Shown: positions 1 through 55,932 of the stretch, piece by piece
Layout of the letters: each line of letters starts with the position of its first letter
How positions within the stretch are numbered: the first letter of the stretch is position 1
From: an uncultured Lachnospiraceae bacterium
GTDB taxonomy: Bacteria > Bacillota > Clostridia > Lachnospirales > Lachnospiraceae
NCBI GenBank assembly: GCA_947593655.1
Contig: CANQDS010000004.1
Coordinates: forward strand, 1-55,932
Direction of reading: 5' to 3'
Length of the DNA: 55,932 nucleotides
Notes under the pieces: model-generated
Database searches by the model: none
What the model was told of the DNA's origin: nothing
Seen by the model: only the letters and a program-made list of their open reading frames with translations
Position numbers and translations under genes: made by a program

Positions 1-154
1 CTTTTTTTGCGGTTGTCAATGAACGGGCTGTTGCATAAGAAAAGACCATTCCCTTTTCCGTCAATCGGTTGATTACCTCATTTGTGTATTCCGATGTTCT
101 TCCGTTACTCCTTAACAGCGTTCCATCTAAATCTGAAACATAGAGTGTGCTCAT
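1..154 (-). CDS. HAD-superfamily (Cof-like) hydrolase, 3' end cut by window edge
   Basis: Only the first 51 codons are inside the window; the gene runs off the left edge. The ATG is at 152-154, with a GGGAG ribosome binding site about eight bases upstream. The N-terminus carries the HAD motif I sequence DLDGTLL (residues 8-14), with the nucleophile Asp8 and the acid/base Asp10. Next comes a region typical of Cof-type sugar-phosphate or FMN phosphatases, with a GKGM-like helix end and an ATAR segment resembling the motif II surroundings. Substrate cannot be told from this fragment. The downstream neighbour on the same strand lies outside the window. Confidence 0.8.
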   Translation of the reverse strand, partial: MSTLYVSDLDGTLLRSNGRTSEYTNEVINRLTEKGMVFSYATARSLTTAKK

Positions 155-204
155 TTTGATATTCTCCCAAACTTCGATTGTTTCACGAACAGATATCCTT
201 TGAT

Positions 205-897
205 TTACCGGCCCGCGATCTCCATGCGGTTCATCACGCCCTGTCCATCGATTCCGGGATGCGTGAAATAGATCTGGGCAATCTGCTCCGCTAAGGCCGG
301 ACGGATCCTGCGGGCTTTTGCAATATCCGCAACCGTCCGCCCCCGCGAAAGATCTTTTATGACCGCTTCTACGATCCCCCGCAGCTCTCCGCTGCCAAAT
401 TGCGGGCTCTGTTTATCTGCTTCCTGCGCACTGCCGCCGGAGAGATCGATTCTTTCTACCGCCATTTTTCCGCTTTCGCCGTCAATCGTTAAAAGCGCCA
501 TAGTCGCCGCCCGTCCGAAACGCCGCGGTCCGCCGCTGCCCGGATTCAGCCAGATTCTGCCGTCTTCCTCTTTCTTTTCATACCTGTGCGAATGTCCGTA
601 AATGACAAGGTCGGCTTTCTGCGCTTCCGCAGACATCTGCTTTTTGTCATGCACCATATAAATCTTTCTGTCGTACAGCGTAAAAGAGGCTTCTTTCGGC
701 AGTCCTTCGGTCCATTCCCTGTCGCAGTTTCCGCGCACCGCGATCACCCGCGCGTATTTTTCCAGTTTCTCTAAAGTCTTTCGATCCGCGATATCGCCGC
801 CGTGCAGAATCAGCTCGGATGTGCGCAGCACTTCGGCTGCTTCCCGCCGCAGAGTTCCGTGCGTGTCTGATAAGACTGCGATTCTATGTATTGGCAT
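205..897 (-). CDS. YfcE/MJ0936-type metallophosphoesterase with C-terminal extension
   Basis: A cytosolic calcineurin-like phosphodiesterase of 230 residues. The metal-binding motifs are visible in order: DTH (11-13), GGD (33-35), GNCD (56-59), His83 and GHSH (101-104), followed by NPGS. YfcE-family proteins usually end soon after this point, at about 160-180 residues. Here some 65 extra residues follow (about 165-230), basic and probably helical (SRGRTVADIAKARRI), which might be a small helix-turn-helix-like module. The start ATG at 895-897 is followed by the family-typical hydrophobic strand. Members hydrolyse phosphodiesters such as bis-p-nitrophenyl phosphate in vitro; the natural substrate is unknown. 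Confidence 0.85.
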   Translation of the reverse strand: MPIHRIAVLSDTHGTLRREAAEVLRTSELILHGGDIADRKTLEKLEKYARVIAVRGNCDREWTEGLPKEASFTLYDRKIYMVHDKKQMSAEAQKADLVIYGHSHRYEKKEEDGRIWLNPGSGGPRRFGRAATMALLTIDGESGKMAVERIDLSGGSAQEADKQSPQFGSGELRGIVEAVIKDLSRGRTVADIAKARRIRPALAEQIAQIYFTHPGIDGQGVMNRMEIAGR

Positions 898-936
898 TTT
901 TCCCCTCCTGTTCCGGAAAATCCGTGCCGCGCCGGT

Positions 937-1350
937 TTAGAGAACCATAAGCAGCGTTCCCGCGCCGATAAGGACGCAGCCGATCATGGATTTTACCGTG
1001 GCTTTTTCGTGCAAAAAAATAAAAGCGAGAACGACTGTGATCACGATGCTCGTTTTATCGACCGCCGCCACTTTCGATGCTTCGCCGGCCTGCAGCGCCT
1101 TATAATAGCAGAGCCAGGAGGCGCCGGTCGCGAGGCCGGATAAGATCAAAAAAATCCAGCTTTTCCTGCTGATTCCCGCAATTCCTTTCTGTGCATCGGT
1201 GAGGAACACCATTCCCCATGCCAGAAGTACAACGACTACCGTCCGGATGGCTGTCGCAAGGTTCGAGTTTACGCCTTCGATGCCGATTTTCGCCAATATC
1301 GAGGTCAGCGCCGCAAATACGGCGGATAGTAAGGCAAGGATCAGCCACAT
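937..1350 (-). CDS. Single-domain EamA-family transporter
   Basis: A 137-residue integral membrane protein with about five hydrophobic segments. It matches one EamA (drug/metabolite transporter) repeat: an N-terminal helix with the SAVFAALTSILAKIG signature and a C-terminal helix ending LIGAGTLLMVL. Typical EamA carriers hold two such repeats in about 300 residues, so this half-size member would have to dimerise. A GAGGAGG ribosome binding site precedes the ATG at 1348-1350. It lies directly downstream of hicB (gap 33 bp), and that gap contains a short piece of the repeat also seen upstream of feoB. Substrate unknown. Confidence 0.85.
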   Translation of the reverse strand: MWLILALLSAVFAALTSILAKIGIEGVNSNLATAIRTVVVVLLAWGMVFLTDAQKGIAGISRKSWIFLILSGLATGASWLCYYKALQAGEASKVAAVDKTSIVITVVLAFIFLHEKATVKSMIGCVLIGAGTLLMVL

Positions 1351-1383
1351 GTATTTTTCCTCCTCTATAAGCGTAAGTTTTAT

Positions 1384-1821
1384 TTATCTGCGGAGATACA
1401 TTCCCGGCATTTCCGGCCCGCTGTTTCCCTGTGCCAGGGAGAGCAAAGCATCCTGCAGCACTTTTGAGAAATTCAGATTATTTTTCTCTGCAAACGCATT
1501 TAGCCACGCTGGGATCGTCAGGTTTTTCCTTACCGCCTTATCTCCATATTTTTCTGCATAACTGTCCATGTCAAGCAGCATCATATTTACCATGCTGCCC
1601 GTCTCCGCCGGTACGCTGTCATACGGTGTTGCCGCCGGAATCTGCCGCCCGTCCTCCAGTTCTCCCAGAATCCAGCCGCTTGCCGCATCGATTCCCATTT
1701 CAATGGCTTCTTCCAGGCTGTCTCCTCCTGTCACGCATCCCGGCAGATCTGGAAACTCTACCACATAACCGCCGCTCCCGTCCGAAAACGATTTAAATAC
1801 GGCTGGATACACTAATTTCAT
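1384..1821 (-). CDS. hicB: HicB-family antitoxin (type II toxin-antitoxin)
   Basis: A 145-residue HicB antitoxin. The N-terminal half is the RNase H-like HicB fold (YPAVF, GGYVVEFPDLPGCVTGG, ASGW). The C-terminal half has the ribbon-helix-helix pattern expected of a DNA-binding autorepressor (KNLTIPAWLNAFAEKNN then FSKVLQDALLSL). The ATG has an AAGGAG site seven bases upstream. It follows hicA by 29 bp in the usual hicA-hicB order, but that hicA carries a premature stop, so this antitoxin probably has no functional partner here. It may still repress the palindrome-bearing promoter at 2082-2110. Confidence 0.92.
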   Translation of the reverse strand: MKLVYPAVFKSFSDGSGGYVVEFPDLPGCVTGGDSLEEAIEMGIDAASGWILGELEDGRQIPAATPYDSVPAETGSMVNMMLLDMDSYAEKYGDKAVRKNLTIPAWLNAFAEKNNLNFSKVLQDALLSLAQGNSGPEMPGMYLRR

Positions 1822-1850
1822 ATGTTCTCCTTTCTTATCACAGACAACGG

Positions 1851-2033
1851 TTATAATCCGGCCTGTCTCATGATTGATTTCACAATATCCGGGTGTATGT
1901 CTCTACCCGCATGTTCCGGCACTGTCACTTTTCCGGCTTTCAAGGGGTGCAGATACTGATGATGCTATCCTTTTTGCTTTACTTCATACCATCCGTCATT
2001 CTTTAATATCTTATCAATTTCCCGGAATCTCAA
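1851..2033 (-). pseudogene. hicA: hicA toxin gene interrupted by an amber stop before its catalytic histidine
   Basis: Reading the minus strand from a TTG at 2031-2033 (GGAG-rich site just upstream) gives a HicA mRNA interferase: MRFREIDKILKNDGWYEVKQ, then KG, an in-frame TAG at 1965-1967, then HHQYLHPLKAGKVTVPEHAG and a normal C-terminus ending IMRQAGL. The total is 61 codons including both stops, the usual HicA length. The stop occupies the Ser position of the conserved G-S-H-H-Q motif, directly before the catalytic His, so the 22-residue product would be inactive. A single C-to-A change in TCG would create it. TAG is used as an ordinary stop elsewhere in the window (feoA), so recoding is unlikely. 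Confidence 0.85.
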
Positions 2034-2081
2034 TCCCTTCTCCTTCTAAAAATTACTTCTTTTTCTGTTGTTTGTTCCTTA

Positions 2082-2110
2082 ATTATAATACGCATTATGC
2101 GTATTGTCAA
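2082..2110 (-). promoter_or_regulatory. hicAB promoter with operator palindrome in the spacer
   Basis: On the minus strand a perfect -35 (TTGACA, 2105-2110) and a perfect -10 (TATAAT, 2082-2087) are separated by exactly 17 bp. Within the spacer and touching both boxes lies an inverted repeat, AATACGCA-TTA-TGCGTATT (2087-2105). This is where a ribbon-helix-helix antitoxin such as HicB would block RNA polymerase. The -35 box overlaps the stop codon of the upstream gene (2107-2109). The regulator assignment is inference from position. Confidence 0.85.
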
Positions 2111-2874
2111 ATCAATCTTCCCGCCAGCGCCTCGCTTAAGCGGTCCGGTATCCCCCGCGGTCCTCTTACAGCATGAATCCCGTATTTTTCGCTCAGCAGA
2201 TCAAATGGAAACTGATCCGGCTGATAGCGTTTCAGCAGTTTGATCTTCATAAGGCTTTTCATATGGACTGCCCCATCGTCATACTGGAACGGAATATCCG
2301 TTTCCGTCACCCGGCACTGGTAAAGGACCGCGGATACCGGGGCGGCCACATACAAATACACGGTATCTCCCGTTTTGATTCCCCTGCCCTGCTTCCAGTC
2401 AATCTCACTCTCTTTCTCAAAGGCCGCTTCTACATCATAATATTTCGGATTCGCCGGAACCAGCCACTCTTTCGGCGGGCGGAGCGCCTGTTTCGTTTGG
2501 GCGGAAGCCGTTGCAAGATACCCCTCGTCCAGCCATTTGCAGATTTCGTCAAACGCGACTGCGCCGTACAGTGAAATAGAGATCCAGTTTCCCTTGCTGA
2601 TGTGGTAGCCCCGGAAAAAACCTTTCTGCTGCACAAGAAGATCCCGAAGAAACGGATCTGCAACTTTCACGTTCAGGATGTCCACGATCTCTTCCGTTTC
2701 CAATCCCAGCTTACTTCCCGGCACATCCATGACAAGCGCAAACCACTTCTGATTGTCGCTATGCCGGAAAACGGCATAGCCGGGATAGCGCCTCCATAAA
2801 TATTCCGGAGAAGTTTGATATGTTCTCTTAATATAAGCAAATAATTGTTCCCTGAAAGACAAGTCTTTTTCCAT
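2107..2874 (-). CDS. MmcQ/YjbR-family protein with C-terminal PUA/EVE-like domain
   Basis: A 255-residue protein. Residues 1 to about 125 fit the MmcQ/YjbR fold (CyaY-like): an N-terminal helix, WRRYPGYAVFRH, KWFALVMDVP, and the closing helix YGAVAFDEICKWLDEGYLAT. From about 140 on (WLVPANPKYYDVEAAFEKES, then GDTVYLYVAAPVSAVLYQCR) it resembles the EVE/PUA-like domain that binds modified bases in other proteins. A GGAG site precedes the ATG at 2872-2874. Function is unproven: YjbR proteins are called DNA-binding mainly by structural analogy. The gene is followed immediately by the hicAB promoter, which overlaps its stop codon. Confidence 0.8.
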   Translation of the reverse strand: MEKDLSFREQLFAYIKRTYQTSPEYLWRRYPGYAVFRHSDNQKWFALVMDVPGSKLGLETEEIVDILNVKVADPFLRDLLVQQKGFFRGYHISKGNWISISLYGAVAFDEICKWLDEGYLATASAQTKQALRPPKEWLVPANPKYYDVEAAFEKESEIDWKQGRGIKTGDTVYLYVAAPVSAVLYQCRVTETDIPFQYDDGAVHMKSLMKIKLLKRYQPDQFPFDLLSEKYGIHAVRGPRGIPDRLSEALAGRLI

Positions 2875-2909
2875 GACAGTCGTTCTCCATTATCATTCCG
2901 CGAATAATA

Positions 2910-2972
2910 TTATTTTTTAAATAAATCAGAGTGCGTTCCGGTTCTTACAAGATATATTTCATTATCAAATAT
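2910..2972 (-). pseudogene. C-terminal remnant of a YafQ/RelE-type toxin
   Basis: In the +1 frame relative to the antitoxin's end, the minus strand encodes IFDNEIYLVRTGTHSDLFKK followed by a stop at 2910-2912. The string YLVRTGTHSDLF is characteristic of the C-terminal strand of YafQ-type mRNA interferases. The 70 or so residues that should precede it, including the catalytic centre, are absent, and the fragment begins inside the last codons of the antitoxin gene. This looks like an internal deletion that removed most of the toxin. The fragment has no start codon of its own. Confidence 0.6.
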
Positions 2973-3171
2973 TCCATAACTCATCCAGATCCGTAAAATG
3001 CTGTCCTGATCCTGTCCGCTTCATCTCGTCTACTTCCGCAAAAGCTTTCAGCGTCTCTTCGTTCGGTTCTTCCATTTCCGTTATTAATCTATGAATATAA
3101 CCGATAATATACGCAATTTTATCATCCGGGATCTCATTTAATAACTGGATTGCCTTTTCCCTGTTGCTCAT
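2965..3171 (-). CDS. RelB-like antitoxin of a broken toxin-antitoxin pair
   Basis: A small acidic, probably helical protein of 68 residues. It has an N-terminal helix (REKAIQLLNEIPDDKIAYII) and a C-terminal segment with the RTGSGQHF pattern seen in antitoxins paired with YafQ/RelE toxins. It has a good AGAGGG site before the ATG at 3169-3171. The frame ends at TGA 2965-2967, and a 20-codon toxin remnant overlaps and follows. The last residues (DELWNI) may derive from the deletion junction rather than from the original antitoxin. The family call rests on composition, size and the remnant. Confidence 0.6.
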   Translation of the reverse strand: MSNREKAIQLLNEIPDDKIAYIIGYIHRLITEMEEPNEETLKAFAEVDEMKRTGSGQHFTDLDELWNI

Positions 3172-3231
3172 TGTCCGCCCTCTCTTTCCATTTTCCTGTC
3201 ATTCTGCTCATCATAATCGCGCCGTGCCGGT

Positions 3232-4464
3232 TCATAAATATTCGATCGGCAGCGCGATCAGATTTTCCCTCAGATACGTTTTCCGATCGATCAGGCAGAG
3301 AATAATGCCCGTTCCCCTTGTCTTATTCGGAATTTTGTCCAGCACCGTGTTTGCTGCAGCCATATCGGCTTTTGGATTTCCGCTCATCTTAATTTCAACC
3401 GGGTATAAAACGCCGTCTTCCTCAATGATCAGATCGATCTCGTTTTCTGACGTGCGTTTCTGATCCCTTCCCCGGTAATAAAAAATATTAAATTTATAAT
3501 CTTTCCCTTCGTTCACATAGGATTTCAGGATTTCCGAAACCACAAACGTCTCGAACATGCTGCCCGCGACCGCGGAGCATTTCAGCGCATCGGCCGTCAG
3601 CCATCTGGTCAGATAACAGGCAAGCCCGGTATCGCGGAAATAGATTTTCGGCATTTTGACCGCGCGGTTTAATGCGCTCGGACTGTATGGCTGCAGCAGA
3701 TAGACGATTCCCGTCCGCTCCAATATCGAGATCCAATTCCTGACCGTCGATTCGCTTACGCCCGTATCGCCTGCTATATTGGCATAATTTAATATTTCGC
3801 CGGTTCTTGCCGCGACTGCGGTCAGAAATTTGGTAAAAGTGATTCCGTCGCTGGAAATAAATTCATTCACATCTCTTTCCAGATAGGTGGACACATAGGA
3901 GGAATAATATTCCTGCCAGTCCCTTTCCACGTCATACAGTTCCGGATAAGAACCCTTGTGGATCGTCTGCCAGAGATCTTTATACGGACGGATTTCCTGC
4001 TCCCGTGCCTGTATATAAGCGTCTGTCGGAATAAAATGCCGGTTAAAGCGGACACCATGCATTTCCCGCAGGGAAAGCCCGAGCAGTTCCGTGATCGCCA
4101 CTCTTCCTGCCAGCGATTCGCTCATTCCTTTCATCAGTTCCAGCTTCTGCGAGCCGGACAGAAGAAACTGTCCCCTCTGATCCGATTCATCGACGATCAT
4201 CTTAATTTCTTCGAGAACCGTATTTTCTTTCTGGACTTCATCGATAAATAACGGGCACGGATGATTCAGGAAAAACAGCCGCGGTTCTTCCCGCGCCTGC
4301 AGCCTGGCCAGCCTGTCGTCAAAATTTACCCTGTTAAATTCCGGAAACTCATGCCGGATCAGCGTAGATTTGCCGACCTGCCGGGCTCCCGTCAGCAGAA
4401 CGCACTTGCTCGATCTTACCCTGTTTTTTAAAACCTCTGTAATCGCCCGCTCGATATACGCCAT
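3232..4464 (-). CDS. AAA ATPase with DUF4143 C-terminal domain
   Basis: A 410-residue protein of the widespread ATPase-DUF4143 family. Residues 1-150 hold an AAA_14 domain with Walker A GARQVGKST (about 27-35), Walker B LFIDEVQ (about 72-78) and the sensor LLSGSQ. The middle has a winged-helix-like segment (NYANIAGDTGVSESTVRNW). The C-terminal DUF4143 region ends with a PD-(D/E)XK-like motif, EIDLIIEEDGVLYPVEIK. These proteins are common next to mobile or defence loci, but a cellular function is not established. It stands alone here, between a broken toxin-antitoxin locus and the feoB terminator. Confidence 0.9.
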   Translation of the reverse strand: MAYIERAITEVLKNRVRSSKCVLLTGARQVGKSTLIRHEFPEFNRVNFDDRLARLQAREEPRLFFLNHPCPLFIDEVQKENTVLEEIKMIVDESDQRGQFLLSGSQKLELMKGMSESLAGRVAITELLGLSLREMHGVRFNRHFIPTDAYIQAREQEIRPYKDLWQTIHKGSYPELYDVERDWQEYYSSYVSTYLERDVNEFISSDGITFTKFLTAVAARTGEILNYANIAGDTGVSESTVRNWISILERTGIVYLLQPYSPSALNRAVKMPKIYFRDTGLACYLTRWLTADALKCSAVAGSMFETFVVSEILKSYVNEGKDYKFNIFYYRGRDQKRTSENEIDLIIEEDGVLYPVEIKMSGNPKADMAAANTVLDKIPNKTRGTGIILCLIDRKTYLRENLIALPIEYL

Positions 4465-4564
4465 GATCTTCCACCCTTTCTGCGGCAGGTCTAACCAACC
4501 CTAAAGTATGATTTTACTATAGCCGTTTCCACGGAAAAGCGCAAGATTCATTTTATACAACAGG

Positions 4565-4605
4565 AAAAAGGCAAACAGGCTGCGCTCCTTTTGGAATGCG
4601 CAGCC
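4565..4605 (-). terminator. Rho-independent terminator of the feo operon
   Basis: On the minus strand a GC-rich stem (GGCTGCGC / GCGCAGCC, arms 4598-4605 and 4578-4585, 12-base loop) is followed by GTTTGCC and a T run at 4565-4569. It lies 35 bp after the feoB stop codon. Confidence 0.85.
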
Positions 4606-4640
4606 CGTCTGTCTTTCGTTTTTTCGATTCCGTACATGAT

Positions 4641-6827
4641 TTATTTTGCAGCCATCATTTTTGGCGCCGCTATATCAAGCGTTTTGCTTTCCCGGTACGG
4701 CCGAAACAGCAGATAGAGGAATCCTGCCACGACCAGAAACGCGGCGATCGTGCCGATACCGAACGTGCCGTAAACAACCAGCGATCCGATCTGATAAATG
4801 CACAGTCCGACCAGATAAGCCAGCAGACACTGATAACCGATCGCAAACCAGAACCACTTTGCATTGTTCATCTCGCGCTTGATCGCTCCCATCGCCGCAA
4901 AACAAGGGGCGCAGAGAAGGTTGAACGCAAGGAACGCCATTGCCGCCACCGGGGTGATGCTCGCAGAAAGCGTTCCCCAGATCTCCGCGCCGTCCTCCGC
5001 CACTTCCGCGTAACCGAAGAGGATCCCGAACGTGCTGACGACATTTTCCTTTGCCACCAGCCCGGTGATGGCCGCTACCGCCGATTTCCAGTTTCCGAAA
5101 CCGAGCGGGGTAAAGATCCATGCAAATGCATTTCCGATCCCGGCTAAAATGCTGTGGTCGATCTCCATATCATCCAGCATCCGGAACCCGCCGTCCACCC
5201 AGCCGAAATAAGTGGTAAACCACACAAAGATCGTGGAAAGCAGGATGATCGTGCCCGCTTTTTTGATAAAGGAATAACCGCGCTCCCACATGCTGCGGAG
5301 CACATTTCCGACGGTCGGCATATGATACGCCGGAAGTTCCATGACAAACGGCGCCGGCTCACCCGCAAACATCTTTGTTTTCTTTAAGATAACGCCGGAG
5401 CAGATGATCGCCGCGATTCCCATAAAGTAAGAAACCCATGATACCCACCAGCCGGAGTCTCCGAAAAACGCACCCGCGATCAGCGCAATGATCGGAAGTT
5501 TCGCGCCGCACGGAATAAAAGTCGTCGTCATGATCGTCATTTTGCGGTCGCGGTCGTTTTCGATGGTCCGGCTCGCCATAACGCCCGGTACGCCGCACCC
5601 GCTGCCGATCAGCATCGGAATAAAGGATTTTCCGGAAAGGCCGAACCGGCGGAAAATACGATCCATAATGAACGCGACGCGCGCCATGTAGCCGCAGGAT
5701 TCCAAAAACGCAAGGAACAGAAACAGTACCAGCATCTGCGGCACAAAACCGAGCACGGCGCCGACGCCCGCGATGATCCCGTCCAGAATCAGGCCCTGCA
5801 GCCAGTCTGCACAGCCGATCGCATCTAACAGTTTTCCGACCAGAACCGGGATGCCCGGAATTTCCAGCCCGAAAAGGCTCCAGCCGTCGCCGAACACGCC
5901 GTCGTTCGCCCAGTCGGTCGCCCATGTGCCGACCGTCGTTACCGAAATATAATAAACAAGGAACATTACCGCCGCAAAGATCGGAAGCGCCAGCCAGCGG
6001 TTCGTAACAATGCGGTCGATCTTATCGGAAAGCGATAATTTTTCCTTCCTGTTTTTCGCCAGACATTCCCCGATGATCGAAGTAATGTAGGTATAGCGCT
6101 CATTGGTGATGATGCTCTCCGCGTCGTCGTCAAACAATTCCTCGAGGCGCGTCCGCTCCGCGGAAACATCCGGAACCGTCTGCATCAGATCCGCGATTTT
6201 GGAATCATTTTCCAGAAGCTTGATGGCAAAAAAGCGTTTCTGGCCTTCCGCCGCGGTGTTTCCCAGCTTATCTTCCACCGCCGCGATCAGTTCCTCCACC
6301 GCATCGGAAAACCGGTGGACGCGTGCATTGGTTTGCCCCGCCTGTGCCAGCGCAACGGCGCGTTCCGCCGCTTTCGTGATCCCGGTTCCTTTCAAAGCGG
6401 AAATTCCGATCGTTTCGCAGCCCATTTTTTCGCCCAGAGCGCGGAGATTGACCGCATCGCCGTTTTTTTCCACCAGATCGATCATATTGACCGCCATGAC
6501 TACCGGAATTCCGAGCTCTAAAATCTGGGTGGACAGATACAGATTCCGCTCGATATTGGTTCCGTCCACGATATTGATGATCGCATCCGGGCGCTCGCCG
6601 ACCAGATAGTTTCTGGCAACGACTTCCTCCAACGTGTACGGGGACAGGGAATAAATTCCCGGCAGATCCATGATGACGACATCTTTATGCCCCTTCAGAC
6701 GTCCCTCTTTTTTCTCAACGGTTACGCCCGGCCAGTTGCCGACAAACTGATTGGAACCGGTCAGCGCGTTAAAAAGCGTTGTTTTTCCGCAGTTGGGATT
6801 TCCTGCGAGTGCAATTTTTACTGACAT
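4641..6827 (-). CDS. feoB: Ferrous iron transporter FeoB
   Basis: A 728-residue FeoB, the GTP-gated Fe(II) importer of the cytoplasmic membrane. The N-terminal G domain shows G1 GNPNCGKTT (9-17), switch region GVTVEKKEG, G3 DLPG and G4 NMID. A helical spacer (about 165-270) follows, then the polytopic membrane part with the two inverted Gate repeats (LIGSGCGVPGVMASRTI; LLCAPCFAAMGAIKREM). Each of these contains a conserved Cys, as usual. Length is normal. An AGAGGAG site precedes the ATG. It is the last gene of a feoA-feoA-feoB unit; the gap to feoA is filled by a hairpin repeat. Confidence 0.97.
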   Translation of the reverse strand: MSVKIALAGNPNCGKTTLFNALTGSNQFVGNWPGVTVEKKEGRLKGHKDVVIMDLPGIYSLSPYTLEEVVARNYLVGERPDAIINIVDGTNIERNLYLSTQILELGIPVVMAVNMIDLVEKNGDAVNLRALGEKMGCETIGISALKGTGITKAAERAVALAQAGQTNARVHRFSDAVEELIAAVEDKLGNTAAEGQKRFFAIKLLENDSKIADLMQTVPDVSAERTRLEELFDDDAESIITNERYTYITSIIGECLAKNRKEKLSLSDKIDRIVTNRWLALPIFAAVMFLVYYISVTTVGTWATDWANDGVFGDGWSLFGLEIPGIPVLVGKLLDAIGCADWLQGLILDGIIAGVGAVLGFVPQMLVLFLFLAFLESCGYMARVAFIMDRIFRRFGLSGKSFIPMLIGSGCGVPGVMASRTIENDRDRKMTIMTTTFIPCGAKLPIIALIAGAFFGDSGWWVSWVSYFMGIAAIICSGVILKKTKMFAGEPAPFVMELPAYHMPTVGNVLRSMWERGYSFIKKAGTIILLSTIFVWFTTYFGWVDGGFRMLDDMEIDHSILAGIGNAFAWIFTPLGFGNWKSAVAAITGLVAKENVVSTFGILFGYAEVAEDGAEIWGTLSASITPVAAMAFLAFNLLCAPCFAAMGAIKREMNNAKWFWFAIGYQCLLAYLVGLCIYQIGSLVVYGTFGIGTIAAFLVVAGFLYLLFRPYRESKTLDIAAPKMMAAK

Positions 6828-6835
6828 TTTCTCTC

Positions 6836-6907
6836 TCCTCTATAAACATAAGTTATATCTGACTCAGACTGTCGGATGCCAGTACTGTCGGACAGTACCA
6901 GGCTCCT
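6836..6907 (-). repeat. Intercistronic hairpin repeat, copy 1 (feoA-feoB)
   Basis: It fills the space between the feoA stop codon (6908) and the feoB RBS. It shares about 50 nearly identical bases with copy 2 at 14105-14203, including CTGACTCAGACTGTCGGATG and the RBS-proximal TCCTCTATAAAC. It contains a near-perfect inverted repeat, GTACTGTC-G-GACAGTAC (6883-6899). A shorter, diverged piece lies at 1354-1376 upstream of the EamA gene. Confidence 0.75.
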
Positions 6908-7129
6908 CTATTCTACTTCTACCATTTCCGCGTCGGATCTGCGGAGGGACAATTCGTAGCCCCGCACCGTCAGCTCGACCGGATCTCCGAGCGGCGCGAC
7001 TTTTCTCACATAAATCTCCACGCCTTTCGTGATCCCCATATCCATAATCCTGCGTTTCACCGGCCCGTCTCCGTTCAGCCGTTTGACGGTCACGGTTTCG
7101 CCGATCTTCGTCTGTCTTAATGTTTTCAT
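6908..7129 (-). CDS. feoA: FeoA-family protein (second feoA)
   Basis: A 73-residue SH3-like FeoA protein that acts as a cytoplasmic partner of FeoB in ferrous iron uptake. The family pattern is clear: LNGDGPVKRRIMDMGITKG (the LxxMG turn) followed by the strand VELTVRGYELSLRRSDAEMV. I place the start at the ATG 7127-7129, preceded by GAGGAG at a proper distance, rather than at the GTG six bases upstream, which lies inside the ribosome binding site. It follows the first feoA by 18 bp. Its TAG stop shows that amber is a normal stop in this genome. Confidence 0.93.
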   Translation of the reverse strand: MKTLRQTKIGETVTVKRLNGDGPVKRRIMDMGITKGVEIYVRKVAPLGDPVELTVRGYELSLRRSDAEMVEVE

Positions 7130-7147
7130 GTTCACTCCTCTTTCCTC

Positions 7148-7357
7148 TCAAACTATAATTTTGCCCGCCAGATCTTTTCCGATGGCGACGCGGGAATCCT
7201 TGACATTGACGATCATGTTTCCGCCGATATCGGAAATGACCGTCACCACTTCCCCTGCGACAAAGCCCAGATTCTCCAGAAACTTCCTTGTCTCCTCCTT
7301 CCCGCCGATTTTCCTGATTGTTACAGGGTTTCCTGTGTCCGACATGGTAAGCGGCAT
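7148..7357 (-). CDS. feoA: FeoA-family protein (first feoA of the operon)
   Basis: A 69-residue FeoA-domain protein and the first gene of the feo unit. The SH3-like core is seen as KIGGKEETRKFLENLGFVAG followed by VVTVISDIGGNMIVNVKDSR and a final IGKDLAGKIIV. Only the LxxLG turn and the IGG/N-I-V strands are conserved between the two feoA copies, so they are old paralogues rather than a recent duplication. Two FeoA proteins before FeoB are common in Clostridia. The ATG has a GAGGGAAG site. A leader of about 250 bases with an array of direct repeats separates it from the promoter at 7612-7643. Confidence 0.92.
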   Translation of the reverse strand: MPLTMSDTGNPVTIRKIGGKEETRKFLENLGFVAGEVVTVISDIGGNMIVNVKDSRVAIGKDLAGKIIV

Positions 7358-7400
7358 TTTTCTTCCCTCTCTTTCCTGCGTTTTCGTGTAAGACGTATGA

Positions 7401-7556
7401 GTCTGTAAATATCATATTCTTGCAAAATAACACATTCTTGCAGATGGTTGCATGTTTCTGCAAAATGCATGTTCTTGCAGATTACATGATTCTGCAAAAT
7501 GCCATGCTCTTGTATCTGCAAAATTCATGTTCTTGCAAATTTCATGTTTCTACAGA
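7401..7556 (-). repeat. Array of eight 17-24 bp direct repeats in the feo leader
   Basis: Between the feo promoter and the first feoA are eight imperfect direct repeats. On the plus strand the consensus is close to ATNCATGTTCTTGCAAA. Unit lengths are mostly 17-18 bp, with one of 20 and one of 24, where seven bases are inserted. Every unit keeps the CATG-like and TGCA-like halves. They have no unique spacers, so this is not CRISPR. They lie in transcribed DNA if the promoter call is right. Short reading frames across the array shift with the 17-bp period and look non-coding. Confidence 0.8.
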
Positions 7557-7611
7557 CACCATTTTCTTGTGGTCATGCGCTACTAACCAGCAATTGTTTC
7601 TCCTTACTTTG

Positions 7612-7643
7612 GTTAGTATATACTAACAATTATTAGTTGTCAA
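7612..7643 (-). promoter_or_regulatory. feo operon promoter with palindromic operator
   Basis: On the minus strand, TTGACA (7638-7643), a 17-bp spacer and TATACT (7615-7620) form a strong sigma-A promoter. The -10 box sits inside a perfect 16-bp palindrome, GTTAGTATATACTAAC (7612-7627). A further GGTTAGTA half-site follows at about 7579-7586 and a TTAGT half-site upstream. The position fits an iron- or metal-responsive repressor (a DtxR/MntR- or Fur-type protein), which is inference from context. Confidence 0.82.
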
Positions 7644-7723
7644 TTACTTTTTGAAAAAATTTTTCGATCCATTTTGCGCGGATGATGGATCATGCCGGAA
7701 ATAAAAACACTTTTCGACAGGCT

Positions 7724-7772
7724 GAAAAAAACCGGGACACAGCGGCTGTCCGACAGCTTCCGTGTCCCGGTT
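7724..7772 (-). terminator. Terminator of the hisH-hisF-ung operon
   Basis: An 11-bp stem (AACCGGGACAC at 7730-7740 against 7762-7772) has its T run on the minus strand (7724-7730). It is placed about 115 bp after the ung stop codon. The long loop contains a second small stem. Confidence 0.82.
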
Positions 7773-7888
7773 CAGAGATCTTTTTTGCTTTTATATTTAC
7801 TTTCCTGCTTTTTCCTATTGCAGAATCCTATTATTTTTTATCGTATCCGTTTTCTTTTTTACAGTTTTCTTTTCTATCGTTTTCTTTC

Positions 7889-8569
7889 CTACGGCAGATC
7901 CTCGATCTGCCAGTCGATCGGCGTCTCCCCGTGCTCTTCGAGAAAGCGGTTGGCCTGACTGAAATGCCGGCAGCCGAAAAAACCGCGGTATGCGGAAAGC
8001 GGGCTCGGATGCGGCGCCTTTAAGATCAGGTGGCGCGGATTCGTCAGCATCGGGATCTTGCTCTGTGCCGGGCGTCCCCACAACAGGTACACGACCGGCC
8101 GCTCCTGGGCATTGACCGCCTGAATGATCGCGTCGGTAAACTGCTCCCATCCTTTCCCCTGATGGGAATTGGCCTGATGCGCGCGCACCGTCAGAACCGT
8201 ATTCAAAAGGAGCACGCCCTGATCCGCCCATTTCTTCAGATAGCCGTTATTCGGAATCTTACAGCCTAAATCATCGTGCAATTCCTGATAAATATTCTGC
8301 AGAGACGGCGGGATATCCTTCTGATCCGGCAGCACGGAAAAACTAAGCCCGTGCGCCTGATGCTCGTTGTGGTACGGATCCTGCCCTAAGATCAGCACTT
8401 TGACGCTGCCAAGCGGCGTAAAGTGCAGCGCATTAAAAATATCGTCCGCCGGCGGGTAAACCACTGCCCGACTGTATTCGTCTTTTACAAACTGGTAAAG
8501 CGTGCGGTAATACGGTTTTTTAAATTCCGCCTCCACCGCGCCCAGCCAGTCATTGGAAATCATTGCCAT
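7889..8569 (-). CDS. ung: Uracil-DNA glycosylase (family 1)
   Basis: A 226-residue Ung that removes uracil from DNA at the start of base excision repair. The catalytic water-activating loop GQDPYH (62-67, Asp64) is present, as is the minor-groove loop HPSPLSAYRGFFG near the C-terminus. LTVRAHQANSHQGKGWE is also typical of the family. Length is normal for the family. AAGGAG lies eight bases before the ATG. It follows hisF by 13 bp, so it is probably co-transcribed with hisHF; the joining of DNA repair to histidine synthesis is an accident of operon layout as far as I can tell. Confidence 0.97.
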   Translation of the reverse strand: MAMISNDWLGAVEAEFKKPYYRTLYQFVKDEYSRAVVYPPADDIFNALHFTPLGSVKVLILGQDPYHNEHQAHGLSFSVLPDQKDIPPSLQNIYQELHDDLGCKIPNNGYLKKWADQGVLLLNTVLTVRAHQANSHQGKGWEQFTDAIIQAVNAQERPVVYLLWGRPAQSKIPMLTNPRHLILKAPHPSPLSAYRGFFGCRHFSQANRFLEEHGETPIDWQIEDLP

Positions 8570-8582
8570 ATCCGGTTCTCCT

Positions 8583-9344
8583 TCATCTGCGGACGGAAAT
8601 CCCGCGCCCGGCCAGATAATTCTTCAGTTCCATAATCTCTAATTCTTTATAGTGAAAAAGCGAAGCCGCCAGCGCCGCGTCCGCATGTCCTTCGGAAAGC
8701 GCCTCGTAAAAATGCTCTTTGGTTCCGGCCCCTCCGGATGCGATGACCGGAACCGACACCTGATCCGCGATCGCCCGTGTCAGTTCGATGTCATAACCCG
8801 CTTTCGTTCCGTCGCAGTCCATGCTGGTCAGCAGGATTTCCCCCGCTCCCATGCGGTCCGCTTTCACCGCCCACTCGACTGCGTCCAAACCGGTATCGAT
8901 CCGGCCGCCGTTTTTAAATACGCTCCATCCGCTGCCGTCCGGCCGCCTTCTCGCATCGATCGCCACGACCACGCACTGGCTTCCGAATTTATCCGCCGCC
9001 CGGCTGATCAGCTCCGGCGTATTAATGGCGGAAGAATTGATGGAAATCTTATCCGCGCCTTCCCGGAGCAGTTCCCGGAAGTCTTCCACCGACCGGATCC
9101 CGCCGCCCACGGTAAACGGGATAAAAACCTTCTCCGCCACCCGGCGCACCATATCCACTACCGTTTTCCGGTTGTCGGAAGAAGCCGTAATGTCCAGAAA
9201 AACCACTTCGTCCGCGCCCGCCTTGTCATACGCCGCCGCGATCTCCACCGGATCCCCGGCGTCCCGCAGACTGACAAAATGAACACCTTTGACTACCCTG
9301 CCGTTATCAACGTCCAGACAGGGAATGATCCTTTTCGTAAACAT
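8583..9344 (-). CDS. hisF: Imidazole glycerol phosphate synthase cyclase subunit HisF
   Basis: A 253-residue TIM-barrel subunit. It uses ammonia delivered by HisH to convert PRFAR to imidazole glycerol phosphate and AICAR. Both catalytic aspartates are visible: Asp11 in IIPCLDVD and the second in VVVAIDARR (about residue 130). The phosphate-binding loops [16 protein letters not shown] and ASGGAGT are intact. It overlaps the hisH stop by one base (TGATG), so the two are translationally coupled, as expected for a heterodimer. Confidence 0.98.
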
Positions 9345-9982
9345 CAGCCATTCCCCCTTTCCGGCTGTGCAGCCGCCTTGATCTGCGTAAAATTTTTCAA
9401 AATCCTAAGTCCGACCGCGCTGCTCTTCTCCGGGTGGAACTGGCACGCAAAAACATTGTTTTTCTCGACAGACGCATGGATTGTGACACCATACTCCGTC
9501 TGCGCCGTTACGATCGACACATCCGCCGCTTTCAGATAATAGGAATGTACAAAATAAACATACGACTGCGCCCCGATCCCTTCAAACAGCCGGCCGCGGC
9601 CGGTCAGTTCCAACGAATTCCACCCGATATGCGGAATCTTTAACCCTTCCGCTTCCGGGATCCGCAGGATCTTCCCATCCAGAATTCCAAGCCCCTCGAC
9701 ACCGCCGCTCTCTTCGCTTCCTTCAAACAAAAGCTGCAGTCCGAGACAGATTCCCAGAAACGGCGTGTTCCTCTCAACGACTTCACGGATGACCGCATCC
9801 AGACCGGTTTGTTTCAACTGCTGCATGGCGTCTCCGAAAGCGCCTACTCCCGGCAGAATCACCCGGTCCGCCGCAAGGATCTTTCCGGCATCTCCGGTCA
9901 CGGTGCAGGGCTCGCCCAGCAGGGCAAGGGCTTTTTCCACGCTCTTTAAATTTCCCGCGTTGTAATCAATAATTGCTGTCAT
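9344..9982 (-). CDS. hisH: Imidazole glycerol phosphate synthase glutaminase subunit HisH
   Basis: A 212-residue class I glutamine amidotransferase. The nucleophile is Cys79 in [10 protein letters not shown], and the His-Glu pair is in FHPEKS near the C-terminus. I start it at the ATG 9980-9982 ([11 protein letters not shown], the conserved HisH N-terminus, with GGAG upstream). The frame stays open farther upstream, but that part lies beyond the promoter at 10023-10051 and has no HisH similarity. It is coupled to hisF. Other his genes are not in the window. Confidence 0.97.
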
Positions 9983-10022
9983 TTTTCTATCTTCTCCATT
10001 TCTTTTCTGCCGGAACGACTTA

Positions 10023-10051
10023 ATGATAGCACCTTTAGAGGAAATAATCAA
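10023..10051 (-). promoter_or_regulatory. Promoter of hisH-hisF-ung
   Basis: On the minus strand, TTGATT (10046-10051), a 17-bp spacer and TATCAT (10023-10028) lie about 40 bp before the hisH ATG. Their presence also argues against a longer hisH. Confidence 0.7.
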
Positions 10052-10189
10052 TAAAATTGATAGACAAAAAGACCAATGCTCCCTATACTGATGTGTATTT
10101 TCCACGACTGCGGCCAGACCGGAATCGTCGGCCATCTGGGCGGCGTATTTTCCGTAATCGAAAACAACCATATTTACATGCGGCAAACA
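10052..10189. other. Intergenic stretch with coding-like but unidentified sequence
   Basis: Between the hisH promoter and the terminator of the next gene. The minus strand reads NMVVFDYGKYAAQMADDSG and onward with codon choices like the neighbouring genes, but it has no convincing ribosome binding site and merges into the hisH frame. The plus strand also has an open frame here. I do not recognise either. It may be a fragment of a lost gene. Confidence 0.3.
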
Positions 10190-10222
10190 AAGAGGGAGGG
10201 TACTTTTCCCCTCCCTCTCGTT
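10190..10222. terminator. Bidirectional-looking terminator downstream of the 5'-nucleotidase gene
   Basis: A 9-bp stem, GAGGGAGGG / CCCTCCCTC, with an eight-base loop, lies 50 bp after the stop codon at 10274. T-rich runs follow on both strands; the one in the minus direction is interrupted (TTTGTTTG). Confidence 0.65.
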
Positions 10223-10273
10223 TTTCAAAAGCGAAAAACAATTGATAAATGTAAGGACTGCAACTTGTTTCCC

Positions 10274-12931
10274 TTAGAATCTTACATATTTTTTCCCGGA
10301 AACTACCATGAGTCCGCCTGCTGCCGCCAAAGCCAGAAACAGGCCAAACAACGCGCTGCTGTCTCCGGTGTCCGGAGCCTTGGCAAAAGCTTCCGGCGCT
10401 TTCTCGGAAATCAGATAATCCGAACAATGAGTCTGCTGAACGGCATACATTCCGTTTTCATCCACAACTGCTTTCGTGACATAACGATATGTTCCATCCG
10501 GTTTTACTTCATAGTAATACAGGGTTTTTCCGCTCCATTTGCGATCCAGCGGAATCCGGACAACCGCCGCTGCCGGAAATGCGCCTTCATAGTTATAATG
10601 GATCAACGCTGCCATTTCCTCTTTGGAAAACGACGGATTCTGCAGTTTGGCATAGTCTGTAATCAATTCCACTCCAAAATCATAGCCGGTCTTTCCGGCA
10701 ACCTGAGCCATCGTTCCTTTTGCAAATGTAAAGGTAATGCCGTTCGGTGCAGCAATGACAATCTCTCTGGTCTGATTCTCGCGGATAATGTCTTCCATCG
10801 ACGCACCGGAAATATTGGAGTTTTTCTCCGAAAGCGATACAACATACTGCTGCGTATGATCCCCGCTTCCCGGTTCTTTCCCGTTCCCAGTCTCCGTTCC
10901 GCTTCCGGTTTCCGTTCCATTCCCGGTCTCTTCCCCGTTTCCGGTCTCTTCCTGATGCAAAACAAGTTTCGCCGGATCTGCCGGAACCGACAGGGAATAA
11001 TATCCGTCTTTCGTCGTTTTCGTTCCGGAACCGGAATAGTTATTGACATAAACCGGCTGCCCGTTTTCGGATTCCGCCAGATAGATGGTATGCGCTCCTT
11101 TTTCCAGCGTCAGGTGCAGTTTTCCGTCATCACTTAAAACGTAAAGGGTTTCTTTGCCGTTATCAATGCTTACATGCACTTCACGTCCGGCAAGCTCTTC
11201 TGCCGCGATTTCGTTTTCGCCGGCCTCCGCTCCCGCTTTTACCAGCGGAATCACCACTTCATAAGTCTCCGGCGATTGATCATTGGCGATCCGGATCCGG
11301 TTTTCCGTCGTCCAGATGGAAAGCGGTTTCGTTCCATCTGCTGTCTGATCCTTAAGATAATTTTCCACGATCAGATCTTCGCCGCCAAGCTCGCCCAGTT
11401 GTTCTGCATCTTTAAAACCGTTAAACGTTGCGACATAATTGTTGGTGGCAAGAAGCAGTTTCGTGCTGCTATCGCTACGCGCCAGCTTCGTACCGTCCGC
11501 AAGCGTTACTTCCGTAACCTTTTCTCCCGCTTTTCCTGCCGGATCATAAGCATAGGAAAATCCGCCCGCCTGCAAAAAGCTGCCGCTTACTTTTTCCCTT
11601 ACCAGACATCCGGTTTCATCCTGTCCGGTCATCGTAAGACCTATTTCCAGCGCCGTATATAACTGCTGCGGAGTTACCTGCAATACTACAACCATATTAC
11701 CATGGTTAAATGCATTTAAAATATCGCCGCGCGTAACCGTACCTTTCGGAAGCGTATCTCCGATGCCGCCGCCGTTTTCAACAGCGATAACCGGTAATTC
11801 CAGTTTCTGCTCCTTTGCAAATTTTTCCGCATAAGAAACAAAAGCATCCGTTACAAAATCGCCGTATGCCGTTTCTACGATACGCGATTCCACATAATCA
11901 TAATAAATATATCCGCCCCAGAGCGGCGTTTCATTTTCGCAGAGTTTCTCGCCCAGTACGGCTTTCTGTTCTGTTTCAATCTGCGCCAGCAGACTGGAAA
12001 CCTTCTCTTTCGCGCTTTTTCCCGCTTCATTGAGCGGAAATGCCATTGCGACTGCATAATCCAATACCCTGCCGTTTGAAACCACAGAGCCATCCGCTGA
12101 AAATTCCAGCGTAACAACGCCTAAATTCGTAAACTGCGTTCCCGTTTGAACGACCGGGATACTTTCAATCTTCTCCCCGCTTTCTAAAGTATGGCTGTGT
12201 CCGTCTACTACCGCCGCGATCTGCGCACATTCGTCATCACTTAACCCGTCCAACAGATCTTTAACGGTACAATCTACCGCAGCATCGCTGTCTCCCATAT
12301 GGCAGATCAGCACAACCGCATCTACGGATTCTTTACGGATTGCCGCAAGCTGATCCTTTACGCTTTGAACCTCATCCTCAAAGACAACGCCCTTAAGCTG
12401 CTCCGGATTGGTGGAGGTTGCGGTGTTCTTCGTCGTCACGCCGATAAATCCGATCTTTTTTCCTCCGGCTTCAACCACTTCATACGGTTTTAAGAGTGAT
12501 TTCCCATCCTTTTTCACATTTGCACTCAGGATCGGAAATTCGGCAAGCTCCTGATTCGCCAGAAGACGATCCGTACCGTAATCAAATTCATGATTTCCCG
12601 CTGCCATTGCATCATAACCCGCCTCATTCATCAGGCGGATCACATCCGCACCCTGTGTGATCGTGGCAAACGACGCGCCCTGCGTCGCATCGCCCGCATC
12701 TACCAAAAGCGCATTTTCCGTAGAAGCGGCAATCGCGGCTGCCTGAGCAATTCCGATATTTCCACCTTTCTCGTTTCCAGCAACTACACCGTGAATATCA
12801 TTTGTCGTGTAAATCGTAACCGTTACATTCTGTGCTCCGGTTTCCGCCGCTTCCGTTACCGCTGCCATTCCGAACAGCATCGTCATGCAAAGCAGAAGCG
12901 CAGTCAGCTTTTTCCAACCTTTTGATTTCAT
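10274..12931 (-). CDS. Surface-anchored bifunctional metallophosphatase/5'-nucleotidase
   Basis: An 885-residue exported enzyme of the UshA/YfkN type. It has a signal peptide (about 1-28) and a calcineurin-like domain with NDIHG (44-48), VDAGDATQG, GNHEFDYG and HMGDSD-type metal motifs. The 5'-nucleotidase C-terminal domain follows (about 335-560; VENGGGIGD, FNHGN, GGFSYAYDP). A low-complexity linker of ETGNGTETGSG repeats lies near residue 680, and a further extracellular domain after it. The C-terminus is a sortase-like signal: APDTGDSS, a hydrophobic stretch and a basic KKYVRF tail. It probably releases nucleosides from extracellular nucleotides, feeding the salvage genes farther right. 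The ATG has a GGAAGGGTG site. Confidence 0.93.
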   Translation of the reverse strand: MKSKGWKKLTALLLCMTMLFGMAAVTEAAETGAQNVTVTIYTTNDIHGVVAGNEKGGNIGIAQAAAIAASTENALLVDAGDATQGASFATITQGADVIRLMNEAGYDAMAAGNHEFDYGTDRLLANQELAEFPILSANVKKDGKSLLKPYEVVEAGGKKIGFIGVTTKNTATSTNPEQLKGVVFEDEVQSVKDQLAAIRKESVDAVVLICHMGDSDAAVDCTVKDLLDGLSDDECAQIAAVVDGHSHTLESGEKIESIPVVQTGTQFTNLGVVTLEFSADGSVVSNGRVLDYAVAMAFPLNEAGKSAKEKVSSLLAQIETEQKAVLGEKLCENETPLWGGYIYYDYVESRIVETAYGDFVTDAFVSYAEKFAKEQKLELPVIAVENGGGIGDTLPKGTVTRGDILNAFNHGNMVVVLQVTPQQLYTALEIGLTMTGQDETGCLVREKVSGSFLQAGGFSYAYDPAGKAGEKVTEVTLADGTKLARSDSSTKLLLATNNYVATFNGFKDAEQLGELGGEDLIVENYLKDQTADGTKPLSIWTTENRIRIANDQSPETYEVVIPLVKAGAEAGENEIAAEELAGREVHVSIDNGKETLYVLSDDGKLHLTLEKGAHTIYLAESENGQPVYVNNYSGSGTKTTKDGYYSLSVPADPAKLVLHQEETGNGEETGNGTETGSGTETGNGKEPGSGDHTQQYVVSLSEKNSNISGASMEDIIRENQTREIVIAAPNGITFTFAKGTMAQVAGKTGYDFGVELITDYAKLQNPSFSKEEMAALIHYNYEGAFPAAAVVRIPLDRKWSGKTLYYYEVKPDGTYRYVTKAVVDENGMYAVQQTHCSDYLISEKAPEAFAKAPDTGDSSALFGLFLALAAAGGLMVVSGKKYVRF

Positions 12932-12950
12932 TACTACACCCTTCCCTTTT

Positions 12951-12984
12951 CAAAATCCGGAACCACGGCTGCAGCGGTTCCGGA
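12951..12984 (-). terminator. Terminator downstream of the Yip1-domain gene
   Basis: A 9-bp stem, TCCGGAACC / GGTTCCGGA, with an 11-base loop is followed on the minus strand by TTTTG. It lies about 40 bp past the stop codon at 13024. Confidence 0.75.
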
Positions 12985-13023
12985 ATCAATTAGATACCTA
13001 TGATAAATTTTCCAGTTTCACAA

Positions 13024-14097
13024 TCAGCCCAATATGCTGCCGAGGCCGCCGAGTGCATCACCGAAATCCGACGGGAAGTAAACGCCCGCGCATTTGACCA
13101 TGATGACCAGAGCTATTACGAAAAATATAAAATATGCCAGAAATACATACAACGGCAGAAATCTTTTTGATTTTTCATCGCTTGCCGGCATACATACAGC
13201 GGTCATGACGATTCCCCAGATATTTGCTGCAAAAAAGACTACCGCACCAGCCACCGGCTGAATCAGCGTGATCAGCATGGCCAGTATGCTGACCGGCGCG
13301 ATCCCGATGCTCCTTAAAGCGGTTACGCAGAGCATTGATTGATAATTCGTTTTATTCCCGAACATCAGGCTGAACGCAAGCAGAATGCCCGCTAAGGCTG
13401 CGCTGAATACAACGGAAAGCGCAAAGGTTACAAAAAATACTTTCACATACGGCATGGAGATCGAACCGCCCCAGAAGCCCAGCATCTTGTTAATATAAGA
13501 CGCGATTCCGGCTTCAAATATCACTCCGTATAAAGCCACAAGAAACGCCTGAACTAAAATATAGGCGCCGGCTACCAGATAATCCGCACTTGCAACAAAA
13601 TTCTTACCGCCCTCCATCGGGGATTTGATCACGTTTACAAATGTTCCCGCAAAGTCCTTAAAAAATTTCCCGGCGCCCGACGGCTGTTTCGGCTGCTGCA
13701 TTCCATACGGAACCCCCGTATACGGAACTCCCTGCGGCATTCCCTGAAACTGCTGCATCTGCGGCGGCGGCACGGCCTGACCGGAAAACTGCCCGGCCTG
13801 TGGCTGCTGCGGCATTCCCTGACCGGCAGACTGTGCGGCCTGCGGCTGCGGCTGTGACTGCATCGCCTGACCGGAAAACTGCCCGGCCTGGGCCTGCTGC
13901 GGCATTCCCTGACCGGAAAACTGTGCGGCCTGCTGCTGCGGCTGTGACTGCATCGTCTGGCCGGAAAACTGTGCGGCCTGCTGCTGCGGCTGTGACTGCA
14001 TCGCCTGACCGGCAGACTGTGCGGCCTGCGGCTGCTGGCAGGTACAGATTTCCCCTTCCGCCAGCGGACGTCCGCATTTTGTACAAAATTTTGGCAT
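13024..14097 (-). CDS. Zinc-ribbon and Yip1-domain membrane protein with Gln/Ala/Gly-rich repeat linker
   Basis: A 357-residue protein. It begins with a short zinc ribbon (CTKCGRPLAEGEICTC, residues 5-20). Residues 24-115 are a low-complexity tandem-repeat linker built from AAQFSGQ, AMQSQPQ and GMPQQ units. The rest is a Yip1-like membrane domain with about five hydrophobic segments. GGAGG lies seven bases before the ATG. It is the last gene of a three-gene unit with the TcaA-like and YARHG proteins. Function is unknown. The repeat DNA (about 13752-14035) is prone to slippage, so length may vary between strains. Confidence 0.8.
   Translation of the reverse strand: MPKFCTKCGRPLAEGEICTCQQPQAAQSAGQAMQSQPQQQAAQFSGQTMQSQPQQQAAQFSGQGMPQQAQAGQFSGQAMQSQPQPQAAQSAGQGMPQQPQAGQFSGQAVPPPQMQQFQGMPQGVPYTGVPYGMQQPKQPSGAGKFFKDFAGTFVNVIKSPMEGGKNFVASADYLVAGAYILVQAFLVALYGVIFEAGIASYINKMLGFWGGSISMPYVKVFFVTFALSVVFSAALAGILLAFSLMFGNKTNYQSMLCVTALRSIGIAPVSILAMLITLIQPVAGAVVFFAANIWGIVMTAVCMPASDEKSKRFLPLYVFLAYFIFFVIALVIMVKCAGVYFPSDFGDALGGLGSILG
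13752..14035. repeat. In-gene tandem repeats encoding the disordered linker
   Basis: Related units of about 36-48 bp with a core like CTGACCGGAAAACTG recur at least five times inside the Yip1-domain gene. All are multiples of three, so the frame is kept. They encode the Gln/Ala/Gly-rich linker. Confidence 0.75.
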
Positions 14098-14104
14098 GAT
14101 TTTT

Positions 14105-14203
14105 TCCTCCTCTATAAACGTCAGTTTATATCTGACTCAGACTGTCGGATGCCAGTACTGTCATTGGCTCACTTCATTCGCGGGACAGACAGTATCAGGC
14201 TCC
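14105..14203 (-). repeat. Intercistronic hairpin repeat, copy 2
   Basis: This element occupies the whole gap between the stop codon at 14204 and the RBS of the Yip1-domain gene. It is nearly identical to the feoA-feoB copy over CTGACTCAGACTGTCGGATG and flanks. The outer stem (TACTGTC / GACAGTA) is kept, but the loop is about 25 bases longer. Each copy abuts the upstream stop codon exactly. Confidence 0.75.
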
Positions 14204-15460
14204 TTAATAATAGCTGAAATACGGCATGTTGTCCGTATTCAGTTTCCACGCTCCATCATCGTTATCATATACAAAGACCAGATTGATCGAGCCGTATCCA
14301 TCATCGCTGCCGCTTTCTATCTTAGAACTCCACCAGTCGGATTTCAAAAAGCCGACCGTATAATCATAGTCCAATTCCACCACGGCGGATATGATTCCAT
14401 TATCTACATAATTGCCGGAAAAAGAACCGACTGCATTTTCCAGATCAATTGATGTAATTCCTGTTTCCTTTCCGGAAGCAGCAAAACGCGACAGGAAATT
14501 TTCATAAGAATCTTCTGCATCGTCCTGATATTCGCTGCTATAAATGCCGCTGACAGCGGAAAATCCTTTTCCCTCGATTCCGGCGTTTATAATTTCCTGC
14601 AGATCCTCATACGCAAGCCGGATCAGCTCCTGCTGCTGCTCTTCACTCAGATTCAGCGAGTAGATTCCTGCAGAACTGCCCTCTCCGGCAACATAAACTT
14701 CTTCCCCTGCACCGGTAAAATCCCCGATCTGAATTGCCAGCGTATGGTTTCCGGTAAAAAGCCTCGGGATCAGATAACTGCATTCATCTTCCTCCCGCAT
14801 TTTCTCCGGGACTTCTTCTCCGTCCAGATAAAGAACCGCGCCCTTCGGAACCTCAATGTAAAAATTCTGAGACACATACTGCGAAGAACTTACTTTCCAT
14901 TCGTCAAACAGCAAAAACTTTTTCTTCGGCTGCTTATTCAGCGTCAGGTACATCAGAGAAACATCGCTGCTCCCTTTTTCGCTGTACTGGATCGTCACAT
15001 TGGCACTAATTCCGTTTTCATTTTTCTCCAGAACATGGAACTGGTTGATCTCTGTAGTTTCCTGATTCCGGTTAATATCGGCAAAGTGCTTTTTATCAAT
15101 AAATTCCGACTCTGAAATATCCAGATCCTCATAAGCCTGTTCCCAGTTTCCGCTTTCCAGCGCCTGAAAAAACTGCTCCGCCGTTCTTTCGTAGCCGTAT
15201 GCATTTTTTCCAATCAGGATAAATGCCGTTACGGCAAGCACAAGCACGGCCATTTCCACCAGCGCGGCTACCATGCATTTATTGACTTGTTTCTTCGGAA
15301 GCGTCTGCATGTCGGCGGGCGCTCCGTAATATCCGCCCGGAGCATTATTGTAGTATCCGTTCTGCACCGGCGGCGGCGTTTCCTCAAGAATCCGGGTTCC
15401 GCAGAAACCGCAGAAGACCGCATCATCTTCATTTTTATTTCCGCAATTTGGACAAAACAT
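14204..15460 (-). CDS. TcaA-like zinc-ribbon membrane protein
   Basis: A 418-residue protein. The N-terminus is a four-cysteine zinc ribbon (CPNCGNKNEDDAVFCGFCG) and a Pro/Tyr-rich stretch. One transmembrane helix (about 66-87) is followed by a large extracytoplasmic part that resembles the TcaA/YvbJ family: a small helical domain (EQFFQALESGNWEQAYEDL) and beta-rich repeats with AVLYLDGEEVPEK. I start at the ATG 15458-15460, seven bases after GGAGG. The ATG six bases upstream is too close to the RBS. TcaA proteins are linked to cell-wall stress and glycopeptide response in other Firmicutes; that role here is inference. Confidence 0.78.
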   Translation of the reverse strand: MFCPNCGNKNEDDAVFCGFCGTRILEETPPPVQNGYYNNAPGGYYGAPADMQTLPKKQVNKCMVAALVEMAVLVLAVTAFILIGKNAYGYERTAEQFFQALESGNWEQAYEDLDISESEFIDKKHFADINRNQETTEINQFHVLEKNENGISANVTIQYSEKGSSDVSLMYLTLNKQPKKKFLLFDEWKVSSSQYVSQNFYIEVPKGAVLYLDGEEVPEKMREEDECSYLIPRLFTGNHTLAIQIGDFTGAGEEVYVAGEGSSAGIYSLNLSEEQQQELIRLAYEDLQEIINAGIEGKGFSAVSGIYSSEYQDDAEDSYENFLSRFAASGKETGITSIDLENAVGSFSGNYVDNGIISAVVELDYDYTVGFLKSDWWSSKIESGSDDGYGSINLVFVYDNDDGAWKLNTDNMPYFSYY

Positions 15461-15476
15461 TTTCATCCCTCCTCGT

Positions 15477-16034
15477 CTATTGTGGCGCGTAGGTTAAATC
15501 ATGATCGTTCTGGTACGCTGAAATCAATCCGGCATTCGCTGATTCCAGATCGCTGATCTCGGAATCGTCAAAATCCGGATCGGCCGTATACCAGCTTTTC
15601 CCCTGAAAATAATCATTCAATTCCTGCGATTCAAAGACTCTTCCGTGCCGCGCATAAATTTCATTTCTGGCGTATGTCAGTTCCTGCGCCGTAAGACCCT
15701 CCAGATCCGCATCCGTAAGCGCAGTCGTTCCGCTGTCCGGCAGGATATAATCCTCTTCATTTTCCAGAACGCCGCTATCCTCCTGCGTCTGTGCCTGCTG
15801 CTCTGCCCCGGAAGATGCCGAAAAATCCTCCAAAGCAACATCCGACAGATAAATGCCGTCCGCAGTCGTTCCCAGAGCACCCGCATCTTCGGTATCCTCG
15901 GTTTCAACCGCATCCGCTTTCCCTATAGACAGCCGCCCTTTCAGCGCAACGGCCGCAGTCAAAACCAGAAAAAGCGCGATCAGTACGCCCAGTATGATCG
16001 CAACCGGAAGCCAGACGTTACCTTTCTTCTTCAT
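15477..16034 (-). CDS. YARHG-domain membrane protein
   Basis: A 185-residue protein starting at the ATG 16032-16034, eight bases after an AGGAGG site. A start nine codons upstream would lie before that site and is unlikely. An N-terminal transmembrane helix (about 8-30) is followed by an acidic, Ala/Glu-rich linker and a C-terminal YARHG domain (ELTYARNEIYARHGRVFES through to the SWYTADPDF region). YARHG domains are extracytoplasmic modules of unknown function, common in Clostridia and often next to zinc-ribbon membrane proteins, as here. It is the first gene of its unit; the promoter is at 16185-16213 and a hairpin lies in its leader. Confidence 0.85.
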   Translation of the reverse strand: MKKKGNVWLPVAIILGVLIALFLVLTAAVALKGRLSIGKADAVETEDTEDAGALGTTADGIYLSDVALEDFSASSGAEQQAQTQEDSGVLENEEDYILPDSGTTALTDADLEGLTAQELTYARNEIYARHGRVFESQELNDYFQGKSWYTADPDFDDSEISDLESANAGLISAYQNDHDLTYAPQ

Positions 16035-16072
16035 TTGGTGTCCTCCTTTCCCTTGTCCCAAAATTGAGTTGC

Positions 16073-16131
16073 ATATAAAAACCGCCGCGGATGTTAGTTC
16101 CTGTTACCGGCACCTGCAGCGGTTTTAGCAA
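16073..16131 (-). terminator. Terminator-like hairpin in the leader of the YARHG gene (copy A)
   Basis: About 60 bases are almost identical to the terminator at 16447-16505. On the minus strand AAAACCGC ... GCGGTTTTTATATG can form a stem with a T run. Copy A has more inner mismatches than copy B. It lies between the promoter at 16185-16213 and the YARHG start, so it could act as an attenuator. Confidence 0.6.
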
Positions 16132-16184
16132 CTCTGATTTTCATAACTTCCCCATTGTATGTTTTCTCATCTATTATGGTGCTT

Positions 16185-16213
16185 ATTCTACTCTTTTCTT
16201 TCCTTTTCGTCAA
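16185..16213 (-). promoter_or_regulatory. Promoter of the YARHG/TcaA-like/Yip1 unit
   Basis: On the minus strand, TTGACG (16208-16213), a 17-bp purine-only spacer and TAGAAT (16185-16190). The sequence from GAAAAAG through the -10 closely resembles the tad promoter at 41458-41486. Confidence 0.75.
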
Positions 16214-16225
16214 CTTTTTCTTCTA

Positions 16226-16351
16226 CTACACCAATAACTGCATAACCTCTGCTTCCAATTTTCTCAATTCATCCATTGATAAAGACGGTACATAACGTGC
16301 AATTTTATCAAGAGAAAGTTCACCGGTCAGCTGTAAGCAGCTCTCTTTCAT
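16226..16351 (-). CDS. Possible 41-residue small protein
   Basis: Between the giant-gene terminator and the next promoter the minus strand holds an ATG frame, MKESCLQLTGELSLDKIARY to MQLLV, with heptad-like leucines and an AAGG-type site. It has lower GC than its neighbours. I do not recognise it, and it may be the tail of a decayed gene, because another frame (MYKVLQDNFKLDF) overlaps its start. The 360-bp region otherwise holds only the two hairpins and a promoter. Confidence 0.35.
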   Translation of the reverse strand: MKESCLQLTGELSLDKIARYVPSLSMDELRKLEAEVMQLLV

Positions 16352-16446
16352 AAATCTTTACCTTACAATGCGATTTTATGATGGAAAAATCCAGTTTGAA
16401 GTTATCCTGCAAAACCTTATACATCTTGAGACCGGTGCCGAGGTGC

Positions 16447-16505
16447 ATGTAAAAACCGCCGCGGATGCCAGTTTCTGTTACCGGCATCTGCAGCGGTTTT
16501 ATCTG
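16447..16505 (-). terminator. Terminator of the 25-kb tad/kinase/surface-protein locus (copy B)
   Basis: On the minus strand the outer stem AAAACCGC / GCGGTTTT encloses GCAGATGCC / GGCATCCGC, with one mismatch and a loop of about 14 bases, and is followed by TTTTTAC. It lies 10 bp after the stop codon of the giant gene. Confidence 0.88.
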
Positions 16506-16515
16506 CATTTACATA

Positions 16516-19500
16516 CTATTTTGCCTTTAATTTGAACTTTCTGCGTCTGCGCCATACGATTCCGCCGCCGGCCGCCGCAGCCACGCCGCAGCCGCCTCCA
16601 ACTGTTCCATAGAACAGCGGTTTATTGGCGTAAAAGATGACAAGGGAGCTTGCAGATACCGTAATTCCGGTATATTCGCTCGTATACTGATTGGTATTCC
16701 CGTCAGCATCCACAGATGCATCGCTGCTGACCACGCGGACGCCCAGATTCATCCCTTCCGGAATGGTAAAACGGACCTGCCCGTCGTTTTTGCTTAAATA
16801 ATCATCCAGTTCTTCTCCGGAGAGATCAACCCGCACGCTGATATCCTCCCCGCTTTCATCTTTCAGCGGCTCGCCTTTCGAATCCGTAACCGTCACGCGG
16901 ACGCTCTGCAGTTTTCCTCCGTCATCCGTTGGTATCGCCGTTACCGACTGTTCTTCCACCTGATATCGTCCGTTATTTTCAATTCCGCTTAAAATAACGC
17001 TTGGCGGCGTTTTATCCACATTAAAGGACAATGCGGCATCTTTCAGGTCACTGTAAGCGGTACGGTATTCATCCTGACCGGTCTTTGTCTGATCCGCCGA
17101 CTCGACTACGATATTATTTTCACCTTCGTTCTCAAAAAGCGCTTTGCTGATCGTATAGCTGTACTGATACCACGCACCGTTTCCGCCCGAAGTTTCCACG
17201 GAATAATCGCTTCCTTCCGCTAAGGCTTCCCCATTCAGCGTTACCTCATAGGAGTTCAGCGGATCCACGTCTACTTCAAAAATCTGCAGATCTTCCTCTA
17301 CTGACTGCACATAATAATGGTTTACCACGCTCTGCGTATATCCGTTATCTTCAATCCAGAAGACGGAACCGTCGCGGTTTACGGAAAAAGCAATGATCTC
17401 ATCTGCTTCCGTCCGTGCTTCCTGAACCGCATTTCCGCTTTCATCCAAAAAATCCGCCGTATCGAACGTATTTCCGGCAAGATCCGATGCCGTACATGTC
17501 AGAGAATACATTCCGTCATTTGCCAGATTAACTACACTGTAGCGTCTGCCGTTGGTAATATCCGAAACATTCCACTCCACTTCCTTCGGAACATAGCTGT
17601 TTCCCTCTTTAACGATATAGGTCAGGTTCGGCTCGAATACATCCAGATTTCCCTGCGCATCCGTACAATCGATCGTCAATCCGATATTTCCGGATTCATT
17701 GTGTGCCGAATGATTGTTAATTCCCCGCACAACCACGGACGGTGCGGTCTGATCCACATAAAACGTCTGATTTTCCAGATCTACAGCAGGATTTCCGGCT
17801 TTATCCGTATACGCCATGCTCCAGGTATAAAGAGCGTCTGCGTCAAAGGAAAGCGTCGCCTGATGGACATCGCCCGCGGAGCTCCATGCGCTGAACGCCG
17901 GAGCGGAAGCTGCATTTCCGTTATCCTCTGCATTCATGGTCAGAGTCACCCGTCCCGCTTCAAAGTTATGCTCATGCACCGTCACCGTCGCCGTCCGGCT
18001 CTCTTTATAATAATTTTCATTCAGAGAATCGTTATTGTCATAGGCAACTTCAATCGTCGGAACGGTCTGATCAACCGTAAACGCTTCCGGCGAAAGGGAA
18101 TTTCCATAATCGGTTCCTCCGGATGCATTTCCAGCGCTGTCCGTGCAGGAAACGGCAAACGTATAATCCCCGTCCGCCGCATAGGTGATCGTTGCAGTAT
18201 GCAGCATGTCATCTCCGTTTCCGCTGCCGGGTATCGAGGTCCAGCCGGAAATCGAAGGAATCACACCATCCGTATTTGTAATGGTTACCTGTACATGATC
18301 CGGATTAAAATTCCGTTCCCGGATCCGGATTGTCGCAGTCCGCGAATCCTTAAAATATACGCTGTCATTAAAAGAAGCATCGCCGTCATTATTATCATAA
18401 GAAACCGATATTGACGGAGCCGTCGTATCCATCTGGATCCTGTGGGTAGAAGTATTTGTATTTCCCGCATTATCTGTAACGCTTACCTGTACTTCCACCT
18501 GATTGCTGTTGTTGCTTCTGTCGATCACGATCGTATTTTCCATATTCTGGACCAGATCGTCTACGTCCGGGATATCCTGCCGGAATGTGTATAGATTTCC
18601 TCCTGCCGTCTGTGTTCCCATATTGTATACGGCGTAATCAATGCTTTTAATTCCGGAAAAAACATCGCTTCTGGACGGATCCTGCACCGTTACTGTGGCA
18701 GTTACATTGTCCCTGTATACATTTTCCGCTGCCAGCGGCGTCGTGATCGTAATAACCGGAGCCGCATTATCTGCAATCACTCCGTCCGTTCCGATGTACG
18801 ATACGTTTCCGGCATAGTCCTCCAGCCTTACATAGATCTGAAATTTATCATTCGGAGCCGTGCGGAACAATTCCAGTTTCGACAGATCCCCGCCTTCCAG
18901 ATCAACGTTTTCCCATTCCGAATCCGCAATTGCAAAAATTTCTTCTCCCGATAGAACTTCCATTCCGGAAGTCTTATAGTATTTCACGCTCGCAACCGGA
19001 CTGATGGCATCCGCAGCGCTTCCGGATACAAAAATGTCGGTATTGGAAAAGAGCCCGACAAGCAGCCCATCCGCCAGAGATCCCCCGTGAGGGAAGATCG
19101 CAGTCTGTTCCGCAGAAACACTTCCGGTCGGTGCACTGTAATCTACGGTAAACTGATTCGGTGCTACGTCCCCGCTGCAGTCCGCCTTACCGCTTCCGCG
19201 TCCGGATTCATCCGTATACACATAATCGATGACATAGTTGGCCTCCTGATCAAAGGTAAGTACTGCCGCATGTTTCGTCACATCCGCCGGATCTGTCACC
19301 CAGTCACTCATATCGACCAGTTCCGATATATCTCCCGTATCCACCGGATTTCCGGCACTGTCTACTGCCGTAATCGTATCCAGAACGGCCGCCCGTGCCT
19401 TTTCCTCGTTGAAATTCCGCTCGGTGATCCGGATTTCCGCCGTCCGCGGATTACGGAAATACCCGCGGTTCTGTTCCGTTACATAATTGGCGTCATTATT

Positions 19501-22500
19501 GTCAAAATCCACCTGAATTTCCGGATCAATCGTATCGACAATAAAATCTTCCGGTGCTTTGGAATCTCCGTAATCTTCCTCTTTAACCTCTGTTTTCCAT
19601 CCGGCCAGATCCGTACAGGAAATGCCGTGTATGACATAATGCCCGTCCTCGGAAAAATCCAAAGTCGCCTGATATCTGGTATTGTCCCCGTTTCCCTGCG
19701 GTGCTTCCGTCATCTTCCATTCAGAGAAAACCGGACACTCACCGTAGTCATTCGTAAGATCCGCCATAACTTTCTCCGGATCAAAATTCCGCTCCTGCAC
19801 TTCGACAACTGCTGTCCGCCCTGTCTGGAAATAAGTATCTGTTCCAACGGCCGCCGTAACGTCATTATTCTGATAACGGATCTGGAAAGCCGGAGCCGTC
19901 GTATCGATCCGCAGCGTCCTGCTCTGCTCCGTCTGGTTTCCGGAATTATCTTCCGCAGTTACTTTCAGCGTGACTTCATTACTGTTATTTTTCTCGGAAG
20001 AGATCACAACCGTATCATCCATCCGAAATTTCAGATCTTCATAAACCGGATCCTCCGGACAGCGGTACAATTCTTCTTCCTGTGTCTTTACCCCTTGATT
20101 GTACACTTCATAACGGATCATGCGGATTCCGGCCGCCGCGCTCTCTTCCCCTTTTTCATCCAGAATATTCAGTTCCAGTGAAACGTCTCCGTCATAGATA
20201 AAACCGTCCTCTTTTGGCGCGGTGATCGCGATTTCCGGTTCCTTATCATCTGTAATCACGCCGTCCGTAGCAAGATAAGCAGTGTTTCCCGCATTATCCA
20301 CGATCTTTGCATAAACGGTAGACTGCCGGTTGATGCCGAGCAGGAAACTGTTTTCTGCCTCTGCCGGAAACGGCGACCATTCTACTTCGGCAAGTTCTTC
20401 CACGCTTTTGCGCACCGTACCGTCGTCAATATAATAGGAAAAACTTTCAATCGGGCTCGTATCATCTTTGCAGCTTCCGGTTACCGAGACTTCCTTTTGG
20501 GAGAAACCGAAACGCAGTTCCATCTGGCTGTCGATCCACGACCGGAATACTTCTCCGATTTCACCGTCCTCCTGTCTTGTAACGGTAAGCGTTCCGGAAG
20601 GTTTGTCCGTATCAAGCGTAAAGCGGCCTGCTGCGACAGAATCCATATAATCAACATCCGGATTACTGTTGCGTGCCTCATCTGTATAAACGATGTCGGA
20701 TACCTGATATCCCGCATTTCCCCGGAATTCCACCGTGATTTTGTGTGTTGCGCCGTCTTCCGTACTTCCTGCTTCATCGGTCCAGCTTCCAATCGTAACA
20801 TAACCGTTTCCGCTTAATGGATTTCCTTCCGCATCCAGACGGCTGATCGCTGCAAGAAGCGCCTGTGCAGCCTTTTCCCCATTAAAATTCCGTTCAGTGA
20901 TCGTAATGTCTGCCGTTCGTTTGGCAATCGGAAAATATCCGCAGCCGCCGCTGATCTTATAAGGATCATTTTCCCGATAAGAAACCTGAATTTCCGGTTT
21001 GGTAATGTCAATTTTTAATTTCTTTTCCACGGTTTTGCTGTTTCCGGCGCAGTCTTCCGCCGTTACCGCTATCACTACTTCGTTACTGTTATTTTCCGAC
21101 GAAAGCACCGTGACTGCCTTTTCCATAGAAAACTGCAGATCGGCATATTCCGGCTCTTCCTTTTCCAGCGCATAAAGCACATCCGCACCGGATCCGACTG
21201 CGCTGTCCTCCTTTGGAAATGTCCGGGTTCCGCTGCTTTTTACTTCATAACGAACGGACTTTAAGCCGGAGGCTACGTCTTTTCCATTCTTCGGATCATC
21301 TACCTTAATGTCTGCACTGACATCGCCGTTGTAAATATAATCATCCGCCTGCGGAAGCGTGATCGTGATTTCCGGAAGCACATTGTCCGTGATCATGCCG
21401 TTTGTGCTGAGATAAGAAATATTTCCGGCGTAATCAACGATCTTTGCATAAACCACGGCCTGATGATTTTTCGGTATGGCAAACGGCCGGTACTGCCCCG
21501 CTTCGTCCGTTGTAAAAGCAATCCATTCGCCCGGATCGAGCGCTTTCAGTTCCTGTTCGCTTTTTCTGACCGTTCCCGCATCCAGATAATAATAGAACGC
21601 TTTCACCGGACTGATCTCATCCGCACAGATTCCGTTGACTGTTACTTCTTCCTTGGAAAAACCGAAGATCAGTGCGATCCTGCTGTTGATCAGTTCCCCG
21701 AATACACTTCCGGTTCCGTCATCTTCTTTTCTCTTCACGGTAAGGCTTCCCGACGGGCTTTTCCGGTCTGCCGTAAATTTTTCCGGTGCACGGGAATCCC
21801 CGTAGGAAGGAGTTCCCGACATGTGCCCAGCCTCATCCGTATAGGCATACGACGCTTCATAATTGCCGTCCGCCTGAAAAGCAAGGGTTGCCGTATGTTT
21901 AAATTCCTCTTCGCCGCTTCCTTCCGGAACCGTCCATTCCGAAACGGCAATCATTTCTGAAAGTTCCTGCGCGGAAAGCGGCTTTCCGTCTTTATCATAC
22001 GCCTTGATTCCGTTCTGCAGCGCCTCCGTAGCTTTCTGTGCATTGAAATTCCGTTCGGTGATCGTAATTTCTGCTTTCCGCAATTGGTCAAAATATCCGC
22101 GTCCGTCCTTTTCTCCCGTCATTTCATTGTTATCATAAACAACTTCCATGACCGGAGCCGTCAAATCCAGAATAAAATTCTGCTCAACCGAACACTCCAT
22201 ACCGGACGATTTCTGTCCTGCCGGATCCGTGCATTCGATTCCATTCAAATGATAACTTCCGTCCACTGCAAATGACAGAGAAAGCGTATGGACTTCATCG
22301 GAAACCTTCTGCCAGTTCGAAGCGGAAAATGACGGAATTTCTCCGTATTCTTTTGTAAGATCAAACGTTATCCGTGCCGGATCAAAATTCTGTTCCTTTA
22401 CCGTTACCAGAACGGAAAAAGCTTCGGAAATATAGGTCTTCCCATCCGCGCCCGTCGTCTGTGCCGGTTTTTTCGTATTGTAGCCTACGGTGATCTCCGG

Positions 22501-25236
22501 CTGCGTCTTATCAACCACAAAGTCTTCCGGTGCTTTGGAATCTCCATAATCTACACCGGATGATACATTGCCTGCCTGATCCGTACAGGAAACAGAAGAC
22601 ATCGTATAAGCCCCGTCCTCCTCAAAAACCAGCGTTGCCTTATGCACGGTATCATCGCCGTTTCCGTCCGGATTTGGCGTTCCTTCCTGCGTCCAGCTGT
22701 CTGCTGCAAGCGTTGGAACATTTCCATAGGCATTCTCAATATCAGCCGTTATTTTTGCCGGATCAAAATTTCGTTCCGTAACTTTGATCGTCGCCGTTCT
22801 TTTTTCTTTAAAATATTTTTCGTTCTCGACATTGTTATTGTCATAACTGATCTCGATCTTCGGCGGAGTCGTATCGATTGAAAGCGATTTTTCTTCTGAT
22901 GATTCATTACCGGCATTATCTATGGCAATAACTTTGATCTTTACGTTGTTGCTGTTGTTTTTTTCGGAGGAAATGACTGCTTTTAACTCCTGAACCATCT
23001 GGATGTTTTTCTTTTCCAGTTTTTCTTCCGAAGATTCTGGTAGGAATTCTACCTTATATAAACAATCTTTCCCCGCCGCTTCCTCCTCCACAGACGGAAA
23101 TGTTTTCACACCATTATTGTAAACTTCATAGCGAACCTCACGGATTCCGGAAGCAGCTCCTTTATCATTTGAGTCGTCCACTTTAACATCTGCCGTTACA
23201 TCCCCGCTATAAATCGTTTCGTCTGCCGACGGAAGGGTAATAGTAACTTCCGGTTTTTTATTATCCGTGATCATCCCTTCCGTATTTAAATAGGAAGTAT
23301 GCCCTGCATAATCAATGATTCTGGCGTATACGGTAGTCTGACTGTTGACGGCAATCGTAATGTCTTCATATCCGCCATCGCCCTTTTTCGTAAATTCCGT
23401 CCAGCAATCTGCCCCATCCGTTCCATCCAAAATGGATGCTAACTGTATCTCCGACAGGCCCTGGTCTTCCGAATTCAGATAATAGGAAAAACTTTTCACC
23501 GGGTTACCCCCGTCTGTACAGGTTCCGCTTACGGTGACTTCCGCTTTCGAAAAACCGAATAACAATTTTGCCGTCCGGTCTACCCACTCACCGAACTTTT
23601 GGCCGATTGATCCGTCTTCGTTTGCTTCGTCTTCCTTCCTCGTTACGGTCAGTTCTCCGGTCGGCGGCTGACTGTCAATGACAAATTTCTGATAATCCTG
23701 CGAAGAGCCATAATCAACGCCGCTATTCGTATTCCCGGCCTTATCCGTATAGGAAATAGGAACATCAGTATCCAATTCATACCTTGCATCAGCCTTAAAT
23801 GTCACTTCCGCCGTATGTACGCCATTCTCCGAATCAGTCCAATCACCTACGCTGACGTACTTCTCTACGCTGACGCACTCCTCTTTCCCGTTTTTGGTAA
23901 CGGTAACGGTAATCGCATCAAGGATTGCCTGGTTTGCCTCATCAAGTTCAAAATTCTTCTCGGTAATGCTGACAGTTGCTTTCCGCTCTTTTGCAAAATA
24001 AGCGTAGCCGCCCTCCTCATCCTTCTTTTCATTTTCCGAGTCGTCAAAATTAACGGACACAACCGGAGCCTTTGTATCCAGTAAAAAGCAGATCGTTTGC
24101 TCTGAATCATTCCCCTTCAAATCGGTCGCTTTGGCATGGAATGTCAGCATTCCCGTATAATCCGGATAATCAGATGAGGCGATCACAACGGTCTTTGGAA
24201 ATTCATTATTTTTATTCGTTTCTTCTACTGATTCTGTTTGAGGAGCCGATGCTCCTGCATCGTCTTCTTTCGTCACCCAGTATTCGATCTGCTTCAGACC
24301 GGAATCGTTATCCTGTGCAGTAATCGTAACAGAAATATCATGATTGATCCATGTTTCCGTTTCAGCCTGCTGCGTCTCTGATTTCAATTCCAGCTTGTCG
24401 ATCGTACTGTCTTCCGCTTTCATGCTTATCTGCTCAATTTCCTGACTCGCAGAAACATTGACACTACTCCCCGTTACCGTGTCATATCCTTCCTTGGTTA
24501 CGGTCAGCGTGTACGTTACACCGTCATTTACCACCACATTATCGATAGAAAAAGATCCATCAGTATTTGTCGTTGTCGAATAAGTATAATACTGCTCATA
24601 CTCATTTTCTCCTGTCAACTCCACTTTCGCACCTGCAATCCCTGTGGCTTCCTCGCCTTCAGTCACAACCTTTCCGGTAACTGGTTTCTTTTCTTCCTTC
24701 GCCATTGGAATGGTAATCTCTGTGCTATCGCCATCCGGGATTAACAATGGTTTATCCACAACTGGAAGATAACCTAAAGTTTCTTTCAGATCAGAATCAG
24801 GTTTTAATACTACAGAGTAAACATAGTTTTTTGTCGTATCCAGCGTTACCTTCCACTTCCCGCCAGATACCGAATTACCAGTATCACCGTTGTCGCCACC
24901 ACCAGTATCGCTATTCGTACCTGTAGCACCGTCGCTCGCCTCCTCATCTGTTACCCGTGTTGCTTCGATCTTATTCTCAGTTTTCTCTTCAAATCCATTT
25001 CTTGTTTCCCAGAAAATTACTTTCATTTCCGGATAATCAGTTTCTGTAAAGATGTTGCTTTCATTTCCCTCTTCCTTAATCTGAACGGTAAATTCTTTTT
25101 CCGTTCCGGAACCGGATTCTCCCGGCGCGGATTCTGCAAACGCCGGATACGGCAGATACGCGAACGCGATAAGCGCCGCCAGAAACAATGCCGTTACCCT
25201 GCTTGCAAAACTCCGCTTTCCTGTGCTGGTTTCCAT
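16516..25236 (-). CDS. Giant secreted Ig-like repeat surface protein (2906 aa)
   Basis: It has a signal peptide (about 1-34, ending YPAFA). Next come a carboxypeptidase-regulatory/CNA-B-like domain (about 185-275) and then tandem Ig-like modules. Two module types alternate. Type A carries an (I/V)xExNF motif and a YTDxAGN/CTDxAGN end, with nine copies near residues 429, 824, 949, 1062, 1449, 1817, 1940, 2309 and 2424. Type B begins with an SGxLTVxRxED-like strand and contains FGFSKxEVTVxG, with four copies near 525, 1164, 1552 and 2039. The C-terminus has a Gly/Ala-rich transmembrane segment and a basic tail (WRRRRKFKLKAK) with no LPXTG motif. A GGAGGAG site precedes the ATG. It is probably an adhesin or stalk, the last gene of the tad/kinase locus. 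Confidence 0.9.
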   Translation of the reverse strand: METSTGKRSFASRVTALFLAALIAFAYLPYPAFAESAPGESGSGTEKEFTVQIKEEGNESNIFTETDYPEMKVIFWETRNGFEEKTENKIEATRVTDEEASDGATGTNSDTGGGDNGDTGNSVSGGKWKVTLDTTKNYVYSVVLKPDSDLKETLGYLPVVDKPLLIPDGDSTEITIPMAKEEKKPVTGKVVTEGEEATGIAGAKVELTGENEYEQYYTYSTTTNTDGSFSIDNVVVNDGVTYTLTVTKEGYDTVTGSSVNVSASQEIEQISMKAEDSTIDKLELKSETQQAETETWINHDISVTITAQDNDSGLKQIEYWVTKEDDAGASAPQTESVEETNKNNEFPKTVVIASSDYPDYTGMLTFHAKATDLKGNDSEQTICFLLDTKAPVVSVNFDDSENEKKDEEGGYAYFAKERKATVSITEKNFELDEANQAILDAITVTVTKNGKEECVSVEKYVSVGDWTDSENGVHTAEVTFKADARYELDTDVPISYTDKAGNTNSGVDYGSSQDYQKFVIDSQPPTGELTVTRKEDEANEDGSIGQKFGEWVDRTAKLLFGFSKAEVTVSGTCTDGGNPVKSFSYYLNSEDQGLSEIQLASILDGTDGADCWTEFTKKGDGGYEDITIAVNSQTTVYARIIDYAGHTSYLNTEGMITDNKKPEVTITLPSADETIYSGDVTADVKVDDSNDKGAASGIREVRYEVYNNGVKTFPSVEEEAAGKDCLYKVEFLPESSEEKLEKKNIQMVQELKAVISSEKNNSNNVKIKVIAIDNAGNESSEEKSLSIDTTPPKIEISYDNNNVENEKYFKEKRTATIKVTERNFDPAKITADIENAYGNVPTLAADSWTQEGTPNPDGNGDDTVHKATLVFEEDGAYTMSSVSCTDQAGNVSSGVDYGDSKAPEDFVVDKTQPEITVGYNTKKPAQTTGADGKTYISEAFSVLVTVKEQNFDPARITFDLTKEYGEIPSFSASNWQKVSDEVHTLSLSFAVDGSYHLNGIECTDPAGQKSSGMECSVEQNFILDLTAPVMEVVYDNNEMTGEKDGRGYFDQLRKAEITITERNFNAQKATEALQNGIKAYDKDGKPLSAQELSEMIAVSEWTVPEGSGEEEFKHTATLAFQADGNYEASYAYTDEAGHMSGTPSYGDSRAPEKFTADRKSPSGSLTVKRKEDDGTGSVFGELINSRIALIFGFSKEEVTVNGICADEISPVKAFYYYLDAGTVRKSEQELKALDPGEWIAFTTDEAGQYRPFAIPKNHQAVVYAKIVDYAGNISYLSTNGMITDNVLPEITITLPQADDYIYNGDVSADIKVDDPKNGKDVASGLKSVRYEVKSSGTRTFPKEDSAVGSGADVLYALEKEEPEYADLQFSMEKAVTVLSSENNSNEVVIAVTAEDCAGNSKTVEKKLKIDITKPEIQVSYRENDPYKISGGCGYFPIAKRTADITITERNFNGEKAAQALLAAISRLDAEGNPLSGNGYVTIGSWTDEAGSTEDGATHKITVEFRGNAGYQVSDIVYTDEARNSNPDVDYMDSVAAGRFTLDTDKPSGTLTVTRQEDGEIGEVFRSWIDSQMELRFGFSQKEVSVTGSCKDDTSPIESFSYYIDDGTVRKSVEELAEVEWSPFPAEAENSFLLGINRQSTVYAKIVDNAGNTAYLATDGVITDDKEPEIAITAPKEDGFIYDGDVSLELNILDEKGEESAAAGIRMIRYEVYNQGVKTQEEELYRCPEDPVYEDLKFRMDDTVVISSEKNNSNEVTLKVTAEDNSGNQTEQSRTLRIDTTAPAFQIRYQNNDVTAAVGTDTYFQTGRTAVVEVQERNFDPEKVMADLTNDYGECPVFSEWKMTEAPQGNGDNTRYQATLDFSEDGHYVIHGISCTDLAGWKTEVKEEDYGDSKAPEDFIVDTIDPEIQVDFDNNDANYVTEQNRGYFRNPRTAEIRITERNFNEEKARAAVLDTITAVDSAGNPVDTGDISELVDMSDWVTDPADVTKHAAVLTFDQEANYVIDYVYTDESGRGSGKADCSGDVAPNQFTVDYSAPTGSVSAEQTAIFPHGGSLADGLLVGLFSNTDIFVSGSAADAISPVASVKYYKTSGMEVLSGEEIFAIADSEWENVDLEGGDLSKLELFRTAPNDKFQIYVRLEDYAGNVSYIGTDGVIADNAAPVITITTPLAAENVYRDNVTATVTVQDPSRSDVFSGIKSIDYAVYNMGTQTAGGNLYTFRQDIPDVDDLVQNMENTIVIDRSNNSNQVEVQVSVTDNAGNTNTSTHRIQMDTTAPSISVSYDNNDGDASFNDSVYFKDSRTATIRIRERNFNPDHVQVTITNTDGVIPSISGWTSIPGSGNGDDMLHTATITYAADGDYTFAVSCTDSAGNASGGTDYGNSLSPEAFTVDQTVPTIEVAYDNNDSLNENYYKESRTATVTVHEHNFEAGRVTLTMNAEDNGNAASAPAFSAWSSAGDVHQATLSFDADALYTWSMAYTDKAGNPAVDLENQTFYVDQTAPSVVVRGINNHSAHNESGNIGLTIDCTDAQGNLDVFEPNLTYIVKEGNSYVPKEVEWNVSDITNGRRYSVVNLANDGMYSLTCTASDLAGNTFDTADFLDESGNAVQEARTEADEIIAFSVNRDGSVFWIEDNGYTQSVVNHYYVQSVEEDLQIFEVDVDPLNSYEVTLNGEALAEGSDYSVETSGGNGAWYQYSYTISKALFENEGENNIVVESADQTKTGQDEYRTAYSDLKDAALSFNVDKTPPSVILSGIENNGRYQVEEQSVTAIPTDDGGKLQSVRVTVTDSKGEPLKDESGEDISVRVDLSGEELDDYLSKNDGQVRFTIPEGMNLGVRVVSSDASVDADGNTNQYTSEYTGITVSASSLVIFYANKPLFYGTVGGGCGVAAAAGGGIVWRRRRKFKLKAK

Positions 25237-25270
25237 ATGCTGCTCCTCCTTTTCTCTCTCCGTATTGTAC

Positions 25271-25759
25271 TTATTCCGTAATATACTCTTCTGTATGTAT
25301 CAGTGTAATATCCTGTTCCACCTTAAATTCCGGACTGAAGAAAAGCGGACCGTTTGAAAGCACTGTCGTTTCTTCCATCTCCGGAGACAGCAGGGTGGTT
25401 TCTTCCGCCGCCGGATACTGTCCCATCGCCTGCTGATCCAGCATCTGCGTACTGATCTTTTCCGTCCTCATTCCTGCTCCGGAAGCGCTGTAAGGCGTTT
25501 CCACCACGCCGGACGGCCCGATCTTATCGGTCAGTCTGCCCCGTTGGCGGTTGACCGGGCTGCTCTTATAAGTTTTTACGCCTGTCTGCTCGTTCTGCTC
25601 CCGGATCTGCTGTATGGCTTTCTTTGCCGTCGAACCGCTTAGATCGCCGATTACTTTCGGGATCTTTAATACAAAAAACAAAACGGCGGAAACCAGAAAC
25701 ATAATGATGGAGAAAATCAGGCCGCCGATAAAGATCGCACGGTAAATTTCATAGGTCAT
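25271..25759 (-). CDS. Small membrane protein with duplicated ETT(V/L)L phospho-motif
   Basis: A 162-residue protein with one N-terminal transmembrane helix (about 10-32) and a long, probably disordered cytoplasmic or external tail. The tail carries two near-repeats, ETTLLSPEM (120-128) and ETTVLSNGP (130-138). The same ETTVL motif occurs twice in the FHA protein of this locus. It resembles the threonine-rich phosphorylation site of GarA-type FHA regulators. The start overlaps the kinase stop by four bases (ATGA), so production is coupled to the kinase. I know no named family. It is a likely kinase substrate and FHA ligand, by inference. Confidence 0.7.
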   Translation of the reverse strand: MTYEIYRAIFIGGLIFSIIMFLVSAVLFFVLKIPKVIGDLSGSTAKKAIQQIREQNEQTGVKTYKSSPVNRQRGRLTDKIGPSGVVETPYSASGAGMRTEKISTQMLDQQAMGQYPAAEETTLLSPEMEETTVLSNGPLFFSPEFKVEQDITLIHTEEYITE

Positions 25760-27432
25760 GCTTCGCCCTCCTTTGCGGATTCAATCCGCCTGATCGTTTT
25801 GGCGATATCGTCCTGCAGTTCTCTGATATCCGTTTCAACGACGGATTTTTCCACCTGTCCGGCGTCTGCAGAAATCTGTTCCAGCAATCCGATCAGTTCA
25901 CCCTTATCCGCAATTTCCAAAAACGGTGCCGCCTTGGTATCCATGATGCTGTTGATCTCGTTCCACACTTGGAGCTTGGAATCCAGATCATCCAGTTCCG
26001 CCGCTTTTTCATACAATTTCTGTACCATTTCCCAGAGTTTTTCATATTCCTCGTACATCTTATCGGTCTGCTTGATCTTCGCCCCGTTATACTGGTCGAT
26101 TAGGGAAAGGCACTCGGAAATATCGCAGTATAATTCCGCGATCGGATATTTCTCTACTGCATTCCGGAACCACATTGCCGCATAAGCGTAGCGGTCCTGT
26201 TCCGCCGCTACATCATAATAGAACAAAAACGAATTTCCAATGCTGTAGCAGATATCCATGTAGTCATCCGCACTGTTCTTCTGTAAACTGGCCATGACAT
26301 CGTAATGTTCAGAATAGCCTCTGCTGTTATTCTGGTCGATTCCCGTAAGCAGCTTAAGCAACACTTCCCCTTCTTCCCTCGTCAGGACATTATCGGCGAT
26401 CAGTTCATCATTCAGCTGTTCATAGGCCTCCGGACGCCGCGGATCCGTAACGACAGCATCATAATAATCTTCATAAGCTTCCGCATTTGCTAAAATATTG
26501 TCGTAATTTTCGCTCTGCTTCTGTTCTGCAGAATAATATCCCCATCCGGAAACACCCATTCCCACAATCATCAGCACCAGTGAACTGATGAAAGCTGTCA
26601 GCTTCCGCTTCTGTTTTCTGCGGTAGATATCATCAATTTCATCATAATGTTCCAGCGCATACATCAGTTCCGCCGTACTCTGGTAGCGGTCGTTCGGATT
26701 CCGCTGCGTACATTTTAAGATAATGCGCTCCAGACCTCCGGAAAGCGACGGATTGATTTCCCGGATCGGACGGATTTCATACGGCGGTTCGCACGGATTC
26801 ATTCCCGTCACCAGATGATAAAGCGTCGCTCCCAGACAATAAATATCCGTCCGCGCATCTGTCTGCCCCATTCCTCCGAACTGCTCCGGTGCGGCATATC
26901 CCATCGTACCGAGGCAGGTCGTATCCGCCAGATTTTTTTCCTTAAATTCCCTCGCTGTCCCGAAATCGATCAGCGTCACATTGCCATCCGGCTTCAACAT
27001 GATATTTGCCGGTTTCATATCCCGGTAAATGATCGGCGGCACGCGCGAATGCAGATATCCCAGAACGTCGCAGAGCTGTTTCGCCCATTGGATCACCTCT
27101 TCCTGCGGCTGTGCGCCGTATTCTTCCAGCGCTTTGCTTAAAGAATTTCCCTGTATATAATCCATAACGATCAGGAACCGGTCATCGTCCTCAATGACAT
27201 CCACAATGCTCGGAAGGTTTGGATGACTTAACTTTTTCAGCATGTCCGTTTCCGCGACAAGACTCTGTTTGACAACTTCAAAGTCTTTCACCCCGTCTTT
27301 GCGGACTTCCTTGATCGCCCACTGTTTATTCGCTTTCTCATTCATTGCCAGGTAGACAACGCTCATTCCCCCGTGTCCGACCTGATTTAAGATCTTGTAC
27401 TTCCCATCTACCAGAGAACCAATCTCAAGCAT
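25756..27432 (-). CDS. Membrane Ser/Thr protein kinase (Hanks type, no PASTA domains)
   Basis: A 558-residue kinase. The glycine loop GHGGMSVV (19-26), Lys41 in AIKEV, catalytic loop YRDMKPAN (136-143, Tyr in place of the usual His), DFG (156-158) and APE (181-183) are all present, with a Thr-rich activation loop (ADTTCLGTMGY). A transmembrane helix follows at about 280-303. The remaining 250 residues are acidic and helical, TPR-like, and do not resemble the PASTA repeats of PknB/PrkC. It sits between its presumed phosphatase (11 bp upstream) and the small ETT-motif protein (overlapping). This kinase-PP2C-FHA set parallels those that control type VI secretion in other bacteria. Confidence 0.95.
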   Translation of the reverse strand: MLEIGSLVDGKYKILNQVGHGGMSVVYLAMNEKANKQWAIKEVRKDGVKDFEVVKQSLVAETDMLKKLSHPNLPSIVDVIEDDDRFLIVMDYIQGNSLSKALEEYGAQPQEEVIQWAKQLCDVLGYLHSRVPPIIYRDMKPANIMLKPDGNVTLIDFGTAREFKEKNLADTTCLGTMGYAAPEQFGGMGQTDARTDIYCLGATLYHLVTGMNPCEPPYEIRPIREINPSLSGGLERIILKCTQRNPNDRYQSTAELMYALEHYDEIDDIYRRKQKRKLTAFISSLVLMIVGMGVSGWGYYSAEQKQSENYDNILANAEAYEDYYDAVVTDPRRPEAYEQLNDELIADNVLTREEGEVLLKLLTGIDQNNSRGYSEHYDVMASLQKNSADDYMDICYSIGNSFLFYYDVAAEQDRYAYAAMWFRNAVEKYPIAELYCDISECLSLIDQYNGAKIKQTDKMYEEYEKLWEMVQKLYEKAAELDDLDSKLQVWNEINSIMDTKAAPFLEIADKGELIGLLEQISADAGQVEKSVVETDIRELQDDIAKTIRRIESAKEGEA

Positions 27433-27443
27433 GAAATTTCCTC

Positions 27444-28217
27444 CTAAAATGTCCGAACGACAATCGCAGAAATATTATCCTTTTCCTGCCGCTCTTTGTT
27501 CCATTCGATCAGCCTGCGCACATTCTGCTTCATGGAAAATTCATCGCAGGCCGCATAAGGTGAAAGCTGTCCGTAAATCTCCTCTCCGGTAATCTCATGC
27601 CGGAAACCATCCGAACAGAGCAGATAAACCGTATCGGGCTTTACTTCCCCGAAAAACAGATCCGGATAAACTGCCGGATTGGCGCCGATGCATTGCAGCA
27701 ATACGCTTCTGCGCGGATCCAGCAGCGCCTGTTCCTCCGTGATGTTGCCAAGCTCCCGTTCCCGTTCCACCAGCGTCTGATCTTTGGTCAGCTGACGGAT
27801 GGATTCTCCCAGTTCATAGGCACGCGAATCTCCGACATTCAGCAGATAATAACGCGACTGTGTAATCAGCATGACGACTGCTGTCGTCCCCATCGCCGTT
27901 CCAAACCGTGCGCCGTACTGCAGGATCGCAGCATTCTGTGATTGTATGATATTCTCCCATTCTGCACGGATCACCGCATCTTCCAGCGGATGCAAACACA
28001 GGGACGGAAGGCTGTTCTCTACCCAGGCACTGAATGCCCGGACAACAGAAGCGCTTGCAATCTCGCCCTTTTCCAAGCCTCCCATGCCGTCGCACAGCAC
28101 GGCAAATACCATCCTGCCCTGCGGCGTCTGTAAAACTTTCACGCTTAAACTGTCCTGATTTGTTGTTTTTGCGATACCGATATCCGTATCCGCAGCGATC
28201 ATATAATTCACAACCAA
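27444..28217 (-). CDS. PP2C-family Ser/Thr protein phosphatase
   Basis: A 257-residue soluble metal-dependent phosphatase. The PP2C motifs are in order: an Asn-Gln-Asp near the N-terminus (TTNQDS), CDGMGG, LLNVGDSRAY, LCSDGF and KDNISAIVV, giving the full set of metal-binding aspartates. It lies between the FHA protein (15 bp) and the kinase (11 bp), and should reverse the kinase's phosphorylations. Length and motif spacing are normal for the bacterial Stp/PrpC group. Confidence 0.95.
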   Translation of the reverse strand: MVVNYMIAADTDIGIAKTTNQDSLSVKVLQTPQGRMVFAVLCDGMGGLEKGEIASASVVRAFSAWVENSLPSLCLHPLEDAVIRAEWENIIQSQNAAILQYGARFGTAMGTTAVVMLITQSRYYLLNVGDSRAYELGESIRQLTKDQTLVERERELGNITEEQALLDPRRSVLLQCIGANPAVYPDLFFGEVKPDTVYLLCSDGFRHEITGEEIYGQLSPYAACDEFSMKQNVRRLIEWNKERQEKDNISAIVVRTF

Positions 28218-28232
28218 ACTCCCTCCTGCCGG

Positions 28233-29921
28233 TCAGCTATACATCCGGAATTCAAATTCTTCATTGGAAAGCTGTATTTTTGTTCCATGCACCAGTTTTG
28301 TTTCTACGTTACTCTGGATCATCTGTCCGTTGACATAAGTATGATTCGTCGAATTTGTATCCATGATATAATACGCCCCGTCATGCGATATGATATTGGC
28401 ATGGCTGCGGCTGATCGCGGTATTGTCCCCGATAAAATAATCCACATAACTCCGCTCTTTTCCGATCCGGAACACCGGTTTATCAATCGGGATCCGCTCG
28501 TTGGTTTTGCAGCGTACCAGAACCGGCTGTATCACATTCGGATTATTCATCTGGGAAAGAACAGTTGTTTCGCCGACCTGGTTTCCCGCCCCAAGAACCG
28601 TGGTTTCGCCAAAATTCTGCGGTCTTCCCACTGCCAGCGCGGAAGCTCCTCCCTGCCGGTACGGATCCGCCGTTCCCGGATTCGGCCCGGCATAAGGTGT
28701 CTGCTGCGCTGCCTGTGCCGCCTGTCCGGCCAAAGCCGCCGGTCTGGGCTGCTGCGGAGGAACCGGTACTGTCTGCTGAGGACGTCCCGCCGGAGCAATC
28801 GGTCGGGACGGCTGTCCCGGAACCGCAAAATTCTGCCCGGCTGGAGGTGCGACCGGCTGTGTACCCTTCTTTGCCTCTTTCTGCTGTTTATAAATCGCCG
28901 CGTTTTCTTTGCTGTAATGGCTGAGCAGATGAAACATGGACATCGGCTTAACATCCGCACCGTTTGCACTGTTTGCAGCGGGGTTCTGCTGCTTTGGCGC
29001 TTTCGCATTTTTCGGCGGTTTCTCTTTCTTCTTTTTCGATTGCGCCGTCCCCGGATTAGCTCCCGGAACCGGTGGCCGGGCATACGGCATCTGCCCTGCT
29101 TGGACGGTCTGCGGCTGCGTATATGGCGGCTGCCCCATTGGCGGTATCTTCTGCTGCGCATAAGCGTTTTGTCCCGCTGCCGGTGCCGGCTGCTGCGGCT
29201 GGGCATACGGCGGCTGCCCCATTGGCGGTGTCGCCTGCTGCGGCTGGGCATAAGACGCCTGCCCTGCTGCCGATGCCGGTTGCTGTACATAAGACGCCTG
29301 CCCCTGCCCGGCCTGCTGCTGTCCCATAAACATCTGATCCGCCCCGGCTGCATTCAGCACCTGTGTCCGGTTAATATTCAATCCGTCAATGATATCTTTA
29401 AAATCAACGAGCGAAAATACAGGGGCACTGTTCAGATAATTGATCAGTTTGGCAACATAATCGCAGTTTTCTGTCTGGTCGAACTGCGTACAGAACATGA
29501 TATTTTTCAGCATTGCACCCAGATCCGGCTGCTCTTTTGCTTTTTCCCGGATCGGAAGGCAGACCAGTACGGTTTCACAGGATGTTACGTCTACAAATAT
29601 GTAGTTCAGATCCAGCAGAATACTTCCGGTATCGATCATATACTCTTCCGCGTTTAACATGGCATCCACGATTCCGCTGAATACGCCGAGCAGCCGTTTC
29701 TTATTCACGACTCCCGTAAAAAACTGCGCCACCGAAATTTTGGAAGATACATTATATTTTAAATACCGCATCTCATCCATCTGCGTATAAATGACCTGGG
29801 CAAGCCCGGCAATCTTGTTGTTTGCAAGCATTCCGAGGCTCATGGTGTCGATTGTTTCCGAAGGTGCGATGCTGTATACCAGATAAGTACTGGTTCCCTG
29901 ATTTTCAAACGTAAATTCCAT
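28233..29921 (-). CDS. DUF6382-FHA protein with Pro/Gln/Ala-rich linker
   Basis: A 562-residue protein starting at the ATG 29919-29921, six bases after AAAGGAGG; an upstream in-frame start lacks an RBS. Residues 1 to about 200 match the DUF6382 type of domain found with FHA domains in Firmicutes. A long disordered linker rich in Pro, Gln, Ala and Gly and with basic KKKKEKPPK patches follows. Two ETTVL motifs (439-443, 451-455) come just before the C-terminal FHA domain (about 484-560; RIGKE, SRSHA, NSTNHTYVNG). FHA domains bind phosphothreonine, so this is the likely reader of the kinase output. The ETT motifs could also bind its own FHA domain when phosphorylated. Confidence 0.88.
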   Translation of the reverse strand: MEFTFENQGTSTYLVYSIAPSETIDTMSLGMLANNKIAGLAQVIYTQMDEMRYLKYNVSSKISVAQFFTGVVNKKRLLGVFSGIVDAMLNAEEYMIDTGSILLDLNYIFVDVTSCETVLVCLPIREKAKEQPDLGAMLKNIMFCTQFDQTENCDYVAKLINYLNSAPVFSLVDFKDIIDGLNINRTQVLNAAGADQMFMGQQQAGQGQASYVQQPASAAGQASYAQPQQATPPMGQPPYAQPQQPAPAAGQNAYAQQKIPPMGQPPYTQPQTVQAGQMPYARPPVPGANPGTAQSKKKKEKPPKNAKAPKQQNPAANSANGADVKPMSMFHLLSHYSKENAAIYKQQKEAKKGTQPVAPPAGQNFAVPGQPSRPIAPAGRPQQTVPVPPQQPRPAALAGQAAQAAQQTPYAGPNPGTADPYRQGGASALAVGRPQNFGETTVLGAGNQVGETTVLSQMNNPNVIQPVLVRCKTNERIPIDKPVFRIGKERSYVDYFIGDNTAISRSHANIISHDGAYYIMDTNSTNHTYVNGQMIQSNVETKLVHGTKIQLSNEEFEFRMYS

Positions 29922-29932
29922 ATGTGCCTCCT

Positions 29933-31234
29933 TTAATGATTGTAGCTGTACAGCAGAAGCAGTTCCCATACGCCGTTCTGCTGCACAAAAGCGCTTCCCC
30001 GTCCTGTAAACTCTTTTGCCCCTTCAAACTGATTCGGAATTACCATCTGATTTTCCAGATCAATATATCCCCAACGGTTCGCATACTGTACTGCCGCCAG
30101 TCCATTGGAAAAGCTTCCTGCATCTTCATAGACCGGATCGATGATCATTTTTCCTTCCGTATCAATAAATCCCCAGAGGCCATTGACTTTTACCGCTGCA
30201 TATCCGTCTCCCTGAAACAGACGGGCATCTTCATAGGCCTGATCCGTGATCTGCTTTCCGGAACTGTCGACCAGATAATAATTCTGGCCTTTCTGCACAA
30301 ATAATCGTTCATTCCGATATACAATATTTCTTTCATCCGTAATAACGCCGTCAAAGCGTTCTTCCGTCAGTTCCTTTCCTTCTTCATTGATCAGGCTCCA
30401 TTTTCCGTCTTTTTTGACAGCTGCAACCCCGTTTCCCAGAGAAGAAGCCTCCTCATAGTCTCCAAATAACAATTCTCCGTCCAGTGTGTAATAACCCCAC
30501 GATGAACCGTCATATAAAAGGCAGATACCGTTGCGCGTCATGCCAAGATTTCTGATCCTTTCTACATTCCGCACTACTTCTTTTTTATTTCCGCTTTCGT
30601 CAATATAGTAAGTTTCTCCGTCATGATCCACAACCGGGGCAAGGCCGCCGGAAAAAGCGCCCGCTTCCTGAAACACATAAGGAGTAGCCTTTGCTCCGCT
30701 CTCGCTGATATACCCCCATAGTTTTTCTGATTTTACCGGACAATATCCGCCGCTGAACACACCCGTTTCCAGATATTCGTTCAGAAAATAATACTGATAT
30801 CTGTTTTTTTCATAAACTTCATCGATATGCCCGGAGGAAACTTCCCTGTCCTTTGATTCCTCATATAAAGTAAAAAAAGAATCATACTCCTGCTTTCCGA
30901 GGTAAAAATCCATGAGATAAATATAGGCATCTGCTTCCTCGGGATACTGTTCGATCATCGTCTCTCCCCAGTCTTCGGTTTCCCGATCTGCACCTGCTTC
31001 CAGATACATCTCCCCCAGTTCCAGCGACAGTGCAAGCGAAGGACGGATTTCAAGCGCCTGCTGATATTCCGCTTCTGCATCTACATAAATTTCCAGTTCA
31101 CGGTCGTCTCTGGCCTCTTTCAGGTAAGCTTCATATTCCTGGTTTTTACTCTGATTGCTGTCATACTTCATATAAATAGATAGTACAAACACCGCTATCA
31201 GTGCGAGTGGAATTAAATATCTGTAATTTTTCAT
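29933..31234 (-). CDS. WG-repeat membrane-anchored protein
   Basis: A 433-residue protein with an N-terminal signal anchor (about 5-22), a TPR-like helical section (DAEAEYQQALEIRPSLALSL), and then at least five WG (KWG-type) beta repeats, for example LWGYISESG, WGYYTLDG, LWGFIDTEG and RWGYIDLEN. WG repeats form beta-propeller-like or elongated structures of unknown role, often on the cell surface. It lies between the prepilin peptidase (21 bp) and the FHA gene (11 bp), so it is probably a structural or sensory part of the same locus. Confidence 0.85.
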   Translation of the reverse strand: MKNYRYLIPLALIAVFVLSIYMKYDSNQSKNQEYEAYLKEARDDRELEIYVDAEAEYQQALEIRPSLALSLELGEMYLEAGADRETEDWGETMIEQYPEEADAYIYLMDFYLGKQEYDSFFTLYEESKDREVSSGHIDEVYEKNRYQYYFLNEYLETGVFSGGYCPVKSEKLWGYISESGAKATPYVFQEAGAFSGGLAPVVDHDGETYYIDESGNKKEVVRNVERIRNLGMTRNGICLLYDGSSWGYYTLDGELLFGDYEEASSLGNGVAAVKKDGKWSLINEEGKELTEERFDGVITDERNIVYRNERLFVQKGQNYYLVDSSGKQITDQAYEDARLFQGDGYAAVKVNGLWGFIDTEGKMIIDPVYEDAGSFSNGLAAVQYANRWGYIDLENQMVIPNQFEGAKEFTGRGSAFVQQNGVWELLLLYSYNH

Positions 31235-31255
31235 TCTGTTCTCCTTATCTTCCCG

Positions 31256-31894
31256 TTACATGCCAGTCAGCCATACAGACACGAAAGTTCCCGCGGCAAT
31301 CGCCGGTCCGAACGGAATACTGTCCTTTCTGGATTTCTTTTTCCGGATCAGAAGATAGACCGCAGTCACAAAAGAAGCGATCAGCGACAAAAACACCGCG
31401 CTCCATATTCCGTTTAATCCAAGCAGAAGCCCCATAACGACAAACAGTTTAATATCCCCCATTCCAACTGCATTTTTTATGCAGAGCCTGCATAATCCGG
31501 CAGCCAGAAGAAGTGCTGCTGCCGCAATGATTTCTGACAGCAGCGTCACTTTTAAATCCGCCCGTTCGGTAAAAAATTCCAAGAGCAGGAGAATTCCCCG
31601 ATATATCAGTCCAAGCAGAATATAACGGTTTGGAATCCGGTATTCTTTATAATCCACATAAGCCGCTCCCCACAAAACCGAAAGCAGACAGATTCTTTTT
31701 ACCTGAAAAAGAAAGGTATTTTCTTTATAAAGAAGCTGTAAGAGCAGCGCCGTTGCAAGTACAAGGATACACATAACAGCGCAATAAATCCGGCCTCCGG
31801 TCCTGATCTCTCTGCACTCTTTTTTTAACACATAACAGCTGACCGCACATAAAGCTGCCGCCAGAACAAACAGTGCGCCCGTTTTCCAATCCAT
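31256..31894 (-). CDS. Prepilin peptidase (A24 family, TadV-like)
   Basis: A polytopic membrane aspartic peptidase of 212 residues that should cleave the Flp and TadE-like prepilins. Both catalytic aspartates are visible: DYKEYRIPN and GMGDIKLF (the GxGDxK motif). I start at the ATG 31892-31894 (MDWKTG, hydrophobic at once, AAGGAAA upstream); a longer frame begins inside the upstream gene. It lacks the N-terminal methyltransferase domain of PilD, as usual for TadV-type enzymes, though it is somewhat longer than the shortest ones. Confidence 0.88.
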   Translation of the reverse strand: MDWKTGALFVLAAALCAVSCYVLKKECREIRTGGRIYCAVMCILVLATALLLQLLYKENTFLFQVKRICLLSVLWGAAYVDYKEYRIPNRYILLGLIYRGILLLLEFFTERADLKVTLLSEIIAAAALLLAAGLCRLCIKNAVGMGDIKLFVVMGLLLGLNGIWSAVFLSLIASFVTAVYLLIRKKKSRKDSIPFGPAIAAGTFVSVWLTGM

Positions 31895-31925
31895 GGCTTT
31901 GATTTCCTTTCTTCCGGCTTTTGCT

Positions 31926-33203
31926 TTAGCTTGAGACTGCCTCCTCTTCTGAATCTGGAGAAGAAGGACTCCCATATCCGGTTCTTATTTCTACAGTAAC
32001 TTTATCTCCCAGTTCCGCGCGGTTCTTCTCAAATTCTGTCTTTGCCCGCTTTATCATTTCCATATCCGAATCATCCGGTACCACCAGAACGATCTGATAG
32101 CTCCGCGTATCTGCCGGTGAAGAAACTGTAACCGGCTTTCCGCTTTTATCCGTAACCGTAATGGTTTCTTCCATATCGGAAACCGAACCGTAAAGCGACG
32201 AAAATGCGGAAGAGAGCGTATTTTTGATTCCCGCTTCTGTTGCATTGGAGCCCATATGGGTATCTGCAGATACAATTTTTACAAATTCGTTTTTCCCTCC
32301 GGAATTGACATATGCGTCATATCCGTGTCCGGAATCCGTATAAGTAAATTTCCGCTTTTCGGAAGCCGTAATCTTCTTCCCCCGTTCTGACATATTATCC
32401 AGATCCCAGACAGAAGCCGACTGCGATACGGTATTATTCTCTTCATCGATCAGCGATACTCCGTTTCCCCATGCACATGTTTTTGCACATTGCTGGAAGG
32501 TAAAATCCATATCAATATTAAGAAGCTGGATTACGGATACTTTATAAGTAACAACAAGCAGGATTTCCGATGTCTGCCCGTATGGCATCAGGGTTGTCCC
32601 GTTAAAATCCAGTCCTCCCATTCCGTTGACGACGCGGCAGTTTCTTAAAAAACGGTCCGGATCATCGTTTGCGGAAGCTTTCAGATTCTTTTTCATGAAT
32701 CCTTTTGCCATAACGGAGGCAAGCAGACTTTTTCCTTCTTCCCCCAGCTCTTCACCCGCCAGTTTTCCCATCCCGATAATAAAACCTTTCGGATCATCTG
32801 CCAGTGCATCTGCATACCCGTTTGCGATCGTTCCCAGATTGCTTGCAGAATCCCATGCATGATTAAAATTAACGGTCAGGGAATCCATATCTGTACTTTC
32901 CTGCAGATCCCCCATACTGTCCATAAATCCGCCGAGCCCTTCGATCGTGTTTTCCGCCATTTCCCGTGATTCCGCCGTATCGTTATGCAGATCGGACTGA
33001 TAGCGGTCCACATCCAGTTTGTAATACAAATAACAGTACTGCGACATTTCTTTTGCCGCCGCATTCAGGGCAACGCTTATTTTGGACTGGATATAGCAGA
33101 TATCCAGCAGGGTAAGCAGGGTAAAAATCGCAAATATATACGCCGTCAGTGAAATAGTCGCTTCTACGATAATTGCTCCTCTTTCTTCTTTTTGTATCTC
33201 CAC
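31926..33203 (-). CDS. TadE/TadG-like pseudopilin (425 aa)
   Basis: The N-terminus has a class III prepilin-like signal, EERGAIIVEATISL: Gly9 at the cleavage position and Glu14 at +5, then a transmembrane helix. About 370 extracytoplasmic residues follow, with a helical region and a C-terminal beta-rich part (TITVTDKSGKPVTV and YQIVLVVPDD). TadE/TadG proteins are minor pseudopilins that help assemble Tad pili. The ATG is followed by a typical short cytoplasmic leader. It lies between the DUF5702 protein and the prepilin peptidase. Confidence 0.8.
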   Translation of the reverse strand: MEIQKEERGAIIVEATISLTAYIFAIFTLLTLLDICYIQSKISVALNAAAKEMSQYCYLYYKLDVDRYQSDLHNDTAESREMAENTIEGLGGFMDSMGDLQESTDMDSLTVNFNHAWDSASNLGTIANGYADALADDPKGFIIGMGKLAGEELGEEGKSLLASVMAKGFMKKNLKASANDDPDRFLRNCRVVNGMGGLDFNGTTLMPYGQTSEILLVVTYKVSVIQLLNIDMDFTFQQCAKTCAWGNGVSLIDEENNTVSQSASVWDLDNMSERGKKITASEKRKFTYTDSGHGYDAYVNSGGKNEFVKIVSADTHMGSNATEAGIKNTLSSAFSSLYGSVSDMEETITVTDKSGKPVTVSSPADTRSYQIVLVVPDDSDMEMIKRAKTEFEKNRAELGDKVTVEIRTGYGSPSSPDSEEEAVSS

Positions 33204-33233
33204 AGTTCATTTCCTCTTTTGTGTATTCCGGTT

Positions 33234-36200
33234 CTAATATCCCCGCACCGTACGGATCTGATAAGTACACCAGTCACCGGTTTTGTTCGATTCATCCACA
33301 TAATCACTGAAGATCGGCAGAGAAATCATAATCGGATTTACACGAAGCGTGGCTTCTATCTGAAAATAAGTTTTCGCATTGGAAAGACTGTAATCACTCT
33401 TTCCGGTAACAAGACGCATATTCTGCTGGATCAGATCCGCCATGCGTTTGCACATATCCTCCGATTTCCCGCTCTGTATTCCAAGGCAGACAAACAGCGT
33501 CAGATAATCACTGTAAAAAATACCGCTGTCATTATTCGTAAAACTTGCAAGTTCCGTAAGTTTGTTTACTACTACAGAAAATCCGCCTTTTCCATCTTCT
33601 TCCTGAAGGCTGTACTGCCAATCGTCTGCTGTTTTATAGATTTCCACCGGAAATCCTGCTTCCAGACGGTTCAGATCCCGGACCGTTTCCAGCGCGGTCA
33701 GAAGTGCCAGAAGCACGATCTTAATTACCGGAACCGGAATAATTCCCGACGTTGCCGCAGACAGTGCAGTCGAAGCCGCATCAATTGCCTTCCCAGTCGT
33801 CGTATTGATACCCCAGAACCTCTGGAAGGCGGAAATATAATTCAATGCATAGCGGACTGCAAAAATATCCTCATAGGCCTTCTTTACGTTTTCTTTATTG
33901 GATTTGCCATAAAGAATATATTCCAATTCACAGCCATAAGCCGCATTCCCCGATGGAGAAATCATCTTATTCGTCAGGCTTTTATTATAAGCATCTTTGA
34001 AATCCGTACTCATCCAGGTAGATTCCGTATCTGCATTTCCGTTTCGTTCTGTATAAAGTCCTGCGTAATTGCTCTGATTTAAGTCCTTTATTTTATCAAC
34101 CGAACCGTCGTTTTCCTTATAATATTTCTTCAAAAGCTGATAACGGCCTTCGTTCTCATAGGTTGCATAGCTGAACATCTCCCTCATATAAATGCTTAAA
34201 TAAAGATTATCGCGGATGCTTGCAAAATTTCCGTCCGCCAGCCGGGTAACAAGATCTACAATTCCCCCGATGCTGTCTCCAAGAGAAAATGGTTCGCCTC
34301 CTGCGGAAACTGCCTGTTCGATCTCAGCCGCTGTTTTTCCGTAAACATTGACTGCTGCGCTGCTTTTTTCATAACGTCCGGTCAGTGCGTTTTCTTCTGC
34401 GTTATCCGCCTTGTCTTCCGCACCTTTTTTCTGGCTTTTTCCGCCTTTCACATCATCGTCAACGGCATCTTTAAATTTTTGATGCATATATTGATAGAGT
34501 TCGGGAACGCATACCCGCCCTGTCGCAGGATTTAATTCTGCCGAATAATTTTCTTCCGTATGCAGGGCAACAACAGGATTCTTCTCGGAAGCATCCGGAT
34601 AAAACAGCGTAGCAAACGTACTGTCCGCATAGCTGCTGATTCCCGAATTATCTGTAGGAATATCATTTGCAGAAACAGCAGAGCCCGCTTTATTCTTAAA
34701 GGTATTGTAATTTTTGATGTCGGTCAGTTTCTTTCCGTTCCATTTCATCGAATCAATCGCATCAATGATTTCCTGAAACTGCGTGCGGATATTTTCCAGA
34801 CGCGTCTGCATTTCCTGCACAGATTCGCTGTTAATTTCTGCGTACGCTTCTTCATCAATCTGCTGTATTTCCGCCCGGTCCTCCTCTCCCATCTGGGTAT
34901 CCGTATTATTCGCCGTATTTTTCCATGTATTGTATTTATTATGATATTCAGATGCCAGCGTACTTAATTTGGAAAGGGACGGAACACCCCATTTTCCATT
35001 GATTGCATGATTCAGAATATCCATATCGTCTTTCAGATCTTTTCTTATTCCCGATAATGTATCCGCAATCGCCGCCAGCTGCGCATCGATCGTATTGCCA
35101 TTCGATAACCGCAGCGTAGAAGAAGAAATATTATTGATATTATTGGCGGAAATTGTTTCCAGACGATTTACCAGTGTCAAATACGAGTCGCCTGTACCGG
35201 AAACGCCCGACGTTAAATATTTTCTCTGATAATCCTCTATGGTTGTTTTATATTCCGAATAATCCGCATCATATCCATCCGGTACGCCGTCTTCTTTTTC
35301 TGCTTCATTCATGGCGTTCATTTCCGCATAGATCTTCAGCATTTTCTCTCCGGCTTTTTTCAAGTCTTTTATATCGCTGCTTCCGGAAGACGGATTGATC
35401 GCCTGATTCAGCTTTACCCAATACTGGATATCATTCGTATCACTTCCATAGGAAATCGCCCCGCCGTCTGTTACAACATCATCTTTTGCCTTTTCAAAAT
35501 CTTCAATGGCCTCCTCGGCATCTTCCAGAATATCCGCCAGCTTACTGCTGCTGACGGAAGAATAATCATAATCGTCCTCATAGGCATCCAGTGAGATCAC
35601 CGGCCGGTAAAATACGCTGAGTCCCTGCGTATTGTAAAGATTGCTGATCATCAGGCGGTGGATTTCCTGATACATCTGACGGGCATTTTCCAAAGATTGG
35701 ATCTTTTCCTGAATCTGCTCGTTTGTGATTCCTTTTGAGGTATATTCATCATACAGATACCGATACGAATCATAAGCTTTTTCCAGAAGTTCCCCTTCTT
35801 TTTCAAAATAATCTTCTTTTGCATCGACAAGCGGTTTATTTTCGTCGCTTTCTTTTAAATCATTCAGTCCGTGGTCACTGGTAAGGCGCTCGATCAGTTC
35901 TTCTGTGACGGTGATCGGCGCGCGGTATTTCATAAATTCCACGACCTGACGTTTCAACATAGTGGAATTTGCCAGATTGGCATTCTCTACCGCTGAGATC
36001 TTAACATCCCCCTCCTGCTTGACCGGAAGCAGATCATAGATCGTATCATTGCCCAGAAGCTGCGACCACTGATCACTGACCAGAATAATTTCCTCGTCCG
36101 ACAACCCCTGTGAGGAAAGGGTTCGGAGAAAAAATTTCGATGATATCTGATAAAACTCGTCAATATTCTGGCAGGACGCCACCATGCCGTACCATTCGTT

Positions 36201-36377
36201 TAAATCCCTGTCATAATTTGTCATCAGCGTATTCAGTGCCAGATCGCTGGACGAATACGCCATAGATTTAGATAGCTTTACCCGTCCATAATCCACAAAG
36301 ATACTGGTGACAAGCATACACGGTACCAATATAATCACTAGGAATACGGAAACTGCGCCCCGTGTGTTATGCCTCAT
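33234..36377 (-). CDS. DUF5702 (TadG-like) exported protein, 1047 aa
   Basis: The start is the ATG 36375-36377, six bases after GGAGG. The N-terminus RGAVSVFLVIILVPCML is a prepilin-like anchor (Gly7, but Phe rather than Glu at +5). A long helical, coiled-coil-rich external region of about 1000 residues follows, many of them charged, with a hydrophobic stretch near 890-920 (GIIPVPVIKIVLLALLTAL) and a C-terminal beta part. It matches the DUF5702 type that accompanies Tad genes in Clostridia. It is probably an extracellular scaffold of the machine; no enzymatic motif was seen. Confidence 0.8.
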   Translation of the reverse strand: MRHNTRGAVSVFLVIILVPCMLVTSIFVDYGRVKLSKSMAYSSSDLALNTLMTNYDRDLNEWYGMVASCQNIDEFYQISSKFFLRTLSSQGLSDEEIILVSDQWSQLLGNDTIYDLLPVKQEGDVKISAVENANLANSTMLKRQVVEFMKYRAPITVTEELIERLTSDHGLNDLKESDENKPLVDAKEDYFEKEGELLEKAYDSYRYLYDEYTSKGITNEQIQEKIQSLENARQMYQEIHRLMISNLYNTQGLSVFYRPVISLDAYEDDYDYSSVSSSKLADILEDAEEAIEDFEKAKDDVVTDGGAISYGSDTNDIQYWVKLNQAINPSSGSSDIKDLKKAGEKMLKIYAEMNAMNEAEKEDGVPDGYDADYSEYKTTIEDYQRKYLTSGVSGTGDSYLTLVNRLETISANNINNISSSTLRLSNGNTIDAQLAAIADTLSGIRKDLKDDMDILNHAINGKWGVPSLSKLSTLASEYHNKYNTWKNTANNTDTQMGEEDRAEIQQIDEEAYAEINSESVQEMQTRLENIRTQFQEIIDAIDSMKWNGKKLTDIKNYNTFKNKAGSAVSANDIPTDNSGISSYADSTFATLFYPDASEKNPVVALHTEENYSAELNPATGRVCVPELYQYMHQKFKDAVDDDVKGGKSQKKGAEDKADNAEENALTGRYEKSSAAVNVYGKTAAEIEQAVSAGGEPFSLGDSIGGIVDLVTRLADGNFASIRDNLYLSIYMREMFSYATYENEGRYQLLKKYYKENDGSVDKIKDLNQSNYAGLYTERNGNADTESTWMSTDFKDAYNKSLTNKMISPSGNAAYGCELEYILYGKSNKENVKKAYEDIFAVRYALNYISAFQRFWGINTTTGKAIDAASTALSAATSGIIPVPVIKIVLLALLTALETVRDLNRLEAGFPVEIYKTADDWQYSLQEEDGKGGFSVVVNKLTELASFTNNDSGIFYSDYLTLFVCLGIQSGKSEDMCKRMADLIQQNMRLVTGKSDYSLSNAKTYFQIEATLRVNPIMISLPIFSDYVDESNKTGDWCTYQIRTVRGY

Positions 36378-36408
36378 ACTGCTTCCTCCTGCTGCTTTTT
36401 CATGCTCC

Positions 36409-37035
36409 TTAATTCCGGAACCATTCCTTTGCTTTTTCAACCACCTGCTGGATGCGCTCCATGGCTCCGGTCCGTTCCATATAATCCTCTACCATATCCA
36501 CATTCCGGATAAATTCCGGCGCATTTGTAACCGGCATGTCCGAATGTGCATTACAGGACATGGAAATTAATTCCGACGTTCCTAACAGCTGCACCGGAAT
36601 GACGACTTTATATGACACATCTACGGAAAAAGTCGAATAGATAAACGCATTATGGAATTCCGGTGTGCTGATAACTACCGACGTGGGTTTCATATTGGAA
36701 AACAATCCCGAATCCAGAGATCGGATCTCCTGATTCAGTTTTGTCTGAATGTCCGATTCAATTTCATCCATTCCTCCGACCATAAAACGGTACGGACGGA
36801 TCTTGTCTGTATTGTATGCCGGGATTTTTCCCTGCTGCATATCATAGAGGAACGGGTCGGCGCAGTATGCCGCCCCCTCAATGGTCAGCCGTTCGACAAT
36901 GGATTCGATCCGGCATTTCTGCAAGTATGCGTTTCCCGCATACATCATAAAAATAATGATCAGAAACATGGTTGGAAAAACGATGGATGCTTCCACAACA
37001 AGCATTCCGTCTTCTCTTTTCAGTTGTTTTGTCAT
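36409..37035 (-). CDS. TadE-like pseudopilin (208 aa)
   Basis: The mature-looking N-terminus is KREDGMLVVEASIVFPTMF: Gly10, then Glu15 at +5, and a transmembrane helix. The remaining 170 residues are extracytoplasmic and include two cysteines (KCRIES, AYCADP). I choose the ATG 37033-37035 (MTKQLKR) because the longer frame begins with TTG and its purine-rich stretch AAAAGGATGG then serves as the RBS. It follows the Flp-like pilin by 40 bp. Confidence 0.8.
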   Translation of the reverse strand: MTKQLKREDGMLVVEASIVFPTMFLIIIFMMYAGNAYLQKCRIESIVERLTIEGAAYCADPFLYDMQQGKIPAYNTDKIRPYRFMVGGMDEIESDIQTKLNQEIRSLDSGLFSNMKPTSVVISTPEFHNAFIYSTFSVDVSYKVVIPVQLLGTSELISMSCNAHSDMPVTNAPEFIRNVDMVEDYMERTGAMERIQQVVEKAKEWFRN

Positions 37036-37075
37036 GTCTGCATCCATCCTTTTCAATCAAACTCAAATAGAAAAA

Positions 37076-37294
37076 TTAGTGAAAATCAACTGACTTATTT
37101 ATGTCACCTGTATTCATACCGGTAAACAAATCCTTAATCAAATCTGCCAAACGATCTTTCAATGCAATAGCCAATACAACGGCTATCCCGATCAGTACCA
37201 CGATGGAAACCACATTAACGTCGCCCTCCTCATCGGTAAGCCATGCCCAGATGGTATTTTTTACCCTTAAATACGTCCTGTCAAACACATTCAT
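37076..37294 (-). CDS. Flp1-like type IVb pilin without Glu+5
   Basis: A 72-residue small pilin-like protein: a basic N-terminus, then EEG|DVNVVSIVVLIGIAVVL, a hydrophobic helix, and a short polar tail. The position directly after tadC and before the TadE gene fits the major subunit of a Tad pilus. The residue five after the presumed cleavage glycine (Gly24) is Val rather than the near-universal Glu. AAGGAG precedes the ATG. It is likely the main substrate of the prepilin peptidase in this locus, although the missing Glu leaves open a non-pilin membrane role. Confidence 0.78.
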   Translation of the reverse strand: MNVFDRTYLRVKNTIWAWLTDEEGDVNVVSIVVLIGIAVVLAIALKDRLADLIKDLFTGMNTGDINKSVDFH

Positions 37295-37351
37295 ATCATT
37301 TTTCTCCTTTCTTTTGTGTCCTTTTTAATTGTTCTTTTATAAAAACAATGG

Positions 37352-38221
37352 CTACACGTTCAAATTTGTAAAAATCGGAACGATTACCATTATTAATATC
37401 CCTACAAACATCATCATCAGCGGGATCATCAGCTTGCTTGCCGCCTTCTCGCCCTGCCGGCGGACATTCTGTTTCTTTAAGTTCCAGACTTCGCTGCTCT
37501 GTGCCCGAAGCATAACGGTCAGCTCGCTGTTCCCTTTTTCAATTCCCTGAATAATGGTAGATGCAAATTTCTTAATCTCCGGAAGAATGCAACGGTTCCC
37601 AAAACGGAAAATGGCTTCCGTTTCCGAAATGCCGTTATTCATTTCCTCAACCACTTTCTGCATTTCAAGATAAATGGTGTTTTCCCCGGTATACGCCACC
37701 TTTTCCCATGCTTCCTTCATGATCATCCCGGCATTGGTCAAAAGCGCAAGCTTGGATACGACATTGGAAAAATCACGCATCATTTCCTCTGAACGCGCCA
37801 GGATCTTCTGGCTGGTCGCCGTTCCATAGTAGTAATAAGCCGTTCCGGAAAACAGCAGAAATACAAACGTCATTGCCACAGTATCTGCAATTCCATACAG
37901 GGCAAACGCCAATACCGCAAGCGTAAGCGCCATCGTAATCTTTTGTGCATAAATCACGCGCAGATAATAGTCCGCATATTTTTCCCCGTAAAGCACACCG
38001 ATCTCTTTGCGCAGCTTCCGGTCGTTTTTCGATTTGTACTGGTAATGCAGCAGATTGACTGCCGCATATCCGACAAAATAGATTTCTTTCAACGGATATT
38101 CCTTTTCTTCCAGCACATCAAACAGCCCGGCATCCTTTTTCCCGATCAGAAACAAAAGGATCCAGATCACAAGCAGTACGGCTCCGATTGCAAACAGAAT
38201 ATAATCCAATAATGAAAACAT
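37352..38221 (-). CDS. tadC: Tad inner-membrane protein TadC
   Basis: A type II secretion system F-family platform protein of 289 residues. It has an N-terminal helix pair, the cytoplasmic T2SSF domain (about 120-245; MMRDFSNVVSKLALLTNAGM, then GISETEAIFRFGNRCILPEI) and C-terminal helices ending in NLNV. It pairs with TadB (12 bp upstream) to form the membrane base that couples the TadA ATPase to pilin movement. Confidence 0.92.
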   Translation of the reverse strand: MFSLLDYILFAIGAVLLVIWILLFLIGKKDAGLFDVLEEKEYPLKEIYFVGYAAVNLLHYQYKSKNDRKLRKEIGVLYGEKYADYYLRVIYAQKITMALTLAVLAFALYGIADTVAMTFVFLLFSGTAYYYYGTATSQKILARSEEMMRDFSNVVSKLALLTNAGMIMKEAWEKVAYTGENTIYLEMQKVVEEMNNGISETEAIFRFGNRCILPEIKKFASTIIQGIEKGNSELTVMLRAQSSEVWNLKKQNVRRQGEKAASKLMIPLMMMFVGILIMVIVPIFTNLNV

Positions 38222-38233
38222 CTTATTTCTCTC

Positions 38234-39097
38234 CTAAACCTTGATCTCCAGAATTTTTCTTCCGACAAAATAGGAAGCTGCAAACAAAACAATAGCAACC
38301 GTTGTCGAAGCAATTCCGGTCGGCGTTACAAAATTTTCTGCAAACTCCGGTCCCATCATTTTGATTACGCCAATCAATGCAACCGGCATAACGATCATGA
38401 TATTTTGTTCAGTCTTATTGGATGTTACAATGGTTTCGATTTCTTCATTGATTTCCATTTTATCGTTTAAGATCGTATAAGTCGTCCGGATTGTATCCTT
38501 AATATTTCCGCCTTTCCGGTAGCAGATCTGAAATACATTGGCAAAGCTGACAATGTCGTCGTTTCCGCTTCTTAGTCCGAAATCTTCCAGAATGTCTTCA
38601 ATATCAATGTTATTTGCCATACCGGAAAGAATGATTTCCAGTTCCCTGACAATATAGGCATCTTCTTCATACTGGATCTTTAAATCCTCATATGCGCTCC
38701 GGAAAGAATCCATGACGTTTTTTCCGGCACCGAGCGAGGTACTGAGCGCCTCTAACATATCCCGAAACTGCGTGTTCAGCTTAGATTTCTGTTTTTTAAT
38801 GATCTGCTCCGTCCGGATTGGAAGAAACAGCTTTCCGGCAATCAGACCGACAATCGTCGAAATCGTAATATTCAGGACGTAGGTAAGCGCCGTCGGCTGT
38901 CCGTATTCGTCCTTTCCGATCCCCCCGTAAAACAAATATCCGACCGCTGCTCCAACCGCAAATGCAAGCAGAAAATACAGGATTTTTTCCCACAGACTCA
39001 TATAATAAACCTTGTAATTATAAGTCTGCATATTGGTTGCGGACTGATAATACTGCGGTTCCAGTGCCGGTTTTTCCTTTTTCTTAAAAATTGCCAT
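38234..39097 (-). CDS. tadB: Tad inner-membrane protein TadB
   Basis: A type II secretion system F-family protein of 287 residues, the partner of TadC. It has two N-terminal transmembrane helices, a T2SSF domain with TQFRDMLEALSTSLGAGKNV and an EDFGLRSGNDDIVSFANVFQ stretch, and two C-terminal helices. The reading frame begins 10 bp after tadA and ends 12 bp before tadC, indicating one transcript. Confidence 0.92.
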   Translation of the reverse strand: MAIFKKKEKPALEPQYYQSATNMQTYNYKVYYMSLWEKILYFLLAFAVGAAVGYLFYGGIGKDEYGQPTALTYVLNITISTIVGLIAGKLFLPIRTEQIIKKQKSKLNTQFRDMLEALSTSLGAGKNVMDSFRSAYEDLKIQYEEDAYIVRELEIILSGMANNIDIEDILEDFGLRSGNDDIVSFANVFQICYRKGGNIKDTIRTTYTILNDKMEINEEIETIVTSNKTEQNIMIVMPVALIGVIKMMGPEFAENFVTPTGIASTTVAIVLFAASYFVGRKILEIKV

Positions 39098-39106
39098 TTT
39101 CCTCTC

Positions 39107-40345
39107 CTAGATCTCCGTCCATATTCCCGACAGTTTCAGTTTAAAATCATGTATGATCTTATTCTTCGTGCGCACCAGCTTCCCGGACACTTTTTCCAGT
39201 GTGCTGTTTTCATCCTCTTCAAAAACATACAGCGGATTCAGCAGAATCTGCCCGTTCTCATACCCTGCCACTTCCGTGATCTCCATAGTCTTTCTGCTCT
39301 TATCGCGCAGCCGGGACAAATGGATGATAATATCGATTGCCGAAGCAATCTGCTGCCGAATTGCTTCTAACGGCATTCCGGATGTTCCCTGCAGCACCAT
39401 TGTTTCCAGACGGCTCAGCATATCGTGGGGCGAATTTGCATGGCCGGTCGACAGGGAACCGTCATGTCCGGTATTCATCGCCTGAAGCATATCCAGCGCT
39501 TCTCCGCCGCGGACTTCTCCTACGACAATGCGCTCTGGACGCATTCTAAGCGATGACTTGATCAGATCGCGGATCGTAATTTCTCCTGCGCCGGAAGCAT
39601 TGGCATTACGCGTTTCCAGACTGACTAAGTTATCCAGTCCGGTAATCTGCAGTTCCGCCGAATCCTCTATCGTAATGATCCGCTCATCTTTCGGAATATA
39701 ATTGGAAAGCGCATTCAGAAAAGTCGTCTTTCCGGAACCGGTTCCTCCGCAGATAAAAATGTTGTATTTTGCCCTTACCAGAAGTTCAAGTTTATCTGCA
39801 ATATCCTGTGTCAGAGAACCGTACTCGATCAGCTTTTCGATCGTCATCGGATCTTTGGAGAATTTACGGATCGTAATAGTCGGCCCGCACAGAGCGATCG
39901 GCGGAAGCACTACGTTGACACGCGAACCGTTCGGAAGCCTCGTATCGCAGATTGGATTCGCCTGATTAACTTCCCTTCCTGCCATTCCGACGATCCTCTG
40001 AATAATGTCTTCCAGACGTTTCTGATCCTCAAACTGCTTATCCAGACGGGAAAGCCGCCCGTTTTTCTCAATAAAAATATTTTGCGGTCCGTTGATCATG
40101 ACTTCTGTAATGGTTTCATCGCTGATAATCGAATCCAAAAGGCCGAAGCCGCGGATAGAGCTGTAAACCTGCTGGACAATGGAAATCCTTTGTTCAATGG
40201 AGCAATACTGCCCGCTCAGTTTCTGCGCCGTGATTTCTTCCACGCGTTCTTCCAGTTCTTCATCGCTTAAAGAACTTAACGGAAGATTTTCAGCGACATA
40301 TGCCTTTATTTCCGCTACGATTGCCTGCTCTCTTTCAAACTGCAT
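39107..40345 (-). CDS. tadA: Tad pilus ATPase TadA/CpaF
   Basis: A 412-residue secretion ATPase of the CpaF branch. The N-terminal domain ends with ITEVMINGPQNIFIEKNGR, and the C-terminal ATPase core has Walker A GGTGSGKTT, the Asp box region (IITIEDSAELQI) and Walker B RPERIVVGEVRGGEALDMLQ. The His box HDGSLSTGHANSP is intact. It powers pilus assembly from the cytoplasmic side of the membrane. It follows tadZ by 13 bp. Confidence 0.97.
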   Translation of the reverse strand: MQFEREQAIVAEIKAYVAENLPLSSLSDEELEERVEEITAQKLSGQYCSIEQRISIVQQVYSSIRGFGLLDSIISDETITEVMINGPQNIFIEKNGRLSRLDKQFEDQKRLEDIIQRIVGMAGREVNQANPICDTRLPNGSRVNVVLPPIALCGPTITIRKFSKDPMTIEKLIEYGSLTQDIADKLELLVRAKYNIFICGGTGSGKTTFLNALSNYIPKDERIITIEDSAELQITGLDNLVSLETRNANASGAGEITIRDLIKSSLRMRPERIVVGEVRGGEALDMLQAMNTGHDGSLSTGHANSPHDMLSRLETMVLQGTSGMPLEAIRQQIASAIDIIIHLSRLRDKSRKTMEITEVAGYENGQILLNPLYVFEEDENSTLEKVSGKLVRTKNKIIHDFKLKLSGIWTEI

Positions 40346-40358
40346 ATCCGCCCCTCCG

Positions 40359-41420
40359 TCAGATCAGCTGGTTAAATAACTCCATGGAAGACAACTGCGC
40401 CATGATCTGTGCATCCGTCGCATGTTCATACCGTGGCGCCCCTCCGATCATCTTGATATCCAGCGCCTCCAAAACGCGCCCCGTCTTATTGCTGAATTTG
40501 TTATATACCAGAAACATGCGGTCGATCACGGAAACGCCGAGGCTCTCTTCCATCGTCTGAATCGCGCCATATGCACGGAAAATCTTCTGGTTCGACAGCA
40601 CCGATCCGTCCCCGACCATGACAATATGTTCCATTTTTTCAAAAAAGCGCATAAGATTGCGGTTCAATTCAAAATCCAGATCGATCACAATGTAATCGTA
40701 CTTTCCCGAAAGCGTCAGATTCTGCACCAGCGTTTCGATTTCTTCATATCCCACTTCCATCATGTCCAGTGCAACTTTCGGCTGGGAGAAGAAATAAACG
40801 CCGCTGGCATCCTGCTTGACGCAGCTTTCCAGTTTAATCATGAGGTTGGATTTCCGGCTTTTTAACGCATAGATGATATCACTCATATCAAACTGCCCGT
40901 CCCCGCGGAAAAATACATCCGAGGAACCGAATGTCTCCAGATTCAGGTAAAGCGCCTTTTTCCCCCGCTTTGCACAGGCCACGGCAAACGCCGCGGCAAC
41001 CGTGGAATTTCCAACTCCGCCGCCCGGCGAAGTAAACGCAATCAATGCACAGTTATCATCTGCAGATTTCAGGCCCGAAATATTCGTAGCCATTTCCGAA
41101 TAGATGCCTAAGATCTGCTTATAAATCAGATCCACCTTTTGAAATTTGCAGATGGCCTTCTGCCCCTTAACAGAATCAATCTCGTGATTTTCCACGAAAT
41201 AGGCGAATCCGCATCGCGGCGGAAGGCTATTTACTTCTATATCAAACTGTTCCGCTGCCACCAGAACATCGATCTTGCTCTGGCCAAGCTGCCGGAGCGC
41301 CGCATCTTTATCTGTAAACGAATAAACGATCAGCTTATCGGCATACTTTGAATTAAAAACGCTTGCGATCCGATCCAGATACCCATTGTCCTTATCTAAG
41401 ATAGCAACTCTGATTTTCAT
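40359..41420 (-). CDS. tadZ: TadZ/CpaE-like ParA-type protein
   Basis: A 353-residue protein starting at the ATG 41418-41420 (MKIRVAILDKDNG); farther upstream the frame is open but crosses the promoter. The first 115 residues are a receiver-like domain without the usual phosphorylation context. The rest is a MinD/ParA-type domain whose P-loop reads SPGGGVGNST (131-140): the signature lysine is replaced by Asn. Atypical Walker A motifs are known in TadZ proteins. TadZ places the Tad machinery at its site in the cell, often a pole. First gene of the locus. Confidence 0.9.
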   Translation of the reverse strand: MKIRVAILDKDNGYLDRIASVFNSKYADKLIVYSFTDKDAALRQLGQSKIDVLVAAEQFDIEVNSLPPRCGFAYFVENHEIDSVKGQKAICKFQKVDLIYKQILGIYSEMATNISGLKSADDNCALIAFTSPGGGVGNSTVAAAFAVACAKRGKKALYLNLETFGSSDVFFRGDGQFDMSDIIYALKSRKSNLMIKLESCVKQDASGVYFFSQPKVALDMMEVGYEEIETLVQNLTLSGKYDYIVIDLDFELNRNLMRFFEKMEHIVMVGDGSVLSNQKIFRAYGAIQTMEESLGVSVIDRMFLVYNKFSNKTGRVLEALDIKMIGGAPRYEHATDAQIMAQLSSMELFNQLI

Positions 41421-41457
41421 GACTTTCTCACCGCATATCCTTTCATCTGTCTGGTTT

Positions 41458-41486
41458 ATTTTACTCCTTTCTTTTCTCTTAGTCAA
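41458..41486 (-). promoter_or_regulatory. Promoter of the tad/kinase/surface-protein locus
   Basis: On the minus strand, TTGACT (41481-41486), a 17-bp purine-rich spacer and TAAAAT (41458-41463), about 38 bp before tadZ. ACT(A/T)AG elements recur at the -35 and upstream of it (41480-41517), with CTAAG and CTTAG arranged as an inverted repeat. This is a possible operator for the divergent XRE regulator. Confidence 0.8.
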
Positions 41487-41678
41487 CTTTTTCTTTGCTC
41501 TAAGTAAAGCCTTAGTGAAAAAAAAATTTATATTCTGATATATACTCTCTGCCCAAATTTCAGCATCTGCCGTGTTTTTTCCTAAAAAAACGCCATTCCA
41601 AAAGGGATAATATGAACAAAACAAAGAATCCGCGCCGCCGAAAGCAGCCGGATTCCTGTGAAAGAAAGGGGGGATTTT

Positions 41679-42026
41679 ATGACTGATTTTTCCATCAACC
41701 CTGCCGCAATCGGCGAAAGAGTCCGTTCGCTGCGGAAAAAACAGGGAAAAATGCAGGCTTACTATGCAGATATGCTCTATATTTCCGCATCTTACCTCGC
41801 CTTGATCGAATCGGGAAAACGCCTTCCCACGGTGGACGTCCTTGCGCAGATCGCAAGAGTCGGCGGCGTTACGATCGATTACCTGGTATTCGGGGACAAG
41901 ACGAGCCTGGATGAGGAACAGGAAACTTTCAACCGCCTGCGCAGCTCCTATCCGAAAGAAGAATTGGACAAAGCTTTAAAACTTGCCGAATTTTATCTCA
42001 AATTAAATCATTCCGATCTTCCGTAA
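41679..42026 (+). CDS. XRE-family transcriptional regulator
   Basis: A 115-residue protein with an N-terminal Cro/C1-type helix-turn-helix (IGERVRSLRKKQGKMQAYYA, then ISASYLALIESGKRLPTVDV, about 9-66) and a short helical tail that may dimerise. I start at the ATG 41679, after a GAAAGGGGGG site; an ATG seven codons upstream lies before that site. It diverges from tadZ, with a 258-bp shared intergenic region, and is the only plus-strand gene in the region. A role in controlling the tad locus or itself is likely by position only. A candidate -10 (GATAAT) lies near 41605. Confidence 0.9.
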   Translation: MTDFSINPAAIGERVRSLRKKQGKMQAYYADMLYISASYLALIESGKRLPTVDVLAQIARVGGVTIDYLVFGDKTSLDEEQETFNRLRSSYPKEELDKALKLAEFYLKLNHSDLP

Positions 42027-42086
42027 GAAACCCAATTTCCAGACTTGAAAAATGCAGGGCGCGCCCGCACGCAGAAGCTATATTCC

Positions 42087-43796
42087 TTATTTCTTCCTCT
42101 TTGCCTCCTCAAAATTAATGATATTGTCTCTCTCTGCAGCGCCGGCCGCCTTCAACTCCGGCCGCCGGTTCCGCTTCTGCTCCATCTCATTCGGCGTAAA
42201 TCCCCGGTTCTCCCTCATCCGGGTATTGTTCCAGAGGACTTCCAGCAGCCCGGTCAAATCTTCCCGCTGCTGCTCGGTCCGGATGCGCACGCCCTCCTGA
42301 TCGATCAGCAGGAAGACATCCTGCATCCCGCCGCCGCAGCAGATCAGATTCTGGATCAGCGGCAGAATGCGGTCCACCGTCTTATGGAAAACATCCATCT
42401 GGTCGATCAGATAACGGCGCAACGGCTCCGCACCTTCGGCCTCCGGCAGGCTGCCGGTCGTTCCCACGCTGAAGATCTCCTCCTTGGTCGGGATATAAAA
42501 TTCCTTTTTGCCCTGCATCCGCAGAAGCTGTGCGCTGTCCTGGTAAACGTTGCTGCTGTAAAAACTGTCGCCCGCGAAATCGCCCTGGAACAATTCATAC
42601 GGCAGCGCGGCCGTCTGCCTGCGCACATCCTGCTCCGTCATATGGATCAGGCGGTTCGTCTCCAGCATCTTCATCAGGATCCGGATCGGCGTTACTCCGT
42701 AGAGCAGCCCGCAGGTTTTCAGGCAGCAGAGCAGATAACTTCTCTCCTGCTGGTCCTTCTGAAACGGCTTGGTCAGCATGATCTGGTCGCTGAATGTGTG
42801 ATACGCCTCTAAAACGTCTTTCGGCATGGTAATGCTGCCTTCTTCCAGAAGCCCCAGATAACCGGCTTCCAGGAGCTTCTCCGCGCCCAGAAAGCCGTCT
42901 CCCCACTTCTTGGAAGCCATCCAGCGTTCAAACGCGCAGATCTCGGTGTCCGTCAGGCAGGCGATATACTCCGCTATGACCTCCGGCTGCAGCATATGTT
43001 CGATCAGCCGGTCCTCCAGTTCGTCCCTCGGCAGCTCCGCCAGTTCCGGCACGCCCTTTTCCTCCGTGATCATCTGCAGCACGTCCATCGGATAATCCTC
43101 GAAAATCTCTTTTAAAGTCGCTCCCGAAAGTTTCTGCTCCCGGTACGCCGTCTGCAGCAGCCATTCCTCCATCCGGTCCATAGACTCCTGCAGCTGATCG
43201 TCGGGGCTGATGATCATGCCCTCTTTGTTCTGATCCTTTTTCGTGGCGCGCAGGCCGTAATCCCCGTCCCGCATATTTTTGTAAAGGGTGCTCTGCATCC
43301 GCTTCTCCGCACGCCCCCAGCGGTAGAAGAACTTCTCTTTCAGTTCCTCATTGACCTTCTGCATGTCATACGGCCGGGCTTCGCCCTCCGGATCCTCAGG
43401 CGGGCAGTCCCCCCGGTACTTCAAAACTACCGGATGATCCGCTTCCTGCTCCGGCAGGATCTTCTCCACGTCTACCCGGTGGCACCATTCGTCATCCACG
43501 GCGTAAATATAGGTAAAACGCTCGTTTGCCTCCAGATATTCACGGATAAACGCCTTAGACGCCTCCAGATGGTCGAATTCGTCGATCTCCAGAAGATCCG
43601 GATCGTCCGCATCCTCCATCACGTGCAGCTCCTGCTTGTAAAATTCAAATTCGAAAAAACCGTCGCCCGACCATCCCATCACCGTATTTAAGATCATGCT
43701 GAACTGGGAAAACGTGATCCCCGCCGGCACGACCACCCGCCTCCAGATCGGCGGTTTGGAATTTTTAATTGTGATTTTTAACTGAAACGCTTTCAT
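42087..43796 (-). CDS. Plasmid pRiA4b ORF-3-like family protein
   Basis: A 569-residue protein. The N-terminal 150 residues are the pRiA4b ORF-3-like (IS1096 TnpR-like) domain: LKITIKNSKPPIWRRVVVPA, a FSQFSMILNTVMGW segment, FEFYKQELHV and the YIYAVDDEWCHRVDVEKILP stretch. The remainder is a helical region with SEC-C-free, DUF-type sequence that I do not recognise. The function of the family is unknown, and no transposase is nearby. AAGGAG precedes the ATG. It converges with the XRE gene; the 60-bp gap holds a GGGCGCGCCC palindrome and no clear terminator. Confidence 0.85.
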   Translation of the reverse strand: MKAFQLKITIKNSKPPIWRRVVVPAGITFSQFSMILNTVMGWSGDGFFEFEFYKQELHVMEDADDPDLLEIDEFDHLEASKAFIREYLEANERFTYIYAVDDEWCHRVDVEKILPEQEADHPVVLKYRGDCPPEDPEGEARPYDMQKVNEELKEKFFYRWGRAEKRMQSTLYKNMRDGDYGLRATKKDQNKEGMIISPDDQLQESMDRMEEWLLQTAYREQKLSGATLKEIFEDYPMDVLQMITEEKGVPELAELPRDELEDRLIEHMLQPEVIAEYIACLTDTEICAFERWMASKKWGDGFLGAEKLLEAGYLGLLEEGSITMPKDVLEAYHTFSDQIMLTKPFQKDQQERSYLLCCLKTCGLLYGVTPIRILMKMLETNRLIHMTEQDVRRQTAALPYELFQGDFAGDSFYSSNVYQDSAQLLRMQGKKEFYIPTKEEIFSVGTTGSLPEAEGAEPLRRYLIDQMDVFHKTVDRILPLIQNLICCGGGMQDVFLLIDQEGVRIRTEQQREDLTGLLEVLWNNTRMRENRGFTPNEMEQKRNRRPELKAAGAAERDNIINFEEAKRKK

Positions 43797-43840
43797 TTGC
43801 TCCGCTCCTTATCCTTATTAATTATTTTACCCGATAACTG

Positions 43841-45100
43841 TTACAGCAAAAACTTGCTCATTGCATAATTGGAAAGATCCATGCCGCGGTCCGTCAGTGC
43901 GATCCGCCCTTCTGCAGCCGCCAAAAGCCCCTGCGCCTTCAATTCGTCCATAACCCTTCGGTATACCGCTTCGATCTGCATTCCGAAGCAGCGCTCGAAA
44001 TCCGCCCTCGCCACGCCGTCGTTCATCCGAAGCCCCAGAAACATGAATTCCTCCATCTGCGCCTTCCGCGCGACCGGCTCGGCCTCATCGTGCAGATTCG
44101 TCGCGATCCCCTGCTGCGACGCCGCAGAGGCCGGATGAACCGCTTCCTCGCCGTTTTGCCCTTCCTTCTGAAAAGCCGAAAGCGGAACGCTTTTGATCGC
44201 GTCCGCGCCGCTGATGTAGCGGTAGAGATCACGCGTATTGGTGTAGCGCACATTGTCGATCAAAGACGCCGCGCCCAGCCCCAGCCCGAGGTAATCCGCC
44301 CTCGTCCAGTAGCCGATATTGTGGCGGCATTCATAGCCTTTTTTCGCAAAATTCGAGATCTCATACTGCCGGTATCCGGCTTCCTCCAGCATATACTGCG
44401 CCATCTTATACATCCGGTAGGCATCGTCCTCGCTCGGAAGCGCCTCGGTCGGCAGCCCTCCCTGCTGGCGGACGGCGTCGAACTTATACTCATCGTAAAA
44501 AGGCGTTCCCTTTTCAATCATCAGCGCATACACGGACACATGCTCCGGCCGCAGGCGGACCACCCGCTGCAGCGATCCGGAAAAAACTTCCAGCGTCTGG
44601 TGCGGCAGGCCGCTGATCAGATCGACGCTGATATTGCCGAAGCCCGCATTCCGCGCCATTTCATAGGTTTTGATAAACTGCTCGTAGGTATGCATCCGGC
44701 CGAGCAGCTTTAATTCCGCATCCTCCGTGGACTGCAGCCCGATCGAAAGCCGGTTGACGCCCGCCGACCGGTAGCTCTGCAGTTTTGCGCCGGTCACGGT
44801 TCCAGGATTGCATTCCATGCTCACTTCGGCGTCCCGCTGGACCAGAAAGGAATTTCCGACCGCATCTAAAACGGCAAGCATCAGCTCCGTCCTCAGCCAT
44901 GTCGGCGTTCCGCCCCCGATATAAACCGTCGCCAATTCGTAACCGCTCATCTGGCGGCCGTACCAGGCGATCTCCGAAAGCAGCGCGTTTACATATTCCT
45001 CCTGCGTCTGTTCGTCGGCCGGAAACGACAGGAAATCGCAGTAGGCGCATTTTTTCACGCAGAAGGGCGTATGGATGTAAAGTTCCAGTTTCTTTTTCAC
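43841..45100 (-). CDS. hemW: Radical SAM heme chaperone HemW
   Basis: A 419-residue HemW-type radical SAM protein. The [4Fe-4S] motif CVKKCAYCDF lies near the N-terminus, followed by VYIGGGTPT and the HemN C-terminal domain (GARADFERCFG-like VARADFERCF). It starts at the GTG 45098-45100 after AGGGGG, 14 bp past the lepA stop; the longer frame overlaps lepA heavily and has no RBS. A short low-conservation insert (GQNGEEAVHPASAAS) lies near residue 340. HemW delivers heme to respiratory proteins and is not an oxygen-independent coproporphyrinogen oxidase. Confidence 0.92.
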   Translation of the reverse strand: MKKKLELYIHTPFCVKKCAYCDFLSFPADEQTQEEYVNALLSEIAWYGRQMSGYELATVYIGGGTPTWLRTELMLAVLDAVGNSFLVQRDAEVSMECNPGTVTGAKLQSYRSAGVNRLSIGLQSTEDAELKLLGRMHTYEQFIKTYEMARNAGFGNISVDLISGLPHQTLEVFSGSLQRVVRLRPEHVSVYALMIEKGTPFYDEYKFDAVRQQGGLPTEALPSEDDAYRMYKMAQYMLEEAGYRQYEISNFAKKGYECRHNIGYWTRADYLGLGLGAASLIDNVRYTNTRDLYRYISGADAIKSVPLSAFQKEGQNGEEAVHPASAASQQGIATNLHDEAEPVARKAQMEEFMFLGLRMNDGVARADFERCFGMQIEAVYRRVMDELKAQGLLAAAEGRIALTDRGMDLSNYAMSKFLL

Positions 45101-45114
45101 GTCTGCCCCCTGTC

Positions 45115-46926
45115 CTAATCCTCGTCCAATTTTAAAACACTCATAAACGCTGCCTGCGGGATCTCCACGCTGCCGATCTGGCGCATCCGCTTCTTGCCTT
45201 CCTTCTGTTTCTCCAGCAGTTTGCGTTTTCGGGTGATATCGCCGCCGTAGCACTTCGCCAGCACATCCTTGCGCATGGCCTTGACCGTCTCGCGGGCGAT
45301 CACCCGTCCCCCGACCGCCGCCTGGATCGGGATCTCAAACAGATGGCGCGGGATCTCCTCTTTGAGGCGTTCGCACATCCTGCGCCCCCGGTCGTAGGCG
45401 CTGTCCTTAAATACAATAAAGGAAAGCGCGTCAACCATTTCTTTATTAATGAGAATATCCAGCTTCACCAGCTCGGAACGGACGTACCCTTTCAGTTCAT
45501 AGTCCAGGGACGCATATCCGCGCGAACGTGATTTGAGGGCGTCGAAAAAGTCATAGATGATCTCGTTCAGCGGAAGTTCGTATTTGAGCAGCGCACGCGT
45601 CTCTTCCAGATAATCCATGCTGACATAGACGCCGCGGCGCTCCTGGCAGAGTTTCATGATCGCCCCGACATATTCGCTCGACACCATGATCTCCGCGGAA
45701 ACAAACGGTTCCTCCATGTAATCGATCTCCGACGGATCCGGCAGATTGGACGGGTTTGTCAGTTCGATCACTTCGCCGTTCGTCTTATGCACTTTATAGA
45801 TAACGCCCGGCGCCGTTGTCACCAGATCCAGATTAAATTCCCGCTCCAGCCGCTCCTCGATGATCTCCAGATGCAGAAGCCCTAAGAATCCGCACCGGAA
45901 GCCGAATCCCAGCGCAAGGGACGTTTCCGGTTCGTAGTAGAGCGAAGCGTCGTTGATCTGCAGTTTTTCCAGTGCATCCCGAAGATCGGGGTATTTCGCG
46001 CTGTCCGCCGGATAAAGCCCGCAGTACACCATCGGATTGACCTTCTTATAGCCCGGAAGCGCTTCGCTGCACGGGCGGCCGACCTCTGTCACCGTATCGC
46101 CGACGCGGGTATCGCGCACATTCTTGATGCCCGCCGCAAGATAACCGACCATCCCGGCGGAAAGCTCCTCGCACGGGATAAACTGCCCCGCGCCGAAGTA
46201 ACCGACTTCCACGACCTGATCCTGCGCCCCCGTCGCCATCATCCGGATCTGCGTCCCGACGCGCACCGTTCCTTCCATGATGCGGCAGAAAATGATCACG
46301 CCTTTATAGGAATCGTAGGTGGCGTCAAAGATCAGCGCCTTTAACGGCGCGCCGGCATCGCCTTTCGGCGCCGGGATCTTCTCTACGATCTGCTCGAGCA
46401 CTTCTTCGATGTTCAGCCCCGTTTTCGCGGAGATCCGCGGAGCGTCCTGCGCTTCGATCCCGATCACGTCCTCGATCTCCTGAATGACCTCGTCCGGCCT
46501 TGCGCTCGGCAGGTCGATCTTATTGATGACGGGAACCACGTCAAGATCGTGATCCATGGCAAGGTACACGTTCGCCAGCGTCTGCGCTTCCACGCCCTGC
46601 GCCGCGTCCACCACGAGCAGCGCGCCGTCGCACGCGGCAAGGCTCCGGGACACTTCGTAGTTAAAATCCACATGCCCCGGCGTATCGATCAGGTTGAAAA
46701 TATACTCCTCCCCGTCCTTCGCCTTGTAGATCACGCGGACCGCCTGCGATTTGATCGTAATGCCGCGCTCCCGTTCCAGTTCCATATTGTCAAGCACCTG
46801 CGCCTGCATCTCACGGCTCGTCAGCGTGCCGGTATGCTCTAAGATCCGGTCCGCCAGCGTGGATTTCCCGTGGTCAATATGTGCGATAATGCAAAAATTA
46901 CGAATTTTACTCTGATCTGCTGTCAT
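45115..46926 (-). CDS. lepA: Elongation factor 4 (LepA)
   Basis: A 603-residue translational GTPase that remodels or back-translocates stalled ribosomes. G1 is AHIDHGKST, with DTPGHVDF and NKIDLP following, and the LepA-specific C-terminal domain is complete ([20 protein letters not shown], then [20 protein letters not shown]). The start is the ATG 46924-46926, giving the normal [20 protein letters not shown] start. It lies upstream of hemW, the usual order in Clostridia. Confidence 0.98.
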
Positions 46927-46961
46927 TTTTCTTCTATCTCCCTCTGATATTGTAATACCAT

Positions 46962-47951
46962 TTACACCCACAATGCAAGCAGGGCATTCTTATTTTCTTC
47001 ATCTGCGAAGCTCATTTCCACAGAATCCCGGTAAATGCGCCCAAGTTCCTCCCGGCCGAGCCCGTAAACGCCGCACAGGAGCTGAAATTCCCCGGTAAGG
47101 CTGACCGCGCTTACCGTCCGGTTATCCGTATTGACCGACACCGGCACCCCGTTTTTCCGGAAGATCCCAAACGGATAGTCCTCCATCCCCGAAACGGCTT
47201 TCGTCTGCAGATTGCTGGTCGGGCAGAGTTCCACGCCGATGCGGCGCTCCCGGCAGAGGCGCATACTCTCCGTATCTTTCGCCATCGCGATTCCGTGCCC
47301 CAGGCGCTTCGCGCCCAGTTCGATCGCCTCTTTCACGTTTTCGATGCTGCCGCATTCCCCGGAATGGATCGTAAACGGCATTCCCAGCCGCTTTGCCTCC
47401 CGGAAAAACGTGCGGTATTCCCGTGTCGGATACGCTTTTTCATCTCCCGCAAGGTCGCATCCGGCCACGCCTGCCCCGAACAGTTCCCGCGCTTCCCGCA
47501 GCATGGCCAGATTCTCTTCCATCGGAAGATTGCGCATCCCGCAGACAAGAATGCCCGTGCGGATCCCCGTCTCTTCCCGCGCCCGGCGCAGGCCGCTTTC
47601 CACACTCTCTAGGATCTCCCGGACGCTTAAGCCTTCCTGCGTGGAAAAAGACGGCGCGAACCGCACTTCCAGATAGCGCACCTGTTCTACGGCCGCATCT
47701 TCGGCCAGTCCGTACGACGCCGCGGCCAGTTCTTCTTTCGTCTGCAGGCAGCGCAGCGGCAGATCAAACCGCGTCAGATACTCCGCCAGATCCGGACAGT
47801 CCATCGGAGCCTCCATCCGCTGTTTCAACTCCTCGATGGAGTACGTTTCCCCGCGCAGCGCCAGAAGGCGCTGCACCAGCTCCGGCTTTAAAGAGCCGTC
47901 CAGATGACAGTGAAGTTCAATTTTGGGCATTTCCCGCAGAAAATCCAGCAT
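46962..47951 (-). CDS. add: Adenosine deaminase
   Basis: A 329-residue TIM-barrel deaminase that converts adenosine or deoxyadenosine to inosine. The zinc ligands and catalytic residues are in place: HCHLDGS near the N-terminus, the TIHSGE motif, LGHGIAM, and the VNTDNRTVS motif. AAGGAG precedes the ATG. It sits in a nucleoside-salvage group with cdd and a uridine phosphorylase, and is 35 bp upstream of lepA. Confidence 0.95.
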
Positions 47952-48062
47952 GACTTGTTCTCCTTTTTATTTTACTTCTGTATCGTTTGGGTACAACACC
48001 GGCCGGTGGAAATCCGGTTGCGGCATGGCCGGGTTTTGTGTCATCCCTGCAAAGCCTTGGCT

Positions 48063-48509
48063 TCAACCCTGTAAGTTCTGCGCCCCGAAGCCGAGCGGAA
48101 ACAATTCTCCCAGCGTCAGCACCCGGTAATCCTTCGGGCTTCTCGCCAGAATGACTTCAAACGTTTCCGCGTCGCAGAATTCCGCCAGCACCTGACGGCA
48201 AACGCCGCAGGGCGATACTTCCGCAAGTGTTTCTGCACCTTTTTCCCCGCCCGCGACTGCGATCGCCCGAAAACGGCGCTCGCCTTCGCTCACCGCTTTA
48301 AATACCGCGGTGCGTTCCGCGCAGTTGGTCGGCGTATACGCAGCATTTTCCACGTTGCATCCCTGATAAATCCGCCCGCTCTCCGTCAAAAGCGCCGCCC
48401 CGACGCAGAAGCGCGAATACGGCGCGTAGGAGCGTTTTCTCGCCTCTAACGCAAGTTCCGCTAATGTTGCATAATCGATTTCCCGATTCATTTCCCGGCT
48501 GTCTGGCAT
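48063..48509 (-). CDS. cdd: Cytidine deaminase
   Basis: A 148-residue homotetrameric-type cytidine deaminase. The zinc site is seen as NCAERTAVF (Cys-Ala-Glu) and SPCGVCRQVL (PCGxCRQ), with FCVGAALLTESG and NVENAAY as the other family signatures. The 10 or so residues after the last motif are a little long. I keep the ATG 48507-48509 (AGAGGAA upstream); an internal Met six codons on is possible. Its leader contains three palindromes at 33-bp spacing. Confidence 0.95.
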   Translation of the reverse strand: MPDSREMNREIDYATLAELALEARKRSYAPYSRFCVGAALLTESGRIYQGCNVENAAYTPTNCAERTAVFKAVSEGERRFRAIAVAGGEKGAETLAEVSPCGVCRQVLAEFCDAETFEVILARSPKDYRVLTLGELFPLGFGAQNLQG

Positions 48510-48511
48510 TC

Positions 48512-48608
48512 TTTTTCCTCTCTTTCAAAGTGCTTTTGGGTTGGGTTTTTCTTTCTTCCAAAGCGCTTTGGGGGTGGGTTTTCCTTGCTTCCAAAGCGCT
48601 TTCGGTTC
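48512..48608 (-). repeat. 33-bp tandem repeat with palindromes in the cdd leader
   Basis: Three units with exact 33-bp period, each centred on the palindrome AAAG(C/T)GCTTT (48527-48536, 48560-48569, 48593-48602). The last unit supplies the cdd ribosome binding site. The two distal units are more alike than the one next to the gene. Confidence 0.8.
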
Positions 48609-48618
48609 CGATGCGTTA

Positions 48619-48648
48619 AGTATAACATATGCTTATAGCGTTTACTAG
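48619..48648 (-). promoter_or_regulatory. Candidate cdd promoter (extended -10)
   Basis: On the minus strand TGTTATACT gives an extended -10 (TATACT at 48619-48624), but no good -35 lies upstream. It sits between the restriction-gene terminator and the 33-bp repeats. Confidence 0.45.
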
Positions 48649-48657
48649 AAGAAATAT

Positions 48658-48681
48658 GGGGTGCGGCAGATGCCGCACCCC
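48658..48681 (-). terminator. Terminator of the restriction-modification unit
   Basis: A perfect 9-bp stem GGGGTGCGG / CCGCACCCC with a six-base loop, followed on the minus strand by ATATTTCTTCT. It lies 35 bp after the restriction gene. Confidence 0.82.
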
Positions 48682-48715
48682 ATGTCTTATGACAGCATTT
48701 TATTCTCCATTGGCG

Positions 48716-49591
48716 TTACACAGCCAGATCCAATGGCAGATCCGAAATATCCTTCAAGCGTTTTCCCTGTACTAAAGTATCCAGAATTTCAACCGCATCT
48801 TCCGATCCCACTTCTTTTACGGCACGCATTAACTCATAAAGGGCAAAATGATACACACAATCGATATCTCCGGTTCCTAACGCTAATGACGCCAAACGAT
48901 TCGGCATAGATTCTGCAGTCACCACTACAATATGAGGAAGATGTCCTTTCCGGTTGCGGATTAAATTTAAGGCCTCTGTCCGGCTGTTCTGTGCCCGGTC
49001 GCTCCGCATCGTATATTTAGCCGATACGCTGGCATGCAGCAATGGTTTCCCTCCATTCTGCTTCCTGAGATCAGCCATTTTACTGATATTATCATCAACA
49101 ATATATGCTTCCGAATTAATCTCTTTATCTTCATAAAGTTCACGATAAATCACAATATCCGGAGTAACAAGATAATCATTTCCCAAAGCAGCTGCTAATT
49201 GTGCATTTTCTGATGTTAATTCATTCAAATAAGCCAAATGCGCATACTGTTCGAAATCGCTTGTTTTTAGCCGATTGTTATTGCCAAGCTGCAATATTGA
49301 CCATTTTCCAGGGCGCAGATCTTGTAAATATGGAAATGTATTTTGCAGATACTCCATTGTCAGCATTTCAAACTGTTTTCCAAGTGTTTGCCCGGAAATC
49401 TTATCAACTGTATGAACCGTATGTTGAAACTCATTGACCAGAATATCAATCATCTTCCCTGATATCGCTTTTGAACCTTTACTGCTGATATCTGCATTCG
49501 ATGCCGCTCCTGCTTTTGTTAATGTCAGCGTATTCGTTTCAAACAATCGCTCGTGAAAATGAAATCTCGCATTCGTTATTAACGCTTTCAT
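48716..49591 (-). CDS. NgoMIV-family type II restriction endonuclease (predicted G^CCGGC)
   Basis: A 291-residue enzyme that resembles NgoMIV along its whole length. The N-terminus has the ISGQTLGKQFEMLTM segment. The active-site residues are at PD (144-145), Ser190 and Lys192 in LLHASVSAK, with Glu75 as the distant acid, the same spacing as in NgoMIV. The recognition region SDRAQNSRTEALNLIRNRKG and the C-terminus GKRLKDISDLPLDLAV are strongly conserved. It should cut GCCGGC. It overlaps the methyltransferase gene by 53 bp, so the order is methylase first, which favours early protection. GC content is visibly lower than in the flanking genes. Confidence 0.9.
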   Translation of the reverse strand: MKALITNARFHFHERLFETNTLTLTKAGAASNADISSKGSKAISGKMIDILVNEFQHTVHTVDKISGQTLGKQFEMLTMEYLQNTFPYLQDLRPGKWSILQLGNNNRLKTSDFEQYAHLAYLNELTSENAQLAAALGNDYLVTPDIVIYRELYEDKEINSEAYIVDDNISKMADLRKQNGGKPLLHASVSAKYTMRSDRAQNSRTEALNLIRNRKGHLPHIVVVTAESMPNRLASLALGTGDIDCVYHFALYELMRAVKEVGSEDAVEILDTLVQGKRLKDISDLPLDLAV

Positions 49592-50525
49592 ATTCTAAAC
49601 ACTCCTTTATCCTTTCCCCGATCGCTTTCGCAACCGGCGGCGGAAATGCATTCCCGATCATACGGCATGCTATCGTTTTCTTTTGGCCAAATGACCATGT
49701 ATCCGGAAATCCTTGTATTCTTGCCATCATCCTGCTTGTCAATCTCGGCATTCCTTCAAAATCGGCTGGCGGAGCGGAGTCAGCAACTCCTCTCCCATCT
49801 ACTCCGAGTTCTGCCCAGGCATTCCTCGCTCTCACCGGCCCAAGATCAGGACCGCCATGCTTTTTTGAGCCTCCCACTAAGGTCGGGGCAATTTTATCGG
49901 CTTTTTTTGCCCATTGCCTTGCACCCTCCCATTTGTTTTCTGCCATTAAATCATACAATACCTTGCCGACTGTTGGCGCTCCTTTCGGATTTCCCTCCGG
50001 ATATCGAAAAGAGCCCGGTTCATTTTTATGGATGCCGACAATCACCACCCGCGGCCGCAGCTGCGGAACACCAAAATCAGAGGCATTGATCAATCTGATC
50101 TGTGTAATATATCCCAATTTTTCTATAGATTTTAAAATATAAGAGCGATACTCGTTAAAATTGGGATCCAGAAAACCTCTGACATTTTCCAGCATAACCG
50201 CCCGCGGCTGCATTTCCCTGATCAATCTGATCGCTTCCGGGAACAGATCCCGCTCATCATCCTTCCCTAACTGCTTTCCCGCAATGGAAAACGGCGGACA
50301 CGGAACGCCTCCTGCCAGAAGATCTACTCCCTGATATGCTTTACCGTCAAAGTCATGCACATCCTGACATATTACGTTCCACTCCGGACGATTCAGTTTT
50401 AAAATTTTACAATAATCTGCTTCGTACTCAATAAGCGCAATATGCGTAAATCCGGCTGATGCAAGTCCAAGCGCCTGTCCTCCGGCGCCCGCACATATCT
50501 CAACACAAGTTAACGGCCTTTGCAT
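49539..50525 (-). CDS. C5-cytosine DNA methyltransferase of the NgoMIV-like system
   Basis: A 328-residue m5C methyltransferase. It begins with MQRPLTCVEICAGAGGQALG (AdoMet motif I), then PCPPFS (75-80, catalytic Cys76), ENVRG (113-117), the QLRPRVVIVG motif and a C-terminal GNAFPPPVAKAIG motif X. I start at the ATG 50523-50525, eight bases after GGAGG; a longer frame would begin at about the -10 of the promoter. It should modify GCCGGC. Its 3' end overlaps the endonuclease start by 53 bp. No Vsr or C protein gene was seen. Confidence 0.95.
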   Translation of the reverse strand: MQRPLTCVEICAGAGGQALGLASAGFTHIALIEYEADYCKILKLNRPEWNVICQDVHDFDGKAYQGVDLLAGGVPCPPFSIAGKQLGKDDERDLFPEAIRLIREMQPRAVMLENVRGFLDPNFNEYRSYILKSIEKLGYITQIRLINASDFGVPQLRPRVVIVGIHKNEPGSFRYPEGNPKGAPTVGKVLYDLMAENKWEGARQWAKKADKIAPTLVGGSKKHGGPDLGPVRARNAWAELGVDGRGVADSAPPADFEGMPRLTSRMMARIQGFPDTWSFGQKKTIACRMIGNAFPPPVAKAIGERIKECLEYESVNNECEISFSRAIV

Positions 50526-50601
50526 ATAACATTCCTCCCCGCCATTGCTGCTTTCCATACTTTCCCAATTCCAATATAGAAACACCCTATTGTTTCGTTC
50601 C

Positions 50602-50630
50602 AGTATACCATGTGCCAAATTGTTCATCAA
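50602..50630 (-). promoter_or_regulatory. Promoter of the restriction-modification unit
   Basis: On the minus strand, TTGATG (50625-50630), a 17-bp spacer and TATACT (50602-50607), about 75 bp before the methyltransferase start. Confidence 0.75.
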
Positions 50631-50687
50631 GCAATTCTCATTATTTATCCAGGCGCAGAAACATCAGTTCCCGCGCTTTTACCTTTT

Positions 50688-51464
50688 TTATTCCAGCGAA
50701 GCGCGGATCAGCTCCCGCATCGCCTCGACCGCCACGGTGACAGCCGTCTGCGTATCGTGCACCTGCGGATTGGAAAGCCCTTTGCGGGCGCGTTCCTGAT
50801 TCGCAAGGGCGAGCAGGCAGGAACCGACTCTCACCCTTAGAAAACTGCCCGCGATAAACAGCGCCGCCGTCTCCATTTCCGATGCAAGGCAGCCCATCCT
50901 AAGCCATGCATTCCATTTATTCTGCAGTTCATAGCTGACCGGCATCACTTCCGGTTCATGCTGCCCGAAAAAAGAATCCTTCGACTGGACGACGCCGATG
51001 TGCCACCGGACGCCCGCTTTCTGCGCCGCATGAGCCAGCGCGTTCATCACGGTCGGATCCGGTACGGCCGGATATTCGAGCGGGGCATATTCACGGCTTG
51101 TCCCTTCCATGCGCACCGCCCCGTTGGCGATCACCAGATCGCCGCCTAAAACCTCATCCTGCATTCCGCCGCAGGTTCCGACGCGGATAAACGTGTCCGC
51201 CCCGCATTTTGCCAGTTCTTCCAACGCGATCGCCGCCGACGGGCCGCCGATCCCGGTAGAGACCACGCTGACTGCTGCCCCTTCCAAAGTTCCGGTATAG
51301 GTAACAAATTCACGGCTGTCTGCCACAAGCTTTGCCTGTTCCAAATGTGCGGCGATCTGCCGGCACCGCTTCGGATCTCCCGGAAGAATGACGAATCTGC
51401 CGACATCTTCCGGTCCGACCATAGTATGATATTGTTTACCGCTTCCTTCCGTATAATCAACCAT
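50688..51464 (-). CDS. udp: Uridine phosphorylase (PNP/UDP family)
   Basis: A 258-residue nucleoside phosphorylase that splits uridine to uracil and ribose 1-phosphate. The phosphate-binding [37 protein letters not shown] and the [13 protein letters not shown] motif mark the UP branch. The ATG 51462-51464 is preceded by GGGAGGG. The stretch upstream that stays in frame contains a palindrome and a -10-like sequence. It ends the spoIIP-side of the salvage group; the specificity could be broader than uridine. Confidence 0.9.
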
Positions 51465-51491
51465 TTTGATCCCTCCCCGTTTTCTCATATA

Positions 51492-51509
51492 GTATCCTGT
51501 GCAGGATAC
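51492..51509 (-). promoter_or_regulatory. Palindrome in the leader of the uridine phosphorylase gene
   Basis: Perfect 8-bp arms GTATCCTG-TG-CAGGATAC lie about 28 bp before the ATG and just after a TGTTATAAG extended -10-like sequence. A position over the transcription start suggests an operator, although a leader hairpin is also possible. The regulator is unknown. Confidence 0.55.
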
Positions 51510-51552
51510 CCTTATAACATTGTAGCATTTTCTTGGGAAACAGGGAAGGTTT

Positions 51553-52902
51553 TTATCCACGGCCGTGGAGCACTTTGTCCAGAAGATCCGCCAGCGGCTC
51601 CATCGCGTTTTTGGCCTCTTCCAGCGTGTTCGTCTGGGCTCCGACCTCGATCAGCATGGATTTCGGGCAGTAATGCATGTTATAGCGGTACGCTTTCAGA
51701 TAAATATTTCTGGTAAAATCCGGATAGTACTCTCTGGCCGCCAGCTGCATCTGGAACGAAAGCGCAAGATTCTGGTCGAGATACGGGTTTTTCTGGTTGG
51801 TCAGATCGCCCAGCGTGGCGGAGCGGCACAAGCCGTTAAAAAACATGATCTTTGCCATCTGCTTGCCGTTCTGCTCCGTCACCAGATGCGTGGTTTCCGC
51901 TACGCCGTCCCTATGTAGATCGATCACCATTTCGATGGACGGATTTTCCGCCAGGATCTGCTCGAGCGCCGGAGCCGCGTTGTAATACGCATGGTCGCGG
52001 TCGCCCACGTCGTAAGTTCCGGTATGGTGCAGGACGCGGAATCCGTACTGTTCCGTCAGAAGCTGCGTCAGATAATCGCCTACCGCCATGACGGAGGAAT
52101 TCGGATCTCCGGGAACCGAATCCGCATATCCCTCCTGAGAATGCGTATGATAGATCAGAATCTGCGGCCCGTCCGCCTGCTCCGAGAGCGTCACATCAAC
52201 GCCCAGCAGTTTTTCCACATTCAGCTGGTCGCTCCCGATCGTAGTGCTGCTGTCAACCTGATAAAAATTCTGCCGCAGATAATCAAAATCCTTCAGTTTT
52301 TCCCGGTTGATCTCCACCTGCTTCTGCTCCGCACGGACGATGCCTGTGCCGGACGCGCCGCCCTGCGTTTCTCCGGCATCGCTTCCCGCCGCTTCCGAGC
52401 CCGCTGTTTCGCTTCCTGACGATCCGTTTCCTGCCGATCCATTCCCTGCCGATCCGTTTTCTGCTGATCCTGTCCCTGCCGATCCGCTTCCCGCTGATCC
52501 GCCTCCCGCCGTCTGGGAATCGCCCGTTTCCGTGCCGTTCTGCCCGTTTTCGGCAATCATGCGGCCGATCTGCTCGTTTTCGGCAGCCGCCAGTTCTTCG
52601 TAATCCATCTGCCGTTCCGCCTGAGAATCGCACCAGAGCTGCTGCTCGTGATAAGAAAAGGACGGAAACAGTATTGCGGCCGCGTCCTCATACAAGGACG
52701 GCCGGTGATCTGACTCCGTCACAACGACTTCGGGAATATAGGTTTCCAGAACCACGTTATAAAATTTCAATGCCGCATTCCGCCGGAACAGCGTCCAAAA
52801 ATCCTTTCCCCAGCGGTACCCGCAGTAACCGACCATCGTGCAGCCAAACAGCAGAAACAAAAGAAACAGCCGGCTTCCCCTGCTCTTTTTTCTTTTTTGC
52901 AC
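51553..52902 (-). CDS. spoIIP: Stage II sporulation protein P (SpoIIP)
   Basis: A 449-residue membrane-anchored peptidoglycan amidase/endopeptidase that, with SpoIID and SpoIIM, drives engulfment of the forespore. It has one N-terminal transmembrane helix (about 12-30). A linker rich in Gly, Ser, Ala and Asn (about 130-185) is built from 15-bp DNA repeats. The catalytic domain follows, with [18 protein letters not shown] and [10 protein letters not shown]. The start is the GTG 52900-52902, with GGTGGTGA upstream. It lies 23 bp after gpr, the classic gpr-spoIIP arrangement. Confidence 0.95.
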
Positions 52903-52925
52903 GAAATCACCACCTTTTCAACGCA

Positions 52926-53918
52926 TTATATGTCGGCTGTCTTTTCTTTATTCCCCAAAAGCGCGATATTTAAGCCCTCTGAGATCAGAAAACTGAGCCT
53001 TTTGATCGATGCGTCAATGTCCTTCGGAGTCACAAACATGCCGTGCAGCTGCGGGGAAAGCAGTTCCCGCGCCAGTTCCTGTTTTTCGGATTCGTCCAGT
53101 TTTTCCAGATTGGATAAAGACATGGCTTCGATCAGCGACGTCATGGCATCCGAAACGATCGTAGCCGCGTCCACGACCGTCGGCACGCCGAGCGAAAGCA
53201 CCGGAACCCCTACGCTTTTTTCATTCAAAGCATTCCTGTGGTTGCCGATCCCGCTTCCCGGCGTGATCCCGGTATCGGTCAGCTGGATCGTCCGCCCGAG
53301 CCGTTTGGCGTTCCGCGCCGCAAGCGCATCGACCGTAATGACCAGATCCGGTTTTGTCTCATTGACGACTCCGCGCACGATCTCCAGACATTCCATGCCG
53401 GTCTGCGCCATTACCCCCGGCACGATCCCGCTGATCTTGCTGATCTTTTCGCTCCCGAAGGCGTATTTTCCAAATTCCTTAATGATATGGCGGGTAATGA
53501 ACATGTTGTCGATCACGCGCGGCCCCAGCGCGTCCGGCGTGACTTCCCGGTTCCCCATTCCTACAATAAGTACCGATATTTCCAGTTCCTCATCCAGGCT
53601 CTGCCAGTCGATCTTTCCGATTTTGGACTCCGGCAGCAATTTCCGGATGATCTTTGCCAGTTCGATGGAAATTTCCCTGTGGTATCCCGCGTCGTCCTCC
53701 TCCATTTCGGGGGCTTCGATCGTAATATAATGCCCTCTCGGTTTTCCCATAGACCTTGCGGCGTTTTCCGTCCGGATGACCACCGTGCTGATCGTGATGC
53801 CGTTCTCCCTTTTTTCCTCTTTAAAATCCACGCCTCTGACGCTGCCGCGGTCTTTTTTTACCCGTTCCTGGCTCTCCAGCGCCAGATCCGTGCGGATCGG
53901 ATATGCTTCTTCCATCAT
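52926..53918 (-). CDS. gpr: Germination protease GPR
   Basis: A 330-residue aspartic-type protease that degrades small acid-soluble spore proteins at germination. The N-terminal IRTDLALE segment resembles the propeptide/autoprocessing region of GPR zymogens, and the core has LIVGMGNREVTPDALGPRV, a TGMECLEIVRGVV stretch, ITVDALAAR and TGITPGSGIGNHR. I prefer the ATG 53916-53918, 10 bases after GGAGG; the ATG nine bases upstream touches the RBS. It is divergent from rpsT and presumably expressed in the forespore, although I could not find a confident sigma-G site. Confidence 0.96.
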   Translation of the reverse strand: MMEEAYPIRTDLALESQERVKKDRGSVRGVDFKEEKRENGITISTVVIRTENAARSMGKPRGHYITIEAPEMEEDDAGYHREISIELAKIIRKLLPESKIGKIDWQSLDEELEISVLIVGMGNREVTPDALGPRVIDNMFITRHIIKEFGKYAFGSEKISKISGIVPGVMAQTGMECLEIVRGVVNETKPDLVITVDALAARNAKRLGRTIQLTDTGITPGSGIGNHRNALNEKSVGVPVLSLGVPTVVDAATIVSDAMTSLIEAMSLSNLEKLDESEKQELARELLSPQLHGMFVTPKDIDASIKRLSFLISEGLNIALLGNKEKTADI

Positions 53919-54066
53919 GATAACCATACCTCCCTTATCGAAAACTCCTGCCTATCTTTTATAATAAGCCGTATTTTAAATACCGTTCCTCTTTTTTCGT
54001 ATTTCCCGCATTTCGCATATCATGCACCCTTATATGTATTTTTTCCGTTAAATGCAAAAATATGTA

Positions 54067-54096
54067 TTGACAAAATGCCCCTTTCTGGCATATTAT
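54067..54096 (+). promoter_or_regulatory. rpsT promoter
   Basis: TTGACA (54067-54072), an 18-bp spacer and TATTAT (54091-54096) on the plus strand, leaving a leader of about 85 bases before the rpsT ATG. Confidence 0.8.
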
Positions 54097-54189
54097 AACT
54101 TAGTGTGTTTCCGTTAAAAGTCCGTGTCCTTTTTAATGGAAAATTTGAAGTATCTGGATCAATAGACTGATTATTTGGAGGTGTACCAA

Positions 54190-54453
54190 ATGGCTAACAT
54201 TAAATCTGCAAAGAAGAGAATCTTAGTAACAGAGGCGAGAACGGCAAGAAATAAATCCATCCGCTCTTCTGTTAAGACTTCGATCCGGAAAGTGGAAGCC
54301 GCTGTTGCCGCAAAGGACAAAGCTGCTGCTGAGGAGGCTTTGAGAAAGGCCGTTTCCGTGATTGAGAAGGCAAGCTCTAAGGGCGTTTATCACAAGAACA
54401 ACGCTGCAAGAAAGATTTCCCGTTTATCCAAAATGGTAAACAGCGTCGCATAA
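54190..54453 (+). CDS. rpsT: 30S ribosomal protein S20
   Basis: An 87-residue, very basic, helical protein that binds 16S rRNA early in 30S assembly. The start MANIKSAKKRI is the conserved S20 N-terminus, and the ATG 54190 has GGAGGTG six bases upstream. It ends in RLSKMVNSVA. It is preceded by its own promoter and followed by a strong terminator, so it is a one-gene unit. It lies between holA and gpr, an order common in Clostridia. Confidence 0.98.
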   Translation: MANIKSAKKRILVTEARTARNKSIRSSVKTSIRKVEAAVAAKDKAAAEEALRKAVSVIEKASSKGVYHKNNAARKISRLSKMVNSVA

Positions 54454-54470
54454 GAGCAATCGTTTCCGTT

Positions 54471-54507
54471 AAAACCGCCAGTACCGTCATGCTGGCGGTT
54501 TTTATTT
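54471..54507 (+). terminator. rpsT terminator
   Basis: Stem AAACCGCCAG / CTGGCGGTTT with a 10-base loop followed by TTTATTT on the plus strand, 18 bp after the rpsT stop. Confidence 0.9.
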
Positions 54508-54510
54508 AGG

Positions 54511-54652
54511 TTAATCGTCTGCCGGATTTGCTTATGCCGAATCTATTCGGATACGGGCAGGTAAGGCAGACTATTTTAATGAACTGAAACAGAATGCACA
54601 TCGGGCAATTCCGCTAGGTGCGAAGAATCCGGCCTGCCGGATTCTTCGTTTT
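54511..54652 (+). other. Structured, possibly transcribed element between rpsT and holA
   Basis: The region contains GTCTGCC and GGCAGAC as distant arms, an inner CCGAAT / ATTCGG hairpin, and at its end a strong stem GAAGAATCCGG / CCGGATTCTTC (about 54620-54645) followed by GTTTTATG. One plus-strand frame is open for about 45 codons (AYAESIRIRAGKADYFNELK and onward) but has no start codon. It could be a small RNA with its own terminator or the end of a lost gene. I do not recognise it. Confidence 0.4.
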
Positions 54653-54656
54653 ATGT

Positions 54657-55637
54657 TCATGTGCTGCTGTACTGCACCAGAAACAATTCGACCGCCAGCC
54701 GGTCGTTCATGCTTCCGGTCTTTACCGCTTCTTCATATTCCACGCCGTCGCGCACCGCCTGTTTCAGCTGTTCCACGGAAAAAGAACGGCACTGGGACTG
54801 GTATTTGCGCACTGCCCACTCCGGGCAGCCCGCTTTCGATGCGATCTCCTTATTCCCGAATCCCTGGTTCATCATGGCCTTCACCGTTACCAGCGTCCGG
54901 AACTGCCGGCTGATCAGATACAGGATCCGCATGGGCGGCTCCCTTAAGGCGAGCAGGTCGTAATAAAGATCCAGCGCTTTTTTCTGCTGATGGAGCGTAA
55001 CCGCATCCACCATTTCAAAGATCTTATTGCTGATCTGCTCCGTCGTGACGGCTTCCACATCCCCGGCTTCCACCGTATCCTTGTCCATCGTATAGCAGAG
55101 CAGTTTCTCCAGTTCCCGGTCGATATTTCCCATATCCGTACCCGTTTTCGCAAGAAAAAGCTGATACGCCGCCTGCGTGATATTCTTGCCTTCTTTTCCC
55201 ACGCGCCCTAAGATCCAGCGGGATAACGTCTCCTCCGTCTGCGTCTGAAACTCTACCGCCTTCCCGACTTTGGCAAGCGCTTTGTACATTTTGGAGCGCT
55301 TATCGACATCCTCCTCTACGAACAGGAAATACGTCGTCTCCGGCAGTTCTCCGAGATAGGCGGCCAGTTCCTCCGCCGGTTTCTTAAAAAGACCGCTCCC
55401 TTCGATCAGGATCAGCCTCCGCTCGGCAAAAAAAGGAAGGGTTTCCGCAAGATCGATGATCTCTTTCACATTGATCCCTTCCCCTTCAAAGGCGGAAAAA
55501 TTCATCGTATCGTCTTCGGAAACGATCGCTTTTTTCAGCTTGTCCCGGTACTGGCGGATCAGATAACGCTCTTCGCCGTACAGGAGGTATGCCTGTTTCA
55601 GTTGTCTGTTTTTAATATCGTGATCGATTGTTTTCAT
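54657..55637 (-). CDS. holA: DNA polymerase III subunit delta
   Basis: A 326-residue clamp-loader delta subunit that opens the beta clamp. The three-domain pattern of the family is seen: QAYLLYGEERYLIRQYRDKL at the N-terminus, then ETLPFFAERRLILIEG, TYFLFVEEDVDKRSKMYK, and the C-terminal collar with YLISRQFRTLV and the MNDRLAVELFLVQ end. No strong ribosome binding site precedes the ATG 55635-55637. Spacing and length are normal. Confidence 0.95.
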   Translation of the reverse strand: MKTIDHDIKNRQLKQAYLLYGEERYLIRQYRDKLKKAIVSEDDTMNFSAFEGEGINVKEIIDLAETLPFFAERRLILIEGSGLFKKPAEELAAYLGELPETTYFLFVEEDVDKRSKMYKALAKVGKAVEFQTQTEETLSRWILGRVGKEGKNITQAAYQLFLAKTGTDMGNIDRELEKLLCYTMDKDTVEAGDVEAVTTEQISNKIFEMVDAVTLHQQKKALDLYYDLLALREPPMRILYLISRQFRTLVTVKAMMNQGFGNKEIASKAGCPEWAVRKYQSQCRSFSVEQLKQAVRDGVEYEEAVKTGSMNDRLAVELFLVQYSST

Positions 55638-55701
55638 GGCACTATTTATCGTAAAGCGTGGTGGGTTCTGTTGTTTTCAATCGGCGCGGCCGGGGAAGTT
55701 C

Positions 55702-55932
55702 CTATGAGCCCTTTACCAACATCCCCATTTTAAATGACTCAATTGCTAATTCTATCACCTGAGGATTACATTCCCGGTACTTGAAATAATACAGCAGCAA
55801 ATCAATATAAGCATCCAGCTTATTCTCATCCTCGGGTGCAACATATTTCCCACTGTCAAACGGCATACACTCATTGATCAAAATATACACAGCAAACCGT
55901 TCATTGACGTAAATATCCTTTTCGGTTTCCGT
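55702..55932 (-). CDS. Unidentified protein, 5' end cut by window edge
   Basis: The minus-strand frame is open from the right edge through 76 codons to a stop at 55702-55704. It reads TETEKDIYVNERFAVYILIN at the edge and ends IESFKMGMLVKGS. The true start lies outside the window, because the first in-window start candidate (GTG at 55888-55890) has no RBS and the frame continues in a protein-like manner before it. It is acidic, mixed helical, and not recognised. Confidence 0.5.
   Translation of the reverse strand, partial: TETEKDIYVNERFAVYILINECMPFDSGKYVAPEDENKLDAYIDLLLYYFKYRECNPQVIELAIESFKMGMLVKGS

Follow-up and report, generated by a model that had tools for sequence, protein, structure and literature searches.

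A Tad pilus locus of a Lachnospiraceae bacterium followed by a kinase-phosphatase-FHA module that is also found with type VII secretion genes

One of the closest described systems is T7SSe, a type VII secretion system (T7SS) subtype published in 2024 with components J-F-D-H-I (PMC11217815). As given in the parts of that paper drawn on here, TseJ, TseF, TseD, TseH and TseI, present also in T7SSd/j, are respectively a DUF6382-FHA protein, a PPM phosphatase, a membrane kinase, a single-pass protein with a short unstructured cytoplasmic region, and a giant Ig-like protein. The same parts place Tad genes beside T7SSg/h; they mention no TxxL motif, assign DUF6382 no pseudokinase fold and do not report the five components together with Tad. 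For type VI secretion (T6SS), excerpts of PMC3953482 describe how Fha binds phosphorylated Thr14 in the cytoplasmic part of the membrane protein TssL, by which the machine is activated; the locus includes the phosphatase PppA. Pseudokinase folds serve as assembly hubs with FHA partners in EssB/YukC, TraF and MviN (Rv3910)-FhaA, according to passages of PMC13037476 and PMC12599244. In DgcB, the FHA site can be occupied by a threonine that lies outside the FHA domain (PMC6733907, in part); whether FHA ligands follow the +3 rule is under dispute (PMC4037201, in part).

The Tad half of the locus

The window, that is, the whole stretch of 55,932 nucleotides analysed, belongs to a bacterium of the family Lachnospiraceae whose genome is 87% complete. 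ORF and profile annotation confirmed the fifteen minus-strand genes of the original prediction at the places described, running from 41420 to 16516 with gaps of at most 57 bp or overlaps. In minus-strand order, the Tad half comprises:

41458-41486, minus: putative sigma-70 promoter upstream of tadZ (10/12 match, not above chance)
40359-41624, minus: TadZ/CpaE-like protein, atypical receiver plus MinD/ParA-like ATPase (PF21194 TadZ-like_ARD, 7.6e-47)
39107-40345, minus: TadA/CpaF ATPase (PF00437, 9.8e-61)
38234-39097, minus: TadB platform protein (PF00482, 2e-5; 25.0 bits, just under the 25.2 cut-off)
37352-38221, minus: TadC platform protein (PF00482, 1.3e-9)
37076-37294, minus: Flp1-type pilin, 72 aa (PF16982, 2.6e-10, over the cut-off)
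36409-37056, minus: TadE-like minor pilin (PF07811, 9.5e-4, below the cut-off; TadE profile and gene order in relatives)
33234-36440, minus: DUF5702 protein, 1068 aa (PF18960, 2.4e-29)
31926-33203, minus: 425-aa pilin-like protein (N-terminal hydrophobic segment; conserved in relatives)
31256-31975, minus: prepilin peptidase, A24 (PF01478, 9.9e-11)
29933-31234, minus: membrane-anchored WG-repeat protein (PF14903, 3.5e-47; N-terminal hydrophobic segment)

TadZ probably starts at an in-frame ATG at 41420 within its ORF. With a TadA-type ATPase, a TadB/TadC pair, TadZ, a Flp-type pilin and a prepilin peptidase, the locus is, as judged from its sequence, a monoderm Tad (type IVb) pilus machine, and its tad genes form a second Tad locus of this genome. 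It has TadZ, TadA, TadB, TadC, the Flp pilin, the TadE-like protein and the prepilin peptidase in common with known Tad systems, and differs from them in the additional DUF5702, WG-repeat and 425-aa proteins and in the kinase/PP2C/FHA/giant module; the outer-membrane parts of Tad systems are not expected in a monoderm. Hydropathy places hydrophobic segments of the DUF5702 protein near its N-terminus and at residues 899-917, and Pfam and NCBIfam searches with the 425-aa protein gave no match. The Flp1-type pilin at 37076-37294 had been missing from the earlier naming of the genes.

As to transcription signals, the promoter that had been placed at 41458-41486, some 37 bp before the probable start of TadZ, is not above chance because the region around it holds 14 promoter-like sites as against 17.1 in shuffles. 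The single strong terminator was upheld: none of 200 shuffles was as good as the hairpin at 16451-16500 (listed below), whose last four pairs are A-U pairs made by the U5 run. This hairpin was absent from the output of a simple terminator scan. Terminator-like sites were at chance level in two scanned stretches (19 vs. 19.6 and 11 vs. 9.5), and no internal terminator is therefore conspicuous there.

The kinase half and its threonine motif

The minus-strand order continues with the following genes and signals:

28233-29969, minus: DUF6382 (predicted pseudokinase)-linker-FHA hub, TseJ-like (PF19909, 3.6e-20; PF00498, 7.2e-14)
28593-28607, minus: first ETTVL motif before the FHA domain, hub linker (first Thr invariant in 39/39 aligned hubs)
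28557-28571, minus: second ETTVL motif before the FHA domain, hub linker (motif scan)
27444-28217, minus: PP2C phosphatase, TseF-like (PF13672, 3.7e-10; NF033484, 6.3e-49, below its cut-off)
25756-27432, minus: Ser/Thr kinase, TseD-like (PF00069, 9.9e-49; one membrane segment, TPR-like ectodomain)
25271-25759, minus: u162, 162-aa single-pass protein with TxxL tail, TseH-like (hydrophobic segment 13-31; alignment)
25388-25402, minus: ETTLL motif, u162 tail (motif scan)
25358-25372, minus: ETTVL motif, u162 tail (motif scan)
16516-25236, minus: giant 2906-aa Ig-like surface protein, TseI-like (CarboxypepD_reg, 9.3e-9; Big_3_2, 1.1e-5)
16451-16500, minus: intrinsic terminator (hairpin of 20 pairs whose stem takes in part of a U5 run; -34.1 kcal/mol, z -4.71)

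The original prediction knew of no published mechanism in which these parts are coupled. Its kinase half, however, matches T7SSe J, F, D, H and I (hub, PP2C, kinase, 162-aa membrane protein and giant, respectively) as presented in the parts of PMC11217815 used, and the parts list is therefore already known in another machine. The Ornithinibacillus locus L142 carries homologues of the five genes in the same order beside EssC and WXG100, and it is with L142 that the genes were compared. Here, in contrast to T7SSe, the five genes follow Tad pilus genes.

The hub probably starts at 29921. Its DUF6382 domain, modelled with a pLDDT of 94.7, gave TraF, an EssB homologue, as top Foldseek match (TraF-N, E 1.8e-5; Z up to 13.5), EssB/YukC entries themselves not being among the 50 fold-search matches listed. 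In a structure alignment of 49 of the 52 listed hub domains together with that of the window (L086, L113 and L117 omitted), D25 and K139 are the sole Asp and Lys conserved in more than 90% of the 50 rows, and no HRD or DFG was seen. DUF6382 is predicted to adopt a protein-kinase fold without the catalytic motifs, i.e., to be a pseudokinase. No segment of the hub exceeds the hydropathy cut, so that no transmembrane segment with an extracytoplasmic domain is predicted; it differs from EssB/YukC, TraF and MviN-FhaA in that pseudokinase and FHA are fused in one protein with no predicted membrane segment.

In the window, the FHA domain takes up about residues 480-578 of the long hub ORF. The phosphate-site residues of the FHA domain are kept among 39 aligned hubs, namely 38 of the 43 full hubs and that of the window (L086, L113, L117, L109 and L118 omitted), with S504 in 35/39, R505 in 36/39, and H507 and N526 in 39/39. 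These are the conserved residues of a phosphothreonine-binding FHA, and binding is putative. Residue 488, which follows the Gly and is normally Arg, is Lys in 32/39 hubs and Arg in 5/39, and this counts against the binding model, as does the dispute over the +3 rule.

The hub linker and the tail of u162, a protein for which no Pfam or NCBIfam match was found, both carry the motif Thr-x-[VIL]-Leu repeatedly. At X-x-[VIL]-L sites in 95 tails, pooled from all locus sets, X is Thr in 265/325 cases (31 expected) and Ser in 5. The pattern was narrower at first, was widened after reading the sequences of loci L006-L065, and was used unchanged on L066-L145; eight hubs were not scorable in the first-set count. 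The second set (L066-L145) held 86 hub-labelled ORFs, with 5 under the score filter and 5 more not scorable, and 18 of the 76 scored linkers lack the motif as written. The independence of this test is incomplete, since three of its hubs also stand in the first set (L096 is identical with L058, L100 with L055 and L114 with L051) and there are other close relatives. Where a module has no hub at its locus (19 cases), the motif persists (34 vs. 1.27, in 13/19 tails), and any reader there must therefore be encoded elsewhere.

Phosphothreonine signalling is strongly suggested by this threonine-specific motif. We found no earlier report of TxxL in the hub linker or u162 tail, nor of a pseudokinase fold for DUF6382. 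In GarA and OdhI, too, the FHA site can take up a threonine from beyond the domain itself; unlike in these proteins and DgcB, two tandem TxVL motifs stand here directly before the FHA domain and are common to a second protein. With T6SS threonine phosphorylation (PpkA, PppA, Fha) the locus shares a kinase and an FHA reader, whereas the machine and the membrane substrate are different, the motif here being a repeated TxxL in a tail without family assignment.

The HRD and DFG motifs were kept in the 45 aligned kinases. Identity with the PASTA kinases (PknB/IreK/Stk1) was rejected, as NF033483 reached 212.9 bits against a cut-off of 450 and matched residues 4-265 only, and the ectodomain model (pLDDT 93.9) is helical. 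The ectodomain alignment holds 41 of 45, that of the window included (L086, L110, L115 and L144 omitted).

Genomic contexts of the module and rival readings

Sequence comparison shows the five-gene module hub-PP2C-kinase-u162-giant in three settings: beside Tad genes, beside T7SS genes, or with neither of these in view. The module is exchangeable. Among 80 named loci, 33 of them without a recognised u162, it follows tad genes in 30 of the 35 that have the 162-aa gene and a readable context; the two halves are thus adjacent in many other organisms, in agreement with the original prediction, in a sample that was ranked by hub, was biased towards the hub of the window and overstated the Tad link. 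One such Tad-linked module is that of a cultured relative, the Lachnospira strain ATCC 27753 (L096). When 60 loci were chosen by the kinase ectodomain, 5 had tad genes (two or more core tad genes in view), 5 had EssC and 50 had neither in view, 38 of these 50 showing at least 8 kb upstream in a view of at most ~13 kb. The Tad link is therefore optional. The 60 were fetched from 89 matching places, with 7 already covered and 22 left out (the 21 weakest and G028:C5); the weakest matches may be other kinases, and in three of the 60 (L188, L196 and L205) no kinase ORF was called. G126 is the same genome as G008, with the same hub, and so is not a separate case, and a 99%-complete genome of the same genus (G695) gave no match to the kinase ectodomain.

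We read the locus as a Tad machine with an attached, exchangeable phosphosignalling module; its parts are well supported, and the kinase/FHA relay probably gates the machine to which it is attached. Alternatively, the kinase half could be a cassette in its own right that senses envelope stress or contact and brings a giant adhesin of its own; it would have no action on Tad and would lie behind tad, perhaps under a shared promoter, solely because both are surface genes. We consider this rather unlikely. In its favour, 50 of the 60 modules chosen by the kinase have neither two core tad genes nor EssC in view, PP2C-kinase-u162-giant occurs without a hub, and on a kinase tree (built quickly, with warnings about long branches and unusual composition) the Tad label must change at least 16 times on branches with good support. 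Against it, Tad context is clustered on that tree (21 changes vs. 34.1 shuffled), the hub separates the tad genes from PP2C or kinase in every one of the 30 Tad-linked loci, and DUF6382 hubs often adjoin Tad or T7SS genes, some lying apart from both. That the module is a relic of T7SSe, with its secretion genes lost and next to tad by chance, is quite improbable: all five genes are full-length open frames, the kinase motifs and TxxL are conserved, the Tad-linked arrangement recurs under many organism names, and the five kinases linked to EssC lie dispersed over the tree (five changes). Such a relic would fit with the five components being those of T7SSe and with the 87%-complete genome of the window, in which no EssC/TseC-type ATPase was found (three FtsK_SpoIIIE matches, longest frame 941 aa) and WXG100 (TseA/A2) gave 0 matches.

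The original prediction of a phosphorylation-gated Tad-type machine was retained as regards the Tad genes beside kinase, PP2C and FHA and the phosphothreonine suggested by TxxL, and was abandoned for the giant, which it had made cargo or stalk. The giant has nine repeated xNF motifs and a repeat-unit profile common to relatives. We give hardly any credence to a role as pilus cargo, tip or stalk, for which its Ig-like domains and its adjoining, co-oriented position might speak, since giants with the same repeat unit follow the kinase and u162 genes where no tad gene is in view; the giant therefore belongs with the signalling module. Where neither Tad nor EssC is in view, 39 of 48 giants share the repeat unit (some of these loci are short). 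The giant of the window also has an N-terminal hydrophobic signal of its own, and its C-terminus is basic.

A proposed relay and its meaning

In the proposed gating of the Tad machine by its attached module, the TPR-like ectodomain of the kinase and the giant Ig-like protein would sense envelope or contact state. At the threonines of the T-x-[VIL]-L motifs, in u162 as well as in the hub linker, the kinase would add phosphate and PP2C would take it off again. Phosphorylated u162 at the membrane and the linker motif of the hub itself would compete for binding to the FHA domain. The pseudokinase half would then dock on the attached machine, here TadZ/TadA-TadB-TadC, and so license pilus assembly. 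More tentatively, the phosphothreonine relay may be machine-independent: kinase and PP2C would fix the state of the repeated TxVL tail of a single-pass membrane protein, and a soluble pseudokinase-FHA protein would read this tail and dock on whichever export motor had recruited it (Tad or EssC), the giant Ig-like envelope protein being the shared outside part.

The means by which Tad pili and the newer T7SS subtypes are turned on and off in monoderms are, to our knowledge, not known. As the module stands beside a different secretion machine or alone in relatives, one on/off module may serve several surface machines. Components filed as T7SS parts are not T7SS-specific, and a likely fold can be assigned to DUF6382, which is present in 115/120 sampled genomes of Lachnospiraceae. 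The question of FHA and pTxVL concerns both Tad and T7SS machines. If the relay is true, T7SSd/e would be T7SS motors to which it is attached, rather than secretion subtypes complete in themselves, and the same circuit would switch the Tad pili of monoderms.

Gene content and order

This window corresponds to contig C4 in a genome of 3.09 Mb (186 contigs, 87% complete). It belongs to the Lachnospiraceae: hubs (see below) of genomes in the same-family sample recur in named records of Catenibacillus scindens and [Lactobacillus] rogosae, two members of this family. The original prediction described a Tad pilus locus fused to a kinase, phosphatase, FHA and giant-protein set, between one promoter and one terminator. 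The observation was confirmed, with 15 co-oriented genes between 41420, where tadZ probably starts, and 16516, separated by gaps of at most 57 bp or overlapping, and followed 3′ by a 20-pair hairpin whose final four pairs are made by a U5 run (z -4.71). The promoter is a match at chance level; its sequence is present, but such matches are equally frequent in shuffled sequence.

Genes 1-10, minus strand, in order: TadZ, TadA, TadB, TadC, Flp1-type pilin, TadE, DUF5702, 425-aa pilin-like protein, prepilin peptidase, WG-repeat protein
Genes 11-15, minus strand, in order: DUF6382-FHA protein (the hub), PP2C, Ser/Thr kinase, 162-aa single-pass protein (u162), 2906-aa Ig-like protein (the giant)
41679-42026, plus strand: HTH_3 (XRE-type) regulator gene (PF01381, 5.5e-12), divergent from tadZ and a candidate regulator of the operon
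15477-16061 and 14204-15466, minus strand, past the terminator: YARHG-domain protein and zinc-ribbon protein

Hydropathy gives a single hydrophobic segment for each of u162, the kinase and the WG protein, and none for the hub. In the giant, one segment lies at the N-terminus, and a C-terminal hydrophobic stretch falls under the cut used; the relative in locus L138 shows a clearer one by sequence.

Genes 11-15 form a module. Among 80 named loci retrieved via the hub alignment, u162 was present in 47, and 45 of these keep the order hub-PP2C-kinase-u162; in the exceptions (L088 and L110) an antisense ORF from the gene picker appears to mask the PP2C place. Of the 41 loci with room for it, 38 have a giant ORF (700 aa or more) no further than 1 kb downstream of u162. 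Upstream of the 47 u162 genes we found tad genes in 30 loci, EssC in one and neither in four, with 12 too short to judge. In 15 loci (L068, L069, L071, L074, L075, L077, L080, L083, L099, L104, L105, L107, L121, L122 and L135) u162 and the giant are separated by one more membrane protein, alike in these loci and 149-196 aa long, with several hydrophobic stretches and often a motif like HCxLNGxNY; the window is without it.

Relation of the module to Tad and type VII secretion

The main rival explanation is that the cassette merely neighbours tad. In all 30 tad-linked loci the hub is positioned past every recognised tad gene and ahead of PP2C or the kinase. To escape the bias of a hub-based search, 60 loci were picked by the kinase ectodomain alone; in views of at most about 13 kb, five had at least two core tad genes, five had EssC and 50 had neither, 38 of the latter showing at least 8 kb upstream. 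Many consist of PP2C-kinase-u162-giant alone. By gene content, the module does not require Tad. The interpretation in the original prediction is supported in part. Mapped on a quickly built tree of 110 kinases, the Tad label requires 21 changes, against a mean of 34.1 after shuffling; at least 16 fall on branches with good support. Each of the five EssC rows is a change of its own. Tree and locus counts therefore indicate that the module accompanies Tad in some lineages, and it appears to have repeatedly gained or lost Tad, within the limits of each locus's view. The repeat unit of the window giant was found in 36/41 Tad-linked, 39/48 other (a class that includes short loci) and 1/1 EssC-linked giants. 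Being common to all contexts, it places the giant with the kinase module, not the pilus.

The same module parts have been described for T7SSe. In passages of Garrett and Palmer 2024 (PMC11217815), these are TseJ (DUF6382-FHA), TseF, TseD, TseH and TseI, the last two given as counterparts of TsdH, a single helix with a short unstructured cytoplasmic region, and TsdI, a large protein with a signal peptide, Ig-like domains and a C-terminal helix. Tad genes are described there adjoining T7SSg and T7SSh, whereas the five-gene set with Tad was not found among these passages. Three WXG100 genes and a gene for an EssC-type ATPase precede this five-gene set in Ornithinibacillus halotolerans (L142); that genome has only four T2SSE matches, and no open frame among them (551, 336, 346 and 331 aa) agrees in length with the window TadA (412 aa).

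T7SS genes were sought genome-wide by profile matches in nine genomes, the window genome and eight of the family sample. An EssC-sized FtsK_SpoIIIE frame (1531-1639 aa) and WXG100 genes occur in three (G082, G088 and G099), and both are absent from six (G000, G008, G030, G047, G051 and G073), the absence in the window genome being limited by its incompleteness. Tad genes stand at the module in all of these six except G047, where the 20 kb fetched around the module shows only a TadZ-like gene. In G030, u162 and the giant were not recognised at the module, and the absence of EssC is weak evidence because no strong FtsK match of any kind turned up in this genome. Of ten genomes that carry named loci, five (G120-G124) gave an EssC-sized frame and five gave none, G008 again being one of the latter. 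Judged from these matches, the module does not require a T7SS. We read the window locus as a Tad machine bearing a signalling module earlier filed under T7SS.

Tad and T7SS genes also adjoin in composite loci L091, L093, L118 and L127, where genes for DUF6382-FHA proteins and an EssC-like ATPase come after the tad genes (all but L118 have a TadZ-like protein). In the T7SS-like L028, L030 and L033, an EssC-sized ATPase adjoins TadZ-like and DUF6382 proteins, that is, Tad-type cytoplasmic parts beside T7SS.

TxxL, a putative phosphothreonine motif

In the window, GETTVLG and GETTVLS directly precede the FHA domain of the hub, in the linker that separates it from DUF6382, and the u162 tail carries EETTLLS and EETTVLS. 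The pattern [x]T-x-[VIL]-L was fixed on loci L006-L065 (28/55 linkers with the motif vs 1.77 expected) and used unchanged on L066-L145. There, u162 tails gave 158 motifs in 47 sequences (45 bearing one) vs 4.86 by shuffling (maximum 12), and hub linkers, three hubs being common to both sets, 105 motifs in 76 (58 bearing one) vs 1.70 (maximum 8). Seven other protein families of these loci gave 30 motifs in 352 proteins vs 49.06 expected. The first linker Thr is invariant (39/39 rows of a hub alignment), the rest of the linker being poorly conserved. Among 325 X-x-[VIL]-L sites in 95 distinct u162 tails pooled from all sets, Thr occupies position X in 265 (31.3 expected) and Ser in 5 (25.3 expected). 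A ligand of an FHA domain would likewise be expected to favour Thr strongly over Ser and to have Leu at +3; such domains are described as recognising pThr specifically (PMC3953482), and the +3 rule as disputed (PMC4037201).

The tail motif is kept whether the locus includes a hub (39 vs 2.25 expected in 22 tails) or not (34 vs 1.27 in 19 tails). Of the 19 scored DUF6382-FHA proteins from the loci that rank highest for DUF6382 (L006-L025), 14 have the motif, mostly 5-8 residues ahead of the FHA start as set by us. The switch may predate the kinase module. The final ~17 residues of u162 (25274-25324) are alike across contexts, with a pattern like F-x-I-E-x-x-I-x-x-I-H-T-x-E-x-I, a possible additional docking motif.

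Spread of the module and a proposed relay

A further tad locus of the same genome, on contig C16 (L046), has a different DUF6382 protein; the window tad locus is a second, divergent type. The C16 locus adjoins a gene that we take, from its sequence, to be flagellin-like, and also a divergent Ser/Thr kinase gene. Nearly all genomes of the family sample (115/120) have DUF6382. The kinase ectodomain, used as a marker of the module, matched in 83/397 sampled family genomes and 2/398 genomes sampled across the phylum (window genome counted in both), with no match in G695 (same genus, 99% complete). Its predicted structure is TPR-like (pLDDT 93.9), and homologue searches returned no confident homologue. 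HRD and DFG motifs are kept in 45 kinase sequences, in which the kinase Lys is Lys or a gap.

From the observed parts, their order, the motif, the fold prediction and the exchangeability we infer the following steps. The kinase ectodomain, perhaps with the giant, would sense envelope or contact state, and the kinase would phosphorylate the threonines of TxVL motifs in u162 and in the linker of the hub. The FHA domain would exchange cis and trans ligands, the hub would collect at the membrane, and its predicted pseudokinase half would engage the motor. Among systems known to work, the nearest parallel is the threonine phosphorylation pathway of the T6SS, in which Fha is described as binding pThr14 of TssL (PMC3953482). 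On a bolder reading, the module would be a general relay not tied to one machine.
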